A DNA stretch of 64,000 bases from Pseudomonadota bacterium. Lineage in GTDB: Bacteria; Pseudomonadota; Gammaproteobacteria; Burkholderiales; Rhodocyclaceae. Within the stretch, counting starts at the first letter, position 1; each line of letters opens with the position of its first letter. The notes beneath the pieces are model-generated. The model worked only from the letters and a program-made list of their open reading frames with translations, was not told where the DNA came from and did no database searches. The position numbers and the translations under genes are program-made. Location of the stretch: the NCBI GenBank assembly GCA_018261895.1, contig JAGTRT010000009.1:39509-103508 (forward strand), given 5' to 3'. Of this stretch, positions 1 to 64,000 are shown one piece after another.

Positions 1-2
1 CC

Positions 3-779
3 TGGCTTGTCCGGGCGGGCGACCTGTACGATTCCAACTCCGATTTCGCCTACAACATCGGCCTGATCGGCGGATTGCTGATGCTCAGCCTGCTGTTCTA
101 TCCGCTGAGAAAGCGGATTCATGCACTGGGGCGCCTGGGGACGATGGAGTCCTGGTTCAAGTTCCACATGATCGCCGGTATTACCGGGCCGCTTCTGGTG
201 CTTTTCCATTCGACCTTCAAAACCGGTTCGCTGAATGGTGCGATGGCGCTCTATGCGATGCTGCTGGTTGCATCCAGTGGCGTGATCGGGCGCTTCATCT
301 ATCGCCATGTCCACCAGGGGCTCTATGGCAAGCACCTGACGCTGGCCGAGGTAACCGCAGAACTGGGCGAATGTGCGGAGCATGTCAAATCCGTTTTTGC
401 CTTGCGTCCGGATATCGAGCCCAGACTGAAGGCATTTCAGGAAATGGCGTTTGACCAGTCTGGATCCTGGTTGTCGCGGACTTGGCGCTTCATGACCTTG
501 CGCTGGCGCAGCCAACGCCTGGCCAAGGCTGTTCGGTATGACGCCAAAAAAGCCTTGAGCAAGCTGTTCCGCAAGCAAGGCGGGCGGCGTCGGGAGGTCA
601 TCGTCAATTACCGATTGGCGCGGCAACAAATTGACCAATACCTCGATGCGGTGGTCAAGGCCTCCCAATTGGAGGTGTGGGAAAAGCTATTTTCGTATTG
701 GCACCTGATCCACGTGCCTTTCCTTTATTTGCTGGTCTTCAGTGGAGTCGTCCATGTCGTTGCGGTCCACATGTATTGA
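3..779 (+). CDS. Membrane cytochrome / ferric-reductase-like transmembrane protein, 5' truncated by window edge
   Basis: Frame open from the window start; hydrophobic segments with histidines (FKFHMIAGITGPLLVLFHSTF, HLIHVPFLYLLVFSGVVHVVAVH) upstream of multiheme cytochromes. Confidence 0.6.
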   Translation, partial: WLVRAGDLYDSNSDFAYNIGLIGGLLMLSLLFYPLRKRIHALGRLGTMESWFKFHMIAGITGPLLVLFHSTFKTGSLNGAMALYAMLLVASSGVIGRFIYRHVHQGLYGKHLTLAEVTAELGECAEHVKSVFALRPDIEPRLKAFQEMAFDQSGSWLSRTWRFMTLRWRSQRLAKAVRYDAKKALSKLFRKQGGRRREVIVNYRLARQQIDQYLDAVVKASQLEVWEKLFSYWHLIHVPFLYLLVFSGVVHVVAVHMY

Positions 780-2586
780 CCGGCTGTTCTCCCTCCTGGC
801 GATTGTTGCTGCCCTCACGGTTAGTGAAGGGGTGTTCGCGCAATCGATCGAAAAGGTGCTCATGCCTGGCGAAGTCATCGCCGGACATGCCAAGTACGAG
901 AACGACTGCGAGCAGTGCCATCAGCGGTTCGACAAGAAGGCCCAGGCCAAGCTCTGTATCGACTGCCACAAGGATATCGGGGTCGATATCCGAAACAAGA
1001 CCCGCTTGCACGGACATCTTGAGGACAACAATTGCCGCAACTGCCATACCGACCATAAGGGGCGAACGGCCAATATCGCACCGATCGACAAAAAGAAATT
1101 CGATCATGCGAAGACCGATTTCAAGCTGCTTGGTGCCCACAAGGACACCAAATGCGAAAGCTGCCATTTGCCAAAGCGCAAATACCGGGAAGCGCCGAAG
1201 CTCTGCAACGATTGCCACAAGAAAATCGATGACGAGAAAGGGCACAAGGGCCATCTCGGTACCAAGTGCGAGAACTGCCACAACGAGAAGAAGTGGACCG
1301 AAACCAAGTTCGATCACGAAAAAACCAAGTTCTCGCTGGTTGGCGGCAAGCATGCCGATGTCAAGTGCAAGGAATGTCACGAAGACAAGACCTACCAGAA
1401 AACGCCGTTAACCTGTAATGGCTGCCACAAGAAGATCGATCAGGAAAAGGGGCACAAGGGGCGCTACGGCATCAAGTGCGAGTCCTGCCACAACGACAAG
1501 GGGTGGAAGGAGATCGACTTCGATCATGACAAGGACACCAAATACGCCCTGAAGGGCAAGCACCGCCAGGCCAAGTGCAATACCTGCCACCTGCCGGAAA
1601 AGGGAAACATCTACCAGTCAAAGCTGCCGACCAAGTGCTTTGCCTGTCACAAGAAGGATGACCAGGAAAAAGGCCATCGGGGCGAACTGGGCGAAAAGTG
1701 CGAGAGCTGCCATAACGAACGCGACTGGAAAAAATCCGAGTTCGATCACGACGACACCGATTTTCCCCTGCGCGACAAGCACAAGGACGCCAAATGCGAC
1801 ACTTGCCACAAGGGCGGCGTCAGCGGCCCCAAAGCCACGAAATTGAAGGTGGAAACCGCCTGTATTGCCTGTCACCGCAAAAATGACGACGAGAAGGGGC
1901 ACAAGGGGCGCTACGGCGAGAAGTGTGGCACCTGCCATACCGCCAAGGAGTGGAAGACCAGTACCTTCAATCATGACAAGGAAACCAAGTACCTGCTCAA
2001 GGGCAAGCACCGGGAAACCAAATGCGATGCCTGCCATTTGCCGGAGAAAGGCAATATCTACAAAACCAGGCTGGAGGAAACCTGTATTGCTTGTCACAAG
2101 AAGGACGACAAGCATAAGGGCCAGCTCGGCAACAAGTGCGAGAACTGCCATGACGAAAAGAAATGGAAGGATGCGCCCTTCGATCACAACAAGTCGCGCT
2201 TTGCGCTGACCGGCAGCCACGCCAAGGTTGAATGCAAAAAGTGCCACCTGACGCCAGCCTTCAAGGATGCACCGCTGACCTGCAACGGCTGTCATGAAAA
2301 GGACGACAAGCACAAGGGCGGCTACGGCAAGAAATGCGAAACCTGCCACACCACCGGTACCTGGAAGACTTGGGATTTCGATCATGCGGCTACGCGCTTT
2401 GTGCTGACTGGCAAGCACACCAAAATTGAATGCAAGGATTGCCACAAGGAGACAAAGACCAAAGCGATCAAGCCTTCACGATCCTGTTTTTCTTGTCATG
2501 CCCAAGACGATATTCACAACGGCGGATTTGGCGTCCAGTGCGAGATTTGCCACATTTCATCGAACTGGAAGTATGTCAAACGATAG
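754..2586 (+). CDS. Lys-rich periplasmic multiheme c-type cytochrome (24 CxxCH by manual count)
   Basis: N-terminal signal-peptide-like segment (LFSLLAIVAALTVSEGVFA), 24 CxxCH motifs in repeated KCExCHNEKxWKxxxFDHxKTxFxLxGKH units; overlaps the preceding gene. Confidence 0.9.
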   Translation: MSLRSTCIDRLFSLLAIVAALTVSEGVFAQSIEKVLMPGEVIAGHAKYENDCEQCHQRFDKKAQAKLCIDCHKDIGVDIRNKTRLHGHLEDNNCRNCHTDHKGRTANIAPIDKKKFDHAKTDFKLLGAHKDTKCESCHLPKRKYREAPKLCNDCHKKIDDEKGHKGHLGTKCENCHNEKKWTETKFDHEKTKFSLVGGKHADVKCKECHEDKTYQKTPLTCNGCHKKIDQEKGHKGRYGIKCESCHNDKGWKEIDFDHDKDTKYALKGKHRQAKCNTCHLPEKGNIYQSKLPTKCFACHKKDDQEKGHRGELGEKCESCHNERDWKKSEFDHDDTDFPLRDKHKDAKCDTCHKGGVSGPKATKLKVETACIACHRKNDDEKGHKGRYGEKCGTCHTAKEWKTSTFNHDKETKYLLKGKHRETKCDACHLPEKGNIYKTRLEETCIACHKKDDKHKGQLGNKCENCHDEKKWKDAPFDHNKSRFALTGSHAKVECKKCHLTPAFKDAPLTCNGCHEKDDKHKGGYGKKCETCHTTGTWKTWDFDHAATRFVLTGKHTKIECKDCHKETKTKAIKPSRSCFSCHAQDDIHNGGFGVQCEICHISSNWKYVKR

Positions 2587-2741
2587 GTGAATTTTTGTTT
2601 GTGTGATATTTTCCCGCCTAATTGATTTTCGAATTTTGAAGTCCGTTGTCATCTCGTGCGGTTATTGATGTCTTTTTTGCATTTCTTGCGTCTGGCTCGA
2701 GGTTTGGGTTTCGGCGGTTGATTGATGGTTGGGGTATTCCG

Positions 2742-5700
2742 ATGAAACTATTGCGTCGCCTGTCGCTGGTTCTAATTCCTGTGGCCGTGCTCCTGTTTGG
2801 GGCGTGGGGGCAGGCAATTGGCCAATCAGAGACAAGCGGCGCAGTGCCGGGGCTGGCCTTCGATCATGCACAGACTGGATTCCTGCTGGATAGCGCGCAC
2901 AAAGCTGTGGCCTGTGAATCCTGTCATACCTCTGCGACCTTCCGTGGGACCCCGAAAACCTGTGCAACCTGTCACGGTGGGCCGGGGACGCGTGCCCCGG
3001 GCAAGTCGCCGAACCATATTCAGACTGGAAGCATCGCTTGCGACACATGCCACGTGACGACCAATTGGCAATCGGCCAGGATGAATCACAATGCAGTTTC
3101 TACGGTTGCCTGTAGCGTCTGTCACGATGGCAAGCATGCTGATTCAAATGCCTTGGGCAAGTCGGTTAGCCACGTACCCACCATTGCGGCCTGTAGCACC
3201 TGTCACCTGAATTCAACAGCTTTTTCACCGGCAACGATGAGTCACGCCGGAACTGCTGGTCAATGTAATTCCTGCCACAGCGGGGCTTTTGTTTCGGTCA
3301 ATGCCCAAGCCAAGGGGGCAAATCACGTTACGACCACGGCGCAATGTGATCAATGCCATCCGACGACTGTATCCTGGTATGCCAATGCTTTTGATCACGT
3401 AGCAACGCCGCCGGTAGATGGTCGTTGCGCTGATTGTCACAACGGTACGCGGGCGTTGGGTAAATCGGTTCGTCATCTTCCAACAACCGTGCAGTGTGAT
3501 ACCTGCCATAAAAACACCACCACATTTACTGGTGCGCAAATGAATCATGCGGGTACCACCGGTACCTGTTCAACTTGTCACAGCGGGAGCTTTACCGGTA
3601 TCAATGCGCTGACCAAGCCGTTGACACACGTTTCTACCACGGCGCAGTGCGATAGCTGCCACACGAATACTGCCAGTTGGCAGGGGGCAAAGTTCGACCA
3701 CGCCACGGTTACCCCGTCCGTAGCTGGCCGTTGCGCTACCTGTCACAACGGTAGCACGGCATTAGGCATGCCGTCTTTGGCCACACATATTCCGACGACG
3801 GCGTCGTGCGACGTTTGTCACACTGGATTTACGGCTTTTGCTCCAACCCGAATGAATCACGCCGGCACCACCGGGCCGGCGTCTGCAGGCAATTGTTCAA
3901 CTTGCCATAGCGGCACTTATGTATCGAGCAATGCACAGAAACAGTCGGCGACCCACATTGTTGATGGCCGCCAATGCGATACCTGCCATACGTCCACGAT
4001 TACATGGGCAACTGCTACCTGGGCTCACGATCCAGCAAATACCAACTGTTCGACTTGCCACAACAATAGCCCGACCATTGGTATGCCGACGACGCATATT
4101 CCGACAACAGCGTCGTGTTCAAATTGCCACAAGAATTTTGTTTCTTTCCGCCCGGCAGCAATGGATCACACCGGGCTGACGAACTGCACGACCTGCCACG
4201 GTGGTGGTTACAAATATGTGAATGCAAAAGCCAAGTCGGCGAGCCATATTCCGACGACGGCTGAGTGCAGTACTTGTCACTCCGGATTTTCGGTTTTCGC
4301 TCCGGCAACGATGAATCATGCTGCGACTGCGGGGCCGGTAGCAGCAGGAAACTGCCTGACCTGCCATAACGGCACTTTCGCCGCAGCCAACGCGGCCGCG
4401 AAGCCGGTATCTCACATTCCTACAGGGGCGCAATCCTGTGACTCTTGTCACAGCACATCTGCCTGGAAGCCAACGAGCTATTCCCATAGTGGCGTGGTGG
4501 TCGGCAGTTGTGGAACCTGTCACAACGGCACCGGCGCTCTTGGCAAGTCGGCCAAACACTTGCCGACCTCGGTTGCCTGCGATGTATGTCACACCAACTT
4601 CAATTCGTTTTCTCCTGCGCGGATGAATCACGCTGGCACCGCCAATCCTTCTGCAACGATTGGTTCGAGTTCCTGTTCAACTTGTCACGGCGGTGCATAT
4701 ATTTCGATTAATGCGCAGGTCAAACCGTCGACCCACGTTGCAACTAACGCGCAGTGCGACACCTGTCATACATCGAACACCAGTTGGGCAACAGCCACAT
4801 TCGTACATGATCCGGCTAAAGTTACGGGACTTTGTTCTACTTGCCACAACGGTACACCGGTCCTTGGCAAGCCGACGACGCATATTCCGACGACTGCTCA
4901 GTGTGATACTTGTCACAGCAACAGCAACTTTACTGCCTTCCGTTCCAACGTAACGATGAGCCATTCGGGAACGACGGGTCCGATAGCTCCGGGTAACTGT
5001 TCGAGTTGTCATGGCGGCAATTTCATTTATGCCAATGCACTCGGCAAAACCTCAAACCATGTTGCCACGAATGCCCAGTGCGATACATGCCATACCGGTG
5101 GTTATGTTTCGTGGCTCGGGGCGACATTTGTTCATGCTGCCAGTGCGACAGGTGCTTGTTCGACTTGCCACAACGGCTCAATCCCTAAGGCATACGCCAA
5201 GCCCAATACGCACATTCCGACAACGGCGCAGTGCGACACTTGTCATGGCAATTACACTTCATTCAAGCCTGCGGCAATGAATCATAGTGGAACTTCGGCA
5301 CAGTGCTCGGCTTGTCACAGCGGTGGTTTTACGTCGGTGAATGCCATGGCCAAGCCGGTAACGCACATTCCGACCGGGGCACAGTGCGACACTTGCCATA
5401 ACAACGGATTCGTCTCCTTCATGCCAAGTCCGATGAATCATTCGGCGACCCATACGCCTGTTGCCGCTGGGAATTGCTCAACCTGTCACGGTGATACAGC
5501 GCCTTATCTGATTTATAACGCACAGCACAAATCGGCCAATCACGTTAACGATAGCCGTCAGTGCGACTCATGTCATACATCGACGACTACTTGGGCAACA
5601 GCTAGATATACCCACCTCGCCTCGGCCGTCGGGACCTGCGACACTTGCCACAAGCCGACAGGATCTGGTCTCCCGAAGTCGGGTACGCATATTCCGACTA

Positions 5701-8700
5701 CTGCACAGTGCGACACTTGCCACAATTCATACGTGGCCTTTTCACCGGCAACGATGAGCCATACGGGTACGGCGAACAACTGTCTGAACTGTCATAACGG
5801 CGCCTACGCCACAGTGAATGCTCAGGCTCGCTCCGCAAAACATATCCCAACCGGGACCCAATCCTGCGACACCTGCCATGGAACGGTAGCGTGGAAACCG
5901 ACAACCTATACCCACACAGGGGTGGTACCGGGTTCTTGCGGCTCCTGCCACAACGGGACCAACGCCCTGACGAAGTCGGCCTCTCACCTGCCGACGACAG
6001 GCAATGCCTGTGATGACTGCCACAAGAACTATGCGGCATTTACGCCGGCCAAGATGAACCATTCGACGGGTAGTGTGGCTGTTACAGGGAATTGTTCAAC
6101 CTGTCACGGTGGTGCCTATCTGTCGATTAATGCCCAGATCAAATCGCCGACGCACATTGCCGATAACCGTCAATGTGATACATGTCATACCTCGACCACA
6201 ACTTGGGCAACTGCTACGTTTGCGCATGATTCGAGTGCGGCGGGCAAATGCTCAAACTGCCACAACGGCACGAATGCCCTCGGCAAACCGACGACACATA
6301 TCCCGACGACCGCGCAGTGTGACAGCTGCCACAAAAATTATAGTTCCTTCCGCCCGGCCACGATGAGCCATACCGGTACGACCGGGCCTTTGGCTGTCGG
6401 AAATTGTTCAACCTGTCACGCTGGTGCCTTTGTGTCTGTCAATGCACTGGCCAAACCGACGACGCACATTCCGGTGACCGGGCAGTGCGACACCTGTCAC
6501 ACCAAGGGGTATTCGACCTGGTCGCCAGCCGTCATGAGTCATACTGGCCTGAGCAGTTGTACGACCTGCCATAGCGGGGTTTATTTGCTGCAGAATGCCC
6601 AGATCAAGCCGGCAACACATGTGCCAACCACTGCGCAATGCAGTACCTGCCACAGTTCGACGACCTCATGGGCGACAGTTACCTTCAACCACACCGGAAA
6701 TACAGCTGCTTGCTCAACTTGCCACAATGGTACCCAGGCCCTTGGCAAACCGACTAACCACATTCCGACGACGGCGAGCTGCGACACTTGCCACAAGAAT
6801 TTCACTGCGTTCAACCCGGCTGCGATGAGTCATGTTTCAACCGTCGGTCCGATTGCTGCGGGGAATTGTTCGACTTGCCATAGTGGCTCGTATATTTTTG
6901 CCAACGCCCAGGCCAAGTCGGCCAACCACGTGGTTACGTCGGCTCAGTGCGATACTTGCCACAACTCGACGGTAAGTTGGGTTGGTGCTTCTTATGCCCA
7001 CAATGCCAGTGCGACAGGCACATGTTCGAACTGCCACAATGGGACAACGGCGCTTGGTAAACCTTCCGGCACTCATATCCCGACGTCGGCTCAATGTGAT
7101 ACATGTCACACGAACTTTACCGCCTTCAAGCCGGCAAAGATGAATCACGCAGGGACAGCAGCGCAATGTACGACCTGTCACTCAGGTGGATATGTGACTT
7201 CCAATGCACAGGCCAAGCCGCTTGGCCATATTCCAACCGGTGGGCAGTGCGATACCTGCCACAACAACGGCTTTGTCTCGTTTATGCCGAGCCCGATGAA
7301 TCACTCAGCGACCAACGCACCCGTTGCCGCAGGGAATTGTTCGACCTGTCACGGTGACAGCGCGCCATATCTAATCTATAACGCGCAGCACAAATCGGCC
7401 AACCACGTAAACGATAGTCGTCAGTGCGATACCTGCCATACGTCAACGACCACCTGGGCGACGGCTAAATATTCCCACCTGGCTACGGCTGTGGGGACCT
7501 GCGATACATGCCACAAGCCGACCGGTTCCGGGCTGCCGAAACCGAGCACTCACGTTCCGACAACTGCCCAGTGCGACACCTGTCATAACTCCTACGTGGC
7601 ATTTTCACCCGCGACGATGAATCACGGAGGAACGAGCGGCAATTGCCTTAGCTGTCACAACGGAGGCTACACCACAGTGAATGCCCAGGTACGGTCAGGC
7701 AATCACATCCCGACAGGAACGCGTTCGTGCGATGAGTGTCATGGTACGGTAGCCTGGAAACCTGCGACCTACAACCATAGTGGTGTGGCGGCGGGCTCCT
7801 GCGTCACTTGTCACAACGGTACCCTTGCGCTGAACAAGCCGGCTTCCCATTTGCCGACCAATGCGGCCTGCGATACCTGCCATACGAATTTCGTCGCCTT
7901 CGCTCCGGCCAAGATGAACCACGCCGGAACCAATACGCCGGCTGCGGCAAATAACTGTTCGACCTGCCACAGCGGTGGCTATCTTTCGATCAATGCACAG
8001 GTCAAGTCGGCGACTCACGTCACGACTTCAGCGCAGTGCGATACCTGCCACAAGTCAACGGTTTCCTGGGCCACAGCGACCTTCGTCCATGATGCGACTA
8101 CGGTCGGCAAATGTTCAACATGCCATAACGGCACGACTGCGCTGGCCAAGCCGTCGACGCATATACCGACGACGGCTCAGTGCGATACATGTCACAAGAA
8201 TACGACTTCGTTCCGTCCGGCCTCAATGAGCCATGCAGCGACGACTGGACCGGTGGCGATTGGCAACTGTTCTACCTGCCACGGTGGGGCGTACGTAACC
8301 GTTAATGCTCTGGCCAAGCCGACCTCCCATATTCCTGTGACCGGTCAGTGTGATACGTGTCACAACAAGGGTTATGTCTCCTGGGCACCGGCTACCATGA
8401 GCCATACAGGGCTGACCAGTTGTACAACCTGCCATAGCGGTGCCTATGTTGCGCAGAACGCACAAATCAAAACGGCGACGCATATTGTGACGACGGCGCA
8501 GTGCAGCACCTGTCACAACTCGACGACGACTTGGGCAACCGGTACGTTCAACCATTCGGGGGTAGTTGCTGGCAGTTGCTCAACCTGCCATAACGGAACC
8601 AATGCGTTGGGAAAACCAACTTTGCATATCCCGACAACAGCAACCTGTGACACTTGCCACAAGAACTACACGACCTTCAACCCGGCAACGATGACCCATA

Positions 8701-9500
8701 ACGGTGTCACGACGCCAAACGGTGCTTGTGCGACCTGTCACAATGGTGCATACACTGCCGCAGGTGCCTTGGCCAAAAATGTGGCGCATATACCAACCAC
8801 CCAATCCTGCAATATCTGCCACTCGACGACAGCCTGGAAACCGACTACTTTCTCGCATACAGGCATTACTGCCGCTTGCTCAAGTTGTCACAACGGTACC
8901 GCTGCGCAGGGCAAGCCGACAGTACATATTCCGAGCGGGGCCAAGGAATGCAACCTATGTCACCGTACCGGGCTCGCATGGTTGCCCTTGCTCAACTATT
9001 CGCATACCGAGACGACAAACTGCACCAGTTGCCACCTAGCTTCGTATCCGGGGATGGACGTAAAGCAGGCGAACCACGTGCCGACCACTTCTGGTTGTGA
9101 AATTTGCCATACCACGACCGCTTGGTCTCCGATGAAGAAACCCTATGCGCATACCGGGGTTGTCAGTGGAACGTGTGCGACTTGCCATACCGGGAATTAC
9201 ACGGGAGTGCTTGGCAAGCCTAGCAATCACATTCCGACAACCTTGCCAGCTGGCATGCCAGGTAACGAATGTTCGCTGTGCCATAGCAGCAAGACAACCT
9301 TCTCGACGGAGCGGATGAATCACGGAACGATGCAGACGTCCTGCGTCACCTGTCACGACAGCACTTCATCGTACCTAGGGTCGATGGATAAAGTCACTCG
9401 CGGTTCCCGGCATCATAACTCGACCGGGAAGGACTGTTCCTCCTCGGGTTGTCATAGGCCACTGGGCTCCAAGGGTACTGCCTACACCAAATGGGATTGA
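2742..9500 (+). CDS. Giant multiheme c-type cytochrome (~2252 aa; ~84 CxxCH plus one CX4CH)
   Basis: ORF 2646..9500; ATG at 2742 gives signal peptide MKLLRRLSLVLIPVAVLLFGAWGQAIGQ; repeated HIPTTAQCDTCHxxxxxFxPAxMxHxGT...NCSTCHxGxYxxxNAxAK units. Confidence 0.92.
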   Translation: MKLLRRLSLVLIPVAVLLFGAWGQAIGQSETSGAVPGLAFDHAQTGFLLDSAHKAVACESCHTSATFRGTPKTCATCHGGPGTRAPGKSPNHIQTGSIACDTCHVTTNWQSARMNHNAVSTVACSVCHDGKHADSNALGKSVSHVPTIAACSTCHLNSTAFSPATMSHAGTAGQCNSCHSGAFVSVNAQAKGANHVTTTAQCDQCHPTTVSWYANAFDHVATPPVDGRCADCHNGTRALGKSVRHLPTTVQCDTCHKNTTTFTGAQMNHAGTTGTCSTCHSGSFTGINALTKPLTHVSTTAQCDSCHTNTASWQGAKFDHATVTPSVAGRCATCHNGSTALGMPSLATHIPTTASCDVCHTGFTAFAPTRMNHAGTTGPASAGNCSTCHSGTYVSSNAQKQSATHIVDGRQCDTCHTSTITWATATWAHDPANTNCSTCHNNSPTIGMPTTHIPTTASCSNCHKNFVSFRPAAMDHTGLTNCTTCHGGGYKYVNAKAKSASHIPTTAECSTCHSGFSVFAPATMNHAATAGPVAAGNCLTCHNGTFAAANAAAKPVSHIPTGAQSCDSCHSTSAWKPTSYSHSGVVVGSCGTCHNGTGALGKSAKHLPTSVACDVCHTNFNSFSPARMNHAGTANPSATIGSSSCSTCHGGAYISINAQVKPSTHVATNAQCDTCHTSNTSWATATFVHDPAKVTGLCSTCHNGTPVLGKPTTHIPTTAQCDTCHSNSNFTAFRSNVTMSHSGTTGPIAPGNCSSCHGGNFIYANALGKTSNHVATNAQCDTCHTGGYVSWLGATFVHAASATGACSTCHNGSIPKAYAKPNTHIPTTAQCDTCHGNYTSFKPAAMNHSGTSAQCSACHSGGFTSVNAMAKPVTHIPTGAQCDTCHNNGFVSFMPSPMNHSATHTPVAAGNCSTCHGDTAPYLIYNAQHKSANHVNDSRQCDSCHTSTTTWATARYTHLASAVGTCDTCHKPTGSGLPKSGTHIPTTAQCDTCHNSYVAFSPATMSHTGTANNCLNCHNGAYATVNAQARSAKHIPTGTQSCDTCHGTVAWKPTTYTHTGVVPGSCGSCHNGTNALTKSASHLPTTGNACDDCHKNYAAFTPAKMNHSTGSVAVTGNCSTCHGGAYLSINAQIKSPTHIADNRQCDTCHTSTTTWATATFAHDSSAAGKCSNCHNGTNALGKPTTHIPTTAQCDSCHKNYSSFRPATMSHTGTTGPLAVGNCSTCHAGAFVSVNALAKPTTHIPVTGQCDTCHTKGYSTWSPAVMSHTGLSSCTTCHSGVYLLQNAQIKPATHVPTTAQCSTCHSSTTSWATVTFNHTGNTAACSTCHNGTQALGKPTNHIPTTASCDTCHKNFTAFNPAAMSHVSTVGPIAAGNCSTCHSGSYIFANAQAKSANHVVTSAQCDTCHNSTVSWVGASYAHNASATGTCSNCHNGTTALGKPSGTHIPTSAQCDTCHTNFTAFKPAKMNHAGTAAQCTTCHSGGYVTSNAQAKPLGHIPTGGQCDTCHNNGFVSFMPSPMNHSATNAPVAAGNCSTCHGDSAPYLIYNAQHKSANHVNDSRQCDTCHTSTTTWATAKYSHLATAVGTCDTCHKPTGSGLPKPSTHVPTTAQCDTCHNSYVAFSPATMNHGGTSGNCLSCHNGGYTTVNAQVRSGNHIPTGTRSCDECHGTVAWKPATYNHSGVAAGSCVTCHNGTLALNKPASHLPTNAACDTCHTNFVAFAPAKMNHAGTNTPAAANNCSTCHSGGYLSINAQVKSATHVTTSAQCDTCHKSTVSWATATFVHDATTVGKCSTCHNGTTALAKPSTHIPTTAQCDTCHKNTTSFRPASMSHAATTGPVAIGNCSTCHGGAYVTVNALAKPTSHIPVTGQCDTCHNKGYVSWAPATMSHTGLTSCTTCHSGAYVAQNAQIKTATHIVTTAQCSTCHNSTTTWATGTFNHSGVVAGSCSTCHNGTNALGKPTLHIPTTATCDTCHKNYTTFNPATMTHNGVTTPNGACATCHNGAYTAAGALAKNVAHIPTTQSCNICHSTTAWKPTTFSHTGITAACSSCHNGTAAQGKPTVHIPSGAKECNLCHRTGLAWLPLLNYSHTETTNCTSCHLASYPGMDVKQANHVPTTSGCEICHTTTAWSPMKKPYAHTGVVSGTCATCHTGNYTGVLGKPSNHIPTTLPAGMPGNECSLCHSSKTTFSTERMNHGTMQTSCVTCHDSTSSYLGSMDKVTRGSRHHNSTGKDCSSSGCHRPLGSKGTAYTKWD

Positions 9501-11881
9501 TGTTGAAAATCGATATTTACAGCTCACGCTTGGTCGCACATCGTTGTCGTCGCTTTATTTGTAAGCTTTCAGCAATGTTCCTTTTGGGGCTAGGCCTCCT
9601 GGGAGGTGCTAGTGCAAACGTTATTCAGGGAATTGATATTTCCCGGGTGGATGACAACGCTCAGATCGTGATTCGGTTCGAAACTGAAATTCAGTATTTA
9701 AGGCATGCACCCGAGCGAGAGGCTAAAGACCTTCGCGTTTTCTTCAAGGTTACGCAGCCGGGTTTTTCCGAGGGAGCGTTGATGCAGGAGGTGTTGCGGT
9801 CGCCGGCCAGCGACCTTGTTCCGCGCTTCAAGGTAATTTACCCGGAACTGGTTAATGGCATGCTGATTGCGTTTGAAAAATCAATTCGCTTTACCCTTAA
9901 GGCAGGTGGCGACGCGCAAAGTATTGTGCTTTTGATTCCCTTGCCCGCAGACAAGAAAAGGGCTGCTCCTGCAGAGAAAAAGACCTTGGGTGCGCCAGAA
10001 AAGGCTACGGCGCCGGTGCCGGTTGTTGTCCCAGAAGATCAAGTTCCGAAACAAACCCCAGATGCTGAAAAGCCATCTGATACACCGGCGCCGTTTAGTC
10101 ACGAGCAGATTGAAAGTCTGGCGACCGGCTTCATTGGCGAAGCTAGGGATGCGCTTATTCTAGGCGATGCCCCGAAGGCCGTGAATCGGCTGAATCGCCT
10201 GCTTGGCTTGCCAAACAATAGCCAGACGGAAAATGCTCAGGCACTGATCGGCGAGGCACGCGAGAAAAATGGCGAGATAGCAAAAGCTCGAGCTGAATAT
10301 GAACTTTATTTAAAGCTATTCCCGAATGGCGCTGCTGCTCCCAAGGTCAAGGAACGCCTTGCCGGGTTACCCAAGACAGATCCTGTACGTCGTACTGAGA
10401 GTCGTGTCAGACGTGATGACCGTCCTGCAGAATGGACAACTTTTGCAAGCCTCTCGACATACTGGTTCAATGGACAATCCAAGCAGGATTCAGGACCGAT
10501 GACACGGGATCAGAATACCCTGATTTCTTCATTGAGCGTAAATGCGCGTCTGCGTGATTCGGTAACCGATACGAGATTCGTGTTCAGGGATACGGATAGC
10601 CGTAACTTCCTCCGTCAAGATCGTGACTACAACCGGATTTATTCGGCTTACGTCGAAAGGACTGATCGCGAGGTCGGCTACTTTGTTCGGGCAGGGCGTC
10701 AAAATCCAAATGGTGCCGGGGTGCTCGAACGCTTTGATGGGGTCACTGGAAATTATAACCTTGCCACTGACTGGAAGATTGGTGCCGTTGCCGGTTCCGT
10801 GGTGAGCTTCCCGACAAAAGGCTTTGGCGGATTCGATCTGACGGTTAATAAGAGGTTTTACGGTGCCAACTTTGAATACCTTCCACAGCTTGGTCGACCT
10901 GGTGCCAGCCTTTATGCCATCGAGCAGACGCTCGAAGGCTATGTCGACCGGCGCGCACTAGGTACTGAGATTCGCTATTTCGATGGGCACTTCAGCGCGT
11001 TCGGTACTCTCGATTACGACATCCTTTACAAGGGGGTCAATATCGGTATGGCTCAGGCCAACTATACCGATCCGTGGGGTAACAGCTATTTTGTCAATTA
11101 CGACTATCGTAAAAGTCCTACGTACAGCCTGAATAACGCTTTGCAAAGTACCAGTCTTTTGGGTATCACTCAGGTTGGTGCTCTGGTTGATACTTATGGC
11201 ATCGGTCAGGCCCGCAAGATTGTTGTCGATTCAACGCCGACCATGAGCATGTTCGGGACGGGCGTGACGGTTCCGGTTGGTGAAAAATGGCAGTTCGGTT
11301 TTGATTTTCGAGGCTCCAAGGTATCAGGTCAAAACGTTGTCCTTGCCCTGAGGCAGATTTGTAAAGGCGGACTTGATTCTTCAGCGATTGGCGCCAGTGC
11401 TACAGATCCGATGTGTATTGGCGGCCCCTTGGGCGATGTTCTTGTTTCCCAAATGTGTAGCGGGTCTTACGATCCGTTTACCGAAACATGTAATGCGGGA
11501 CAAAATATTCAGGGCACGACAAATACCTATACGATGCAAGCAATTGGTACAAACTTGTTCGTGCCTGGTGGTGTCGGCGTTGCAATGGCCAGTTTCAACA
11601 AGGGCGATACTTCTTCAGGGCGGAATTACGGGCTAACCTATGTTTTCCCGTTTGCTGAGGCTTGGCGTCTGGAAGGCAGCATGCGCTATTTCTCATCAAA
11701 GAGCGATGCTGGCTCGGGACAGACCAATTTTTCTCCCAGCCTGAAATTGGGTTATCAGTGGCGTAGCGCAGTATTTCTTGAGACCGAAATTGGTACTTCG
11801 GATCAGAGGACAACCGGCACCAATCCTGGGACCAACAAGCGCGAATACCTTTATCTTGGTATGCGCTGGGACTATCGATAA
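9491..11881 (+). CDS. Outer-membrane beta-barrel protein with N-terminal secretion/AMIN-like and TPR regions; probable partner of the multiheme cytochromes
   Basis: Overlaps the cytochrome stop (ATGGGATTGATG); signal-like N-terminus, TPR-like helices around aa 210-290, alternating barrel strands and C-terminal ...YLYLGMRWDYR. Confidence 0.7.
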   Translation: MGLMLKIDIYSSRLVAHRCRRFICKLSAMFLLGLGLLGGASANVIQGIDISRVDDNAQIVIRFETEIQYLRHAPEREAKDLRVFFKVTQPGFSEGALMQEVLRSPASDLVPRFKVIYPELVNGMLIAFEKSIRFTLKAGGDAQSIVLLIPLPADKKRAAPAEKKTLGAPEKATAPVPVVVPEDQVPKQTPDAEKPSDTPAPFSHEQIESLATGFIGEARDALILGDAPKAVNRLNRLLGLPNNSQTENAQALIGEAREKNGEIAKARAEYELYLKLFPNGAAAPKVKERLAGLPKTDPVRRTESRVRRDDRPAEWTTFASLSTYWFNGQSKQDSGPMTRDQNTLISSLSVNARLRDSVTDTRFVFRDTDSRNFLRQDRDYNRIYSAYVERTDREVGYFVRAGRQNPNGAGVLERFDGVTGNYNLATDWKIGAVAGSVVSFPTKGFGGFDLTVNKRFYGANFEYLPQLGRPGASLYAIEQTLEGYVDRRALGTEIRYFDGHFSAFGTLDYDILYKGVNIGMAQANYTDPWGNSYFVNYDYRKSPTYSLNNALQSTSLLGITQVGALVDTYGIGQARKIVVDSTPTMSMFGTGVTVPVGEKWQFGFDFRGSKVSGQNVVLALRQICKGGLDSSAIGASATDPMCIGGPLGDVLVSQMCSGSYDPFTETCNAGQNIQGTTNTYTMQAIGTNLFVPGGVGVAMASFNKGDTSSGRNYGLTYVFPFAEAWRLEGSMRYFSSKSDAGSGQTNFSPSLKLGYQWRSAVFLETEIGTSDQRTTGTNPGTNKREYLYLGMRWDYR

Positions 11882-11983
11882 TAGTCGTTTGATAGCTTAT
11901 AAATTGTTTTCGATTTCTTGCAACCCTGAGGTTGTAGTAGCTTTGTTGCGCTTCAATTTACAGAATGATTTGGTGAGCCCTTT

Positions 11984-13198
11984 ATGACTTTTGTTTATAT
12001 CGTTTTGGCCAGTATTTCTCTATCTCTCCTCGTGTTGTGGGGCTTGGGGAAGTATGCCGCCAAAAAATCGAATGCAGGCGAAAAGGTTGATATCGCCACG
12101 GCACTGCGTGATCTGCTGATTGCCAAGGCTGAGGGGCGTATTGATCAAGCGGAGTTCGAGCGCCAGCAGGCGATGTTGCACGCAACGGTTCTGCAGTCCG
12201 ATTCAGGATCGTCGACGCGTGACTGGACTGTCATCTTGCGTTGGGCTGCTCCCGCGATTTTGATTGTGCTGGTTGCCGGCGGGCTGTATTGGGGGGCGCC
12301 ATCGCCGAGTGGCGTGCCGGCCAGCGGCAACGAGGAAATTGCCAAGCTGCCTGAAGCAAAACAGAACGCGCAGGCGGGTAGCGGTGGCGATCTGAATACC
12401 GTTGCAAAGAAGCTCGCCGACAAGATGGCCAAGGACCCGAATAATGGTGAGGGATGGTTGCTGCTGGCCAAGACCTATATCGAACTGCGGCGCCATGCGG
12501 AAGCGGATGCAGCTTATGAGAAGGCGTCGGCGCTCGTTACCCTTGATGCGTCGGCATTGGCGGACTGGGCTGACGCTCGCGTCATGACCAAGGATCGGAA
12601 ATGGGATGACGAGTCACGGAAAATCGTCAAGCGGGCTGTGGCTGCCGATCCCAAGCACGTCAAGGCGTTGGCGCTGGCTGGCAGCGAAGCTTTTGATCGG
12701 GCTGACTACAAGGCAGCTATCGATTTCTGGAAGCGCATGAAGGCGGCAGCCGCGCCCGATTCGATGGATGCCAAGTTGGCGGATGCCAATATTGCTGAGG
12801 CCAATGCCATGATGTCGGGCAAGAAGCCTGTTGCCGGCGCCGCGCCGGCTGCCGCGATTGACGCTGTAGCCGGTACGGTGACGCTGAGTTCGAAGCTGAA
12901 GGGCAAGGTTGGCGCCGAGGATACGGTTTTCGTCACGGCGAAAGCGCCGGACGGCAGTGGCGCACCGCTGGCCGTGGGGCGTTTCAAGGGCAAGGATTTT
13001 CCGATCGAGTTTCGTCTCGATGACAGCGCTGCCATCATGCCGGGGCGGACCATTTCGCAGTTTTCTGAAGTGCTCGTGACCGCTAAGGTCTCCAAGAGCG
13101 GTACTGCCGACGCGAGCAAGGGCGACATCCTGGCTGCACCAGTCAAGGCCAAGCTGGGTACGACGAATCTGGTTGTGGAATTGAACGCCGAGCGCTGA
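11984..13198 (+). CDS. CcmI/CycH-like cytochrome c biogenesis TPR protein
   Basis: N-terminal TM plus TPR region and C-terminal CcmI-type domain (GTVTLSSKLKGKVGAEDTVFVTAKAPDGSGAPLAVGRF...DDSAAIMPGRTISQFSEVLVTAKVSKSG). Confidence 0.8.
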   Translation: MTFVYIVLASISLSLLVLWGLGKYAAKKSNAGEKVDIATALRDLLIAKAEGRIDQAEFERQQAMLHATVLQSDSGSSTRDWTVILRWAAPAILIVLVAGGLYWGAPSPSGVPASGNEEIAKLPEAKQNAQAGSGGDLNTVAKKLADKMAKDPNNGEGWLLLAKTYIELRRHAEADAAYEKASALVTLDASALADWADARVMTKDRKWDDESRKIVKRAVAADPKHVKALALAGSEAFDRADYKAAIDFWKRMKAAAAPDSMDAKLADANIAEANAMMSGKKPVAGAAPAAAIDAVAGTVTLSSKLKGKVGAEDTVFVTAKAPDGSGAPLAVGRFKGKDFPIEFRLDDSAAIMPGRTISQFSEVLVTAKVSKSGTADASKGDILAAPVKAKLGTTNLVVELNAER

Positions 13199-13212
13199 GC
13201 CCGGCGTAACGC

Positions 13213-14190
13213 CTATGCCGGCAAGTGTGCCGGGAACAAGGGGGCGCGGCCCGTGGCAAGATAGTTCTTGCAGCGCTCAATATATTCCTTCGTGCTTTTT
13301 GGCATTGCCGTTCTGGCGCGGGAAATATAGAAAATCAGGTCGCGGCCCTGGCGGATGAGCTGTTGCCCATCTGACAGGTTGTAGGTGAACGGGGCGCTGT
13401 AGACGCTTTGGTCATTCCTGACGGTCAGATCGGCGAGGCGCTCTCCTGCCGTGACCATGCGGGCCCAGACGTCGAAGATGTCGCTGTCAGTACGCAGGGT
13501 TTCGGTCTTGATCTTGGCGGCAATCGCGAGATCGCGCACCGGACCCTCGATGTCGGAAAATGCCGGAATGCCGCTGAAATTATCGATCATCGCGTTGGAG
13601 ATCAGGTCAATGTCGCGCAGCACCTGGCCAATCTTGATGTAGCGGCTCTCGTAGAAGTCCTCGAGGGGAATCGAAAAGGCGCGGAAAGGTTCGCCCCACA
13701 GTTCGTCGATGCCTTCTTCGCCGCTGCGGTGCATGACGCAACGACCCAGTTCCATGGCGTCGAGCAGGCATTTGCCGCACTCGCGCATGAGCGGGTTGTC
13801 ACTCAGGATTTCGATGCCGCAAGCCTGCAGTTCGACGAGTTTGCGGAAAATGTCGGCGGCGCGGTTGAACAGCGCACCAGCCAGCATGGCCCCCTTGACG
13901 CGTTTGCGGGCAGGGTCGGTTTCTGCTTCGTAAGTCGTACGTGCCTCATGGAGGCGGGTGCCGGGGATGTTCAGGCCGTGTTCGGTGTGGTTGAACAGGC
14001 GTCGGGTCAGGGCGTCGATGAGCCGTTTCTTGGCTTCCAGCGTGTCGGCAGGAACGGGATAGGTCTTGATCCAGTATCCGTCGTAGAAGACGCGCTCCAG
14101 CCCGTCGATGACACGGCGGGTGCCTTCCGGTGGATTGTCAGCGTGGCTCGGTACGTGAGCCAGTTGGTGCGCATTGGTCATGGTCGTCAA
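13213..14190 (-). CDS. Conserved hypothetical protein (325 aa)
   Basis: Long ORF on minus strand, no recognised domain. Confidence 0.6.
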   Translation of the reverse strand: MTTMTNAHQLAHVPSHADNPPEGTRRVIDGLERVFYDGYWIKTYPVPADTLEAKKRLIDALTRRLFNHTEHGLNIPGTRLHEARTTYEAETDPARKRVKGAMLAGALFNRAADIFRKLVELQACGIEILSDNPLMRECGKCLLDAMELGRCVMHRSGEEGIDELWGEPFRAFSIPLEDFYESRYIKIGQVLRDIDLISNAMIDNFSGIPAFSDIEGPVRDLAIAAKIKTETLRTDSDIFDVWARMVTAGERLADLTVRNDQSVYSAPFTYNLSDGQQLIRQGRDLIFYISRARTAMPKSTKEYIERCKNYLATGRAPLFPAHLPA

Positions 14191-14246
14191 CAGGAATGCT
14201 TCGGCATGGATTGGTTTCGGGCCAATTAAACATCATATGCCGTGAA

Positions 14247-15587
14247 TCAGCGAGCCGGGAATTGTACCTTGACCGCTAAGCCTTTTGGCGTATTCGTTGC
14301 GCCGAGTTTCAGTGTCGCGGAATGCAGTTCGGCGATGCGGGCGACGATGGCCAACCCGAGGCCGCTGCCCGGTTGGCTGCCCTGATTGAGGCGGTGAAAG
14401 CGACGGAGCACCGATTCCCTTTCCTCGGCAGGAATTCCCGGGCCGTTATCGGAAACGGTCAGCGTGACAGACGACGCGTCACGTTCGGCCTCGACGCGAA
14501 CCTGACCCCCTTCCGGCGTATAGCGTACGGCGTTGTCGACCAGGTTGCGGATGAGTACGCGCAGCCATTCAGCCTGTCCGGTGACCATGGCGTTGCCGGT
14601 GGCGGTGAGGTCGAAATCGATGTTTTTCGCGAGAATTTGCGGACCGAGGTCGGCGCAGACCTCTTCGGCCAGCTTTGCCAGATCGACTGCCTGGGGATCG
14701 GGCAGACCGGATTCCGGGTCAAGGCGGGCGAGGTGCAGCATCTGATCGACCAGGTGGGCGGCGCGGGTCAGGCCGCTTTGCAACTGGTTAAGCGAACGAT
14801 CGCGTTCTTCGTTGTCGCGCGCACGCTGGGCAACCTGAAGCTGGGCCTGAAGCGCTGCCAGCGGGGTGCGCAGTTCGTGGGCGGCGTCGGCCGTGAAGCG
14901 GCGTTCGGCCTCCAGCGTGTGTTCGACGCGCTGAAAGAGGCCATTGAGGGCTTCAAGCAGGGTGCGGATTTCTTCCGGGGCGGTGGCCGGCTGGACCGGC
15001 TGTAATTGCTGCGGGTCGCGGCTGGCGATCTGGCGGGCGATACCGTCCAGCGGGGCGAAGCCGCGCCGGGTGGCAAGCCAGACCCAGAGTCCGATCAAGG
15101 GCAGGCCAAAAAGGGCGGGAAAGAGCAGGCGCCAGGCGATGTGGCCGATCAGTTCGTCTCGGATGTGATGGTTTTCGCTGACCTGGACCTGCAGGGTATG
15201 GTCTTCGTTCCACTGGCTGAAATGGCGCCAGTGGCCGTCCTGGTTGGTCTGCGTTTCGGAAAAGCCGGTTTCCACGGTCAACGGGAAATTTGGCGCATTT
15301 TTGGAACGCATGAGCAGCGTGCCGTCGGTGCGCCAGATCTGGAAGCGCAGTCGGCGCTGGTATTTATGTGTGGCGTCGCCGAGATCCTCGATGTCCTCGC
15401 CTTCGTCGTGGCTGGCCAGGGCGAGCAGGGTCTGGGCGGCCTGGGCGAGCTGGGCGTCGAACAGTTCGTCCACTTCGTGGTGGGCGTCGATGTAGCTGAA
15501 GGCCATGGTGACCAGCCAGGCGGCGGATACGCCGCCAAGCAGCAGGCCGAGCAGGCGGCGGCGCAGCGAGAACCAGACGGTGGTCAT
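14247..15587 (-). CDS. qseC: Sensor histidine kinase, QseC-like
   Basis: Two TM segments, HAMP-like region, H-box AAHELRTPLAALQAQLQ, N-box LIRNLVDNAVRYTPEGG, G-box DNGPGIP; next to OmpR-family regulator. Confidence 0.8.
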   Translation of the reverse strand: MTTVWFSLRRRLLGLLLGGVSAAWLVTMAFSYIDAHHEVDELFDAQLAQAAQTLLALASHDEGEDIEDLGDATHKYQRRLRFQIWRTDGTLLMRSKNAPNFPLTVETGFSETQTNQDGHWRHFSQWNEDHTLQVQVSENHHIRDELIGHIAWRLLFPALFGLPLIGLWVWLATRRGFAPLDGIARQIASRDPQQLQPVQPATAPEEIRTLLEALNGLFQRVEHTLEAERRFTADAAHELRTPLAALQAQLQVAQRARDNEERDRSLNQLQSGLTRAAHLVDQMLHLARLDPESGLPDPQAVDLAKLAEEVCADLGPQILAKNIDFDLTATGNAMVTGQAEWLRVLIRNLVDNAVRYTPEGGQVRVEAERDASSVTLTVSDNGPGIPAEERESVLRRFHRLNQGSQPGSGLGLAIVARIAELHSATLKLGATNTPKGLAVKVQFPAR

Positions 15588-16240
15588 TTGGGAATGGTGT
15601 AGCCGACCCCGCGCAGGGTGCGGATGAGGTCGCTGCCCAGTTTCTTGCGCAGATGATGGATATGCACTTCCAGGGCGTTGCTGTCCGGTTCGTCGCGCCA
15701 GCCGTAAACCGACTGTTCGAGCTGGGTGCGGGTCAGCACGCGGCCGGCATTTTCGAGCAGCATCTGGAGCAGGGAATATTCCCTGCTGGAGAGTTCGACC
15801 TCCTGGCCGGCCAGCGTGACGCGGTGGGCGGCGAGATCGACAGCCAGGTCCCCGTGCGTGAGCATCGGCGCGGCACGACCGGCGCTGCGCCGGGTCAGGG
15901 CGCGGATCCGGGCGCTCAGCTCGTCGAGATCGATCGGTTTGACGAGGTAGTCGTCGGCGCCGGCATCGAGCCCGGATACCTTGTCGCCGGTCGCATCGCG
16001 GGCGGTGAGGATGAGGATGGGAACGGTCACCCCCCGACTGCGCGCGCGATTCAGGACATCCATGCCGGAAAGCCTGGGCAGGCCGAGGTCGAGGACGACC
16101 AGATCGAAGCTTTCGCTTTGCAGCGCCTGATCGGCGGAATGGCCGTCGCGCAGCCAGTCGACCGCGAAGCCGGACTGGCGCAGACCGATGGTCAGGCCGT
16201 CGCCGAGTTCCGGATCGTCTTCAACAAGGAGGATACGCAT
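15584..16240 (-). CDS. qseB: OmpR-family response regulator, QseB-like
   Basis: MRILLVEDDPELGDGLTIGLRQSGFAVDWLRDG..., LVVLDLGLPRLSG, winged-helix C-terminus ALEVHIHHLRKKLGSDLIRTLRGVGYTI. Confidence 0.85.
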   Translation of the reverse strand: MRILLVEDDPELGDGLTIGLRQSGFAVDWLRDGHSADQALQSESFDLVVLDLGLPRLSGMDVLNRARSRGVTVPILILTARDATGDKVSGLDAGADDYLVKPIDLDELSARIRALTRRSAGRAAPMLTHGDLAVDLAAHRVTLAGQEVELSSREYSLLQMLLENAGRVLTRTQLEQSVYGWRDEPDSNALEVHIHHLRKKLGSDLIRTLRGVGYTIPK

Positions 16241-16281
16241 GGGCGGATTTTAGTGGTCTGCTTCGTGAATGGCGAGCCAAG

Positions 16282-16387
16282 ATGAAAGCACTGGATTTGT
16301 GTTCCTGGCTAGGCGCGAACCGCAGCAATAGCCGAAGCTATTGCGAGGATGAGCAACAACGCCAGGGGCGCAAAGACTAGCTTTCAT
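16282..16387. repeat. ~106-bp concentric imperfect inverted repeat (structured intergenic element)
   Basis: Nested arms share one centre: ATGAAAGC/GCTTTCAT, TTTGTG/CGCAAA, CCTGGC/GCCAGG, GCAATAG/CTATTGC. Confidence 0.75.
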
Positions 16388-16414
16388 GGATCGAGCAATT
16401 GCGAAGTAGATCAC

Positions 16415-17020
16415 TTAGCTTGCCAGCCACCAGCTGGCAGCAGCGATCCAGACCAGCAGGAAGATGGCAGCCAGCGGTCGTGCGGAGGGAATGGCTTGTT
16501 CCGGCGAACCTTGCTTGTGGCCGGTCACCATGGCGCGAACCAGGTTTTCACCGTGCAAGAGGCTTCCGGAAATGACGCCGGCAACGTGTACGAAGACGAC
16601 GGTGAGCATCGTCGCGGCCAGACCTTCGTGCAGTTCTTCCAGCCATTCGCCGCCCAGCTCGTTGTACATCGCCCAGCCAACGAGACCGGTGGCGATGCCC
16701 AAGGCGAGCAGCAGGACGATGGCCCAGCCGCCGGCCGGGTTATGGCCGGTGTGATGGTCCGGTTCTAGGCGCAGCAGACTGCGCAGGTAGTCGACTACCG
16801 AAGTCGGGCCGCGGACGAAATCGACGAAACGCGCGTAACGCGAACCGATGAAGCCCCAGGGCAGACGGAACAGCGCCACGGCGACAACAACGCCGCCGGC
16901 AAAGGCGTGGACGAGGCGGAAGGTTTCACTTTCCGAGGTCAGCCAGGCGAGGATGAAACCACCGACCATGAGCCAGTGGCCAAGCCGTACCGGCCAGTCC
17001 CAGACGAGGATTTTTTGCAT
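16415..17020 (-). CDS. Cytochrome b561-family membrane protein
   Basis: MQKILVWDWPVRLGHWLMVGGF...; four TM segments with His residues; adjacent to diheme c. Confidence 0.85.
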   Translation of the reverse strand: MQKILVWDWPVRLGHWLMVGGFILAWLTSESETFRLVHAFAGGVVVAVALFRLPWGFIGSRYARFVDFVRGPTSVVDYLRSLLRLEPDHHTGHNPAGGWAIVLLLALGIATGLVGWAMYNELGGEWLEELHEGLAATMLTVVFVHVAGVISGSLLHGENLVRAMVTGHKQGSPEQAIPSARPLAAIFLLVWIAAASWWLAS

Positions 17021-17023
17021 GAT

Positions 17024-17485
17024 CTACTCCCGAAGTTCGCGAATGCTGATGTCGTGTTCGCTGTAACTGCCCTTGGCGGCGCCGGGGTGGCAGCCTTCGC
17101 AATTGGCTGCCGATTTGACGCGCGGGTCGCGCCAGAAACGGGCCGGAATTTCGCGATGCTTGCGCACGAAGCGCTGGGTTTGCGTGATGCGCGGCGGATT
17201 GCCGGCGTCGCCCAAGCGGCTCGCGCTGCCGGCATTGCGCTCGAAGAAGGATTTCAATTTTGCGGCATTTTCCCGGTCGACCGTGGCATCGGTCCCGAAG
17301 TGGTCGTTCAGCCCGGCCATCAGTTTGCGCCAGTCGTCAGCGGCGAGCAGCGCCGGTTGGTAGGCGATGTGGCAGCTGCTGCATTCGCTGATGAAAGCGG
17401 CTGGCGCATCGGCCGGCATGGGCAGGCGGTCGGCATGGGCGTGAAAGGCCACGCCGAAGAGGGTCATCAGAAGTATCTTTTTCAT
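17024..17485 (-). CDS. Diheme cytochrome c (DHC-like)
   Basis: Signal peptide, CSSCH and CEGCH, ARFWRDPRVKSAANCEGCHPGA. Confidence 0.85.
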   Translation of the reverse strand: MKKILLMTLFGVAFHAHADRLPMPADAPAAFISECSSCHIAYQPALLAADDWRKLMAGLNDHFGTDATVDRENAAKLKSFFERNAGSASRLGDAGNPPRITQTQRFVRKHREIPARFWRDPRVKSAANCEGCHPGAAKGSYSEHDISIRELRE

Positions 17486-17486
17486 G

Positions 17487-17912
17487 TCAGCGCACCTCGC
17501 TCAGGTAGCTCAGGAAATCCGCCTTCTCGGCTGGCGAGCAGGCGCGGCCGACGACTTCCTTGCAGTTGCGGCCGAACCATTTTTCGACCTTGGCCGGGTC
17601 GCTCAGGCGTTCCGGATTGGCGGCAACGGCCAGTGGTTTGATCGCCTTGCCGGTGACGGCGTGCTGGCCTGCATGCATCGGGTTGTCGGTGTGGCAGCTG
17701 GTGCAGGCCGGCATTTTGTCGTTATTGGTGAAGCGCTGGCGGAACAAGGTTTCGCCGCGTTTGGCCGAGGGCGCGAAGCCGGGTTGTTGGGCGGCGGCTT
17801 CGGCGACGTAGGTCTGGCGAATCTGTTGCGGGGTTTCGGCGTGGCAGGCCAGGCTGGCCAGCAGCATGACGAGGGGAATGGCTCGCATCGTTGTTCTCCT
17901 TGAGGTGTTCAT
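17487..17912 (-). CDS. DUF1924 / SHP-type monoheme cytochrome c (start may be 17888)
   Basis: CTSCHTDNPMHAGQHAVTGKAIKPLAVAANPERLSDPAKVEKWFGRNCKEVVGRACSPAEKADFLSYL. Confidence 0.85.
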   Translation of the reverse strand: MNTSRRTTMRAIPLVMLLASLACHAETPQQIRQTYVAEAAAQQPGFAPSAKRGETLFRQRFTNNDKMPACTSCHTDNPMHAGQHAVTGKAIKPLAVAANPERLSDPAKVEKWFGRNCKEVVGRACSPAEKADFLSYLSEVR

Positions 17913-17936
17913 GGGAAAGGAGTGTAGAAATCGAGC

Positions 17937-17993
17937 CTTAATGGCGTCTTAGCTGAAACTTAAGGGAGGATTAAAGCTAAGATTCCCGCTTAA
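17937..17993. promoter_or_regulatory. Phased CTTAA-type repeat array, candidate QseB/PmrA-family operator
   Basis: CTTAA at 17937, CTTAG at 17948, CTTAA at 17959, ATTAA at 17970 (11-bp period), further CTTAA at 17989. Confidence 0.45.
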
Positions 17994-18045
17994 GGGGGCA
18001 TTGCACCCCGGTCATCCACCAGGAAAGCCTTAGCGGAAAGCATTC

Positions 18046-18339
18046 ATGAAACTTCAGCATCTGCCCATTGGCGCCCGTTTCGAATATGAGGGCATGGTTC
18101 ATGTGAAGACCGGGCCACTGACCGCTGCGGCGGAAAACGGTGGGCAGCGCATCATTCCCCGCCATGCCGTGCTGCGGCCGCTCGATTTGCCCGCCACGGA
18201 GGGCAAGGGCAAGCTGGAGGCACCGGTGGTGCGCAAGGCGTTCAATACCTTTTTCGAGACTTGCGAGCGACTGGTGGGAGAGGGCGGGCGCGCCGAACTG
18301 GCACAGGCGCGCCAGCGTTTCCTAAAGGCGATCGACTAA
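18046..18339 (+). CDS. Conserved hypothetical small protein
   Basis: 97-aa ORF divergent from the cytochrome operon, followed by a terminator. Confidence 0.6.
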   Translation: MKLQHLPIGARFEYEGMVHVKTGPLTAAAENGGQRIIPRHAVLRPLDLPATEGKGKLEAPVVRKAFNTFFETCERLVGEGGRAELAQARQRFLKAID

Positions 18340-18374
18340 GGCGTTCTGCCTGACCAGAAACGCGTTTATTGGGG

Positions 18375-18412
18375 CAAAAAAATGGAAGGCGTCTGCCTTC
18401 CATTTTTGTTGC
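18375..18412. terminator. Rho-independent, likely bidirectional terminator
   Basis: aaaaaaATGGAAGGCGTCTGCCTTCCATttttg. Confidence 0.8.
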
Positions 18413-18427
18413 GGGCGATTCGGACGA

Positions 18428-18982
18428 TCAGAAGTTGATGCCGACCTTGGCCAGAATGGCCCAGTTTTCGAAGCTGACGCCGCTTGTTTCACCGGTGTTC
18501 AGGTAACGGACATCGATGCCGGAGTAATACATGCCCTTGCGGTAGTTGGCACCGGCGACAGCGCCATAGCCGAACAGGGTTTCGTTGTTGCGGCCGTTGT
18601 CGGCCATGACGGCGGCCAGGACGGGGCCGGCGCCGACCGAGAAACCACCGCCCAGCGGCAGCGTGTAACGCGGCGACAGCTCGAAGGACGTCGCCTTGAT
18701 GCCGGATTCGTCGGTATGGTTGATCTGGACGTGGGTGCGGATACGGTTGTCCGGGGTCTGGATCAGGCCGCAGTTCATGTTGAAATCGAGTCCATAGACG
18801 AACAGGGTGTCATCGTTGCTGGACGGTGCGCCCATGACGCCGGCGCTGATTGCCAGGGTCGGTTCGAACTTGAAGCCGGATTGCAGGCCAGGGAAGAATT
18901 TCAGGCCATCGGCGTGGCTCGCCGTGGCGCCCAGGGCGAGGCCGGCGACGAGGAGGGTGGAAGCGATGCGATTGAGTTTCAT
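18428..18982 (-). CDS. Small outer-membrane beta-barrel protein (YfaZ-like)
   Basis: MKLNRIASTLLVAGLALGATASHA signal peptide, barrel-like strands, C-terminal ...WAILAKVGINF. Confidence 0.6.
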   Translation of the reverse strand: MKLNRIASTLLVAGLALGATASHADGLKFFPGLQSGFKFEPTLAISAGVMGAPSSNDDTLFVYGLDFNMNCGLIQTPDNRIRTHVQINHTDESGIKATSFELSPRYTLPLGGGFSVGAGPVLAAVMADNGRNNETLFGYGAVAGANYRKGMYYSGIDVRYLNTGETSGVSFENWAILAKVGINF

Positions 18983-19096
18983 GGTCTCTCCGGTGGTAAG
19001 TTGTTCTCGACTGCATCGGCGCGACGGCCGAGCGTCAAGTCCCGCCACTCTATCCGGACGCACGCCCCCGGTATGTGACCCAGGTCGCATAGCCGC

Positions 19097-19591
19097 TTAT
19101 TTTTTCAGCAGCGCAGCCTGTACGGCATCGAGATCGGTGGCTTTGATCAAGCCCATCTTGTTCTGGATCACCTTGCCGTCACGGTCGATGAACAGCGTGT
19201 AGGGCAGCCCGCCCTTGCTGTTGCCGAGCGCCTGCATGAGCGGAATGCCCTTTTCCTTGGCCACGAAGACCGGGTAATCGATCTGGTATTTCCTGGCAAA
19301 TTGCTTGGCCGGCGGGGCATCGTCCTCAATGCCAATGCCCAGCACCTCGATCTTGCCCTTGTTGGCGGCGCGGAACTTGTTGAGTTCGGGAATTTCGGCG
19401 CGGCAGGGGGCGCACCAGCGGGCCCAGAAATTGACCACTAGTGGTTTTCCCTTGTAACGCTCCAGGGCCACCGGTTTGTCGTCCAGATCGTTCAGGGTGG
19501 CAGCGAAGAGCGGCGCCGAGGAGGTTTGCTCGTTGGCTGCGGCCAGGCCTGAAAAAAAGCTAAAAATGAGAATGGAGAGTTGTTTGTTCAA
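19097..19591 (-). CDS. TlpA/ResA-like thiol-disulfide oxidoreductase
   Basis: VVNFWARWCAPCRAEIPELNKF active site; signal peptide. Confidence 0.9.
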   Translation of the reverse strand: MNKQLSILIFSFFSGLAAANEQTSSAPLFAATLNDLDDKPVALERYKGKPLVVNFWARWCAPCRAEIPELNKFRAANKGKIEVLGIGIEDDAPPAKQFARKYQIDYPVFVAKEKGIPLMQALGNSKGGLPYTLFIDRDGKVIQNKMGLIKATDLDAVQAALLKK

Positions 19592-19739
19592 GATGGGTCA
19601 CCGTGCTCCAAAAGGCATTGCCCGATGTTAGCACCGAGCGCCTTGGCGACCATTAAAAGGTTTCAAATTGCGACCAACCGGTTGCGGGAAGAGCTTGATC
19701 CAGATTAAGAAAAGCGTAGTGCTCACGTCGGAATGCATA

Positions 19740-19804
19740 TGCTAATTGTCATTTTCCCGGGAAAATCACCTGGAATGTTAAATAATTCCGTTCTGCTAAT
19801 TGTC
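19740..19804. promoter_or_regulatory. Palindrome cluster flanked by 11-bp direct repeats upstream of the MCP gene
   Basis: TGCTAATTGTC at 19740 and 19794; perfect palindrome ATTTTCCCGGGAAAAT at 19751-19766; GGAAT-N8-ATTCC at 19772-19789. Confidence 0.5.
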
Positions 19805-19857
19805 CTTTGGAATGCCCTCTGTTATTGTTTTCGCGAATCTACAAAAACCTGAAAAAT

Positions 19858-21531
19858 ATGAAAATCAATCAGCCGGCAATCGATAGTGAATTTGTGATCC
19901 ATCCCGACTGCAGCATCATCAGCCGCACCGATGAAAAGGGCGTCATCACCTACGTCAATGACGACTTTGTCGAGGCTTCGGGGTTTTCCCGCGAAGAGCT
20001 GATCGGCCAGCCGCACAACATCGTTCGCCACCCGGATCTTCCGCCCGAGGCTTTCCGCGACATGTGGGCGACCCTCAGGCGAGGCAAACCCTGGGGGGGC
20101 ATCGTCAAGAACCGGCGCAAGGACGGTTCCTTCTATTGGGTCCGGGCCATGGCGACGCCCATGGCGGCGGGCGGTTACATGTCGGTGCGGACGAAGGCGA
20201 CGGCGGCCGAAATTCGTGCAGCCAGCGCGCTGTATGCGCAAATGCGCCAGGATCCTGGGATACAGCTCGAGCAGGGTGAGTTGCGTGGCGGTTTGCTGAC
20301 CCGCTTTTTCCGCCGCATCAACGATATCGATCTGAGCAAGCGTCTATGGGCGTCTACGCTGGCATCGATTGTCATTGTCTGCATCAGCCTGATGCTTGGC
20401 CTGCAGGTGGTGGACGCCGTGCCGAAAGCCAGCCTGACGCCGGAAATCGCGGCCCGTGTGGCCGGGCTGCACGACTGGATGTTGATTATCGGTGGTTTGA
20501 CCCTGCTGGCCTGGCCGCCGGTGGCCTGGCTGATCATCCGCGAGTTCAATCGACCGGTCCGCTCGGCGATCCGGGTGGCGCAGCAGATGGCCGCCATGGA
20601 CCTGAGCCAGCCCATGCCGCCGCAAAGTGACGATGAAATCGGCGTGTTGCTGGCCCAGCTGGCCATCATGCGCAATCATTTCCAGGAAATGGCGGCCATG
20701 CTGCGTCAGAGCACCAGCAAGCTCGACGTGATGGCGAAGCGCCTGGCCGAATCCAGTCACGCCTCGGCCACGGCGGCTGCCGATCAGGCCGAAGTGGCGA
20801 CCAACATGGCAGCCTCGGTCGAGGAGTTGTCGGTTTCGATCGATCATGTCACCGAGTTTTCCACCGAGGCGGATGCGCTTTCCCGCGAATCGGGCAAGGC
20901 TTCCCGCGAGGGCGGCGGCGTGATTCAAAAGGCGGCCCACGAAATGTCGTCCATTGCGGAAACGGTCAATACCTCCGCCGCGACCATTCGCGAGCTGGAA
21001 TCCTATTCCGTCGAGATTTCGACCATCGTTGCCGTGATCAAGGAAATCGCCGACCAGACCAATTTGCTGGCGCTCAACGCAGCCATCGAGGCGGCCCGTG
21101 CCGGCGAGCAGGGCCGTGGTTTTGCCGTGGTGGCCGACGAGGTGCGCAAGCTGGCCGAGCGTACGGCGTCGTCGACGACGCAGATCACCGGCATGATCGA
21201 GAAGGTCCAGGCCAGTTCCCGCCACGCCGTGGCGGAAATGGAAAACAGCGTGCAGCAGGTCGAGGCCGGGGTCGATTTGGCACGCCAGGCCGAGCAGTCG
21301 ATTTCGGCGATTCAGGGCAGTTCGACCCAGGTGGCCGATGCGGTTAACGAAATTTCGCTGGCGATCAAGGAGCAGAGCGTGGCTGCCCGGGAAATCGCCC
21401 AGAACGTCGAGCGGGTCGCCCAGATGACCGAGCAGGGCTCGTATGCCAGCCAGGCGGCGGCGGAGCTGGCAGCCGATGTCAACGCGCTCGCCGGCGAACT
21501 GCGCGAACTGGCTGCGACGTTCAAGATCTGA
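19858..21531 (+). CDS. PAS-domain methyl-accepting chemotaxis protein (Aer-like)
   Basis: PAS ([35 protein letters not shown]), TM, HAMP, MCP hairpin [41 protein letters not shown]. Confidence 0.92.
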
Positions 21532-21534
21532 TTT

Positions 21535-21570
21535 CACGGTCTACCGGAAAAAACGGCCAAAATCGAAATC
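21535..21570 (+). repeat. 36-nt dispersed element, copy 1
   Basis: cacggtctaccggaaaaaacggccaaaatcgaaatc; begins 4 nt after the MCP stop codon. Confidence 0.85.
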
Positions 21571-21685
21571 CGCCGTAGCCGGCGGGGCGGTACATGGGGT
21601 GTGACAATTTGTCGCACCCCATACTTTTGGCAGACTATGAAACAATGCGCTTCTGCCCATTCTCCATATCGCCCGACACCCACTT

Positions 21686-22156
21686 GTGAACAAGAAGATA
21701 CTGATCGACGTCATTGGTCTTGAATTGATCGCGCTGGTCGTGGTGGTGGGTTACAAGTTATCCCCGATGTTGTTGCCGAAGGCGGATGTGACGGTTCTGC
21801 CCGACCCCGTTTGCAACCTGCAGCGCGAGGCCTGCGGGGTGACCCTGCCGTCCGGCGGCAGCGTGCGCTTGTCGATGGGGACGCGGCCCATCCCGCTGGT
21901 CAAACCCTTCGAGGTCGAAGTCAGCACGGCGGGTTTTACGCCGACGCGCGTCGAGGTCGATTTTTCCGGCATCGACATGAACATGGGTTTCAATCGCAGC
22001 GAACTGGCGCCGGGCAAAGCCGGCAGCCATACGGCGCAGGTCACCCTGCCGGTCTGCGTGACAGGCCGCATGGACTGGCAGGCAACCGTGCTGGTTGAGA
22101 CCGGCAGCGAGCGCGTGGCCATTCCCTACCGCTTTACCTCCGGGGAGCCTCAGTAA
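21686..22156 (+). CDS. Hypothetical membrane-anchored protein in copper-assembly operon
   Basis: N-terminal TM; directly precedes SCO1. Confidence 0.65.
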   Translation: MNKKILIDVIGLELIALVVVVGYKLSPMLLPKADVTVLPDPVCNLQREACGVTLPSGGSVRLSMGTRPIPLVKPFEVEVSTAGFTPTRVEVDFSGIDMNMGFNRSELAPGKAGSHTAQVTLPVCVTGRMDWQATVLVETGSERVAIPYRFTSGEPQ

Positions 22157-22756
22157 ATGATCGAGCGCATCCTGATCCTGGTCGCCATCCTGCTGGCTGG
22201 CGTGATCGCCGGCGTCGGCCTGCTCTGGCATCCGGAGACGCCCGAGCGGCCGCTGCCCAAGGCGCAGGCGCCGGCCGGCGGTGATTTCACGCTGCAGTCG
22301 GCCAGGGGCGCGGTGTCGCTGAAGGATTTTCGCGGCAAGCTCGTGCTGCTCTATTTCGGCTACACCTATTGCCCCGATATCTGCCCGACCTCGCTGGCCG
22401 CAACGGTCACCGGCCTGAAGCAGCTGACACCGGAAGAGGCGGCCAAGGTCGCCATGATCTTCATCTCGGTCGATCCCCAGCGCGACACGCCGGCCCGTCT
22501 GGCCGAATATGTCGAATTCTTCGATCCATCCCTGGTCGGCGTCACGGGCGAGCCAGCCGTCATCGCCGACATCGCGCGCCGCTACGGCGTCTTCTATTCG
22601 GCGCAGAAGGTCGATTCGGCCGGCGGCTACGTGGTGGATCACTCGGCCGATACGTTGATCGTTGCCCCGGATGGCCGGCTGGTCGCCAGGATCGCCCATG
22701 CCACGCCGCCCGCCGAGGTCGCTGTCGCCATTCGCAAGCATTTGAACCTACCCTGA
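22157..22756 (+). CDS. SCO1/SenC copper-binding assembly protein
   Basis: GKLVLLYFGYTYCPDICPTSLA and later H-containing motif VVDHSADTLIVAPDGRL. Confidence 0.92.
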   Translation: MIERILILVAILLAGVIAGVGLLWHPETPERPLPKAQAPAGGDFTLQSARGAVSLKDFRGKLVLLYFGYTYCPDICPTSLAATVTGLKQLTPEEAAKVAMIFISVDPQRDTPARLAEYVEFFDPSLVGVTGEPAVIADIARRYGVFYSAQKVDSAGGYVVDHSADTLIVAPDGRLVARIAHATPPAEVAVAIRKHLNLP

Positions 22757-22768
22757 AGGAGTAAAAGC

Positions 22769-23242
22769 ATGAAGCAATTGTCCCTGCTCGCTGTTGGCCT
22801 GATGTTCTCGGCGGGCGTGCTGGCTGCCGCAGCCGATGCCGTGTCCGTGCAGGATCCCGTCGTGCGCCTGGCGCCCCCCAATGCGCCGGCGACGGCTGCC
22901 TTCATGGTCATCAAGAACGGCGGCGACAAGGATATCAAGGTCGTCAAGGCGGCCAACCCGGCCTCGCGCGTGACCGAACTGCACACCCATCTGAACGAGG
23001 GCGGCGTCATGAAAATGCGTCCGGTGCCAAGCATCGACATCAAGGCCAAGGGCGAGGCCGTGCTCAAGCCGGGCGGGCTGCATGTCATGATGATCGATCT
23101 CAAGGCGCCGATGAAGGAAGGCGATGTCGTGCCGATCACCCTGAGCTTCGACGACGGCAGCAGCAAGCAGGTCGATGCCAAGGTGGTTCGTCCGACCCCG
23201 GCGCCGATGCCGGCTGCCATGGAGCACCAGCACAAGCATTGA
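22769..23242 (+). CDS. PCuAC-type periplasmic copper chaperone
   Basis: Signal peptide; H(M)X10MX21HXM-like region TELHTHLNEGGVMKMRPVPSI...GGLHVMMIDLKAPMKEG. Confidence 0.9.
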   Translation: MKQLSLLAVGLMFSAGVLAAAADAVSVQDPVVRLAPPNAPATAAFMVIKNGGDKDIKVVKAANPASRVTELHTHLNEGGVMKMRPVPSIDIKAKGEAVLKPGGLHVMMIDLKAPMKEGDVVPITLSFDDGSSKQVDAKVVRPTPAPMPAAMEHQHKH

Positions 23243-23261
23243 GCTCCTCCGCAGCGCGAAA

Positions 23262-23301
23262 AAAAGCCCTGAATGACACGCTCGTTCAGGGCTTTTTGCT
23301 T
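23262..23301 (+). terminator. Rho-independent terminator
   Basis: aaaaAAGCCCTGAATGACACGCTCGTTCAGGGCTTtttgctttt. Confidence 0.85.
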
Positions 23302-23314
23302 TTGCGGGCCTTCT

Positions 23315-23350
23315 CACGGTCTACCGGAAAAAAGGCCCAAAATCGAAATC
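23315..23350 (+). repeat. 36-nt dispersed element, copy 2
   Basis: cacggtctaccggaaaaaaggcccaaaatcgaaatc; abuts/overlaps the stop codon of the regA-like gene. Confidence 0.88.
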
Positions 23351-23882
23351 AGGTTTTGACCGGCCGTTTCGACAGCTTGCGCTGCAAGGTGCGTCGGTGC
23401 ATCTTCAGGGCGCGGGCCGTGGCCGAGACGTTGCCGTCGTTTTCGTTGAGCACGCGCTGGATGTGCTCCCATTCCAGGCGGTCGACCGACAGGGGTTCGT
23501 CGGACGGCGGCAGGTCGACGTCCGGGCTGTCGTCATCGTCGAAGGCCGAGAGGATGGCTTCGATTTCGACGGGTTTGGCGAGGTACTGGATGGCGCCGAG
23601 CTTGACCGCATCGACAGCTGTCGCGATGCTGGCGTAGCCGGTCAGGACGACGATGCGGCAGGCCGGGTTGATCTCCAGCAGTTGCGGGATCAGGGCCAGG
23701 CCGGAGCTGCCATTCAGGTTGAGGTCGAGCACGACGCGGCCGAGCTTCCGATCGCGCGCCGCGGCCAGGGCCGACGGGACGTCGAGGGCGCCCAGCGCGG
23801 GGTGGCCGCGCCGTTCCAGCGTGCGAACGAGGATGGCATTGAAGCTGGGATCGTCGTCGATGACCAGGGTCGATTTACTCAT
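23349..23882 (-). CDS. RegA/PrrA/ActR-family response regulator
   Basis: MSKSTLVIDDDPSFNAILVRTLERRGH..., Fis-type HTH EHIQRVLNENDGNVSATARALKMHRRTLQRKLSKRPV. Confidence 0.88.
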   Translation of the reverse strand: MSKSTLVIDDDPSFNAILVRTLERRGHPALGALDVPSALAAARDRKLGRVVLDLNLNGSSGLALIPQLLEINPACRIVVLTGYASIATAVDAVKLGAIQYLAKPVEIEAILSAFDDDDSPDVDLPPSDEPLSVDRLEWEHIQRVLNENDGNVSATARALKMHRRTLQRKLSKRPVKT

Positions 23883-25138
23883 GGTTTTGTCCGTGGCAGT
23901 TCGATGCGGGCAAGGGCGCCCCCTTCTTCGGGATTGGCAAGCGTCAGGGTGCCGCCCAGTTGTTCGATGGCGGCGCGCGTCAACATCAGGCCGACACCGC
24001 TGCCCCGCTCGTGCGGCGGGAAGGCTTCCTGGCCGCCGAGTTCGAGGACGCGCTCGGGAAAGCCCGGGCCGTGGTCGCGAATGTCGATGCAGACCGTGTC
24101 GGTACACCAGCTCAGCCGAATCTCCAGCGGGAAGGCGGTGACGTTGGCCGCGTTGTTGAGCAGGTTGAGGACGGCCTGCTCCAGACGGGGATCGGCGACG
24201 ATGTCGGGGGCTGCCCCGTCGCTGGCGATGATCAGCCGGCTGCTGGCCTGCGGCCGGGCGGCGTGCCAATGCTGGCGCAGGTGGTCGAGCCAGCGGTTGG
24301 CCGGCTGCAGCGGTGCGCCTTCCAGGCGTTCGGCCCCGGCCCGGCGCGACAGGCCGGTGATGATCTCCTTGCACACGCCGATCTGCTGGAGCAGCAGGCG
24401 AACGTCGTCACGCGTCGTCTCGGCGAGCTTCGGGTCGTTGGCCAGCTCGCCGGCGAGCAGCGCCATGGTGCCGAGCGGTGTGCCCAGTTCGTGCGCGGCA
24501 CCGGCGGCCAGCGTCCCCATGGCCATGATGCGTTCGTCGCGCAGCGCCTGTTCGCGGGCAGTGGCCAGTTCGGCATCGCGCTGGCGGATGACGCGGGTGG
24601 TATGGACGATGATCCAGCCGATCATGATCACCGAGATGACGAAGATCAGCCACATGCCGCCCAGATGGAGCCGGGTGGCACGCGTTGCGTCGGGCATGGC
24701 GAGCGGCAGGTAATAGAGCATCAGCAGCGAATAGGCGGTGATGGCGACGGCCGTGACGATGGAGACGAAGCGCGCCGGCAGCGTCAGTGCGGCGACCGCG
24801 ACGGGCGGCAGGAGCAGGGAAACGAGCGGATTGGCTGCGCCGCCGCTGAGAAAGACCACGGCGCTGAGCATGCCGATGTCGAAAATCAGCTGGCTGAACA
24901 ACTCGGCGGCGCTGGCCATGTGCGAGCGGGCCAGGCGCCACTGGGCGAAGGCGTTGAAGACGATGCCGATGGCGACGATGCCGAGCAGCGGCACCTGCGG
25001 CACCGGAATGTCGAGCAGGCCCGGGGCGACCATGATGAGCTGGGCGAGCACGGCGAGCACCACCCAGCGACCCATGACCAGACGGCGCAGGTTGGCCAGG
25101 TAGTCGAAATTCGCAGTCGTTCGCGGGATGATCGCCAT
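23879..25138 (-). CDS. RegB/PrrB-family redox sensor histidine kinase
   Basis: Multiple TM helices, GAAHELGTPLGTMALL H-box, overlaps regA start. Confidence 0.88.
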   Translation of the reverse strand: MAIIPRTTANFDYLANLRRLVMGRWVVLAVLAQLIMVAPGLLDIPVPQVPLLGIVAIGIVFNAFAQWRLARSHMASAAELFSQLIFDIGMLSAVVFLSGGAANPLVSLLLPPVAVAALTLPARFVSIVTAVAITAYSLLMLYYLPLAMPDATRATRLHLGGMWLIFVISVIMIGWIIVHTTRVIRQRDAELATAREQALRDERIMAMGTLAAGAAHELGTPLGTMALLAGELANDPKLAETTRDDVRLLLQQIGVCKEIITGLSRRAGAERLEGAPLQPANRWLDHLRQHWHAARPQASSRLIIASDGAAPDIVADPRLEQAVLNLLNNAANVTAFPLEIRLSWCTDTVCIDIRDHGPGFPERVLELGGQEAFPPHERGSGVGLMLTRAAIEQLGGTLTLANPEEGGALARIELPRTKP

Positions 25139-25221
25139 GGGGCGAATTATGCGTTATTTGGCGAGGTTTTCCGTGGCCGGCGAGGTGCGACCATTTGCCG
25201 CACCCGTTGCCGGTTGCTTCT

Positions 25222-25257
25222 CACGGTCAACCGGAAAAAATGCCCAAAATCAGAATC
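25222..25257 (+). repeat. 36-nt dispersed element, copy 3
   Basis: cacggtcaaccggaaaaaatgcccaaaatcagaatc in intergenic space. Confidence 0.85.
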
Positions 25258-25283
25258 TTTCCGGCGGGCCGGGGCAAGCGGCA

Positions 25284-25844
25284 TCAGAGCAGGTAGGGGA
25301 CGAAACGCCGGGTGCGCTGCATGTATTCGGCGTATTGGGCACCGAAATAAGCCAGGCATTCGCGCTCGTCGGCATGCGCCGTCAGCCACAGCGAAAGCGT
25401 GGCAATCCCCCCCAGGGCCGCGCCCGCCAGGCTCGGGTCCTGGAAGAAGGCGCCCCAGGCCAGGGCCAGCAGCGATGAATACATTGGATGGCGGATGTAG
25501 GCGAAGATGCCATGCGTCACCAGTTGGGTGGTCTTCTCGAATTCGTAGAAGGAATCCTCGTTGCGTTGCGCATCCGGCGCGCCTTCCCGCTTGAGCGTGC
25601 GGGCGCCGGCGATGACGAGGGCGATGCTGAGCAGCATGAGCAGCCACGAGGTGAACTGGTGTGGCGAGTACGGATCGTCGCCCCAGACATGGTGGTTGAG
25701 GACGATCAGGCCGAGGATCGCTTCCCAGGCGAAGAAGCGCCAGAAACCGTGGCTGCCCGGCTGGCGCAGGGGCTTGCGCGACCACCAGACGACGATGGCG
25801 GAGCCGGCGAGAAAGAGGAGCAGGTCGTTCATGTCAGTGGGCAA
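25284..25844 (-). CDS. Isoprenylcysteine carboxyl methyltransferase-family membrane protein
   Basis: VTHGIFAYIRHPMYSSLLALAWGAFF...ADERECLAYFGAQYAEYMQRTRRFVPYL. Confidence 0.8.
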   Translation of the reverse strand: MPTDMNDLLLFLAGSAIVVWWSRKPLRQPGSHGFWRFFAWEAILGLIVLNHHVWGDDPYSPHQFTSWLLMLLSIALVIAGARTLKREGAPDAQRNEDSFYEFEKTTQLVTHGIFAYIRHPMYSSLLALAWGAFFQDPSLAGAALGGIATLSLWLTAHADERECLAYFGAQYAEYMQRTRRFVPYLL

Positions 25845-27138
25845 AGGCCGTGGTCATGGCGGCGATCATGTAGCCGTGGTCGAGCACACCGGCACTTTCG
25901 CGGATGCTGTGCATGGCCCACATCGGCGAACCGACATCGACGCTGGGAATGCCCAGGCGCGAGGCGACGATGGGGCCGATGGTGCTGCCGCAACCGAGGT
26001 CGGTGCGGTGCGCGTACTGCTGGCAGGGCACGCCGGCCTGCTCGCAGATGGCCATGAAGCGGGCGGCCGTCTCGGCACTCGTGCTGTAGCGCTGGTTGGC
26101 GTTGCTCTTGATGACCGGGCCGCCATTGACCAGCGCGCGGTGGCAGGGCTCGTAGGCGGCCGGAAAGTTCGGGTGCCAGCCGTGCGCCATGTCGGCGCTG
26201 ATGAAGAAACTGCGCGCCAGCATGCGCCGCTGGTCTTCGCCATCGAGGCCTGCACAGGCCGCCAGCCGGGTGACGACATCGGTCACGAAACTGCCGCCGG
26301 CGCCCGTGGCGCTCTCGCTGCCGACTTCCTCGTGATCGAAGAAGGCGCACAGGCAGGTGGCTGCGGGGGCTTGCGTGGCGAGCAGGGCGCTCAGCGCGGC
26401 GTGGCAGGAAGCGAGGTTGTCGAGCTGGCTGTTGGCGACGAACTCGCGGTCCACGCCCCAGAGGGCGCCTTTCTGCGTGTCGTAGGCGTTGAGTTCCCAG
26501 GTCAGCAGGTCGCCCGGTTCGACGCCGAGCTTGGCGGCGATGGGTTCGCGGAAGCGCGCTTCGGCTTTGACACCATCCTCGGAAACGCCGAGCAGCAGCG
26601 GCAGTTCGGTCTGCTTGTTGAATTTGAGACCGCTTTCATTGACCTCGCGGTTCATGTGGATGGCCAGGTTGGGCAGGCGCAGTAGCGGTTCGTCGAAGCG
26701 GATAAGGCGCGACTCGAAACCGCCCGGAACGCGCACATTGACGCGGCCGGCCAGCGACAGGTCGCGGTCGGCGAAGGTGGCGAGGATGGGGCCGCCATAA
26801 ACCTCGACGCCAAGGCGGACCATGCCGGCGTTGTCTTCGGCCGGTTTCGGCTTGAGGCGCAGCCCGGGCGAATCGGTGTGGGCGCCGATCAGCCGCAGGC
26901 CGGTCGTCGCGGCTGGCTGGCTGCCGACGATGAAGGCGATGATCGACGAGCCGCCGCGCACGACATAGCGCCGGTCGCCGGCCTTCAGTGACCAGCGCTC
27001 GGCTTCGTCGAGGCGGGTGTAGCCGGCCGCAGTCAGGCGGGCTTCGCAGGTATCGACGGCGTGCCAGGGACTCGGGCTGGCGTCGATGAAAGCGAGCAGG
27101 TCCTGCGCCTGGGCGCGGGTGGCGTCGGGAATGTTCAT
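25834..27138 (-). CDS. apeB: M18 family aminopeptidase
   Basis: HTDSPGLRLKPKP, CAFFDHEEVGSESATGAGGSF, AHRTDLGCGSTIGPI. Confidence 0.9.
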   Translation of the reverse strand: MNIPDATRAQAQDLLAFIDASPSPWHAVDTCEARLTAAGYTRLDEAERWSLKAGDRRYVVRGGSSIIAFIVGSQPAATTGLRLIGAHTDSPGLRLKPKPAEDNAGMVRLGVEVYGGPILATFADRDLSLAGRVNVRVPGGFESRLIRFDEPLLRLPNLAIHMNREVNESGLKFNKQTELPLLLGVSEDGVKAEARFREPIAAKLGVEPGDLLTWELNAYDTQKGALWGVDREFVANSQLDNLASCHAALSALLATQAPAATCLCAFFDHEEVGSESATGAGGSFVTDVVTRLAACAGLDGEDQRRMLARSFFISADMAHGWHPNFPAAYEPCHRALVNGGPVIKSNANQRYSTSAETAARFMAICEQAGVPCQQYAHRTDLGCGSTIGPIVASRLGIPSVDVGSPMWAMHSIRESAGVLDHGYMIAAMTTAFAH

Positions 27139-28019
27139 GGTCTTTTGAGTTTCAGCAATTCGAGCAACTGGCTGGCAACGCGCTCATCATAAAGCATCGC
27201 GATGTGACCGACCGGCGGCAGTTCGACATCGCGGGCGCCGGGCAGACGCTGGTTGTCCTGCGGCATGACGTAATTGTCGTAGGCATTGCGCAGGCTGACG
27301 GCGGGAATCTTGATCGTTTCGGTCGCCATGTCGCGCAGCCACAGCGAACCGGGCGTCATCTCGCGGGAATTCTGGCCAAAACCGAGGCGGGCGAGGACGC
27401 TGCCGGCGTGCGGCGTGGCCAGGGTGTAAAGGCGATCGACGCGCAGGATGCCGTGGCGGGCCAGGTAGGAGCGGCAAATCAGGCCGCCCATGCTGTGCCC
27501 GACCAGCGTGACCTGCTGGCTGCCGGTTTCGGCGCAGACTTCCTCGATGCGCTGGTTGAGCTGCGGCACGAGCTTGCCCATGCTGGTGTAGGGCGGCGCC
27601 AGGCTGACCGTGGCGACCGAATGGCCGGCAGCTTCAAGGCGGCGGCGCAACAGCCACCAGACGCCGCGGCTGCAACCGAAACCATGCACGAGCAGGATGG
27701 GCTTTTTGCCCGCCGGCAGCCGATCGGCCGGCATCCACAGCCGTTCAAACGGAATGACGAGCAGGAAGGTGAGCAGGAAAGCCAGGTATTCGCCGACCAT
27801 GATGCGCAGCCGCCGGGCAAAGCCCAGCGCCGGTGCCGGCGTGGCGTACTTCATGCCGAAATACCAGGTCGTGGCGTTCATCCAGAAGCGCAGGCCGAGC
27901 AGGCAGTTGATCGCGCCGACGATGGCCAGCGGCCAGTCGAGCTGCATGAAATGGCGGCCGATGTAGAGATAGCCGCTGACTTCCAGCGCAATCCAGATGA
28001 ACAGCGAAATGGGTACCAT
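27135..28019 (-). CDS. Alpha/beta hydrolase, lipase-like, membrane-anchored
   Basis: PILLVHGFGCSRGVWW, VTLVGHSMGGLICRSYL; start assigned at ATG 28019. Confidence 0.8.
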   Translation of the reverse strand: MVPISLFIWIALEVSGYLYIGRHFMQLDWPLAIVGAINCLLGLRFWMNATTWYFGMKYATPAPALGFARRLRIMVGEYLAFLLTFLLVIPFERLWMPADRLPAGKKPILLVHGFGCSRGVWWLLRRRLEAAGHSVATVSLAPPYTSMGKLVPQLNQRIEEVCAETGSQQVTLVGHSMGGLICRSYLARHGILRVDRLYTLATPHAGSVLARLGFGQNSREMTPGSLWLRDMATETIKIPAVSLRNAYDNYVMPQDNQRLPGARDVELPPVGHIAMLYDERVASQLLELLKLKRP

Positions 28020-28024
28020 GCCGG

Positions 28025-28741
28025 TCAGGTCGCGCTTTCTGCCGGTTTGGCCAGCCACAGGCAGGCGCCTTTGGATTCCTTGTCGATGGCGGCCAGCGCG
28101 TGTTCGTGTTCGGCCAGTTCCTCGGACGTGGCGCGGCGCACGGTCAGCGGCTTGCGCTGCCGGACCTGGCCATCGGCACCGATGTTCGGGCGCGGGGCGG
28201 CATCGGGTTCGATCATCAGCGTGTTCTGGCCGCGCGTCATGGCCAGGAAAACGTCGGCCAGCAGCTCGGTATCGAGTAGTGCGCCGTGCAGGGTGCGGCT
28301 CGAATTGTCGATCTCGTAGCGTTCGCACAGCGCATCGAGGCTGTTGCGCTTGCCCGGGTGCAGTTCCTTGGCCATCTTCAGCGTGTCGATGACGCCGTTG
28401 CAGATGGTGCCGACCGGCACGCGGCCGAGGCGGTCGAGTTCGGCATTGAGGAAGCCGATGTCGAAGGGCGCGTTATGGATGATTAGCTCGGCGCCGTTGA
28501 TGAATTCCAGGAATTCGTCGGCGATGTCGGCGAATTTCGGCTTGTCGGCGAGGAATTCAAGCGTGATGCCGTGGACGGCCTGGGCGCCTTCGTCGATCTC
28601 GCGTTCCGGGTTGATGTATTTGTGCAGGTGATGACCGGTGAAACGACGGTTCACCATCTCGATGCAGGCCACTTCGATGATGCGGTGGCCCGAGCGCGGG
28701 TCGAGGCCGGTGGTTTCAGTGTCGAGGACGATCTGTCTCAT
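28025..28741 (-). CDS. dnaQ: DNA polymerase III epsilon subunit
   Basis: MRQIVLDTETTGLDPRSGHRIIEVACIEMVNRR...IHNAPFDIGFLN...LDTELLADVFL. Confidence 0.95.
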   Translation of the reverse strand: MRQIVLDTETTGLDPRSGHRIIEVACIEMVNRRFTGHHLHKYINPEREIDEGAQAVHGITLEFLADKPKFADIADEFLEFINGAELIIHNAPFDIGFLNAELDRLGRVPVGTICNGVIDTLKMAKELHPGKRNSLDALCERYEIDNSSRTLHGALLDTELLADVFLAMTRGQNTLMIEPDAAPRPNIGADGQVRQRKPLTVRRATSEELAEHEHALAAIDKESKGACLWLAKPAESAT

Positions 28742-28802
28742 TTTTTAGTCGCTAGTTGTTAGCAGGGGAGTTGTTAGCTGATTTTGCGCTGGAAACCAAT
28801 GG

Positions 28803-29255
28803 CTAGCGACCAGCAACCAGCTCATCAATGCCGCGGTTGGCCAGGGCGTCGGCGCGTTCGTTTTCCGGGTGGCCGGCGTGGCCCTTGACCCACACCCATT
28901 CCAGCTTGTGCTGCTTGACCTGGGCGTCGAGCAGTTGCCAGAGGTCGGCGTTCTTCACTGGCTTCTTGTCGGATGTTTTCCAGCCGTTGCGTTTCCAGCC
29001 GTGTATCCACTCGTTGATGCCCTTCAGGACGTACTGCGAATCGGTGTAGATCTTGCCGCCGACCGGGCGCTTGAGGGCCTCGATGGCGCGGATCGCGGCG
29101 GTCAGCTCCATGCGGTTGTTGGTCGTTTCCTTCTCGCCGCCCCACAGTTCCTTTTCGTGCGGGCCGACGCGCAGGATCGCACCCCAGCCGCCGGGGCCGG
29201 GATTGCCCTTGCAGGCGCCATCGGTAAATATTTCTACGAGTTCTTCAGCGGCCAT
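28803..29255 (-). CDS. rnhA: Ribonuclease HI
   Basis: [22 protein letters not shown]...[16 protein letters not shown]...[10 protein letters not shown]...[17 protein letters not shown]. Confidence 0.96.
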
Positions 29256-29961
29256 GGCCTTCCTTTTGTGCTATCGGGCGCAGCGCCTTGGCGCGCACCG
29301 ACTTGTTTCGCCAGTTGGGGGTGATCAGGTGCATGCCGTGCACCCGCTTGATGGCGCGCAGGATATAGACCCCACCCGAGAAATTCCACCAGCGGTCGCC
29401 GGCGCTCTCGATGAATTGCCAGCGCTGCACCCATTTGAGTTGTTCGACCGGGGGCACGTAGCAGCCGAGCTTGCTGCGATCGAGTTCGAAGCCGAGCAGT
29501 TTGAGCCAGTCCTTGAGCCGGGGCAGGGACAGATAGCTGCCGTTCCACGGGAATTCGCCACTGCGGTCGAACTTGCGCTTGATGCCCCACAAGGACATCG
29601 GGTTGAAGCCGATGACGATGAGTTGTCCTTCGGGAATCAGGATGCGTTCGACCTCGCGCAAAATCTGGTGCGGTTCGTCGCTGAATTCGAGGACGTGGGG
29701 GAGCACGACGAGATCGGCGCTCACCGACGCAAAGGGGAGGGCAGCGCAGTCGCAGATCGTGTCGACTGCCCCGAACTCGCCGGCCTTGAGGCGCAGTGGA
29801 ACGCGGTTGGCGCGCAGGAAATCGGCTTGCGGCAGGCCGAGCTGCAGGGCGTGGAATCCGAAGATGTCGGCCACGGCCGCGTCGATCTGGCGCTGCTCCC
29901 AATCCAGCACGTAGCGGCCGGGGGCCGTGGCCAGCCAGGCATCGAGCCCGGGAATTGACAT
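29245..29961 (-). CDS. Class I SAM-dependent methyltransferase
   Basis: [42 protein letters not shown]; start assigned at 29961. Confidence 0.85.
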
Positions 29962-29989
29962 CCGGGGCGCTGCGCTCGATAGTTCCGGT

Positions 29990-30772
29990 ATGTTTGAAGT
30001 CTCGTTCATTCCCGCGTTCAAGGACAATTACATCTGGTTGCTGACCCGTGGCAAGCGCGCCGTCGTGGTCGATCCTGGTGACGCCGCGCCGGTCATCGCC
30101 CGTCTGGAAGCCGACGGGCTGACGCTCGAAGGCATCCTGATCACGCACCACCACGCCGATCATCAGGGCGGCATCGCCGAACTGACAGCGCGTTGGCAAG
30201 CCGAGATCTATGCACCGGTCGTCGAGTCTATCACAGGCTGCACCCGTCCTCTTTCCGGTGGCGAACTGATCGAGGTGCTGGGTGAAACGGTCGCTGTCCT
30301 GGCCGTTCCCGGCCATACGCGGGGCCATCTCGCCTACTCGGTGCCGGGGGCGCTTTTCTGCGGCGATACGCTGTTCGGCGCGGGTTGTGGTCGCCTGTTC
30401 GAGGGGACGCCGGAGCAGATGTCGGCCTCGCTCGACCAGATCGCCGCCTTGCCGGACGACACGCTGATCTATTGCGCCCACGAATACACTGGGATGAATT
30501 TGCGCTTCGCGCTGGCCATCGAGCCGGACAACGCCGCCCTGCAGGCGCGGGTGGCGAAGGTCGCAGCGCTGCGGGCAGCGGGTCGGCCGAGCGTGCCCCT
30601 GACGCTGGCCGAGGAGAAGGCGACCAACCCCTTCCTGCGTTGCGAGGTGCCGGCCGTGGTCGATGCGGGACTGCGACATGCCGCCCAGACCGGTGAAGAC
30701 CCCGATTTGACGGTCAACCGGAAAAAAGCCTCAATTTTCAAATTTATCCGCAGCTGGCGGAATACGTTCTAA
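29990..30772 (+). CDS. gloB: Hydroxyacylglutathione hydrolase (glyoxalase II) with in-frame repeat near the C-terminus
   Basis: ILITHHHADHQGGIAEL, VPGHTRGHLAYSVPGALFCGDTLFGAGCGRLFEGT; C-terminus ...DLTVNRKKASIFKFIRSWRNTF. Confidence 0.93.
   Translation: MFEVSFIPAFKDNYIWLLTRGKRAVVVDPGDAAPVIARLEADGLTLEGILITHHHADHQGGIAELTARWQAEIYAPVVESITGCTRPLSGGELIEVLGETVAVLAVPGHTRGHLAYSVPGALFCGDTLFGAGCGRLFEGTPEQMSASLDQIAALPDDTLIYCAHEYTGMNLRFALAIEPDNAALQARVAKVAALRAAGRPSVPLTLAEEKATNPFLRCEVPAVVDAGLRHAAQTGEDPDLTVNRKKASIFKFIRSWRNTF
30709..30745 (+). repeat. 36-nt dispersed element, copy 4, in frame inside gloB
   Basis: gacggtcaaccggaaaaaagcctcaattttcaaattt read as (L)TVNRKKASIFKF. Confidence 0.8.
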
Positions 30773-30788
30773 GTCCGATTGGCCAGCG

Positions 30789-31181
30789 CTAGGCTTTGCC
30801 CTGGCGCATGCGGCTGCTGATCTTGTGCAGCGTGTCGAGCACGCGGGCGGCGTTGAACGGTTTGATGATGAAGCCGCTGGCCCCGTTCTGGATCGATTCC
30901 TGAACCGTTTCCGGGTCGGAGTTGCTGGTCACCATGACCACCTCGACCGCCGGATTGGCGACCTTGATTTCGCACAGGGCTTCGATCCCGCTCTTCTCGG
31001 GCATCATGACGTCCATGCAGACGATGTCCGGCTTGAGCCGATCGACGACGTCGATGGCGGCCTGGCCGTTGCGCGCCTCACCCACGACGTCGTACTCCTC
31101 GCCGCGCAGCATGGCGCGCAGGATGCTGCGCATCATGTCATTGTCGTCGGCGATGACGATGGTTGTGCGTCTTCTGGCCAT
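30789..31181 (-). CDS. CheY-like single-domain response regulator
   Basis: TIVIADDNDMMRSILRAML...PDIVCMDVMMPEKSGIEAL...GFIIKPFNAARVL. Confidence 0.88.
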   Translation of the reverse strand: MARRRTTIVIADDNDMMRSILRAMLRGEEYDVVGEARNGQAAIDVVDRLKPDIVCMDVMMPEKSGIEALCEIKVANPAVEVVMVTSNSDPETVQESIQNGASGFIIKPFNAARVLDTLHKISSRMRQGKA

Positions 31182-31184
31182 GTA

Positions 31185-32126
31185 TCAGGTCGCATCCGCC
31201 CGGCAGACGCGATCCCTGCCTTCTTCCTTGGCCCGGAGAAGCGCCTTTTCCGCCGCCTCGACGAGGTCATCCGGCGGATTGTCGAAGCCCGGGGCCGCCG
31301 AGGCGACGCCGATGCTCAAGCTCACCTGGCCGCCGGGGACGGCGGCGTGCGGAATGTGCAGTTCGCGAATCGCCGTACGGATTTTTTCGGCCACCATGAG
31401 GGCGCCGCTGATCGTCGTTTCCGGCAGCACCACGGCGAATTCCTCGGGGCCAAAACGCGCCACGATATCCGAGGGTCGCTCGGCATGCCGGCGCAAGGCG
31501 GTGGCGACGGCGCGCAGGCAGTCGTCGCCAGCCAGATGGCCGTAGCGCTCGTTGAACAACCTGAATTGGTCGATATCGCACATCAACATCGCGATGCTGT
31601 TCGAGTGCCGGCGCGCCCGGCGCCACTCGATGGACATGGCGTCGTTGAAATAGCGCCGATTGGAAACGCCCGTCAGCCCGTCGCAGGAAGCGATCCGCAC
31701 CAGTTCCTGATTGGCGGCATCGAGCTTGCGGGTCAGCGCGATCATGGACGAACGCATGAGGACGATATGTTGCAGGGCGCGGATCTTGGCGCCGAGGGCG
31801 ATTTCGCTCACCGGTTTGAGCAGGTAATCATCGCCGCCGGCGGCGACGCAAGCAGCGATGCTCGGATCGTCAACGCCGGAAAGCAGAAAAATGATCGGTG
31901 TCCATTCGCCCGGTTTCTCGTTGGCCCGGATCGCCTGGGCGATACGGCTTCCTTCACCATCCGGCAGCGCTGCGTCAAGGAAGACCAAGTCGGGCTGAAC
32001 CGTGGTCATGCTTTCCAATGCTTCGTCGGTGCTACAGGCCGAAAACATGGTCGCGCCGAACTTGTCGACCTGCTGGGTCGGCAAGCGGATTTCGCAGCGA
32101 CTATCTTCGACAACGAGAATTTTCAT
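31185..32126 (-). CDS. Receiver-GGDEF diguanylate cyclase (GPEEF active-site variant)
   Basis: REC MKILVVEDSRCE...PDLVFLDAALPDGEG; DGLTGVSNRRYFNDAM...RPSDIVARFGPEEFAVVLPET. Confidence 0.88.
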   Translation of the reverse strand: MKILVVEDSRCEIRLPTQQVDKFGATMFSACSTDEALESMTTVQPDLVFLDAALPDGEGSRIAQAIRANEKPGEWTPIIFLLSGVDDPSIAACVAAGGDDYLLKPVSEIALGAKIRALQHIVLMRSSMIALTRKLDAANQELVRIASCDGLTGVSNRRYFNDAMSIEWRRARRHSNSIAMLMCDIDQFRLFNERYGHLAGDDCLRAVATALRRHAERPSDIVARFGPEEFAVVLPETTISGALMVAEKIRTAIRELHIPHAAVPGGQVSLSIGVASAAPGFDNPPDDLVEAAEKALLRAKEEGRDRVCRADAT

Positions 32127-32155
32127 GGCGTCTAGCGGAACGCGATCAGCTCAGT

Positions 32156-32554
32156 CTAGCGGCAATATCGATTGAAGAAAACCAGTGCCGCCACGGCGAT
32201 GCTGACGGCGACAACGCCCCAGCCAATTCCCCAGTACAAGGCGCGGCTGGCCTGGTAATGCGCGGCGCGCTGCTTGAACTGAAAATGGCGCTGCAGTTCG
32301 CCCAGGGTGAGCACTGCGAAGAAAACGAAAAAGATCATCCCGCAGAACATGAAGATAATGATTTCATTGGTCATTTGACGACAGGCGCCTGCCGTGCGGT
32401 GGAGGTAGAGCAGCAGTCCATCGGTGCGGAAGGCGAATGTGACGACGAGGTAGGCCAGGCCGGCAAAGAGACCAATCAGTCCGATACCCAGCCAGGTACG
32501 TCCGCGCTTGAGTTCTGCGAGCAAGCTGGAAATTTCTTCAATGAACCATTTCAT
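32156..32554 (-). CDS. Hypothetical membrane protein
   Basis: 132-aa ORF with about three TM segments. Confidence 0.6.
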   Translation of the reverse strand: MKWFIEEISSLLAELKRGRTWLGIGLIGLFAGLAYLVVTFAFRTDGLLLYLHRTAGACRQMTNEIIIFMFCGMIFFVFFAVLTLGELQRHFQFKQRAAHYQASRALYWGIGWGVVAVSIAVAALVFFNRYCR

Positions 32555-32628
32555 ATGCGTTTTGCCGATATTGCCTTCGTGGCGGTATGCTAAATTTCGT
32601 CGATATAAAACTATAAAGGCAGAATATC

Positions 32629-35600
32629 ATGGCCGAGCCGACCGCAAACCACTCTGCAAGCGTGTCCCGCCTTGTCGAAGCAGTGAAATCGCCGCGCAGC
32701 CGGAAAATCGGGAAGTGGCTGGCCGCAATTTTCGTGGCGATCGGTGTGCTGGGGTTCTTCGCCGCACCGCCCCTGCTCAAGTCGATATTGCAGAAACAGC
32801 TTTCCCAGGAGCTGCATCGCGATGTCAGTGTGGAAAATATCGACATCAACCCGTACGGCCTGTCGGCGAAGATCAGCGGATTTTCGGTCAAGGCCGAAGG
32901 CGGCAAGGAAGTGGCTGGATTTGACGAACTGTTCGTCAATCTCTCGTCGTCATCCATATTCCGGCTGGCCGCCGTCGTCGATGAAATCCGCCTGCAGGGC
33001 CTGAGGATCAATGTCGCCCGTGTTGCCGAAGGCCGCTACGACATTTCCGACCTGCTCGACGAGTGGATGAAACCAAAGGACGAGCCGGATACGGGGACGC
33101 CCCGTTTTTCCCTGAACAATATCCAGTTGATCAAGGGCAGCATCGTTTTCGATGACCAGCCCAAGGGCAAGGTGCATACGATCAGCGACATCAATCTGGC
33201 GCTGCCCTTCGTTTCCAGCCTGCCTTACCACACCGACATTCTGGTCAATCCGTCGTTTTCAGCCAGTATCGATGGGTCTGCGCTGGTCTTGACCGGCGAT
33301 GCCAAGCCGTTTTCGGAAACCCACGAAAGCAAGCTCAACCTCGATCTGGACCGCTTCGACCTGGCTGTGCTCCAGCCCTATTTGCCCGACTCCCTGCCCT
33401 TCAAATTGTCCTCCGGAACGCTGGATTCCGAATTGAAGGCGATGTTCCAGGAAGTGTCGAAGGACGTCTATTCGGTCTCCATCGTCGGCGCAGTCCATGT
33501 TTCCGGGCTGGCGGTGGCTGAAAGCAATGGCCAGGCACTGATTGGCTGGAAGCGTCTGGATGTCGAACTCGACAACGTGGATCTCATCAACAGCAAGGCA
33601 AGCGTCAAACAGGTGGCGCTCGATGGGCTGGACCTGACGCTGGGAGTGAACAAGCAGGGTGAATTCAATGTCCTGAGGATCGCCGACAAACTGGCTGCAC
33701 CCGCTGCTGCGGCGCCGGAAGCGAAGCCGAAGCCGGCCGGCAAGCCCTTCGAATGGTCGCTGGGTGGCTTTGATTTGAGCAATGGCCTGATACGCTGGCA
33801 TGACGACTCCAACCTGTCGCCGGTGAGCGGCGAAATTCGGAATCTCACGGTCAAGGTCGGCAAGGTCGATGGCAAACTCGTCGAGCCCATCGAAGTGGTC
33901 GAGGCCAGCTATCAACTCGATCTCGGCGAGCGTTTCCGGGTTGAAAAAATGGGCGTCAAGGGCGTCACGGTCGATTTGCCGGGGCACCGCCTCGATATCG
34001 CGGAATTGACCAACACCGGCACCCGCGCCCGCATGCTGCGCAACAAGGAGGGCAAGGTCGAGTGGGTCAGTTCGCCCATCCTCAAGACCATTCGTGCCAC
34101 CGATGCCAAGGTCAAGGACGAAAAGCCCTGGATCGGCAAGGTTGGCAAACTGGCCATTGAAGACCTCGGCTTCCGTTTCGAGGATCGCGCGCTGCAGCCG
34201 ACCGCCGTCCAGGAGATCGACGGCTTCAGCCTGCATGGCGAAGGGCTGACCAATGAGCACAACAAGAAGGGCTCGATTTCCCTGAAAGGCAAAATCAACC
34301 GGAAGGGTAGCCTGAATGTCGATGGCAGCCTGCAGATCTTCCCGCTCGATGTGGCGGTGAAGGTCGATACCGTGGCGATTCCGCTCGTGCCGCTGGAGCC
34401 CTATTTTGGCCAGTTCCTCAATATCTCCCTGACCCGCGGGCAGATTTCCAACAAGGGGGAAGCGACGGCGAGGATCGAGGCCGACAAATTGAAGGCCGGC
34501 TACAAGGGATCCCTCACGCTGGGTGATTTCGTGGCGGTGGACAAGCTGAACAGCGCCGATTTCCTGAAGTGGAAATCGCTGTACTTCGGTGGCATTGATT
34601 TCCGTCTCGAACCGATGGCCATCAATATCGGCGAAATCGCGCTGACCGACTACTTTTCGCGTCTCATCCTGAACAAGGAGGGCAAGCTCAACGTTGCCGA
34701 CATTGTCAGGAAGCCCGAGGCCGAGGCGGCGAAAAAGGATGAGGCCGCACCGGCAGACCCGAAGCTGGCCAGCAAGGACGCGGCACCCGCCAAGCCGCCG
34801 GTTCCCATCAAGATCGGCAAGATCACGCTGCAGAACGGGACGGTCAATTTCTCCGACCTGTTCGTCAAACCGAATTACAACGTCAATCTGAACAAGCTGG
34901 GTGGGCGGGTGACCAATTTGTCGTCCGCAGCCGATACGGTGGCCGACATGGAGTTGCGCGGCCGCTATGCCAATTCCGCGCCGGTACAGATTCTGGGCAA
35001 GCTCAATCCGCTGGCCGCCAAATCCTATCTCGACATCAAGGCCGATATCACGGGGGTCGATCTGGTCGGCTTCTCGCCGTATTCGGGCAAGTATGCCGGC
35101 TACGCCATCGAAAAGGGCAAGCTGTCGCTCAATGTCGCCTACAAACTGGAAAACAATCAGCTGTCCGCAGAAAATCGGCTGTTCATCGACCAGTTCACCT
35201 TTGGCGAAAAAGTCGAGAGTCCAGACGCGACGAAGCTGCCGGTCAACCTGGCCATTTCGCTGCTCAAGAACAATCGTGGCGAGATCGATCTCAACCTGCC
35301 CATTTCCGGCTCGCTGGACGATCCGCAATTCTCGATCGGCGGCCTGATCGTCAAGGTCATCGTCAACCTGTTCGTCAAGGCTGTCACTTCCCCGTTTGCG
35401 CTGCTGGGATCGATGTTCGGGGGCGGTGACGAGTTGTCCAACATCGAGTTCGCAGCGGGGCGGGCCACGCTGAACGACGCGGCAGGCGAGAAGCTCGCCG
35501 CGCTGGCCAAGGCCTTGACCGAGCGCAATGCGCTTAAGCTGGAAATCACCGGCCGTGCCGACCCGGTTGCCGACCGTGAAGGCGCCAAGCGCGCGGCGCT

Positions 35601-35982
35601 GGAACGCGCCATGCAGGCGGAAAAGCTCAAGGATCTCAAGAAGGCCGGAGAAGGGAAGTCGCTGGAGGAAATCGAGATTGCACCGGAAGAGCGTAATGGC
35701 TACCTGTTGCGAGCCTACAAGGAGGCCAAGTTCCCGAAACCGCGCAACATGATCGGCCTGCAAAAGGAATTGCCAACCGAGGAAATGGAAAAGCTGATGC
35801 TCACCAACCTGCCGGTCAGCGACGACGACGTCAAGGCGCTGGCCACGCGTCGGGCCGAAGCGGTCCAGGGCTGGCTGGTCGACCAGGGCAAGGTGCCGCC
35901 GGAGCGCGTGTTCCTGCTGCCGCCCAAGGTCGAGGCAGATGAAAAGGGCAGTGCCAGCCGTGTTGATTTTTCGCTGAAGTGA
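32629..35982 (+). CDS. Large AsmA-like/DUF748 protein
   Basis: N-terminal TM, long repetitive AsmA-type sequence, C-terminal OmpA-like region (GRATLNDAAGEKLAALAKALTERNALKLEITGRAD). Confidence 0.82.
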   Translation: MAEPTANHSASVSRLVEAVKSPRSRKIGKWLAAIFVAIGVLGFFAAPPLLKSILQKQLSQELHRDVSVENIDINPYGLSAKISGFSVKAEGGKEVAGFDELFVNLSSSSIFRLAAVVDEIRLQGLRINVARVAEGRYDISDLLDEWMKPKDEPDTGTPRFSLNNIQLIKGSIVFDDQPKGKVHTISDINLALPFVSSLPYHTDILVNPSFSASIDGSALVLTGDAKPFSETHESKLNLDLDRFDLAVLQPYLPDSLPFKLSSGTLDSELKAMFQEVSKDVYSVSIVGAVHVSGLAVAESNGQALIGWKRLDVELDNVDLINSKASVKQVALDGLDLTLGVNKQGEFNVLRIADKLAAPAAAAPEAKPKPAGKPFEWSLGGFDLSNGLIRWHDDSNLSPVSGEIRNLTVKVGKVDGKLVEPIEVVEASYQLDLGERFRVEKMGVKGVTVDLPGHRLDIAELTNTGTRARMLRNKEGKVEWVSSPILKTIRATDAKVKDEKPWIGKVGKLAIEDLGFRFEDRALQPTAVQEIDGFSLHGEGLTNEHNKKGSISLKGKINRKGSLNVDGSLQIFPLDVAVKVDTVAIPLVPLEPYFGQFLNISLTRGQISNKGEATARIEADKLKAGYKGSLTLGDFVAVDKLNSADFLKWKSLYFGGIDFRLEPMAINIGEIALTDYFSRLILNKEGKLNVADIVRKPEAEAAKKDEAAPADPKLASKDAAPAKPPVPIKIGKITLQNGTVNFSDLFVKPNYNVNLNKLGGRVTNLSSAADTVADMELRGRYANSAPVQILGKLNPLAAKSYLDIKADITGVDLVGFSPYSGKYAGYAIEKGKLSLNVAYKLENNQLSAENRLFIDQFTFGEKVESPDATKLPVNLAISLLKNNRGEIDLNLPISGSLDDPQFSIGGLIVKVIVNLFVKAVTSPFALLGSMFGGGDELSNIEFAAGRATLNDAAGEKLAALAKALTERNALKLEITGRADPVADREGAKRAALERAMQAEKLKDLKKAGEGKSLEEIEIAPEERNGYLLRAYKEAKFPKPRNMIGLQKELPTEEMEKLMLTNLPVSDDDVKALATRRAEAVQGWLVDQGKVPPERVFLLPPKVEADEKGSASRVDFSLK

Positions 35983-35986
35983 GCCG

Positions 35987-37321
35987 TTGATGAGTGAAAC
36001 GATGGGGCTGGCGTTGATCGCCGGCGTGGTGGTGGTCATCCTGTTGCAGGTGGCCGTTTTGCTGCGCAGTAACCGTGGGCAGGATGAAGCGCGTTTCCGC
36101 GCGCAGCAGGAGGCGCAGGAAAAGGGACTGATGCGACTGGAGCGCGAACTCCGCGAGGAGTTGGCGCGAGGCCGGCGCGAAGGGGCCGAAGAGGCTTTCC
36201 GCGATCGCGAGGAGCGGGCGCAGTCGTCCAACCTGCTCGGCCAGGCGCTGAGTACGCAAGTCGCCCAGTTCGGTACCCTGCAGGCAGAGAGGCTGGAGGC
36301 CTTCGCCCGGGAACTGAACCGTTTTTCGCTGGGGCTCGACGAACGCTTCGAGCGTTTGAAAATTGCCGTGGAATCCCGGTTGACCGCAATACAGGCCGAC
36401 AACGCCAACAAGCTCGAAGAAATGCGCCGCACGGTTGATGAAAAGCTGCATGCGACGCTGGAGCAGCGCCTTGGCGAATCGTTCAAGCTGGTCAGCGACC
36501 GCCTGGAGCAGGTCCATCGTGGCCTGGGCGAAATGCAGACGCTGGCGGCCGGGGTCGGCGACCTGAAACGGGTGCTGACCAACGTCAAGACACGCGGTAC
36601 CTGGGGCGAAGTCCAGTTGTCGGCGCTGCTCGAACAGTTGCTGACGGCCGAGCAGTTCGGCTGCAATGTGGCGACCAAGCCGGGCAGCAACGAACGTGTC
36701 GATTTTGCCATCCGTCTGCCCGGCAAGGATGATGGGGCCGTGGTCTGGCTGCCGATCGACGCCAAGTATCCGATCGAGGATTATCAGCGCCTGCTCGATG
36801 CGCAGGATCGGGCGGACCCGGCGGGTGTCGAGGAGGCATCGCGAGCCATCGAAACCCGCTTGAAGAACGAGGCACGCAGCATCCACGAAAAATACGTCTC
36901 GCCACCGAATACAACGGATTTCGCCTTGCTCTACCTGCCGCTTGAAGGCCTCTACGCCGAAGCCTTGCGTCGGCCCGGCCTGGCGGAAGCCTTGCAGCGT
37001 GACTGGCGGGTCAGTCTGACCGGGCCGACGACGCTGGCGGCCATGCTCAACAGCCTGCAGATGGGCTTCCGTACCCTGGCCATCGAGCAGCGCTCGGCCG
37101 AAGTGTGGGCCGTGCTGGGTGCCGTGAAGACCGAGTTCGGCAAGTTCGGCGAGGCGCTGGCGCATACCAAGAAAAAGCTGGATGAGGCGAGCAACAGCAT
37201 CAGCAAGGCGGAGACCCGGACCCGGCAACTGTCGCGACGTCTCAAGGAAGTCGAGGCCTTGCCGGTGGCAGAGGCCGAACAATTGATCGGTGTGGCGGAT
37301 TTCGATGGCGAAGACGAGTGA
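35987..37321 (+). CDS. rmuC: DNA recombination protein RmuC
   Basis: KTRGTWGEVQLSALLEQLLTAEQF...VDFAIRLPG...LPIDAKYPIEDYQRL...FALLYLPLEGLYAEAL. Confidence 0.94.
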   Translation: MMSETMGLALIAGVVVVILLQVAVLLRSNRGQDEARFRAQQEAQEKGLMRLERELREELARGRREGAEEAFRDREERAQSSNLLGQALSTQVAQFGTLQAERLEAFARELNRFSLGLDERFERLKIAVESRLTAIQADNANKLEEMRRTVDEKLHATLEQRLGESFKLVSDRLEQVHRGLGEMQTLAAGVGDLKRVLTNVKTRGTWGEVQLSALLEQLLTAEQFGCNVATKPGSNERVDFAIRLPGKDDGAVVWLPIDAKYPIEDYQRLLDAQDRADPAGVEEASRAIETRLKNEARSIHEKYVSPPNTTDFALLYLPLEGLYAEALRRPGLAEALQRDWRVSLTGPTTLAAMLNSLQMGFRTLAIEQRSAEVWAVLGAVKTEFGKFGEALAHTKKKLDEASNSISKAETRTRQLSRRLKEVEALPVAEAEQLIGVADFDGEDE

Positions 37322-37736
37322 ACTGGAGGTCGCCTACATGGCGACCACTTATCGGGTATTCCTGCCCAGCGGGGTGTGTGAATTGCGTCTCGGGCAGGCC
37401 AGCGATACCTTGCGTTGCTGGCTCGAAACAGCCGGTGAGAACACGTTTGCGCTGATCTCGGCGCAAAATCCTGACGGCCAGCAACTCGACGAAAGCGCCA
37501 ATGCCGAGCGCCAATCGCAACTGGAGTGCGATTTGCTGGAGGGGAACTACGAACCCTATGCGGCCCAGCACGAAGCCGACGATGGTCAGTGGCCGATGGA
37601 GGAAAGCTGCTTCGTGCCTGGCATTTCCTGCGAAGATGCTTGTGCCCTGGCGGCTGACTTTGGGCAGAATGCCGTGGTGTATGGTGGTGCAGATGCCGTT
37701 CCGCAGCTTGTATGGATAGAAGACCAGGATCAATGA
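37305..37736 (+). CDS. DUF3293-like protein
   Basis: TTYRVFLP...FALISAQNPDGQQLDESANAERQSQLECDL...EESCFVPGIS...FGQNAVVYGG; overlaps rmuC. Confidence 0.7.
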   Translation: MAKTSELEVAYMATTYRVFLPSGVCELRLGQASDTLRCWLETAGENTFALISAQNPDGQQLDESANAERQSQLECDLLEGNYEPYAAQHEADDGQWPMEESCFVPGISCEDACALAADFGQNAVVYGGADAVPQLVWIEDQDQ

Positions 37737-40108
37737 GCAAAAAAATAGGCCGTTTCGAAGTACGTGGCGAGTTGGGGCGCGGCGCCCAAAGCGTGGTCCA
37801 TCTTGGTTTCGATCCGCAATTGCAGCGTGAGATTGCCATCAAGACCCTCTATTTCGCCAGACCGGACCCGGAACACCAGGAGGCCTTGCTGGCCGAAGCG
37901 CGAACGGTCAGCAAAATGCGCCATCCCAGCATCGTGCCGATTTTCGAAGCCGGGGAGCAGGATGGCGATCTCTACCTCGTATTCGAATACGTTCCGGGCA
38001 AGAGCCTGGGAGAATTTCTGCGGCAGAGCGGTGCCTTGCCGCCGGTCAAGGCCATTTCGATCCTGAGGCCCATCCTCGACGCCATCGCCTACGCGCATTC
38101 GCAGGGGATCATCCATCGCGACCTCAAGCCGTCGAACATCATGCTGGACGACAACGGGCGGCCGCGGGTCATGGATTTCGGCATTGCTGCGCGGGTGGAT
38201 GCGTCCAACGACCCGGCCGACCGGATCACCGGTACGCCGGCCTACATGGCGCCGGAATACATCCTGCGACGCGAGATCAGTGCGCGTTCGGACATTTTTG
38301 CAGCCGGCTTGATCCTGTTTGAAATGCTGACCGGACAGCGGGCCGTGGTCGCCGACAGTGTCGGTGAAATCATGAAACGTCTAGCCAGGGAAGACATCAA
38401 GTTGCCGCAGGATGTCGCCATCGACGAACCACTGAGCGCCATCGTTCACAAGGCACTGGCTCGCGATCCCGGATTGCGTTTCCAGACGGCGGAGCAGTTT
38501 GGCGAGGCGCTGGACAATTACCTGGATCCTGAGGACGTGGTATCGGGTGGTCCCGGTGGTCGGCAGGCGACGCTGGATTTCCTGCTCCGGCGCATGCGCC
38601 ACAAGAGCGATTTCCCGGCGCTGTCGGAATCGGTGAGCGCCATCAACCGGATCGCCAACAGCGAGACGGAAAGCATCGACAAGCTGTCCAACACCATCCT
38701 CAAGGATTTCGCGCTGACCAACAAGCTGCTGCGTCTGGTCAATTCGGCCTACTTCAGACAGGCTGGGGGCGGCAGCATCAGTACGGTGTCGCGCGCCGTG
38801 GTCGTGCTCGGTTTCGAGGCCGTGCGCAATATCGCCATCACCGTGTTGCTGTTCGATCACTTGCAGAACAAGGTCAACGCCAACCAGTTGAAAGAGGATT
38901 TCCTCCGCGCCAACATGGCCGGGGTGCTGGCGAAAGATATTGGTGCCGCAGCGAAAATGCGTGACCTAGAGCAGTCGTTCATCTGCTCGCTTTTCCACAG
39001 TCTGGGACGGCTGCTGTCGCAATACTATTTCCCGGAAGATGCCGAAGAGATTCGCCGTGTCGTCTCGCAGAAAAACTGCAGCGAGGAACTGGCCGCCAAG
39101 CAGGTGCTCGGCATTTCATTCGAGGAAATCGGTATCGCCATCGCCCAGCTCTGGGGCTTCCCGCCGCTGATCGTGGCGACGATGCGTCGGCTGCCTGCCG
39201 GTTCCGTCAAGAAGTCGGTCAGTCAGGAAGACCGCTTGCGCATGCTGTCCGGTTTTTCCAACGAGCTGTGCGACGTGATTGCCCTCGCAACCCCGGAGTT
39301 GCGGGACCGCGAACTGAAGAAAACCATGTCGCGTTTTGCCGATGCCGTGTCGCTCGGCCACAGCGACCTGATGCAAACGGTGCAGCGGGCCGTCGAGGAG
39401 GTTGCGGATTTCGCCCGCATCATTCACCTCAACCTGCCGCAGACGACGTTCGGCAAGCAGATGCGCCAGTTTACCGAGTCGGGCGAAAAGCCGCGTGCCG
39501 AGGAGGCCAATGGCAGCGACTTTGCCGATGGCACGGTGATTGGCGACAGCGGGCCGCTGGCCGATCTTGAGGGCGGCGCCGATCTTCAGGCAGTGGACGC
39601 CCAGACGATCCTGACGGCCGGCATCCAGGACATCAGCAACACGCTGATCGATGGCTTCCAGCTCAACGACATCCTGCGCATCATTCTGGAAACGATGTAT
39701 CGGGCGATGGGCTTCAAGCGCGTCGTGCTGTGCATTCGCGATGTCAAGGCGGGCGTCATGCAGGGCCGTTTCGGGTTTGGTCCGGAAGCCAATGAACTGG
39801 CCAAGGCGTTTCGCTTTCCCTTGAGTTTCACGCCGGACATCTTCCATGTCGCGACCTCGAAGGGCGCCGATCTCTTGATCAACGACATCAACGATCCCAA
39901 GATCGCCAGCCGGATTCCCGAGTGGTATCGCAAGGCCGTGCCGGCCAACTCCTTCGTGCTGTTTCCGCTGAATATCAAGGGTAATCCGGTGGCGCTGATC
40001 TATGCCGACCGTGATGAGCCGGGCGGCATTTCCATCCCGGAAAAGGAATTGCAGTTGCTGCGCACCCTGCGCAACCAGGCCATCCTGGCTATCAAACAGG
40101 GCTCCTGA
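37733..40108 (+). CDS. Serine/threonine protein kinase - HDOD - GAF fusion
   Basis: HRDLKPSNIMLDDNGRPRVMDFGIA kinase core; HDOD region SDFPALSESVSAINRIANSET...IVPFSLFHSLGRLLSQYYFPE-like; C-terminal GAF. Confidence 0.88.
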   Translation: MSKKIGRFEVRGELGRGAQSVVHLGFDPQLQREIAIKTLYFARPDPEHQEALLAEARTVSKMRHPSIVPIFEAGEQDGDLYLVFEYVPGKSLGEFLRQSGALPPVKAISILRPILDAIAYAHSQGIIHRDLKPSNIMLDDNGRPRVMDFGIAARVDASNDPADRITGTPAYMAPEYILRREISARSDIFAAGLILFEMLTGQRAVVADSVGEIMKRLAREDIKLPQDVAIDEPLSAIVHKALARDPGLRFQTAEQFGEALDNYLDPEDVVSGGPGGRQATLDFLLRRMRHKSDFPALSESVSAINRIANSETESIDKLSNTILKDFALTNKLLRLVNSAYFRQAGGGSISTVSRAVVVLGFEAVRNIAITVLLFDHLQNKVNANQLKEDFLRANMAGVLAKDIGAAAKMRDLEQSFICSLFHSLGRLLSQYYFPEDAEEIRRVVSQKNCSEELAAKQVLGISFEEIGIAIAQLWGFPPLIVATMRRLPAGSVKKSVSQEDRLRMLSGFSNELCDVIALATPELRDRELKKTMSRFADAVSLGHSDLMQTVQRAVEEVADFARIIHLNLPQTTFGKQMRQFTESGEKPRAEEANGSDFADGTVIGDSGPLADLEGGADLQAVDAQTILTAGIQDISNTLIDGFQLNDILRIILETMYRAMGFKRVVLCIRDVKAGVMQGRFGFGPEANELAKAFRFPLSFTPDIFHVATSKGADLLINDINDPKIASRIPEWYRKAVPANSFVLFPLNIKGNPVALIYADRDEPGGISIPEKELQLLRTLRNQAILAIKQGS

Positions 40109-40140
40109 AAACAGAAAAGCCCGCATTTGCGGGCTTTCTT
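40108..40140 (+). terminator. Rho-independent terminator
   Basis: AAAAGCCCGCATTTGCGGGCTTTCTT. Confidence 0.75.
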
Positions 40141-40159
40141 GATGGCTGATCGAGGGTTC

Positions 40160-40987
40160 TTACCAGAGGTGCCACCAGGCTGACTTGCGCTTCAGGCCGT
40201 CCTTGTAGAAGCGGCTGGTCGGGAAGTTCTTGCGCATCACGCGGTCGGCGTCGTCACGCAAGTCGTTCATGCCGAGCTTGTCGTAGGCGGTTATGAGGAT
40301 GAACATGGCTTCCTCGATGGCCGGGGCCTGCGGGTAGGTCTTGATCGCGTACTGGGCGCGATTCGCCGCCGCGATGTAGGCACCGCGATTGACGTAGTAG
40401 CGCGCGACGTGAACCTCAAGCGAGGCCATCGCGTTGATCAGGTAGTTCATGCGCAACGCGGCATCGGGGGTGTATTTGCTGTTCGGGAAGCGGGTGACCA
40501 GTTCCTTGAAGGCATCGAATGCTTCGCGCGCTGCCTTGGGGTCGCGTTCGGTCGGGTCCTGCGTGCTGACGTAGGCGGTCAGGCCGAGGTCTTCATTGAA
40601 ATTGACCAGGCCCTTCAGGTAATAAACGTAATCGACCGCCGGATGACTCGGGTGGAGCTTGATGAAGCGGTCACAGGCGGCCAGCGCCGCGCCCGGCTCG
40701 TTGTTCTTCCAGTAGGCGTAGCCCAGTTCCAGTTGGGCCTGCTGGGCATAGCGGCCGTAGGGGAAGCGTGCTTCCAGCTTCTCCAGCATTTTTGCTGCCT
40801 TGTCCCAGTTGCCGTCGGCTTGCGCATCCTTGGCTTCGCCGTAAAGCTTGCCAGCCGACCAGCCTGCAGTTTCGTCGATTTTGTCGGGCATCGAGCTGCA
40901 GCCGGCGATGAAGGCGACGACAAAAGCAGCCATCAGCGCGCGGAAGAGGGCGGGGAATGACCGGAATGCGGGTAAACTTCGCATCAT
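40160..40987 (-). CDS. bamD: Outer membrane assembly lipoprotein BamD
   Basis: Lipobox AFIAGCSS; ARFPYGRYAQQAQLELGYAYWKNNEPGAALAACDRFIKLHPSHPAVDYVYYLKGL. Confidence 0.92.
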   Translation of the reverse strand: MMRSLPAFRSFPALFRALMAAFVVAFIAGCSSMPDKIDETAGWSAGKLYGEAKDAQADGNWDKAAKMLEKLEARFPYGRYAQQAQLELGYAYWKNNEPGAALAACDRFIKLHPSHPAVDYVYYLKGLVNFNEDLGLTAYVSTQDPTERDPKAAREAFDAFKELVTRFPNSKYTPDAALRMNYLINAMASLEVHVARYYVNRGAYIAAANRAQYAIKTYPQAPAIEEAMFILITAYDKLGMNDLRDDADRVMRKNFPTSRFYKDGLKRKSAWWHLW

Positions 40988-41945
40988 GAATGATGATCCT
41001 GTTGAAGACTCCGGCGATTATAGCCGAACTGAACCGCTCCGCCTGACCGTTCCTGACGCCTCCTGCGGTCGCCGCCTCGATCAGGTGCTGGCTGAACTGC
41101 TGCCGCAACATTCCCGCAACCGTTTGCAGGGATGGGTGCGGGATGCCTGCGTACTGGTCGATGGCAAGCCCGAGACCGAACCCAAGCGCAAGGTGATGGG
41201 CGGCGAGACGCTGCTTGTCAGCGAACCCGACGATATCCGCAACCAGCCCGAGCTGCCGGAAGACATACCGCTCGACGTGGTTTTCGAGGACGAGACGCTG
41301 CTCGTCATCAACAAGCCGGCCGGGCTGGTCGTACATCCGGGCAGCGGCAACTGGAGCGGCACGCTGATGAATGCGCTGCTCCACCACGTGCCGGGTATCG
41401 AGGCGGTGCCACGTGCCGGCATCGTGCATCGGCTGGACAAGGACACCAGCGGCCTGCTGGTCGTGGCCAAGACGCTCGAAGCGCAGACGGATCTGGTCCG
41501 CCAGCTGCAGGCGCGCACCGTGCGGCGCATTTACCTGGCGCTCGCGGCGGGGGCGATGAAGCACGAGGGGACGGTCAATGAGCCCATCGGCCGTCATCCA
41601 TCGCAGCGCATCAAGATGGCCATCGTGCCGGAAAACCGGGGCGGCAAGCCGGCCATCACCAATATCCGCATTCTTGAACTTTTCCCCTACACGACCTTCG
41701 TCGAGTGTTCGCTCGAAACCGGCAGGACGCACCAGATTCGCGTGCACATGGCGGCTATCCATCATCCGCTCGTCGGCGACCAGGTTTATGGCAAACACAA
41801 CCCGAAGCTGCCGGTGTTCCATCGCCAGGCGCTGCATGCGACGCGCCTCGGCCTCGTCCATCCGTTGACCGGCCTCAAGATGCAATGGGAAGTACCGATG
41901 CCGGAGGATATGCGTGAGCTTCTCGATACCCTGCGCTATGGCTAA
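40986..41945 (+). CDS. rluD: 23S rRNA pseudouridine synthase RluD
   Basis: S4-like N-terminus; GIVHRLDKDTSGLLVVAKT; GRTHQIRVHMAAIHHPLVGDQVYG. Confidence 0.95.
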   Translation: MNDDPVEDSGDYSRTEPLRLTVPDASCGRRLDQVLAELLPQHSRNRLQGWVRDACVLVDGKPETEPKRKVMGGETLLVSEPDDIRNQPELPEDIPLDVVFEDETLLVINKPAGLVVHPGSGNWSGTLMNALLHHVPGIEAVPRAGIVHRLDKDTSGLLVVAKTLEAQTDLVRQLQARTVRRIYLALAAGAMKHEGTVNEPIGRHPSQRIKMAIVPENRGGKPAITNIRILELFPYTTFVECSLETGRTHQIRVHMAAIHHPLVGDQVYGKHNPKLPVFHRQALHATRLGLVHPLTGLKMQWEVPMPEDMRELLDTLRYG

Positions 41946-42672
41946 TCTGCTGGTGCCGGACTGGCCGGCGCCAGCTCGGGTGCGCAGCCTGCAGACGCTG
42001 CGTGGTGGCGGTTGCAGTCTGGCGCCATGGGGCAGTTTCAACCTGGGGGACCACGTCGGGGACGATCCGGCCCATGTCGCGGCCAATCGGGCAGCCCTGC
42101 GCGAGCATTTGCCGGGCGAACCGGCCTGGCTGACGCAGGTGCACGGCATTTTGACGGTCAACCCGAAAAAAAGCCCAAATTTGAAATCCGCCGACGCCGC
42201 TTACACCGATGAAGCCGGCGTCGTTTGCGTGGTCATGACGGCCGATTGCCTGCCGGTGCTGTTCTGCGAGCGTGCCGGTACGGTCGTGGCGGCGGCGCAC
42301 GCTGGCTGGCGCGGCCTGGCTGCCGGTGTGCTTGAGGAAACGATGGCTGGGATGGCGGTGCCGGCCAGCGAGTTGCTGGTTTGGCTGGGGCCGGCCATTG
42401 GCCCGACGGCCTTCGAGGTGGGCGACGAGGTCCGTGCCGCCTTTGTCGCGCACGATGCGCAGGCAGCAAGTGCGTTCGCCCCGAAATCGCCAGGCAAGTG
42501 GCTGGCCGATATCTACGCCCTGGCGCGCCAACGCCTGCTGGCGGCAGGAGTCCGGTCGATCAGCGGTGGTGACCGATGCACGTACAGCGAATCAGCCGAC
42601 TTCTTTTCCTATCGCCGCGATGGTGTGACGGGTCGCATGGCGACGCTGATCTGGCTGGCCGAAGCAGATTAG
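41938..42672 (+). CDS. pgeF: Peptidoglycan editing factor / YfiH laccase-domain protein with in-frame repeat
   Basis: WLTQVHGI[LTVNPKKSPNLK]SADAAYTDEAGVVCVVMTADCLPVLFCE, AAAHAGWRGLAAGV, WLGPAIGPTAFEVGDEV. Confidence 0.93.
   Translation: MANLLVPDWPAPARVRSLQTLRGGGCSLAPWGSFNLGDHVGDDPAHVAANRAALREHLPGEPAWLTQVHGILTVNPKKSPNLKSADAAYTDEAGVVCVVMTADCLPVLFCERAGTVVAAAHAGWRGLAAGVLEETMAGMAVPASELLVWLGPAIGPTAFEVGDEVRAAFVAHDAQAASAFAPKSPGKWLADIYALARQRLLAAGVRSISGGDRCTYSESADFFSYRRDGVTGRMATLIWLAEAD
42153..42188 (+). repeat. 36-nt dispersed element, copy 5, in frame inside pgeF
   Basis: gacggtcaacccgaaaaaaagcccaaatttgaaatc read as LTVNPKKSPNLKS. Confidence 0.88.
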
Positions 42673-42699
42673 CCGCTGCCGGATGTCGCAGGTATCCGT

Positions 42700-42891
42700 C
42701 TAAAAGACGGTGCCGCCGAAGACATCCTTGAAATAGGACTCGACATTGCCGTCCGGGACGTGGCGCCCAGGCTGAGCCATCGCCGCGGCGGGGCAGGACA
42801 CGCCCTTCACGCTCCCTTTGAAAATGGCGTCATAACTCATGCGCTCGCCTTTCTTGGGTTTGATCCAGGACACAATTTTGCGGATGGACAT
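42700..42891 (-). CDS. Short hypothetical protein (63 aa)
   Basis: Isolated small ORF with Lys-rich N-terminus. Confidence 0.45.
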   Translation of the reverse strand: MSIRKIVSWIKPKKGERMSYDAIFKGSVKGVSCPAAAMAQPGRHVPDGNVESYFKDVFGGTVF

Positions 42892-43007
42892 GATGAACTC
42901 CTTGGACGATTTGATGGGGTCATCCTCACTATAGAGAGCTTGTTGCGTTGCAACAAATCAGGAATTCTTTCGTCGCGGGTAAGTTTCACTAACCCGTAGG
43001 CGCAAAA

Positions 43008-43037
43008 AAGGCAGCGAAGCGATTCGCTGCCTGATGG
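43008..43037. terminator. Terminator-like hairpin
   Basis: aaaaaaGGCAGCGAAgcgaTTCGCTGCC. Confidence 0.7.
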
Positions 43038-43058
43038 GCCTCCGCGTCTGACGCTGGC

Positions 43059-44621
43059 TTATTTGCGCCAGGCGTCGGCCTGGACCAAAGAATCCTCGCG
43101 CCATGCTTCGCGGGCGGCCTGGTTGGCCACCCAGTTGGGCAGGAAGGTAAAGGCTTCGTCGAGCAGATGCGGCGTGTGCCGGCCCGGCGAATAGCGTTGC
43201 GAACGATCGTAATATTCGCGCAGTGCCGGCTTGAAGTTCGGGTGGGCGCAGTTCTCGATGATGACCTTGGCTCGCAGTTTGGGCGACAGACCGCGCAGAT
43301 CGGCCAGCCCCTGCTCGGTGACGATGACCTGCACGTCATGTTCGGTGTGATCGACGTGCGACACCATCGGGACGATGCACGAAATGCTGCCGCCCTTGGC
43401 GCTCGACGGCGTCATGAAGATCGAGACGAAGGCATTGCGGGCGAAGTCCCCGGAGCCGCCGATGCCGTTCATGATCGACGTGCCCATGATGTGGGTCGAA
43501 TTCACGTTGCCGTAAATGTCGGCCTCGATCAGGCCGTTCATGGCGATGACGCCGAGGCGGCGGATGACCTCAGGATGATTGGAGATTTCCTGCGGGCGCA
43601 GGATGATCGAATCCTTGAAGCGTGGCAGGTCGGCGTTCAGTTCCGCCAGTGCCTGCGGGCTCAGCGAGAACGAGGTGGCCGACGCGCAGGTCAGCTTGCC
43701 CGACTTGATGAGATCGAGCATGCCGTCCTGCAGCACTTCGGTGTAGGCCGTGAGGTTCTCGAAGGGCCCATCCTGCAGGCCGGCCATCACGGCGTTGGCC
43801 ACATTGCCGACACCGGACTGCAAGGGCAGCAGGTTGGCCGGCAGGCGGCCTTTCTTGACTTCGTGCTGGAGGAATTCGAGGATGTGCCCGGCGATCAACT
43901 GTGAGTTCTTGTCGGGCGGCGAAAACGGAGAATTTCGGTCGGCCTTGTTCGTCTCGATGACGGCTATGACCTTGTCCGGATTGATCCGGTAGTACGGATC
44001 GCCGATGCGATCTTCCGTCCGGACGAGCGGGATGGGCTGACGATGCGGCGGCAGCGCCGTGCCGTAGTAGATGTCGTGCATGCCTTCCAGCGCTGGGTTC
44101 TGCCAGGAGTTCACCTCAAGGATCACCTTGTCGGCCTGGTCCAGCCAGGTCTTGTTGTTGCCGACGGAAGAAGACGGAATCAGGCGGCCGTCTTCCAGAA
44201 TGCCCGCCACTTCGACCACGGCGACGTCGAGTTTGCCGAGGAAGCCGGACCAGACGAACTGGGCGACGTGCGACAGGTGGATGTCGATGTATTCCATCTC
44301 GCCGGCGTTGATGCGTTTGCGGCAGGTCGGGTCGGATTGGTAGGGCAGGCGCATCTCGATGCCATCCACCATGGCCAGAGCGCCGTCGAGTTCCGGTGCC
44401 GTCGAGGCACCGGTCCACACGCCGATCTTGAACTTCTGTCCGTGCAGGTTGGCATCCATGATGCGCTTGGCCAGCGCGGTTGGTACCAGCTTGGGATAGC
44501 CCGCGCCGGTAAAGCCGCTCATCCCGACATTGACGCCGGATTGAATCAGATTGGCAGCCTCGTCGGCCGACATGATCTTGCCGCGCAGCGCGGCGTTCAG
44601 GATACGTGAACCTCCAACCAT
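43059..44621 (-). CDS. Acetyl-CoA hydrolase/transferase family (succinyl-CoA:acetate CoA-transferase-like)
   Basis: MVGGSRILNAALRGKIMSADEAANLIQSGVNVGMSGFTGAGYPK...; NSTHIMGTSIMNGIGGSGDFARNAFVSIFMTPS. Confidence 0.93.
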   Translation of the reverse strand: MVGGSRILNAALRGKIMSADEAANLIQSGVNVGMSGFTGAGYPKLVPTALAKRIMDANLHGQKFKIGVWTGASTAPELDGALAMVDGIEMRLPYQSDPTCRKRINAGEMEYIDIHLSHVAQFVWSGFLGKLDVAVVEVAGILEDGRLIPSSSVGNNKTWLDQADKVILEVNSWQNPALEGMHDIYYGTALPPHRQPIPLVRTEDRIGDPYYRINPDKVIAVIETNKADRNSPFSPPDKNSQLIAGHILEFLQHEVKKGRLPANLLPLQSGVGNVANAVMAGLQDGPFENLTAYTEVLQDGMLDLIKSGKLTCASATSFSLSPQALAELNADLPRFKDSIILRPQEISNHPEVIRRLGVIAMNGLIEADIYGNVNSTHIMGTSIMNGIGGSGDFARNAFVSIFMTPSSAKGGSISCIVPMVSHVDHTEHDVQVIVTEQGLADLRGLSPKLRAKVIIENCAHPNFKPALREYYDRSQRYSPGRHTPHLLDEAFTFLPNWVANQAAREAWREDSLVQADAWRK

Positions 44622-44831
44622 CTTTTTTCGATGCTCCAGGGTGGGTTTGCAATAGTTGAACGACAAAATCCGAGTCAAAAAAAGAGCCCGCATAAAGCGG
44701 GCTCAATCCAGTTCCCAAGCGCATGAATAGGACTGGAGGAGACTTTTCAAATTTAACAAAGTCCCCGTTCGCGAACGAACGAGATTTTTTTGATCGACAA
44801 GTTAGTCAAACTTAATCGTTGGGTTCGGGTA

Positions 44832-45071
44832 TCAGCGGGCGCCGGCGCCGGCGTTGTCGGTGGCGGGCGTTGCCGGCGTCGCAATCGCGGGCGCTGCAGC
44901 CGCCTTGGTCTCTTCGGTGACAGCCGCATTGGGCAGCACGGGCGCTGTCGCCGGCGGGGGCAGGGACGGCGCGGCAACTGCCGGCGGCAACGTCGCGACG
45001 GACTCTTCCTTCTTGTTGCAGGCGGTGAGTGCGACGGTGAGCATTGCGGCGACAAGCAGTGACTTCTTCAT
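44832..45071 (-). CDS. Small Ala/Pro-rich putative lipoprotein
   Basis: MKKSLLVAAMLTVALTACNKKEES lipobox LTAC. Confidence 0.65.
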   Translation of the reverse strand: MKKSLLVAAMLTVALTACNKKEESVATLPPAVAAPSLPPPATAPVLPNAAVTEETKAAAAPAIATPATPATDNAGAGAR

Positions 45072-45201
45072 GGAGCTTCCTTTCTGGGATGGTAGGCAGT
45101 GCGACCTGATCGTGGTCGGCAACGAAACATTAGTCAGCGCCTTGCTCCGCGGCAAACGACAAATTATGATTCCATGCCTTAGAAAAACTTAATCATCAGC
45201 C

Positions 45202-46170
45202 GTGACCTATCGTCTTCCTCCGCTGTCTGCCATGCGCGCTTTTGAATCAGCGGCGCGCCATTTGAGTTTCAAGAAAGCGGCCGAGGAATTGCACGTCACG
45301 CCGGCGGCGATCAGCCAGCAGATCAAGGCACTGGAGGCTTATCTCGGCGTGCAGCTCTTCCGGCGTCTGACGCGAGCGCTGGAGATCACCGCCCAAGGGC
45401 GGGCCATGCTGCCCAAGATCCGTGAAGGATTTGATTGCTTTGCCGCCGCCATCGACAGCACGCGCAGTGAAGTCGACGGGGTGTTGACCGTAACGGCGCC
45501 ACCGTCTTTCGCCACGCGTTGGCTGGTTCCTCGCTTGCCACGTTTTTCCCTGGCTCACCCGGAAGTCGAACTGCGCCTGTCCAGTCGGGGGGATAGTGTC
45601 GATCGCCGGGGTGAAACATTGTTGCTCGACAACGACCGTTTCGACCTGCGCGAGGCCGACAGCCTGCTCGCCATTCGCTACGGTACCGGCAACTACCCCG
45701 GATTCCAGGTCGAGCAGATCTTCGCACCGGATTGGGTGCCGGTCTGCAGCCCGAAACTGCTCAGCCCCGAACGCCCGCTCTCGGTGCCGCAGGACCTGGC
45801 GCGCCACGTCCTGATCCACGACGAAACCATTCATGACGAAGAGCGCCAGCCCGGCTGGCGTGAGTGGCTGGCCAGTGCCGGCATCCGTAACGTCGACGCC
45901 GAACGCGGACCGCGTTTCTCGAATGCCGTAATGGCCGTCGAGGCAGCCCTCGATGGCCAGGGCGTTGCGTTGGCCCTGAAGCCGTTGGTCGAGGCCGATG
46001 TGGCAGCCGGTCGCCTGATCGTGCCCTTTGAAATCGCCGTGCCGTCGCCCTTCGCTTACTTTCTGGTCATGCGCAAGGCGGTCGCACAGCGCCATTCCGT
46101 TGCCGCGTTTCGCAGCTGGTTGCTCGACGAGGCGCTATCGGTGCAGCCGAACTGGCTGGCCGGCGTATAA
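45202..46170 (+). CDS. LysR-family regulator, GcvA-like
   Basis: LPPLSAMRAFESAARHLSFKKAAEELHVTPAAISQQIKALE. Confidence 0.9.
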   Translation: MTYRLPPLSAMRAFESAARHLSFKKAAEELHVTPAAISQQIKALEAYLGVQLFRRLTRALEITAQGRAMLPKIREGFDCFAAAIDSTRSEVDGVLTVTAPPSFATRWLVPRLPRFSLAHPEVELRLSSRGDSVDRRGETLLLDNDRFDLREADSLLAIRYGTGNYPGFQVEQIFAPDWVPVCSPKLLSPERPLSVPQDLARHVLIHDETIHDEERQPGWREWLASAGIRNVDAERGPRFSNAVMAVEAALDGQGVALALKPLVEADVAAGRLIVPFEIAVPSPFAYFLVMRKAVAQRHSVAAFRSWLLDEALSVQPNWLAGV

Positions 46171-46199
46171 TCCGCGCCTTTCCCCCTGAGCCGATTTTT

Positions 46200-46967
46200 G
46201 TGAGCACTCTTTCCTGGATCATTGCCGTCTCGCTGGCCGGTGGCGCTTTGAGCGTGCTTGCTGCGGCCGTGCTGAGCATCGCGATGGGCACCCAGCGCAT
46301 CAGCATGCTGATCTCCTACGCCATCGGTGCCTTGCTGGGGGCGGCCTTCCTGGAAATCCTGCCGCATGCGCTGGAACATGGCGACATGCATCGAACCACG
46401 GCTACCGTCCTGTTCGGCATTCTGGCCTTCTTCGTCCTCGAGAAACTGGTCCTCTGGCGGCACTGTCACCACGACCACTGCGAGGCGCACGATGCCCATG
46501 CCCCGGCCCACGACCATGGGCGCTCGGGTTTGCTCATCCTGGTCGGCGATACCTTCCACAATTTTGTCGACGGCATCCTGATTGCGGCCGCGTTCCTGCA
46601 GAGTACGGAGCTTGGCATCGTGACCGCGCTGGCCATCATCGCCCACGAAATTCCGCAGGAGGTGGGCGACTACCTGATCCTGCTCCACTCCGGCTACACC
46701 AAGTTGCGCGCCCTGGCGTTCAATCTGCTGTCCAGCCTGGCCACGATGGTCGGCGCGATGCTGGCCTACTTTGCCCTGGCCGATCTGACGGAATGGATTC
46801 CGCTGCTGCTCTCGCTCGGTGCCGCGAGCATGATCTATGTCGCGGTGGCCGACCTGATTCCCGGGCTGCACAAACGCTCGGAGCTGAAGGAATCAGTCCT
46901 GCAAATCCTACTGATCGGTTCCGGTATCGGCTCGATCGCCCTCGTTCAGGCGCTGGTTGGCGAGTAG
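46200..46967 (+). CDS. ZIP-family metal transporter
   Basis: GDTFHNFVDGILIAAAFL, ALAIIAHEIPQEVGDYLILLHSG; His-rich loop HCHHDHCEAHDAHAPAHDHG; GTG start. Confidence 0.9.
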   Translation: MSTLSWIIAVSLAGGALSVLAAAVLSIAMGTQRISMLISYAIGALLGAAFLEILPHALEHGDMHRTTATVLFGILAFFVLEKLVLWRHCHHDHCEAHDAHAPAHDHGRSGLLILVGDTFHNFVDGILIAAAFLQSTELGIVTALAIIAHEIPQEVGDYLILLHSGYTKLRALAFNLLSSLATMVGAMLAYFALADLTEWIPLLLSLGAASMIYVAVADLIPGLHKRSELKESVLQILLIGSGIGSIALVQALVGE

Positions 46968-47168
46968 TTCGCGGTGTGCGCGAAGCTGGCGGCGGATCTT
47001 GCTGGTGGCGAAGTAGAGAATCAGGCCGCAGGGCAAGGCGCCGTAGAACAGGAAGGAAATGATGCCGGCGGTGATGCTCGGTTCATTGGCGGCGATCAGA
47101 ACGGTGACGTATAGCCAGCCGATGACGATGATGATGGCGAAGGACATGGCGGCTATTGTATCGGTCAT
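46908..47168 (-). CDS. Hypothetical small membrane protein, 3' overlap with the ZIP gene
   Basis: Two hydrophobic segments; start MTDTIAAMSFAIIIVIGWLYV. Confidence 0.5.
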   Translation of the reverse strand: MTDTIAAMSFAIIIVIGWLYVTVLIAANEPSITAGIISFLFYGALPCGLILYFATSKIRRQLRAHRELLANQRLNEGDRADTGTDQ

Positions 47169-47406
47169 ACGGGAAAACTGAAGCCTGGCAGCGGGAAGTG
47201 CAAGGTTCGCTGCTCGCTGAATTCGATTGCTCAAACCCCATCAGGCTGCTTGCTCTCCGGCGGGGAACTGGCCGACGGTAACAATGTACAAATCACGCGC
47301 CTTGATCAGGGCCCAATTTGGCATGCAAATTCATTGACAGCGCCGAATCGGGTATGGAGAATCCAAAGGCTTAAGCCCCGACAACAATATAGAGACGAGA
47401 CTTCCC

Positions 47407-49137
47407 ATGGCGCAGGGATCGAGCAATAACGATGCATTCGCGGGTTCTGCCGCCCAGTTCATGCAGAACGGGCAGCAGATGATGCAGCAGTTCATGGATT
47501 ATCTGGGCAAGGCCGGTGCTCCGGCGGGGGTTGCGACACCGCCACCCGTTGATCCGCAGGCCCTGACGGCGCTGCAAAAGCAGTTCATGGATCAGCAGAT
47601 GTCGCTCTGGCAGGCCATGCTCAACAAAAAGCCGGGGCAGGAGCCCGCCTTCAAGGTGGCGCCGGAGCCGGGCGACCGTCGTTTCTCGGCGGCAGAGTGG
47701 AAAGACAGCCCGATCTACGATTACCTGCACCAGGCCTATCTGCTCAATACCCAGTATCTGAAGCAGATGGTCGAAGTGATTCCGGCGCAGGACAACAAGG
47801 CCAAGGATCGCATGCGCTTCCTGGCGCGCCAGATTGCCGATGCCATGGCGCCGTCCAATTTTGCCGCGACCAATCCGGAATTCATCAAGCTGGCGCTGGA
47901 AACCAAGGGCCAGAGCATTACCGACGGCATCAACAATCTGCTCAAGGATTTCGAGAAGGGCCGCATTTCGATGACCGACGAATCGGTCTTCGAGGTGGGC
48001 AAGAATATCGCGACCACCGAAGGCGCCGTCGTCTACGAAAACGACGTGATGCAGCTGATCCAGTATTCGCCGCTGACGCCCAAGGTCGGCACGCGGCCGT
48101 TGCTGGTCGTGCCGCCCTGCATCAACAAGTTCTACATCATGGACCTGCAGCCGGACAACTCGCTGATCCGCTTCATGATCGAGCAGGGCAATACCGTTTT
48201 CCTCGTTTCGTGGCGTAATCCCAAAGAGGCAGAAGGGCATCTGGGTTGGGACGATTATGTCGAGCGTGGCCCGATTGCGGCCTTGAACGTCGTTCGCGAA
48301 ATCACCAAGGTCAAGCAACTCAATGTCCTCGGCTTCTGTGTCGGCGGCACCATTGTGACCTCCGCTCTGGCGGTGCTCAAGGCGCGCGGCGAAGAACCGG
48401 CAGCTTCCCTGACGCTGCTGACGACCCTGCTCGATTTTACCGATACCGGTGAAATCGGCCTTTTCATTGACGAGCAGGGCATCAAGGCGCGTGAAGGTAC
48501 GATCGGCAAGGGTGGCCTGCTGCCTGCCCGCGATCTGCAGAATACCTTCTCGTTCCTGCGCGCCAACGATCTGGTCTGGAATTACGTGACGGGCAACTAC
48601 CTGAAAGGCCAGAAGCCGCAGGCCTTCGACCTGTTGTACTGGAACTCGGATTCGACCAACCTGCCGGGGCCGTTCGCCTGCTGGTACATGCGCAACATGT
48701 ATCTCGAGAACAATCTGCGGGTGCCCGGCAAGCTGGCCATGTGCGGAACAACGGTCGACCTCGGCAAGCTCGACATGCCGGTCTATTTGCTGGCGACGCG
48801 CGAGGATCATATCGTGCCCTGGCAATCCGCCTACCTGAGCACGGGCATCCTCGGCGGCAAGGTGCGTTTCGTCCTTGGTGCATCCGGCCATATTGCCGGT
48901 GTGATCAACCCGGTCAGCAAGAACAAGCGCAGCTACTGGGTGAATGAGGATGTGAAGGTCGACGCCGACAGCTGGCTGGCGGCGGCAGAAGAAAAGAAGG
49001 GAAGCTGGTGGGCCGATTGGGCCGCCTGGCTCAAACCGTTGTCCGGAGAACAGCGGGCACCGCGCAAACCTGGAAACGCCAAATACAAGCCGATCGAACC
49101 GGCACCAGGCAGATACGTCAGGGAACGTGCGGTATAA
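47407..49137 (+). CDS. phaC: Class I poly(3-hydroxyalkanoate) synthase
   Basis: VPPCINKFYIMDLQPDNSLIRFMIEQGNTVFLVSWRNP; lipase-like box GFCVGGT. Confidence 0.96.
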   Translation: MAQGSSNNDAFAGSAAQFMQNGQQMMQQFMDYLGKAGAPAGVATPPPVDPQALTALQKQFMDQQMSLWQAMLNKKPGQEPAFKVAPEPGDRRFSAAEWKDSPIYDYLHQAYLLNTQYLKQMVEVIPAQDNKAKDRMRFLARQIADAMAPSNFAATNPEFIKLALETKGQSITDGINNLLKDFEKGRISMTDESVFEVGKNIATTEGAVVYENDVMQLIQYSPLTPKVGTRPLLVVPPCINKFYIMDLQPDNSLIRFMIEQGNTVFLVSWRNPKEAEGHLGWDDYVERGPIAALNVVREITKVKQLNVLGFCVGGTIVTSALAVLKARGEEPAASLTLLTTLLDFTDTGEIGLFIDEQGIKAREGTIGKGGLLPARDLQNTFSFLRANDLVWNYVTGNYLKGQKPQAFDLLYWNSDSTNLPGPFACWYMRNMYLENNLRVPGKLAMCGTTVDLGKLDMPVYLLATREDHIVPWQSAYLSTGILGGKVRFVLGASGHIAGVINPVSKNKRSYWVNEDVKVDADSWLAAAEEKKGSWWADWAAWLKPLSGEQRAPRKPGNAKYKPIEPAPGRYVRERAV

Positions 49138-49161
49138 AAACTTCTCGATGAGGGTATAACA

Positions 49162-49902
49162 ATGTCGCGAGTTGCATTGGTTACGGGCGGAATGGGCGGT
49201 CTCGGCGAGGCCGTCTGCATCAAGTTGGCAGCGCTTGGTTACAAGGTGGTGACCACCTATTCACCGGGCAATGCGAAGGTTCAGGATTGGCTCAAGGCCA
49301 TGAACAACATGGGTTACGGCTTCAAGGCCTACCCGTGCGATGTGACCGATTTCGATTCGGCCCATCAATGCGTGGAGACGGTGAGCAAGGAGGTCGGTCC
49401 GGTCGATGTGCTGGTCAATAACGCCGGCATCACACGCGACATGACCTTCAAGAAAATGACGAAATCGGACTGGGATGCGGTCATGCACACCAACCTCGAC
49501 TCCGTGTTCAACATGACCAAGCAGGTCATGGATGGCATGATCGAGCGCAAGTGGGGCCGCGTCATCAATGTCTCGTCGGTGAATGGCCAGAAAGGCGCTT
49601 TCGGCCAGACCAACTACTCGGCGGCCAAGGCCGGCATGCATGGTTTTACCAAGGCGCTGGCGCTGGAAGTAGCCAAGCAGGGCGTGACCGTCAATACGAT
49701 TTCCCCGGGCTACATCGGCACCAAGATGGTGACGGCGATTCCGCAGGAAATCCTCGATTCGAAAATTCTGCCGCAGATCCCGGTCAATCGCCTGGGCAAG
49801 CCGGAAGAAATCGCCGGCCTGGTGGCTTACCTCGCTTCCGACGAAGCGGCGTTCGTGACCGGCGCCAATATTTCCATCAACGGTGGTCAGCACATGTTCT
49901 GA
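49162..49902 (+). CDS. phaB: Acetoacetyl-CoA reductase
   Basis: SDR: VTGGMGGLGEAVC, NNAGITRDMTFKKM, YSAAKAGMHGFTKALA. Confidence 0.93.
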   Translation: MSRVALVTGGMGGLGEAVCIKLAALGYKVVTTYSPGNAKVQDWLKAMNNMGYGFKAYPCDVTDFDSAHQCVETVSKEVGPVDVLVNNAGITRDMTFKKMTKSDWDAVMHTNLDSVFNMTKQVMDGMIERKWGRVINVSSVNGQKGAFGQTNYSAAKAGMHGFTKALALEVAKQGVTVNTISPGYIGTKMVTAIPQEILDSKILPQIPVNRLGKPEEIAGLVAYLASDEAAFVTGANISINGGQHMF

Positions 49903-49951
49903 CCGACGTAATTTTTTACCCCGCTCTAATTTAATCAAGGAAGGAAAAACT

Positions 49952-50695
49952 ATGACACAACGTGTTGCTCTCGTTACCGGCGCTATGGGTGGTCTTGGAA
50001 CCGCAATCTGCCAGGAACTGGCCAAGGCAGGTCACAAGGTCGTTGCCGCCTATCATCCGGAATTCGACAACAAGGACGCTTGGCTGGGTGAAATGTCTGC
50101 TGCCGGTTTCAGCGATTTCGTCTGCGTCGCCGGCGACGTCTCCAAACTGGAAGACTGCCAGAAGATGGTTGCCGAAGCTGAAGCCGCTTGCGGTCAGGTC
50201 GACATCCTGATCAACAACGCCGGTATCACCCGTGACCGCATGTTCGCCAAGATGGAACGCGACGGCTGGGATGCCGTGATCGCGACCAACCTGACCTCGC
50301 TGTTCAACATGACCAAGCAAGTCTCCGCCAAGATGGCCGAGCGTGGCTGGGGCCGTATCGTCAACATCTCCTCCGTCAACGGCGTCAAGGGTCAGGCTGG
50401 CCAGACCAACTACTCCGCTGCCAAGGCTGGCGTGATCGGCTTCACCAAGGCACTGGCTGCCGAACTGGCCGCCAAGGGCGTGACTGTCAACGCCATCGCC
50501 CCGGGCTATGTCGCGACCAAGATGGTCATGGCCATCAAGCCGGAAGTTCTGCAGACCATCGTTGACTCCGTCCCGATGAAGCGCCTGGCCAAGCCGGAAG
50601 AAATCGGCTACGCCTGTGCCTACCTGTCGAACGACCTGTCTGGCTTCACCACCGGCGCCACGATCAACATCAATGGCGGTCTGTACTACCAGTAA
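49952..50695 (+). CDS. phaB: Acetoacetyl-CoA reductase, tandem paralogue
   Basis: MTQRVALVTGAMGGLGTAICQEL, NNAGITRDRMFAKMERDGWDAV, YSAAKAGVIGFTKALA. Confidence 0.93.
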   Translation: MTQRVALVTGAMGGLGTAICQELAKAGHKVVAAYHPEFDNKDAWLGEMSAAGFSDFVCVAGDVSKLEDCQKMVAEAEAACGQVDILINNAGITRDRMFAKMERDGWDAVIATNLTSLFNMTKQVSAKMAERGWGRIVNISSVNGVKGQAGQTNYSAAKAGVIGFTKALAAELAAKGVTVNAIAPGYVATKMVMAIKPEVLQTIVDSVPMKRLAKPEEIGYACAYLSNDLSGFTTGATININGGLYYQ

Positions 50696-50700
50696 AACAG

Positions 50701-50748
50701 TGTTGCGGCATTCAGCATGAAATATTGCTGAATTTCTGCGATGCAACA
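50701..50748. other. TGC-rich imperfect hairpin downstream of phaB2
   Basis: TGTTGC...ATTCAGCA-tgaaatat-TGCTGAAT...GCAACA nested arms. Confidence 0.5.
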
Positions 50749-50751
50749 GGA

Positions 50752-50780
50752 ACGGGCGCCCTAAAGCGCCCGTTTTTTTT
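50752..50780 (+). terminator. Rho-independent terminator
   Basis: acGGGCGCcctaaaGCGCCCgttttttttt. Confidence 0.85.
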
Positions 50781-50826
50781 GCTATAATGTTGCGCTGCAC
50801 ACAAACTCGTCCTGAAGGATCAAAGC

Positions 50827-51384
50827 ATGTCGGAACCGGTACGCCTGATCAAGAAATACCCCAATCGTCGTCTTTACGATACCAAGACGAGTGCGTACAT
50901 CACGCTGGGCGATGTGAAGGAACTGGTTCTCAAGTTCGAGGCCTTCAAGGTCGTCGACGCCAAGACCAATGAGGATCTGACGCGCAGCATCCTGCTTCAG
51001 ATCATTCTCGAGGAAGAATCCGGCGGCATGCCGATGTTCTCGAGCGAACTGCTCTCCGGGTTCATTCGCTTCTACGGCAGCACGATGCAGGGCATGCTCG
51101 GCAAGTACCTCGAGAACAACATGCGGACCTTCGTCGATTTCCAGGGCAAGCTGCAGGAGCAGTCGCGTACCCTGTACGGTCCGAACGGTGGCGACACCAC
51201 GCACATGCAGACGGATTTCTGGAACCAGTTCCTGAATTTCCAGCAGCCGGCCATGCAGAACATGATGACGGCCTACATGGACCAGTCGAAGAAAATGTTC
51301 CAGTCGATGCAGGACCAGATGAAGAACCAGACGCGGACGATGTTCACCGGCTTCCAGTACAACCCGGGCGACAAGACCGAGTAG
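50827..51384 (+). CDS. phaR: PHA synthesis repressor
   Basis: RLIKKYPNRRLYDTKTSAYITLGDVKELVLKFEAFKVVDAKTNEDLTRSILLQIILEEE. Confidence 0.95.
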   Translation: MSEPVRLIKKYPNRRLYDTKTSAYITLGDVKELVLKFEAFKVVDAKTNEDLTRSILLQIILEEESGGMPMFSSELLSGFIRFYGSTMQGMLGKYLENNMRTFVDFQGKLQEQSRTLYGPNGGDTTHMQTDFWNQFLNFQQPAMQNMMTAYMDQSKKMFQSMQDQMKNQTRTMFTGFQYNPGDKTE

Positions 51385-51413
51385 TTTCGCCAGGGCCGTG
51401 ATCGGCCCGGCAA

Positions 51414-51449
51414 AATTTCAATTTTGGCTGTTTTTTCCGGTTGACCGTC
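51414..51449 (-). repeat. 36-nt dispersed element, copy 6
   Basis: Minus strand gacggtcaaccggaaaaaacagccaaaattgaaatt, in the convergent phaR/kup gap. Confidence 0.9.
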
Positions 51450-51459
51450 AGATCGTGTT

Positions 51460-53337
51460 TTACAGCACGATCTGCGCCCCCAACTCGACCACGCGATTCG
51501 ACGGAATCCGGAAGTAGGCTGTCGCGCTGCCGGCGTTGCGGAACAGGGCGACGAAGAGCAGTTCGCGCCAGTAGGCCATGTCCGATTTGAGTTTCGGAAT
51601 CAGCGTTTCGCGTCCGAGGAAAAACGAGGCGTCCATCATGTCGATGTGCAGCCCCGCGTCGGCGCAGAGCGCAAGGGCGGCCGGGATGTCCGGTTCATCC
51701 TTGTAGCCGTATTGCACGACGACTTGCGCGAAGTTGCCGTCCAGCTTGCTGACTTCGATGCGGTCGATATCCGGCACGTAGGGCACGTCGAAGACCGACA
51801 CGCTGAGAACGACCACCTGCTCGTGCAGTGTCTTGAAATGCTTGAGGCTGTGCAGCAGCGCATGCGGCACGGCTTCCGGATTGGGCGTCATGAAGATCGC
51901 CGTGCCGGGTACCCGCTCGATGCCGCTGCCGGCGATGTCCTGGATGAAGGGCTTGAGTTCCAGGGCTTCGGCCGCCATGCGTTCGTGCAGCAACTCGCGG
52001 CCCCGTTTCCAGGTGGTCAGCAGGATGAAGACGCCCAAGCCGAAGACGAGCGGGAACCAGCCGCCATCGGGAATCTTGACCGAATTGGCGAGGAAGAATC
52101 CAAGGTCGATGATGATGAAAGGCAGGGCGCCGAGCACGGCGCGCACGGGGCTCCATTGCCACAGGCGGATGGCGACGGCGATGGCCAGCAGGTTGGTGAT
52201 CAGCATCGTGCCGGTCACCGCGATGCCATAGGCCGCCGCCAGATTGGACGAGGTCTGGAAGCCGATGACCAGGCCAATGATGGCGACCAGCAACAGCCAG
52301 TTGATCGCTGGCAGGTAGATCTGGCCGATCTCGCGGTCTGACGTATGCTGGATTTCCAGACGCGGCGTGTAGCCGAGCTGGATGGCCTGCTGGGTGATAG
52401 AGAAGGCGCCGGAAATCACCGCCTGCGAGGCGATGATGGTTGCCACCGTAGACAGGATGACGAGCGGCGACAGCGCCCATTCCGGAGCGAGCCGGTAGAA
52501 CGGATTCTCGACGGCGCCGGGATTGTCGAGCAGCAAGGCTCCCTGGCCGAAGTAGTTGATGATCAGTGCCGGCAGCACGTAGCCCAGCCAGGCGTACTGG
52601 ATCGGCTTGGCGCCAAAGTGCCCCATGTCGGCATACAGCGCCTCGGCGCCGGTGATGCAGAGGACGACGGCGCCCAGCGCGAAGAAGCCGAGCACCGAAT
52701 TGCCGAACAGGAAATTGATGCCATAAACCGGGTTGACCGCAGCCAGGACCGCCGGGTGCTCAATGATCGCGACGCCGCCGAGCAGGGCCAGCACGGCGAA
52801 CCAGATCAGCATGATGGGCCCGAACAGCGCGCCGACGCTGGCCGTACCCCGGCGCTGGATAAAAAAGAGCCCGACCAGAATGACCAGCGTGATCGGCTGG
52901 ATGTACGGTTTGAAAGCGGGCGTGATCAGTTCCAGACCTTCGACCGCCGAGAGCACCGAAATGGCCGGCGTGATGACGCCGTCGCCGTAGAACAGCGCAG
53001 CCCCGAACAGCCCGAGCGCGATGAGCAGCTTGTGCCGGCGCGAGGCCGGGTCGCCGTTGTGCAGGGCCAGCGTCATCAGCGCAATGATGCCGCCTTCACC
53101 CTTGTTGTTGGCGCGCATGATGAAAGACACGTACTTGAGCGTGACGACGATGATCAGCGACCAGAGGAACAGCGACAGGATGCCGAGCACGTTCTCTGGC
53201 GTGATCGGCACCGGATGGTGGGCGCCGCCGAAGACTTCCTTGATCGAATAGAGCGGGCTGGTGCCGATGTCGCCATAAACAATGCCGAGCGCGGCCAGGG
53301 TCAGCGTCGCCAGACGCTTGTTGTCAGAGGTTTGCAT
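51460..53337 (-). CDS. kup: Low-affinity potassium transporter Kup
   Basis: LTLAALGIVYGDIGTSPLYSIKEVFGG; GGIIALMTLAL; FGAALFYGDGVITPAISVLSAVEGL. Confidence 0.96.
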   Translation of the reverse strand: MQTSDNKRLATLTLAALGIVYGDIGTSPLYSIKEVFGGAHHPVPITPENVLGILSLFLWSLIIVVTLKYVSFIMRANNKGEGGIIALMTLALHNGDPASRRHKLLIALGLFGAALFYGDGVITPAISVLSAVEGLELITPAFKPYIQPITLVILVGLFFIQRRGTASVGALFGPIMLIWFAVLALLGGVAIIEHPAVLAAVNPVYGINFLFGNSVLGFFALGAVVLCITGAEALYADMGHFGAKPIQYAWLGYVLPALIINYFGQGALLLDNPGAVENPFYRLAPEWALSPLVILSTVATIIASQAVISGAFSITQQAIQLGYTPRLEIQHTSDREIGQIYLPAINWLLLVAIIGLVIGFQTSSNLAAAYGIAVTGTMLITNLLAIAVAIRLWQWSPVRAVLGALPFIIIDLGFFLANSVKIPDGGWFPLVFGLGVFILLTTWKRGRELLHERMAAEALELKPFIQDIAGSGIERVPGTAIFMTPNPEAVPHALLHSLKHFKTLHEQVVVLSVSVFDVPYVPDIDRIEVSKLDGNFAQVVVQYGYKDEPDIPAALALCADAGLHIDMMDASFFLGRETLIPKLKSDMAYWRELLFVALFRNAGSATAYFRIPSNRVVELGAQIVL

Positions 53338-53346
53338 GGAGATTCC

Positions 53347-54039
53347 TTACGGCTGGAAGCGGTAGCCGACGCCGGTTTCGGTCAGGAAGTGGCGGGGCTG
53401 GGTGGGATCGTTTTCAAGTTTCTGGCGCAGGTGGCCGACGTAGACCCGCAGGTAATGGCTGCTCTCGACGTAGGACGGCCCCCAGATTTCGCGCAGCAGG
53501 TTGCGCTGGGTCAGCACCTTGCCGGGATGGCCGAGCAGGGTGGAGAGCAGGCGGTATTCAATGGGCGTCAAATGCACCGCCTGGCCGCCGCGCAAAACCA
53601 GACGGCGGGACAAATCGACTACGACGTCGCCGAATTCGACGACGGGCGTTGCAGCTTCGCCTCTGCGCAGGCGGCGTCGCAACAGGGCACGGACGCGGGC
53701 GCGCAGTTCGCCGACGCTGAACGGCTTGGTCAGGTAGTCGTCGGCGCCGGCGTCGAGGGCGTCGATCTTGTCGTTTTCCTGCGTGCGCGCCGAGAGGATG
53801 AGGACCGGGACTTCCGACCAGCCGCGCAGGTCGCGGATCAGGTCGATGCCGTTGCCGTCGGGCAGGCCGAGGTCGAGGATGAGCAGATCGGGCTTCTGGA
53901 CGCCGGCCTCGATCAGGCCACCGGCCATCGTTTCGGCTTCGATTACCGAACAGCCTTCCTCCTCGACGGCGGCCCGGACGAAGCGGCGGATAGTCTTTTC
54001 ATCCTCGATGAGCAGCACCTTGGGTTTCGGCGTGTTCAT
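53347..54039 (-). CDS. kdpE: KdpE-like response regulator
   Basis: PKVLLIEDEKTIRRFVRAAVEEEG; SSHYLRVYVGHLRQKLENDPTQPRHFLTETGVGYRF. Confidence 0.92.
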   Translation of the reverse strand: MNTPKPKVLLIEDEKTIRRFVRAAVEEEGCSVIEAETMAGGLIEAGVQKPDLLILDLGLPDGNGIDLIRDLRGWSEVPVLILSARTQENDKIDALDAGADDYLTKPFSVGELRARVRALLRRRLRRGEAATPVVEFGDVVVDLSRRLVLRGGQAVHLTPIEYRLLSTLLGHPGKVLTQRNLLREIWGPSYVESSHYLRVYVGHLRQKLENDPTQPRHFLTETGVGYRFQP

Positions 54040-55595
54040 ACGCTTTCCTCCTCGAGGATCGGCGGCGTGCCGCGCGGCAGGGTGAAGCTGATGCTGGCGC
54101 CGCCTTCCGGCCGGTTGGTGGCGCGGATCGTGCCGCCATGGGCTTCGACAATCGCCCGGCAGATGGCCAGCCCGAGGCCGGTGCCCGGTTTGCCGGCAAC
54201 GCTGTCGCCGCGCACGAACATGTCGAACATCCTGTCGTTGTCAGTATCCGCCAGGCCGGGGCCGCGGTCGCTGATGCTCACTTCGATGAATTCCCCGGCC
54301 GGCTGCGCCGCGATGTCGATGTTGCTGCCCGGTGGTGCGTATTTGGCGGCGTTCTCGAGCAAATTGCAGAAGACGCGTTCGAGCAGCACGGCATCGAATT
54401 CGAGCAGTGGCAGGTCTGCCGGCAGTCTGACCTTGACCGGATGGGCGACGAGCGCGCTTTCGATGAGCTTGATGCTGGCCCCGATGACTTCTTCGAGCGG
54501 CTGCCATTCCCGGCGCAGCGTGATTTCGCCGGCATTGAGGCGCGCCATGTCGAGCAGGTTGCCGACCAGATTGGCCAGGCGTGCGGCCTGTTCGTGCATA
54601 GCCTGGGCGGTTTCCAGCGCCGTGTCGGGCAGCGTCGGCTTGATCAGGAACAGCGAATCGGCTAGCCCCACCAGCGCCGTCAGCGGCGTCCGCAAGTCGT
54701 GCGAAAGGGCCGACAGGATGGAGCTGCGCAGGCGCTCGGACACCATCTTGAGCTGCGTCGACTGCGCGACATCGACATAGTGGAGCCGTTCGAGCGCGAT
54801 GCCGATGAGTGAGGCCAGTGCTTCGAGCAGGGCGACCTGTTCGTCGGGCAGGCTGACAACTTCCGTCGGAAAGGCGATGGCAAGGACGCCACGGGTTCGC
54901 ATCGAGGCGCGCAGGGGCAGGTACAGCGAGGCATATCCGTTGGACAGTTCCTGATTGCGCACGGTCTTGCCGCTGTCCTCGGCAATGTTGGCGAGCAGCG
55001 GATCAATCTTGCAGTTTGGAGACGATCCCATTGCGACGGTCGGATGGCCCTGGTCGTCGGGCAACAGGATGAGCGATTCGGCAGCCAGTTGACCTTGCGT
55101 AAATGCGTGGCAAATTTCGACAACCTGCGCCTGGCTCAAGGCGCCGGCCAGTTGCCGGGCAACGTCGTACAGCGCTTGCGTGCGTAGTTCGCGGGTCAGG
55201 GCTTCGTGGGCCTTCTGTTTCAGGCCGGCGGCGAGGTGGCCGGTGATCAGGCCGGTGATGAGCATGACGGCAAAGGTCACCAGATACTGGATGTTTTCGA
55301 CAGCCAGCGAAAAGCGTGGCGGGACGAAAAAGATGTCGAACAGCAGGACGCCGAGAACTGAGGCAAGCACCGCACTGCCGCGCCCGAAAGTGATGGCGAC
55401 GAGCAATACCGTGAGCAGGAAGAGCATGACGATATTGGCGAGATCGAGATAACCGAGCAGCGGAGTAGCCACCAGCGTGGTGGTGGCGCAGGCCAGAACG
55501 GTGAGCAGCATGCGCTGCCAGGGCGTGAAGCGCTCGGGTAAAGACGGTGATCGGGATGTTTCGCTGTTCATGATTTTCTTTCTGAAAACCGACAA
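54036..55595 (-). CDS. KdpD-like sensor kinase lacking the N-terminal KdpD/Usp module
   Basis: DUF4118 TM region, GAF, H-box ALSHDLRTPLTALVGLADSL, G-box; only 519 aa. Confidence 0.85.
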   Translation of the reverse strand: MSVFRKKIMNSETSRSPSLPERFTPWQRMLLTVLACATTTLVATPLLGYLDLANIVMLFLLTVLLVAITFGRGSAVLASVLGVLLFDIFFVPPRFSLAVENIQYLVTFAVMLITGLITGHLAAGLKQKAHEALTRELRTQALYDVARQLAGALSQAQVVEICHAFTQGQLAAESLILLPDDQGHPTVAMGSSPNCKIDPLLANIAEDSGKTVRNQELSNGYASLYLPLRASMRTRGVLAIAFPTEVVSLPDEQVALLEALASLIGIALERLHYVDVAQSTQLKMVSERLRSSILSALSHDLRTPLTALVGLADSLFLIKPTLPDTALETAQAMHEQAARLANLVGNLLDMARLNAGEITLRREWQPLEEVIGASIKLIESALVAHPVKVRLPADLPLLEFDAVLLERVFCNLLENAAKYAPPGSNIDIAAQPAGEFIEVSISDRGPGLADTDNDRMFDMFVRGDSVAGKPGTGLGLAICRAIVEAHGGTIRATNRPEGGASISFTLPRGTPPILEEESV

Positions 55596-55821
55596 TGCCA
55601 GCGTACGTCGACTGGTCTAAAAACGATGCATATTCTCACCATCCCGGCGTAAAAATGTCGTAAAGATTGGGCGCGGAAAGTCGGGGTTGTATCGGCCGCG
55701 ACGTTGTCGCCGGGGCTGGATTTTGTCGGCGCCCGGAGCTATGGTGAATTCATATGCTGCTCGTGCGTTTGAACCTTCCGCGTGTCAGAATGTCTGTCTA
55801 GCTTCACCTCGGATTCGAAAA

Positions 55822-56169
55822 GTGAAAGAACGTCGCCGCTCCCCTCGTGTGTATCTCAAAGGCCATGTCCAGCTCAGCCTCGGTGGAAATCATCTGGATT
55901 TGCCGGCGGCCGACATTTCGGTGTCGGGTATCGGCGTCCTGGTGGATGCCAGCGTGCTGGGCGCCAAGCCGAGTGGTGAAGTGGGCGTCTGCCGGATCGA
56001 GTCGCCCGATCTGGGCGGACGCGTCGAAGCCTACGTCAGCATCATGCGCATTCGTCGCGTCGGCGAGCGCCGGCTGGTCGGCCTGCGCTTCGAATCGATC
56101 AGCGATGACGAGCTCGAACTGATCCGCGAATACAAACGGAAGTGCCGGGAAACCCCGGCAGTTTCGTGA
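55822..56169 (+). CDS. PilZ-domain c-di-GMP effector (GTG start proposed)
   Basis: KERRRSPRVYLKGHVQLSL...ADISVSGIGVLVDA (RxxxR ... [D/N]xSxxG). Confidence 0.8.
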   Translation: MKERRRSPRVYLKGHVQLSLGGNHLDLPAADISVSGIGVLVDASVLGAKPSGEVGVCRIESPDLGGRVEAYVSIMRIRRVGERRLVGLRFESISDDELELIREYKRKCRETPAVS

Positions 56170-56179
56170 TCGCTTTCGG

Positions 56180-56503
56180 TTACGGCCGGAAAAAGCTTTC
56201 CAGATCCTGGAAAACCGCATGGTCGGCGTTGTGCCGGCGGATCGCGATGACATCCTCCAGCTTTTCGACCTGCTTCATCATCTGCGCCAGCCGCTGGTCT
56301 TCGTTGACCAAGAGCCAGATGCGGCTCTGTCGTCCGTCGCCAACCGGCAGGCAGAGGATGCCTTCGACGTTGTAGGCGCGGCGCGAAAACAGGCCGACGA
56401 CGTGCGACATGACGCCGGCGTGATTATTGACGTCGATTTCCAGCACGGCGCGGGCCAGGGCGTTTTGTTCGTTACGGTTGATGGCGTTCATCTCAGGCTC
56501 CAA
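56180..56503 (-). CDS. ilvN: Acetolactate synthase small subunit (IlvN type)
   Basis: ALARAVLEIDVNNHAGVMSHVVGLFSRRAYNVEGILCLPVGDGRQSRIWLLV. Confidence 0.9.
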   Translation of the reverse strand: MEPEMNAINRNEQNALARAVLEIDVNNHAGVMSHVVGLFSRRAYNVEGILCLPVGDGRQSRIWLLVNEDQRLAQMMKQVEKLEDVIAIRRHNADHAVFQDLESFFRP

Positions 56504-58163
56504 TCATGTCGCGGTTGGCGGCGCCCGGCGGCACCATGGGATAGACCTTCTGTTCGGCGTCGATGCTGGCGTGGATCAGGCAGGGGCCGGGGCGGGAAAT
56601 CGCCTCCATGAGCGTCGCACAGGGATTGGCCGAGGCGTCGAGGTCGACGGCGGCAATGCCGAAACCCTGGGCGATCTTGACGAAATCCGGCGACGAGCGG
56701 AATTGCGAGGCGAACAGGCGCTCGCCGTAGAACAGCGTCTGCTGCTGATGGACGAGGCCGAGTGTGGCGTTGTCCATGAGCACGATCTTGATGTTCACGT
56801 TTTCCTCGGCGGCGGTGACCAGTTCCTGAATGTTCATCATGATCGAGCCGTCACCGGTAAAGCAGACCACGGTGCGCTCACGTTCGGCCAGCGCCGCGCC
56901 GATGGCGGCCGGCACACCGAAGCCCATGGTGCCCAGCCCGCCCGAGGTTAGCCACTGGCGCGGGCGGCGCAGCGGGTAGGCCTGGGCGACCCACATCTGG
57001 TGCTGGCCGACGTCGGTGGCGATGATGGCATCGTCGTCGAGGCAGGCGGCGACGCTCTGGATCAGCCCGAAATGCGAGCGCGGGTTGTCGAGATCGCTCA
57101 TGGCCAGCGGAAATTCGGCTTTCAGGGCGTTTACACGGTCAACCCATTTTTTTCGCGAATTTTGAAATGTCGCCGGCAGCAACTGGCCGAGCGCTTCGCC
57201 GATATCGGCCGTGATACCGATGTGCGCAGTCTTGATCTTGTCGAGTTCGGCCGGGTCGATGTCGATGTGAATGATCTTGGCCTGCGGACAGAAGGCCGCC
57301 ACCTTGCCCGTGGCGCGGTCGTCGAAGCGGGCGCCGACGGCGATGAGCAGGTCGCATTCGTCGAGTGCCAGATTGGTGTAGCGGGCGGCGTGCATGCCGA
57401 GCATGCCCAGTGCCAGCGGATGATCGACCGGCATGGCGCCGAGCGCCATGAGCGTCATCACGGTTGGCAGGCCAGCTTTTTCGGCGAGTTCGATGGCAGC
57501 AGCCGAGGCACCGGAATGGATGACGCCGCCACCGAGGTAAAGAATGGGCCTTTCGGCCGCGTTGATCATGGCAGCGGCCTGTTCGATCAATGCCGCATCG
57601 GCGGCGGGAGCGTGCTCAGCACGAGCGGGTTCCGGCCAGGCGCTGATTTCGATGGCCTGGGTCTGCACATCCTTCGGGATATCGACGAGCACCGGGCCGG
57701 GGCGGCCGGAGGCGGCGATCCGGAAGGCGCGCGGGATGACCTCGAGCAGTTCCTCGGCCGACGAGACGAGGAAGTTGTGCTTGGTGATCGGGATGCCCAG
57801 GCCGTAGGTGTCGACTTCCTGGAAGGCGTCGGTGCCGATCATCGCCTTCGGCACCTGACCGGTGATGGCGACGAGCGGAATCGAATCGAGCTTGGCGTCG
57901 GCGATGGCGGTCAGCAGATTGGTCGCGCCGGGGCCGGAGGAGGCGAGGCAGACGGCCGGCTGGCCGGTGGCGCGGGCCATGCCCTGGGCCATGAAGCCGG
58001 CGCCCTGTTCGTGGCGGGCGAGGACGTGGTGGATGGCGGTCGACTGGCCGAGCGCGTCGTAGATCGGCAGGATGGCGCCGCCCGGTATGCCGGCGACGGT
58101 GCGGATGCCCTGGCGTTCGAGCAGGCGCACGGTGATCTGGGCGCCGGTGAGAGTTTCTGTCAT
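56493..58163 (-). CDS. ilvB: Acetolactate synthase large subunit (IlvB type)
   Basis: VAGIPGGAILPIYDAL, ARHEQGAGFMAQGMARATGQPAVCLASSGPGATNLLTAIADAKLDSIPLVAITGQV; TPP motif FTGDGSIMMNIQELVTAAE. Confidence 0.94.
   Translation of the reverse strand: MTETLTGAQITVRLLERQGIRTVAGIPGGAILPIYDALGQSTAIHHVLARHEQGAGFMAQGMARATGQPAVCLASSGPGATNLLTAIADAKLDSIPLVAITGQVPKAMIGTDAFQEVDTYGLGIPITKHNFLVSSAEELLEVIPRAFRIAASGRPGPVLVDIPKDVQTQAIEISAWPEPARAEHAPAADAALIEQAAAMINAAERPILYLGGGVIHSGASAAAIELAEKAGLPTVMTLMALGAMPVDHPLALGMLGMHAARYTNLALDECDLLIAVGARFDDRATGKVAAFCPQAKIIHIDIDPAELDKIKTAHIGITADIGEALGQLLPATFQNSRKKWVDRVNALKAEFPLAMSDLDNPRSHFGLIQSVAACLDDDAIIATDVGQHQMWVAQAYPLRRPRQWLTSGGLGTMGFGVPAAIGAALAERERTVVCFTGDGSIMMNIQELVTAAEENVNIKIVLMDNATLGLVHQQQTLFYGERLFASQFRSSPDFVKIAQGFGIAAVDLDASANPCATLMEAISRPGPCLIHASIDAEQKVYPMVPPGAANRDMIGA
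57134..57169 (+). repeat. Divergent copy 7 of the 36-nt element with T-tract in place of A-tract, inside ilvB
   Basis: cacggtcaacccatttttttcgcgaattttgaaatg: outer parts match, centre is A/T-inverted. Confidence 0.45.
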
Positions 58164-58202
58164 GGAGGTTTCCTTTCTGTTGTTGGCACAACCGCCGGGC
58201 TC

Positions 58203-58240
58203 CAAAAACAAAACCCCGCCGGTTTGCGCCGGCGGGGTTT
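58203..58240 (-). terminator. Attenuator terminator upstream of ilvB
   Basis: Minus strand AAACCCCGCCGG-cgcaaa-CCGGCGGGGTTTtgtttttgg, perfect 12-bp stem and U-tract. Confidence 0.88.
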
Positions 58241-58261
58241 GGGGTTCTGTGCTGCTTCTGC

Positions 58262-58372
58262 TTACCCGATCCGCGACGGCGCGTGCATAACGACGCCTAC
58301 TACGACCACGCGTACGACGACCGGTTCCACTGCAAAGGCAGCGGCAGAGCGGAAGGTCGGGCGAGTGTTCAT
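58262..58372 (-). CDS. ivbL: ilvBN operon leader peptide (IvbL-like)
   Basis: MNTRPTFRSAAAFAVEPVVVRVVVVGVVMHAPSRIG: Val run just upstream of the attenuator. Confidence 0.88.
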   Translation of the reverse strand: MNTRPTFRSAAAFAVEPVVVRVVVVGVVMHAPSRIG

Positions 58373-58582
58373 GCGGATTTCGGGAGGGTTGGCTAAATTC
58401 AGTCTGCGAACTATGAAGGAGCCAGCAAACAAAATCAAGTCTCTCGGGTCGTTCTCCGCCGGCACCGGCAACATTTTTTTACACGCGTCGATATTGACTG
58501 GTAGGGTGCTGGGTCGATTACACTCCGCAAGCAGAGCTTGAAAATACAAGCTTCTGAAATTATTGGTGAATTTGGAGAGTTG

Positions 58583-59836
58583 ATGACGAGTAAGCGCAAG
58601 GTTCTGGTTGTCGATGCATCGAAAGTCGTCAGGGCATCGCTGGCCAAGCTGCTGTCGGGTCGATTCGACGTGCGTGACGAGGCAACCGATGACTCTGCCT
58701 GGCAGACGATGGTCCTCGACAGCGCCATTGTGGCCGTCGTGTCCGGATTGCGCCTGCCCGGACCGGATAGTGTCGGCTTGCTCGAACACCTTCGTGCGAG
58801 CAAATTGTCGCGGCTGAACGGCGTCCCGTTTTTCCTGATCGTGTCGAGCGCCTTTTCCGAGAGCGAGCGTGAGGAAGCACTCCGCAGCGGCGTCACGGGA
58901 TTTATCGAGAAGGATGCGATCGATTCGGTCGAAAGTATCGTTTCCGCCCATATGCAGTGGCGGGAAGATTCGGCGGAAGGCCGTGCCCCGGCACCACCGC
59001 CGGCCTTGCCCGACGAACCGTTCGAGCAGTTTGGCGCGGAGTCGGATATCGGCATCAGCAACATCATGGGGCATATCGCCGGGCTTGAACGGACAGACCG
59101 CGAGCCGCCGTCCGAGGACGCCTTCAGCAACACGGATACCGTGCTCGCCGAGGAAATGCTTGAGGAGTATCTGGCGAATAACATGCCGGGCCCGCTTGAC
59201 GGCATGGGGGTTGGTGTCCTGGCTTTCGGCCTGGATGGCTACGACCAGCTCGTGGCCCGTTACGGGTCCGAACTGCCTTTCCTTGCTGCGCAGAAATTCT
59301 GTTTCCTCTTGTCCCGGAAGGTCCGTCCGGAGGACTACATCGGACAACTCGCCAACGGGCGGGTGGTGATCGTGACGCCATCCTCGTCGGCGCAGATCTG
59401 CGCCGGCTTTGCCAATCGGATCTGCAAGGCGATGGCCAGTTCGCAGGTATCGGTCAATGGCCAGCGAATTCATCTGACGGTCAGCGTCGGTGTTGCGGTC
59501 ATGCCTGACGACGGGGCCACCCTGACGGAAACGGGGCTGTTGCAACTGGCCTATGAGCGCCTCGATACGGCCATGCGCGCCGGGGGCAACCGCGTGGTAT
59601 CCAGTTCGAACGTGCAGGGAACGGGTTGCGTCAGTTGCGAGGCTTTCCTGCCGCAATTGAAGGAACTGATGGCATCGACCGATCCGGCCGTGCTGAACCA
59701 TTGCATGGGTTCGATCGGGATGCAGTTGATGCCGCTGCTCAGGGAGCTCGACAAGCATTTCCGCCTGGGTTTGCCGATCGAGGAAATGAACAAGCGTTTC
59801 TGGGATCGGGAGCGGGCTGAACGGCTGGTGTCGTAG
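58583..59836 (+). CDS. Pseudo-receiver plus degenerate GGDEF protein, paralogue A
   Basis: MTSKRKVLVVDASKVVRASLAKLLSGRF...; degenerate cyclase domain LANGRVVIVTPSSS...VSVGVAVMPDDGATLTETGLLQLAYERLDTAMRAGGNRVV. Confidence 0.75.
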   Translation: MTSKRKVLVVDASKVVRASLAKLLSGRFDVRDEATDDSAWQTMVLDSAIVAVVSGLRLPGPDSVGLLEHLRASKLSRLNGVPFFLIVSSAFSESEREEALRSGVTGFIEKDAIDSVESIVSAHMQWREDSAEGRAPAPPPALPDEPFEQFGAESDIGISNIMGHIAGLERTDREPPSEDAFSNTDTVLAEEMLEEYLANNMPGPLDGMGVGVLAFGLDGYDQLVARYGSELPFLAAQKFCFLLSRKVRPEDYIGQLANGRVVIVTPSSSAQICAGFANRICKAMASSQVSVNGQRIHLTVSVGVAVMPDDGATLTETGLLQLAYERLDTAMRAGGNRVVSSSNVQGTGCVSCEAFLPQLKELMASTDPAVLNHCMGSIGMQLMPLLRELDKHFRLGLPIEEMNKRFWDRERAERLVS

Positions 59837-59901
59837 GCCCCGGGTCGATACCTGGTAGCCTGGCAGAAAAATGGAATGATTCATCCAGCGGGGAAATTCG
59901 C

Positions 59902-61560
59902 ATGACCGAAGTGCCTGTCGATCCGGAGAACGGTCGCGTTCGGCTGTTTCACGCCAGCCTGGTCTGGCCTCTGCAGCTCGAGCCGCTGGCAACGTCCGGA
60001 AGCGACGGTCGCCACTGGGAGGTATTCGAGGCGCTCCGCGAGGGCAATCCGTGGCGCCGGATCGACGACGAGTTCATGGAGGATGCCGCCCAGTTCAAGG
60101 AACGTCATTACCGCGAATTCGTGTCCTTTTTGCCGTATGTCCAACGCTTCCTCTATGGCGAGGGACGCTCGCGCCATTCGTCGCCTGACGACCCGCCCGG
60201 CGGTTCGCCGCTGCATGTGTTTCGGCGCAAGGATATTGCCAGTCTGCGCCTGACCTTGCGCAAGGGCGAGCAACCGGTCGAACTGGAGGTCGTACATCTC
60301 GACCTGTATTTTTTTCATGATCTCGATGTCGTGCTGCTCAATCCAGAGGTGCGCGCCCGGGACCTGTCGCTCGATGTGGTGCGCGACATCCTGTTCCGTT
60401 TCGGGCGGGCCTATCCGTCGGGGTGGGAGGAGGGTGGCGAAGGCCTGCACAACGTTTACCTGGCCGAGTGGATTGGTGTCGACGGCCAGGTGGTCGCCCG
60501 TTCGGATGCGGAAAAGCGCGAAAAATACCTGAGTTACGTCTGCCAGCATCGCAGCCCCTGCGTCTCGGAACATTGGGCCAGCCTGTTGCGACCCATCGTC
60601 CTCTCGCATTCGGATGAAACGGGCGATTTGCGTTACCGCTTGATCGAATATCAGCGCATGCCCGTCATGGCCTTCCTCGCGGTAGACCAGCCACGGACCC
60701 TGAGTCGCGAGGATTGGGTGCGCATCGGCTTCGCCAGCACGCTGCATCCGGGCGAGACCCTGCCGATCAACGAGCCGGGCGTCATCGAATTCGAAAGCCG
60801 TTTCTGTCAGGACCGCTTCTGGACGAACAGCGAAGCCGGGCCGAACACGCGTTTCATCTGTACCGGGAATACGTTCACCGTGGTCGGCGATGCGGCCTCT
60901 TCGTTCTTCGTCGATGGCGAGCGCGGCGTGCTGGCGCAAGTTCGCCACCAGTATTTCCTGGTTTTCCTGATTGCCCACCTGCATCGCGCTTCCTTGCTGG
61001 CATTTTCGGAAGTGCTGGTCGATGCGGTCAACGATCTCGACATTCGCGACGACGTTTCGGTGCGACGCTTCAAGCGGCGGATCCGGGCCAATTTCGAGAC
61101 CTTCCTGCGCTTCACGCATCGCTACTGGTTCCACGAACTCTCCGAGCGGCCGCATATCCAGACCATTTACCGGCTGTGTTCGAACCATCTGCACAATGAC
61201 GCGATGTACGACGACGTGCGCGACGAAATCCGCGAGATGAGCCACTACCTGGACAGCGACTCTCAGCGCCGGCAATCGAATACCGTCGTCCGCCTGACCG
61301 TGATCACCATCCTCGGCCTCATCGCTACCGTGACCACCGGCTACTTCGGCATGAACATCATTTCCTTCGGCGAGGGCAGCGTCCTCGAACGCAGCCTGCA
61401 CGGCCTGCTGGCGACATCCGTGTTCATTTCGCTGGTGCTCTTTGCCGTGGCCAAGTCGAAACGGCTATCCGACTTCCTTGAAGCCCTGTCCGACGAAAAA
61501 CTCACCCTGGCCGGCAAATTCCGGGCGCTGTGGGGGGTTGTCAGGAAGACCGAACGCTAG
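59902..61560 (+). CDS. CorA-like divalent-cation transporter
   Basis: C-terminal two TM helices with GMN motif: LGLIATVTTGYFGMNIISFGEGSVLERSLHGLLATSVFISLVLFAVAKSKRL. Confidence 0.8.
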   Translation: MTEVPVDPENGRVRLFHASLVWPLQLEPLATSGSDGRHWEVFEALREGNPWRRIDDEFMEDAAQFKERHYREFVSFLPYVQRFLYGEGRSRHSSPDDPPGGSPLHVFRRKDIASLRLTLRKGEQPVELEVVHLDLYFFHDLDVVLLNPEVRARDLSLDVVRDILFRFGRAYPSGWEEGGEGLHNVYLAEWIGVDGQVVARSDAEKREKYLSYVCQHRSPCVSEHWASLLRPIVLSHSDETGDLRYRLIEYQRMPVMAFLAVDQPRTLSREDWVRIGFASTLHPGETLPINEPGVIEFESRFCQDRFWTNSEAGPNTRFICTGNTFTVVGDAASSFFVDGERGVLAQVRHQYFLVFLIAHLHRASLLAFSEVLVDAVNDLDIRDDVSVRRFKRRIRANFETFLRFTHRYWFHELSERPHIQTIYRLCSNHLHNDAMYDDVRDEIREMSHYLDSDSQRRQSNTVVRLTVITILGLIATVTTGYFGMNIISFGEGSVLERSLHGLLATSVFISLVLFAVAKSKRLSDFLEALSDEKLTLAGKFRALWGVVRKTER

Positions 61561-61576
61561 CGCATCGCCGGAAACG

Positions 61577-61612
61577 GATTTCAATTTTGGCCTTTTTTTC
61601 CGGTTGACCGTC
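61577..61612 (-). repeat. 36-nt dispersed element, copy 8
   Basis: Minus strand gacggtcaaccggaaaaaaaggccaaaattgaaatc; supplies the C-terminus and stop of the adjacent metallopeptidase ORF. Confidence 0.9.
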
Positions 61613-62372
61613 GAAGACCGATTTCCTCGGCGGTTTCCCGCCCGATCAGCGTATCCGCGAGGCTGGCGGGGATTTCCGCCGTGCGTTCGTCAATCGGCGT
61701 GCGTCCTCCCATGATCTCGGCCATCGTTTGCGGAAAACGCGGATTGCGCTCCGGTTCGGCGTAACCCTGCGGGTAGATCGGTTGGCTGGTCGCCAGGTCA
61801 TATTTGTCCGTGGCGCCGAAGGTATGCAGCATTTCGTGGGCGATGACCACGGCGTTCTGCCGGCGCTGCTGGCGCGTCGCGAAGGCATGGATAATGCCGA
61901 TCTGCCCCTTGCTCAGCCCGGTCGAATGGGGAAGGCTCGCTGATACGGCCGGATCGTGGAACAGCACGAACAAGCGGATATGCGGCTTGGGCGCGTCGAT
62001 CCGGTCATGTTGCGCGGCCCACCAGCGCAGCTTCAGGCTCCACAGGATCGCTTCCAGCGCGCTCGCTTGACGGGGAGGCAAGGGCGGCGTTTCGGCGAGG
62101 GGCGGCGCAACGTGAAGTGCAATCGGCTGCAGGATGCCGAGGCCTTGCTGGGCAGTCTGTTGCTGCATCCATTCCGCGATGTCGGCAAAGCTGTCCCGGC
62201 TCAAGCTCCGCAGGTAATCTGCCGTAACAGGGGATGGGTCGCCCGCAATCGGATAAATGGCAACGTGGATGGTGTGTTCCCAGGCTGTCAGTCGGGTGTT
62301 GGCTCGCCAGGCGCTCAGACCGACCGAGGCGAGGGCGAGGAGCAGGATCAGGATGCGGAAACGACGAAACAT
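61581..62372 (-). CDS. Putative exported zinc metallopeptidase (HExxH)
   Basis: N-terminal TM/signal; VIAHEMLHTFGATDKYDLATSQPIYPQGYAEPERNPRFPQTMAEIMGGR. Confidence 0.75.
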   Translation of the reverse strand: MFRRFRILILLLALASVGLSAWRANTRLTAWEHTIHVAIYPIAGDPSPVTADYLRSLSRDSFADIAEWMQQQTAQQGLGILQPIALHVAPPLAETPPLPPRQASALEAILWSLKLRWWAAQHDRIDAPKPHIRLFVLFHDPAVSASLPHSTGLSKGQIGIIHAFATRQQRRQNAVVIAHEMLHTFGATDKYDLATSQPIYPQGYAEPERNPRFPQTMAEIMGGRTPIDERTAEIPASLADTLIGRETAEEIGLRRSTGKKGQN

Positions 62373-62562
62373 GCGGTGTAAGGGATTGGAGTGGCAAATT
62401 GGATAGGTGCAGCGCGGACGGCGCATTATCGAGCAAAAAAGCGGAAATAATTAATGAATGCCTGTTCATTAATGCGAGCGCCATTGAATTGGATGGATTA
62501 AACTACTTCTTTGGTCGTATATTTTTCTATAGCGAGTCGAGCTGGTTGTGCACGGAATAAAT

Positions 62563-63765
62563 ATGACGAAGTTGCAGAAGGTGCTGGTGGTCGATGCTTC
62601 CCGGCTGGTCCGGGCATCGTTGAGCAAACTTCTGCGCGGGTATTTCGATGTTTGCGAGGAGCGTGATGCCGATTCGGCATGGCAAACGCTCGTCCTCGAC
62701 TCATCGGTCATTGCGGTTTTCTCCGGTCTGGACATCTCGAGCATCGAGGGGGCCGGCCTCGTCGAGCGGCTTCGCGCCAGCAAGCTGCCCCGTCTCAACG
62801 GTTTGCCTTATTTCCTGCTGATCTCCGACAGCTTTACAGGCGCTGCCCGCGAGCGTGCCCTTGAAATCGGCGTTTCCGAGTTCATTCCGAAACGGACGGC
62901 CGGCCAGGAGTTCCGCAACCTGTTGCTGCACCTGATCAACCCGGACCTGTTGCCGCTCGAAGAGCAGACGGTCATGGGCGAGGTCGGGGAATTGAGCGAT
63001 GTCGGTGTGCAAAGCGAGGTAGGGGTGACCGACCTCATGCTTCGCGTCGACAGCCTTCCCGATCTGAGTTGCGACGCTTCCCCGACCGACGGCGAAGACA
63101 GTGGACAAGTTGCCGAGAGCGCGGGCGAACCCGGCCGGATTGAGTCGCCGTCTGCCGAGGAAGCGAAGCAGGCACGTGGCGTCCTCGTCTTCGGCCTCGA
63201 CGGCTACGAGGAATTCCGCTTGCGTTACGGCTGGGACCTGACCGACAAGATCGTTCAGAAAATACTCGGCTTGCTGTCGAGCAAGATTCATTCGGAAGAG
63301 CAAATGCTGCCCTTGGTCGGCGGGCGAATTGCCATCATTTCATCGGTGGCCGGGCGCGAACAGGCCGAGAAATTTGCCCGCAGTGTCTGTCTGGCGATGC
63401 AGGCCGCCGATATTTCGGTTCGCGGTACCCGCGTGCCGGTCACGGTGAGCGCCGGCATTGCGGCAATGCCCGATGATTTCGCGGCGACGACGACCGACGA
63501 ACTCATGCATCTGGCCATCAGTCGCTACGATGCCGCGGTGCTGTCAGGCGGCAACCGGGTGGTCTGCGTGACCGGTTGCGGTGGCGACAGCATCGACCGC
63601 GAAGAATTCTTCGCCCGCCTCAAGGTCATGCTGGCCGACGAGCCGACATCGTCCATGATGTCCTGCAAGGGCTGGCTCGGCATCGTCTGCAAGCGCTGCC
63701 GGAAGTCCCGGGCAGCGGGGGAAGCGCCGCTTTGCCCACCGAGTGCGATGACGGAAAACTGCTGA
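62563..63765 (+). CDS. Pseudo-receiver plus degenerate GGDEF protein, paralogue B
   Basis: MTKLQKVLVVDASRLVRASLSKLLRGYFDVCEERDADSAWQTLVLDSSVIAVFSGL...; LVGGRIAIISSVAG...VTVSAGIAAMPDDFAATTTDELMHLAISRYDAAVLSGGNRVV. Confidence 0.75.
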   Translation: MTKLQKVLVVDASRLVRASLSKLLRGYFDVCEERDADSAWQTLVLDSSVIAVFSGLDISSIEGAGLVERLRASKLPRLNGLPYFLLISDSFTGAARERALEIGVSEFIPKRTAGQEFRNLLLHLINPDLLPLEEQTVMGEVGELSDVGVQSEVGVTDLMLRVDSLPDLSCDASPTDGEDSGQVAESAGEPGRIESPSAEEAKQARGVLVFGLDGYEEFRLRYGWDLTDKIVQKILGLLSSKIHSEEQMLPLVGGRIAIISSVAGREQAEKFARSVCLAMQAADISVRGTRVPVTVSAGIAAMPDDFAATTTDELMHLAISRYDAAVLSGGNRVVCVTGCGGDSIDREEFFARLKVMLADEPTSSMMSCKGWLGIVCKRCRKSRAAGEAPLCPPSAMTENC

Positions 63766-63788
63766 CCTTGCGTCAAATGGCGATCATG

Positions 63789-63817
63789 AAAAAACCCGGC
63801 CAAGGCCGGGTTTTTTG
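63789..63817. terminator. Rho-independent, likely bidirectional terminator
   Basis: aaaaaACCCGGCCAAGGCCGGGTttttttg. Confidence 0.85.
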
Positions 63818-63831
63818 TGGGTTCGATCCGA

Positions 63832-64000
63832 TCAGGCGCTGAGCGGAATCTTGCCGATCTTGACCTGCCATTCCTTCGGGCCGGTCTTGTGCACGCTGCT
63901 ACCCGAAGAGTCGACGGCCACGGTGACCGGCATGTTCTCGACGTCGAACTCGTAGATCGCTTCCATGCCCAGATCGGCAAAGCCGACGACCTTGGCCGAC
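63832..64000 (-). CDS. Class I fumarate hydratase, C-terminal fragment (truncated by window edge)
   Basis: Minus-strand translation ...SAKVVGFADLGMEAIYEFDVENMPVTVAVDSSGSSVHKTGPKEWQVKIGKIPLSA*. Confidence 0.88.
   Translation of the reverse strand, partial: SAKVVGFADLGMEAIYEFDVENMPVTVAVDSSGSSVHKTGPKEWQVKIGKIPLSA

Follow-up and report, generated by a model that had tools for sequence, protein, structure and literature searches.

Copies of a 36-nt element are dispersed over both strands of the window analysed here, a 64-kb stretch of a betaproteobacterial genome of the Azonexus/Dechloromonas genus. This raises the question of what the element is, how its copies come into being and what reads it.

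Copies of the element in the window and the genome

Consensus matching combined with a genome-trained profile identified ten copies in the window, seven of them strong. All seven copies listed in an earlier note on this DNA are real. Six lie at the coordinates and on the strands given there, with at most three mismatches to the 36-mer consensus proposed at that time (0 expected from shuffled sequence), and the seventh, at 30709, is intact in its 5' half but has diverged in its 3' half, its score for the genome-trained profile being 54 bits. The three weaker copies, at 15273-15308 (+), 17250-17285 (-) and 57134-57169 (+), had not been listed.

Gene boundaries are approximate, as they come from a simple codon model made for this analysis. 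Strong copies are located 3 nt past the stop codon of a chemotaxis-receptor gene (copy 21535-21570, +; gene 19825-21531, +), between the convergent genes 22769-23242 (+) and 23349-23882 (-) (copy 23315-23350, +), between the co-directional genes 23879-25138 (-) and 25284-25832 (-), where the orientation of the element opposes transcription (copy 25222-25257, +), and between the convergent genes 50827-51384 (+) and 51460-53337 (-), the latter encoding a K+ transporter (copy 51414-51449, -). The strong copy at 61577-61612 (-) overlaps gene 61581-62372 (-) at its 3' end, with the stop codon of the gene inside the element. Other copies are found within genes. The strong copy at 42153-42188 (+) lies in frame in a Cu-oxidase_4 (PgeF/YfiH-like) gene (41938-42672, +), and the 3'-diverged copy at 30709-30744 (+; profile score 54.2) in frame towards the 3' end of a hydroxyacylglutathione hydrolase-like gene (29990-30772, +; Pfam). 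The copy at 17250-17285 (-; score 51.1), which carries G at core position 6 (CGGTCGACCGG), is in frame in a dihaem cytochrome c gene (17024-17485, -; Pfam DHC). The weak copy at 15273-15308 (+; score 35.5) lies in a sensor histidine kinase gene (14247-15587, -; by Pfam), and the weakest, at 57134-57169 (+; score 25.4), inside gene 56493-58163 (-). The first 15 kb of the window are free of the element and contain, at 2646-9500, a 2,284-aa open frame that received no call from the genome-trained codon model; this region is possibly acquired DNA.

The element is far more abundant than the window suggests. The genome holding the window (G000, a 3.3-Mb assembly in 93 contigs) contains 350 matches to the 18-nt core ACGGTCWACCGGAAAAAA at one mismatch or fewer, while the reversed pattern yields none. 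Sites were called with a 42-column profile, using reversed sequence at the same threshold as the control. This gave 147 sites in 837 kb sampled from G000 (0 in reversed sequence), or one per 5.7 kb and about 580 per genome by extrapolation, 97 sites in 400 kb of the sister species G002 (again 0 in reversed sequence) and 143 sites in 500 kb sampled from the complete genome G067, corresponding to about 990 for the whole genome. Some Azonexus/Dechloromonas genomes carry about 600 to 1,000 copies, at a density of one per 3.5-5.7 kb. The earlier description of a dispersed element of constant architecture that is not a CRISPR array is therefore upheld, and the observation is larger than first stated, extending well beyond chance matches and beyond the seven loci to the rest of the genome and to congeners.

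Alignment of 139 G000 copies on their core resulted in the consensus T-(C/T)-(T/C)-(C/G)-A-CGGTCAACCGG-AAA(A/T)(A/T)(A/T)-N-G-(C/G)-C-C-AAA(A/T)T(T/C)GAAAT. The core is CGGTCRAC(CGG), with A or G at core position 6, and is followed by a first A/T tract at positions 11-16 (AAAWWW; A at the first three positions, A or T at the last three) and by a second one starting at position 22, about one helical turn beyond the first. Information content is at background outside positions -8 to +33, resulting in a conserved motif of about 38 nt with sharp ends, and the 139 aligned copies showed neither terminal repeats nor target duplications. Exact 12-nt cores outnumber singly mismatched ones in both G000 (106 versus 41; reversed controls 0 and 13) and G002 (54 versus 28). 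G000 and G002 each contain one head-to-head pair of elements with starts 36 nt apart. A typical copy does not form a stable fold on either strand, and no Rfam match was found in the window.

Origin and distribution of the copies

G000 and G002 are syntenic, with roughly 80-89% identity in long alignments, and each of the 23 G000 sites that fall in aligned blocks is matched by a site in G002, in one case by a weak one. Five further weak in-gene sites are present in G002 only, having arisen through substitutions. Core identity between orthologous copies is 96-98%, compared with 73-88% for the flanks. Conservation at positions -8 to -1 falls below that of the flanks, as the two species favour different letters there. 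The PgeF-like gene at 41938-42672 illustrates how an in-gene copy is built. In an alignment of its protein across 29 species, element-rich species read T-V-N-P-K-K-S-P-N and element-poor species V-V-D-A and variants thereof, with graded intermediates, and the 29 orthologues show no length difference corresponding to the element. Further, none of 27 homologues lacking the element at in-gene sites shows the deletion of at least 6 residues expected of an uninserted site. The same gap test was used to show that Haemophilus uptake signal sequences (USS) are not insertions (PMC1626085). Copies of the element arise in place by point substitution and not by mobile insertion.

Relative to genes, copies in G000 are enriched 11.5-fold in convergent, 4.2-fold in co-directional and 2.3-fold in divergent intergenic DNA, and 61 of 147 (about 41%) are located within genes; this proportion ranges from 41 to 56% across the genomes counted. 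In co-directional intergenic DNA, 20 copies have the same orientation as transcription and 28 the opposite one. In-gene orientation is 34 same to 27 opposite in G000, and in G002 there is a mild same-strand excess (35 versus 19). In both species in-gene copies favour certain reading frames, encoding for example xTVNRKKxPKxK and HGQPEKxxKxE. For established uptake sequences, too, a bias of orientation within genes has been described (PMC2346458). The strand of the copies does not correlate with GC skew in G067 (p=0.87) or G000 (p=0.61) and is borderline in G002 (p=0.05). The copies thus have no clear polarity with respect to replication or transcription, the in-gene excess and the skew of G002 being the sole departures. 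Spacing is more regular than random in G000 (coefficient of variation, CV, 0.77 versus 0.97±0.07) and G002 (CV 0.69 versus 0.98±0.10), with a single gap below 500 nt in G000 where 11.9 would be expected. The number of sites per 8-kb bin in G000 rises with GC content, from 0.40 below 54% GC to 1.86 above 63%, the element itself being A/T-rich.

Foreign DNA was considered separately. The comEC gene of G002 is broken up by a low-GC stretch of about 34 kb, with a large serine recombinase at its start and a phage-type integrase among its other genes. This island contains no sites, compared with 7 in the preceding 19 kb and about 8 expected at genome density (a hand-calculated Poisson probability of about 3e-4). 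The comEC gene is split at the same place in G002 (C33:109609-143310; L148-L150) and in G068 (C1:2218694-2251156), at about profile positions 28 and 26, respectively, by an insert of about 33 kb, which in G002 is the recombinase-bearing island. The locus may be a recurrent integration site whose occupation switches off transformation. Among 2.9 million viral contigs, the 18-mer was found in one, 10.8 kb of which carries two sites. This contig, IMGVR_UViG_3300033565_000011 (L248), has elements at 2752-2793 and 9689-9730, one of them in frame in a small protein (SHGQPEKKPET), and possibly represents a phage of an element-bearing host. A plasmid collection gave chance-level matches only.

Taxonomic range, dialects and competence genes

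The element is limited to one genus (Azonexus/Dechloromonas) and is patchy inside it. The full motif was found in close relatives recorded as Azonexus sp., Azonexaceae, Rhodocyclaceae and Dechloromonas sp. Outside the genus, a scan of 287 genomes from the family's other genera with a long form of the motif gave a single match in each of 5 genomes and none in the rest, and 40 genomes of other families in the order are at background level, as judged with patterns that would miss a strongly divergent dialect. Within the genus, 215 to 723 pattern matches were counted in eleven species, and many others among those searched are near background.

Species differ consistently at positions -5 to -1 and in the choice of A or G at core position 6 (chi-square at -4 to -2, p 2e-8 to 9e-13). 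At positions -5 to -1, G000 has T-Y-Y-C/G-A, G002 T-K-C-C-A, G076 and G077 TGCTA and G067 either TGCTA or TGCTG. Dialects with CGGTCGAC are found in G034, G063, G031 and G011. A perfectly palindromic core (e.g. TTTTCACGGTCGACCGTGAAAA) followed by GGCAAAAA was observed in G011 (L243-L244), G031 (L237-L239) and G063 (L160-L163), and the palindrome of the best G011 copies folds at -16.3 kcal/mol. This hairpin-forming dialect could also serve as a terminator.

The G000 genome encodes ComEC in an open frame of 802 aa, together with DprA and 14 prepilin-like proteins, including those of a fimT-pilV-pilW-pilX-pilY1-pilE operon, with names assigned from gene order and sequence. Nearly all congeners possess ComEC and DprA, and since these congeners include element-poor species, competence genes do not discriminate between the two groups. 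Copy number does not correlate with the integrity of ComEC (p=0.34), broken ComEC not being tied to low copy number. The PilE/ComP-like protein and FimT of the operon, two of the 14 prepilins, were examined as candidate receptors and show no co-variation with the element, leaving them unsupported in this role; neither has a close counterpart in G002, although G002 shares the element. The minor pilin operon itself, located beside ispH (G000:C35:18630-25267; L109, L110), is strongly different in G002, the sister species, and element-poor species have proteins closely related to its PilE. It looks as if this operon has been exchanged between lineages.

A candidate DNA uptake sequence and its rivals

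Taken together, these features point to a trans-acting factor that reads double-stranded DNA with little regard to the direction of transcription or replication, whose specificity drifts between species, and whose sites change amino acids in genes and are missing from recently acquired DNA. Based on sequence patterns, we propose that the element is probably an independently evolved DNA uptake sequence, a candidate for the third family with such a system, and we strongly infer its membership of this class, short of a demonstration. The published hallmarks of USS and of DNA uptake sequences (DUS) served as criteria (PMC1626085). The element shows a matching copy number, no clear orientation bias, regular spacing, preference for non-coding DNA with many genic copies in favoured frames, origin by substitution, excess of exact cores, species dialects and absence from a recombinase-bearing island, and the competence machinery (ComEC, DprA, type IV pili) is present.

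Its layout resembles that of the Pasteurellaceae USS. In the Haemophilus USS, the core is followed directly on its 3' side by an A-then-T tract, and another tract has its centre 12 positions further (PMC1626085); here, too, a core precedes an A-then-T tract and, roughly one helical turn beyond, a second A/T tract. Both are genome-wide, unbiased in orientation, regularly spaced, born by substitution, strong in consensus and divided into dialects within a family (PMC1626085). The cores are unrelated, however: neither the AAGTGCGGT type of Haemophilus influenzae nor the ACAAGCGGT type of Actinobacillus pleuropneumoniae is present, the core here being CGGTCRAC(CGG). The putative uptake element also differs in its longer conserved core, a density 3 to 6 times lower and its betaproteobacterial host. 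With the Neisseriaceae DUS, read by the minor pilin ComP, it shares the betaproteobacterial host, genome-wide occurrence, dialects around a fixed inner core and inverted pairs. In contrast, the DUS are 10-13 nt long, unrelated in sequence and built on a core with inner CTG (GCCGTCTGAA type) without flanking tracts, a plan that the element does not follow, and no ComP-type co-varying receptor was found here among the PilE/ComP-like protein and FimT. We consider it rather likely that Azonexus possesses a third uptake system of independent origin, which by convergence came to resemble that of Haemophilus in having a core and two phased A/T tracts, and which has split within the genus into several dialects, one of them now palindromic.

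Mechanistically, a surface receptor, probably a minor pilin of the type IV pilus, would bind the tag in natural transformation, leading to preferential uptake of DNA of the bacterium's own kind. Contact with the receptor may be made by the inner core (A)CGGTC(A/G)AC(CGG), while the AAAWWW tract and the second A/T tract would aid bending or melting of the DNA at entry, as proposed for the Haemophilus USS. Chance near-matches would be taken up and recombined more often, so that copies accumulate by molecular drive, and drift of receptor specificity between species would give rise to dialects. The abundance, architecture, substitution origin, distribution and dialects of the element, like the presence of ComEC, DprA and prepilins, are established; receptor binding, biased uptake and drive are what we infer. 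Several observations count against an uptake function, namely the low density, the long motif, a copy number independent of ComEC integrity, the occurrence of ComEC and DprA in element-poor congeners, the lack of co-variation of two minor pilins with the element and the two sites on a viral contig. Classic uptake sequences occur at roughly one per kb, a density higher than that of the element, and to our knowledge no uptake sequence described so far is as long as its conserved motif of about 38 nt.

The main alternative, a nucleoid-protein or chromosome-organisation site, was put forward in the earlier note. As a binding site for a chromosome-organising or nucleoid-associated protein that selection maintains at hundreds of places, it seems unlikely and has weaker support than an uptake sequence, an option missing from that note. 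Such a site would fit an element of double-stranded DNA without transcription polarity, its regular spacing and intergenic preference, and the combination of positions conserved between species with species-specific drift of the motif; resident DNA would also carry more copies than recent islands. On the other hand, a strong 38-nt consensus with more exact than near-miss copies is atypical of intracellular regulatory sites (an argument made in PMC1626085), the patchiness within one genus would require close relatives to have lost a structural system or never acquired it, in-gene copies cost amino-acid changes, and the direction of replication is uncorrelated. A nucleoid protein accounts for most of the pattern, the patchiness and unusually strong consensus less easily, while an uptake receptor together with recombination (molecular drive) accounts for all of it by one known mechanism.

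The remaining explanations are less probable still. A role in transcription termination, in RNA processing or as a regulator operator is very improbable despite the strong enrichment between convergent genes and the stable fold of the G011 dialect. The mixed orientation in co-directional intergenic DNA, the large share of genic copies and the lack of a stable hairpin in the typical copy led us to reject an RNA 3'-end or termination signal, another earlier suggestion, as the general role, and enrichment is weakest in divergent promoter regions. Similarly, while the earlier note was right about a real dispersed element, its reading as a non-autonomous mobile repeat of the REP/MITE type is rejected as highly improbable because copies originate by substitution without gaps. 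REP/BIME-type repeats are short, present in hundreds of copies and mostly intergenic. The element resembles them in its shortness, copy number, intergenic preference and strong consensus but differs in that it is not inserted, lacks a stable hairpin in its common dialect, is regularly spaced and lies in frame in conserved proteins; it shows neither insertion polymorphism at orthologous loci nor terminal repeats or target duplications, its information ends sharply at -8 and +33, and its positions are common to species about 85% identical. Finally, a polar replication or repair motif like Chi or KOPS, also short and present in hundreds of copies genome-wide, is extremely improbable. It is contradicted by the missing strand skew, only G002 being borderline, and the element is far longer than such sites.

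As of October 2025, uptake sequences were stated for Neisseriaceae and Pasteurellaceae only (PMC12616744), and the literature searched, with subscription journals largely outside its scope, held no report of this sequence or of uptake sequences in these bacteria. If the element is indeed an uptake sequence, it would establish a third family with such a system beside these two, in a genus whose dozens of sequenced species span several dialects and copy numbers from near background to about 1,000. This would make it possible to study directly how uptake specificity begins, drifts and is lost, and would provide a test of phased A/T tracts as a general design for the passage of DNA through the outer membrane. 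Azonexus and Dechloromonas are environmental bacteria common in wastewater, and an uptake system in this genus would therefore bear on gene exchange there.
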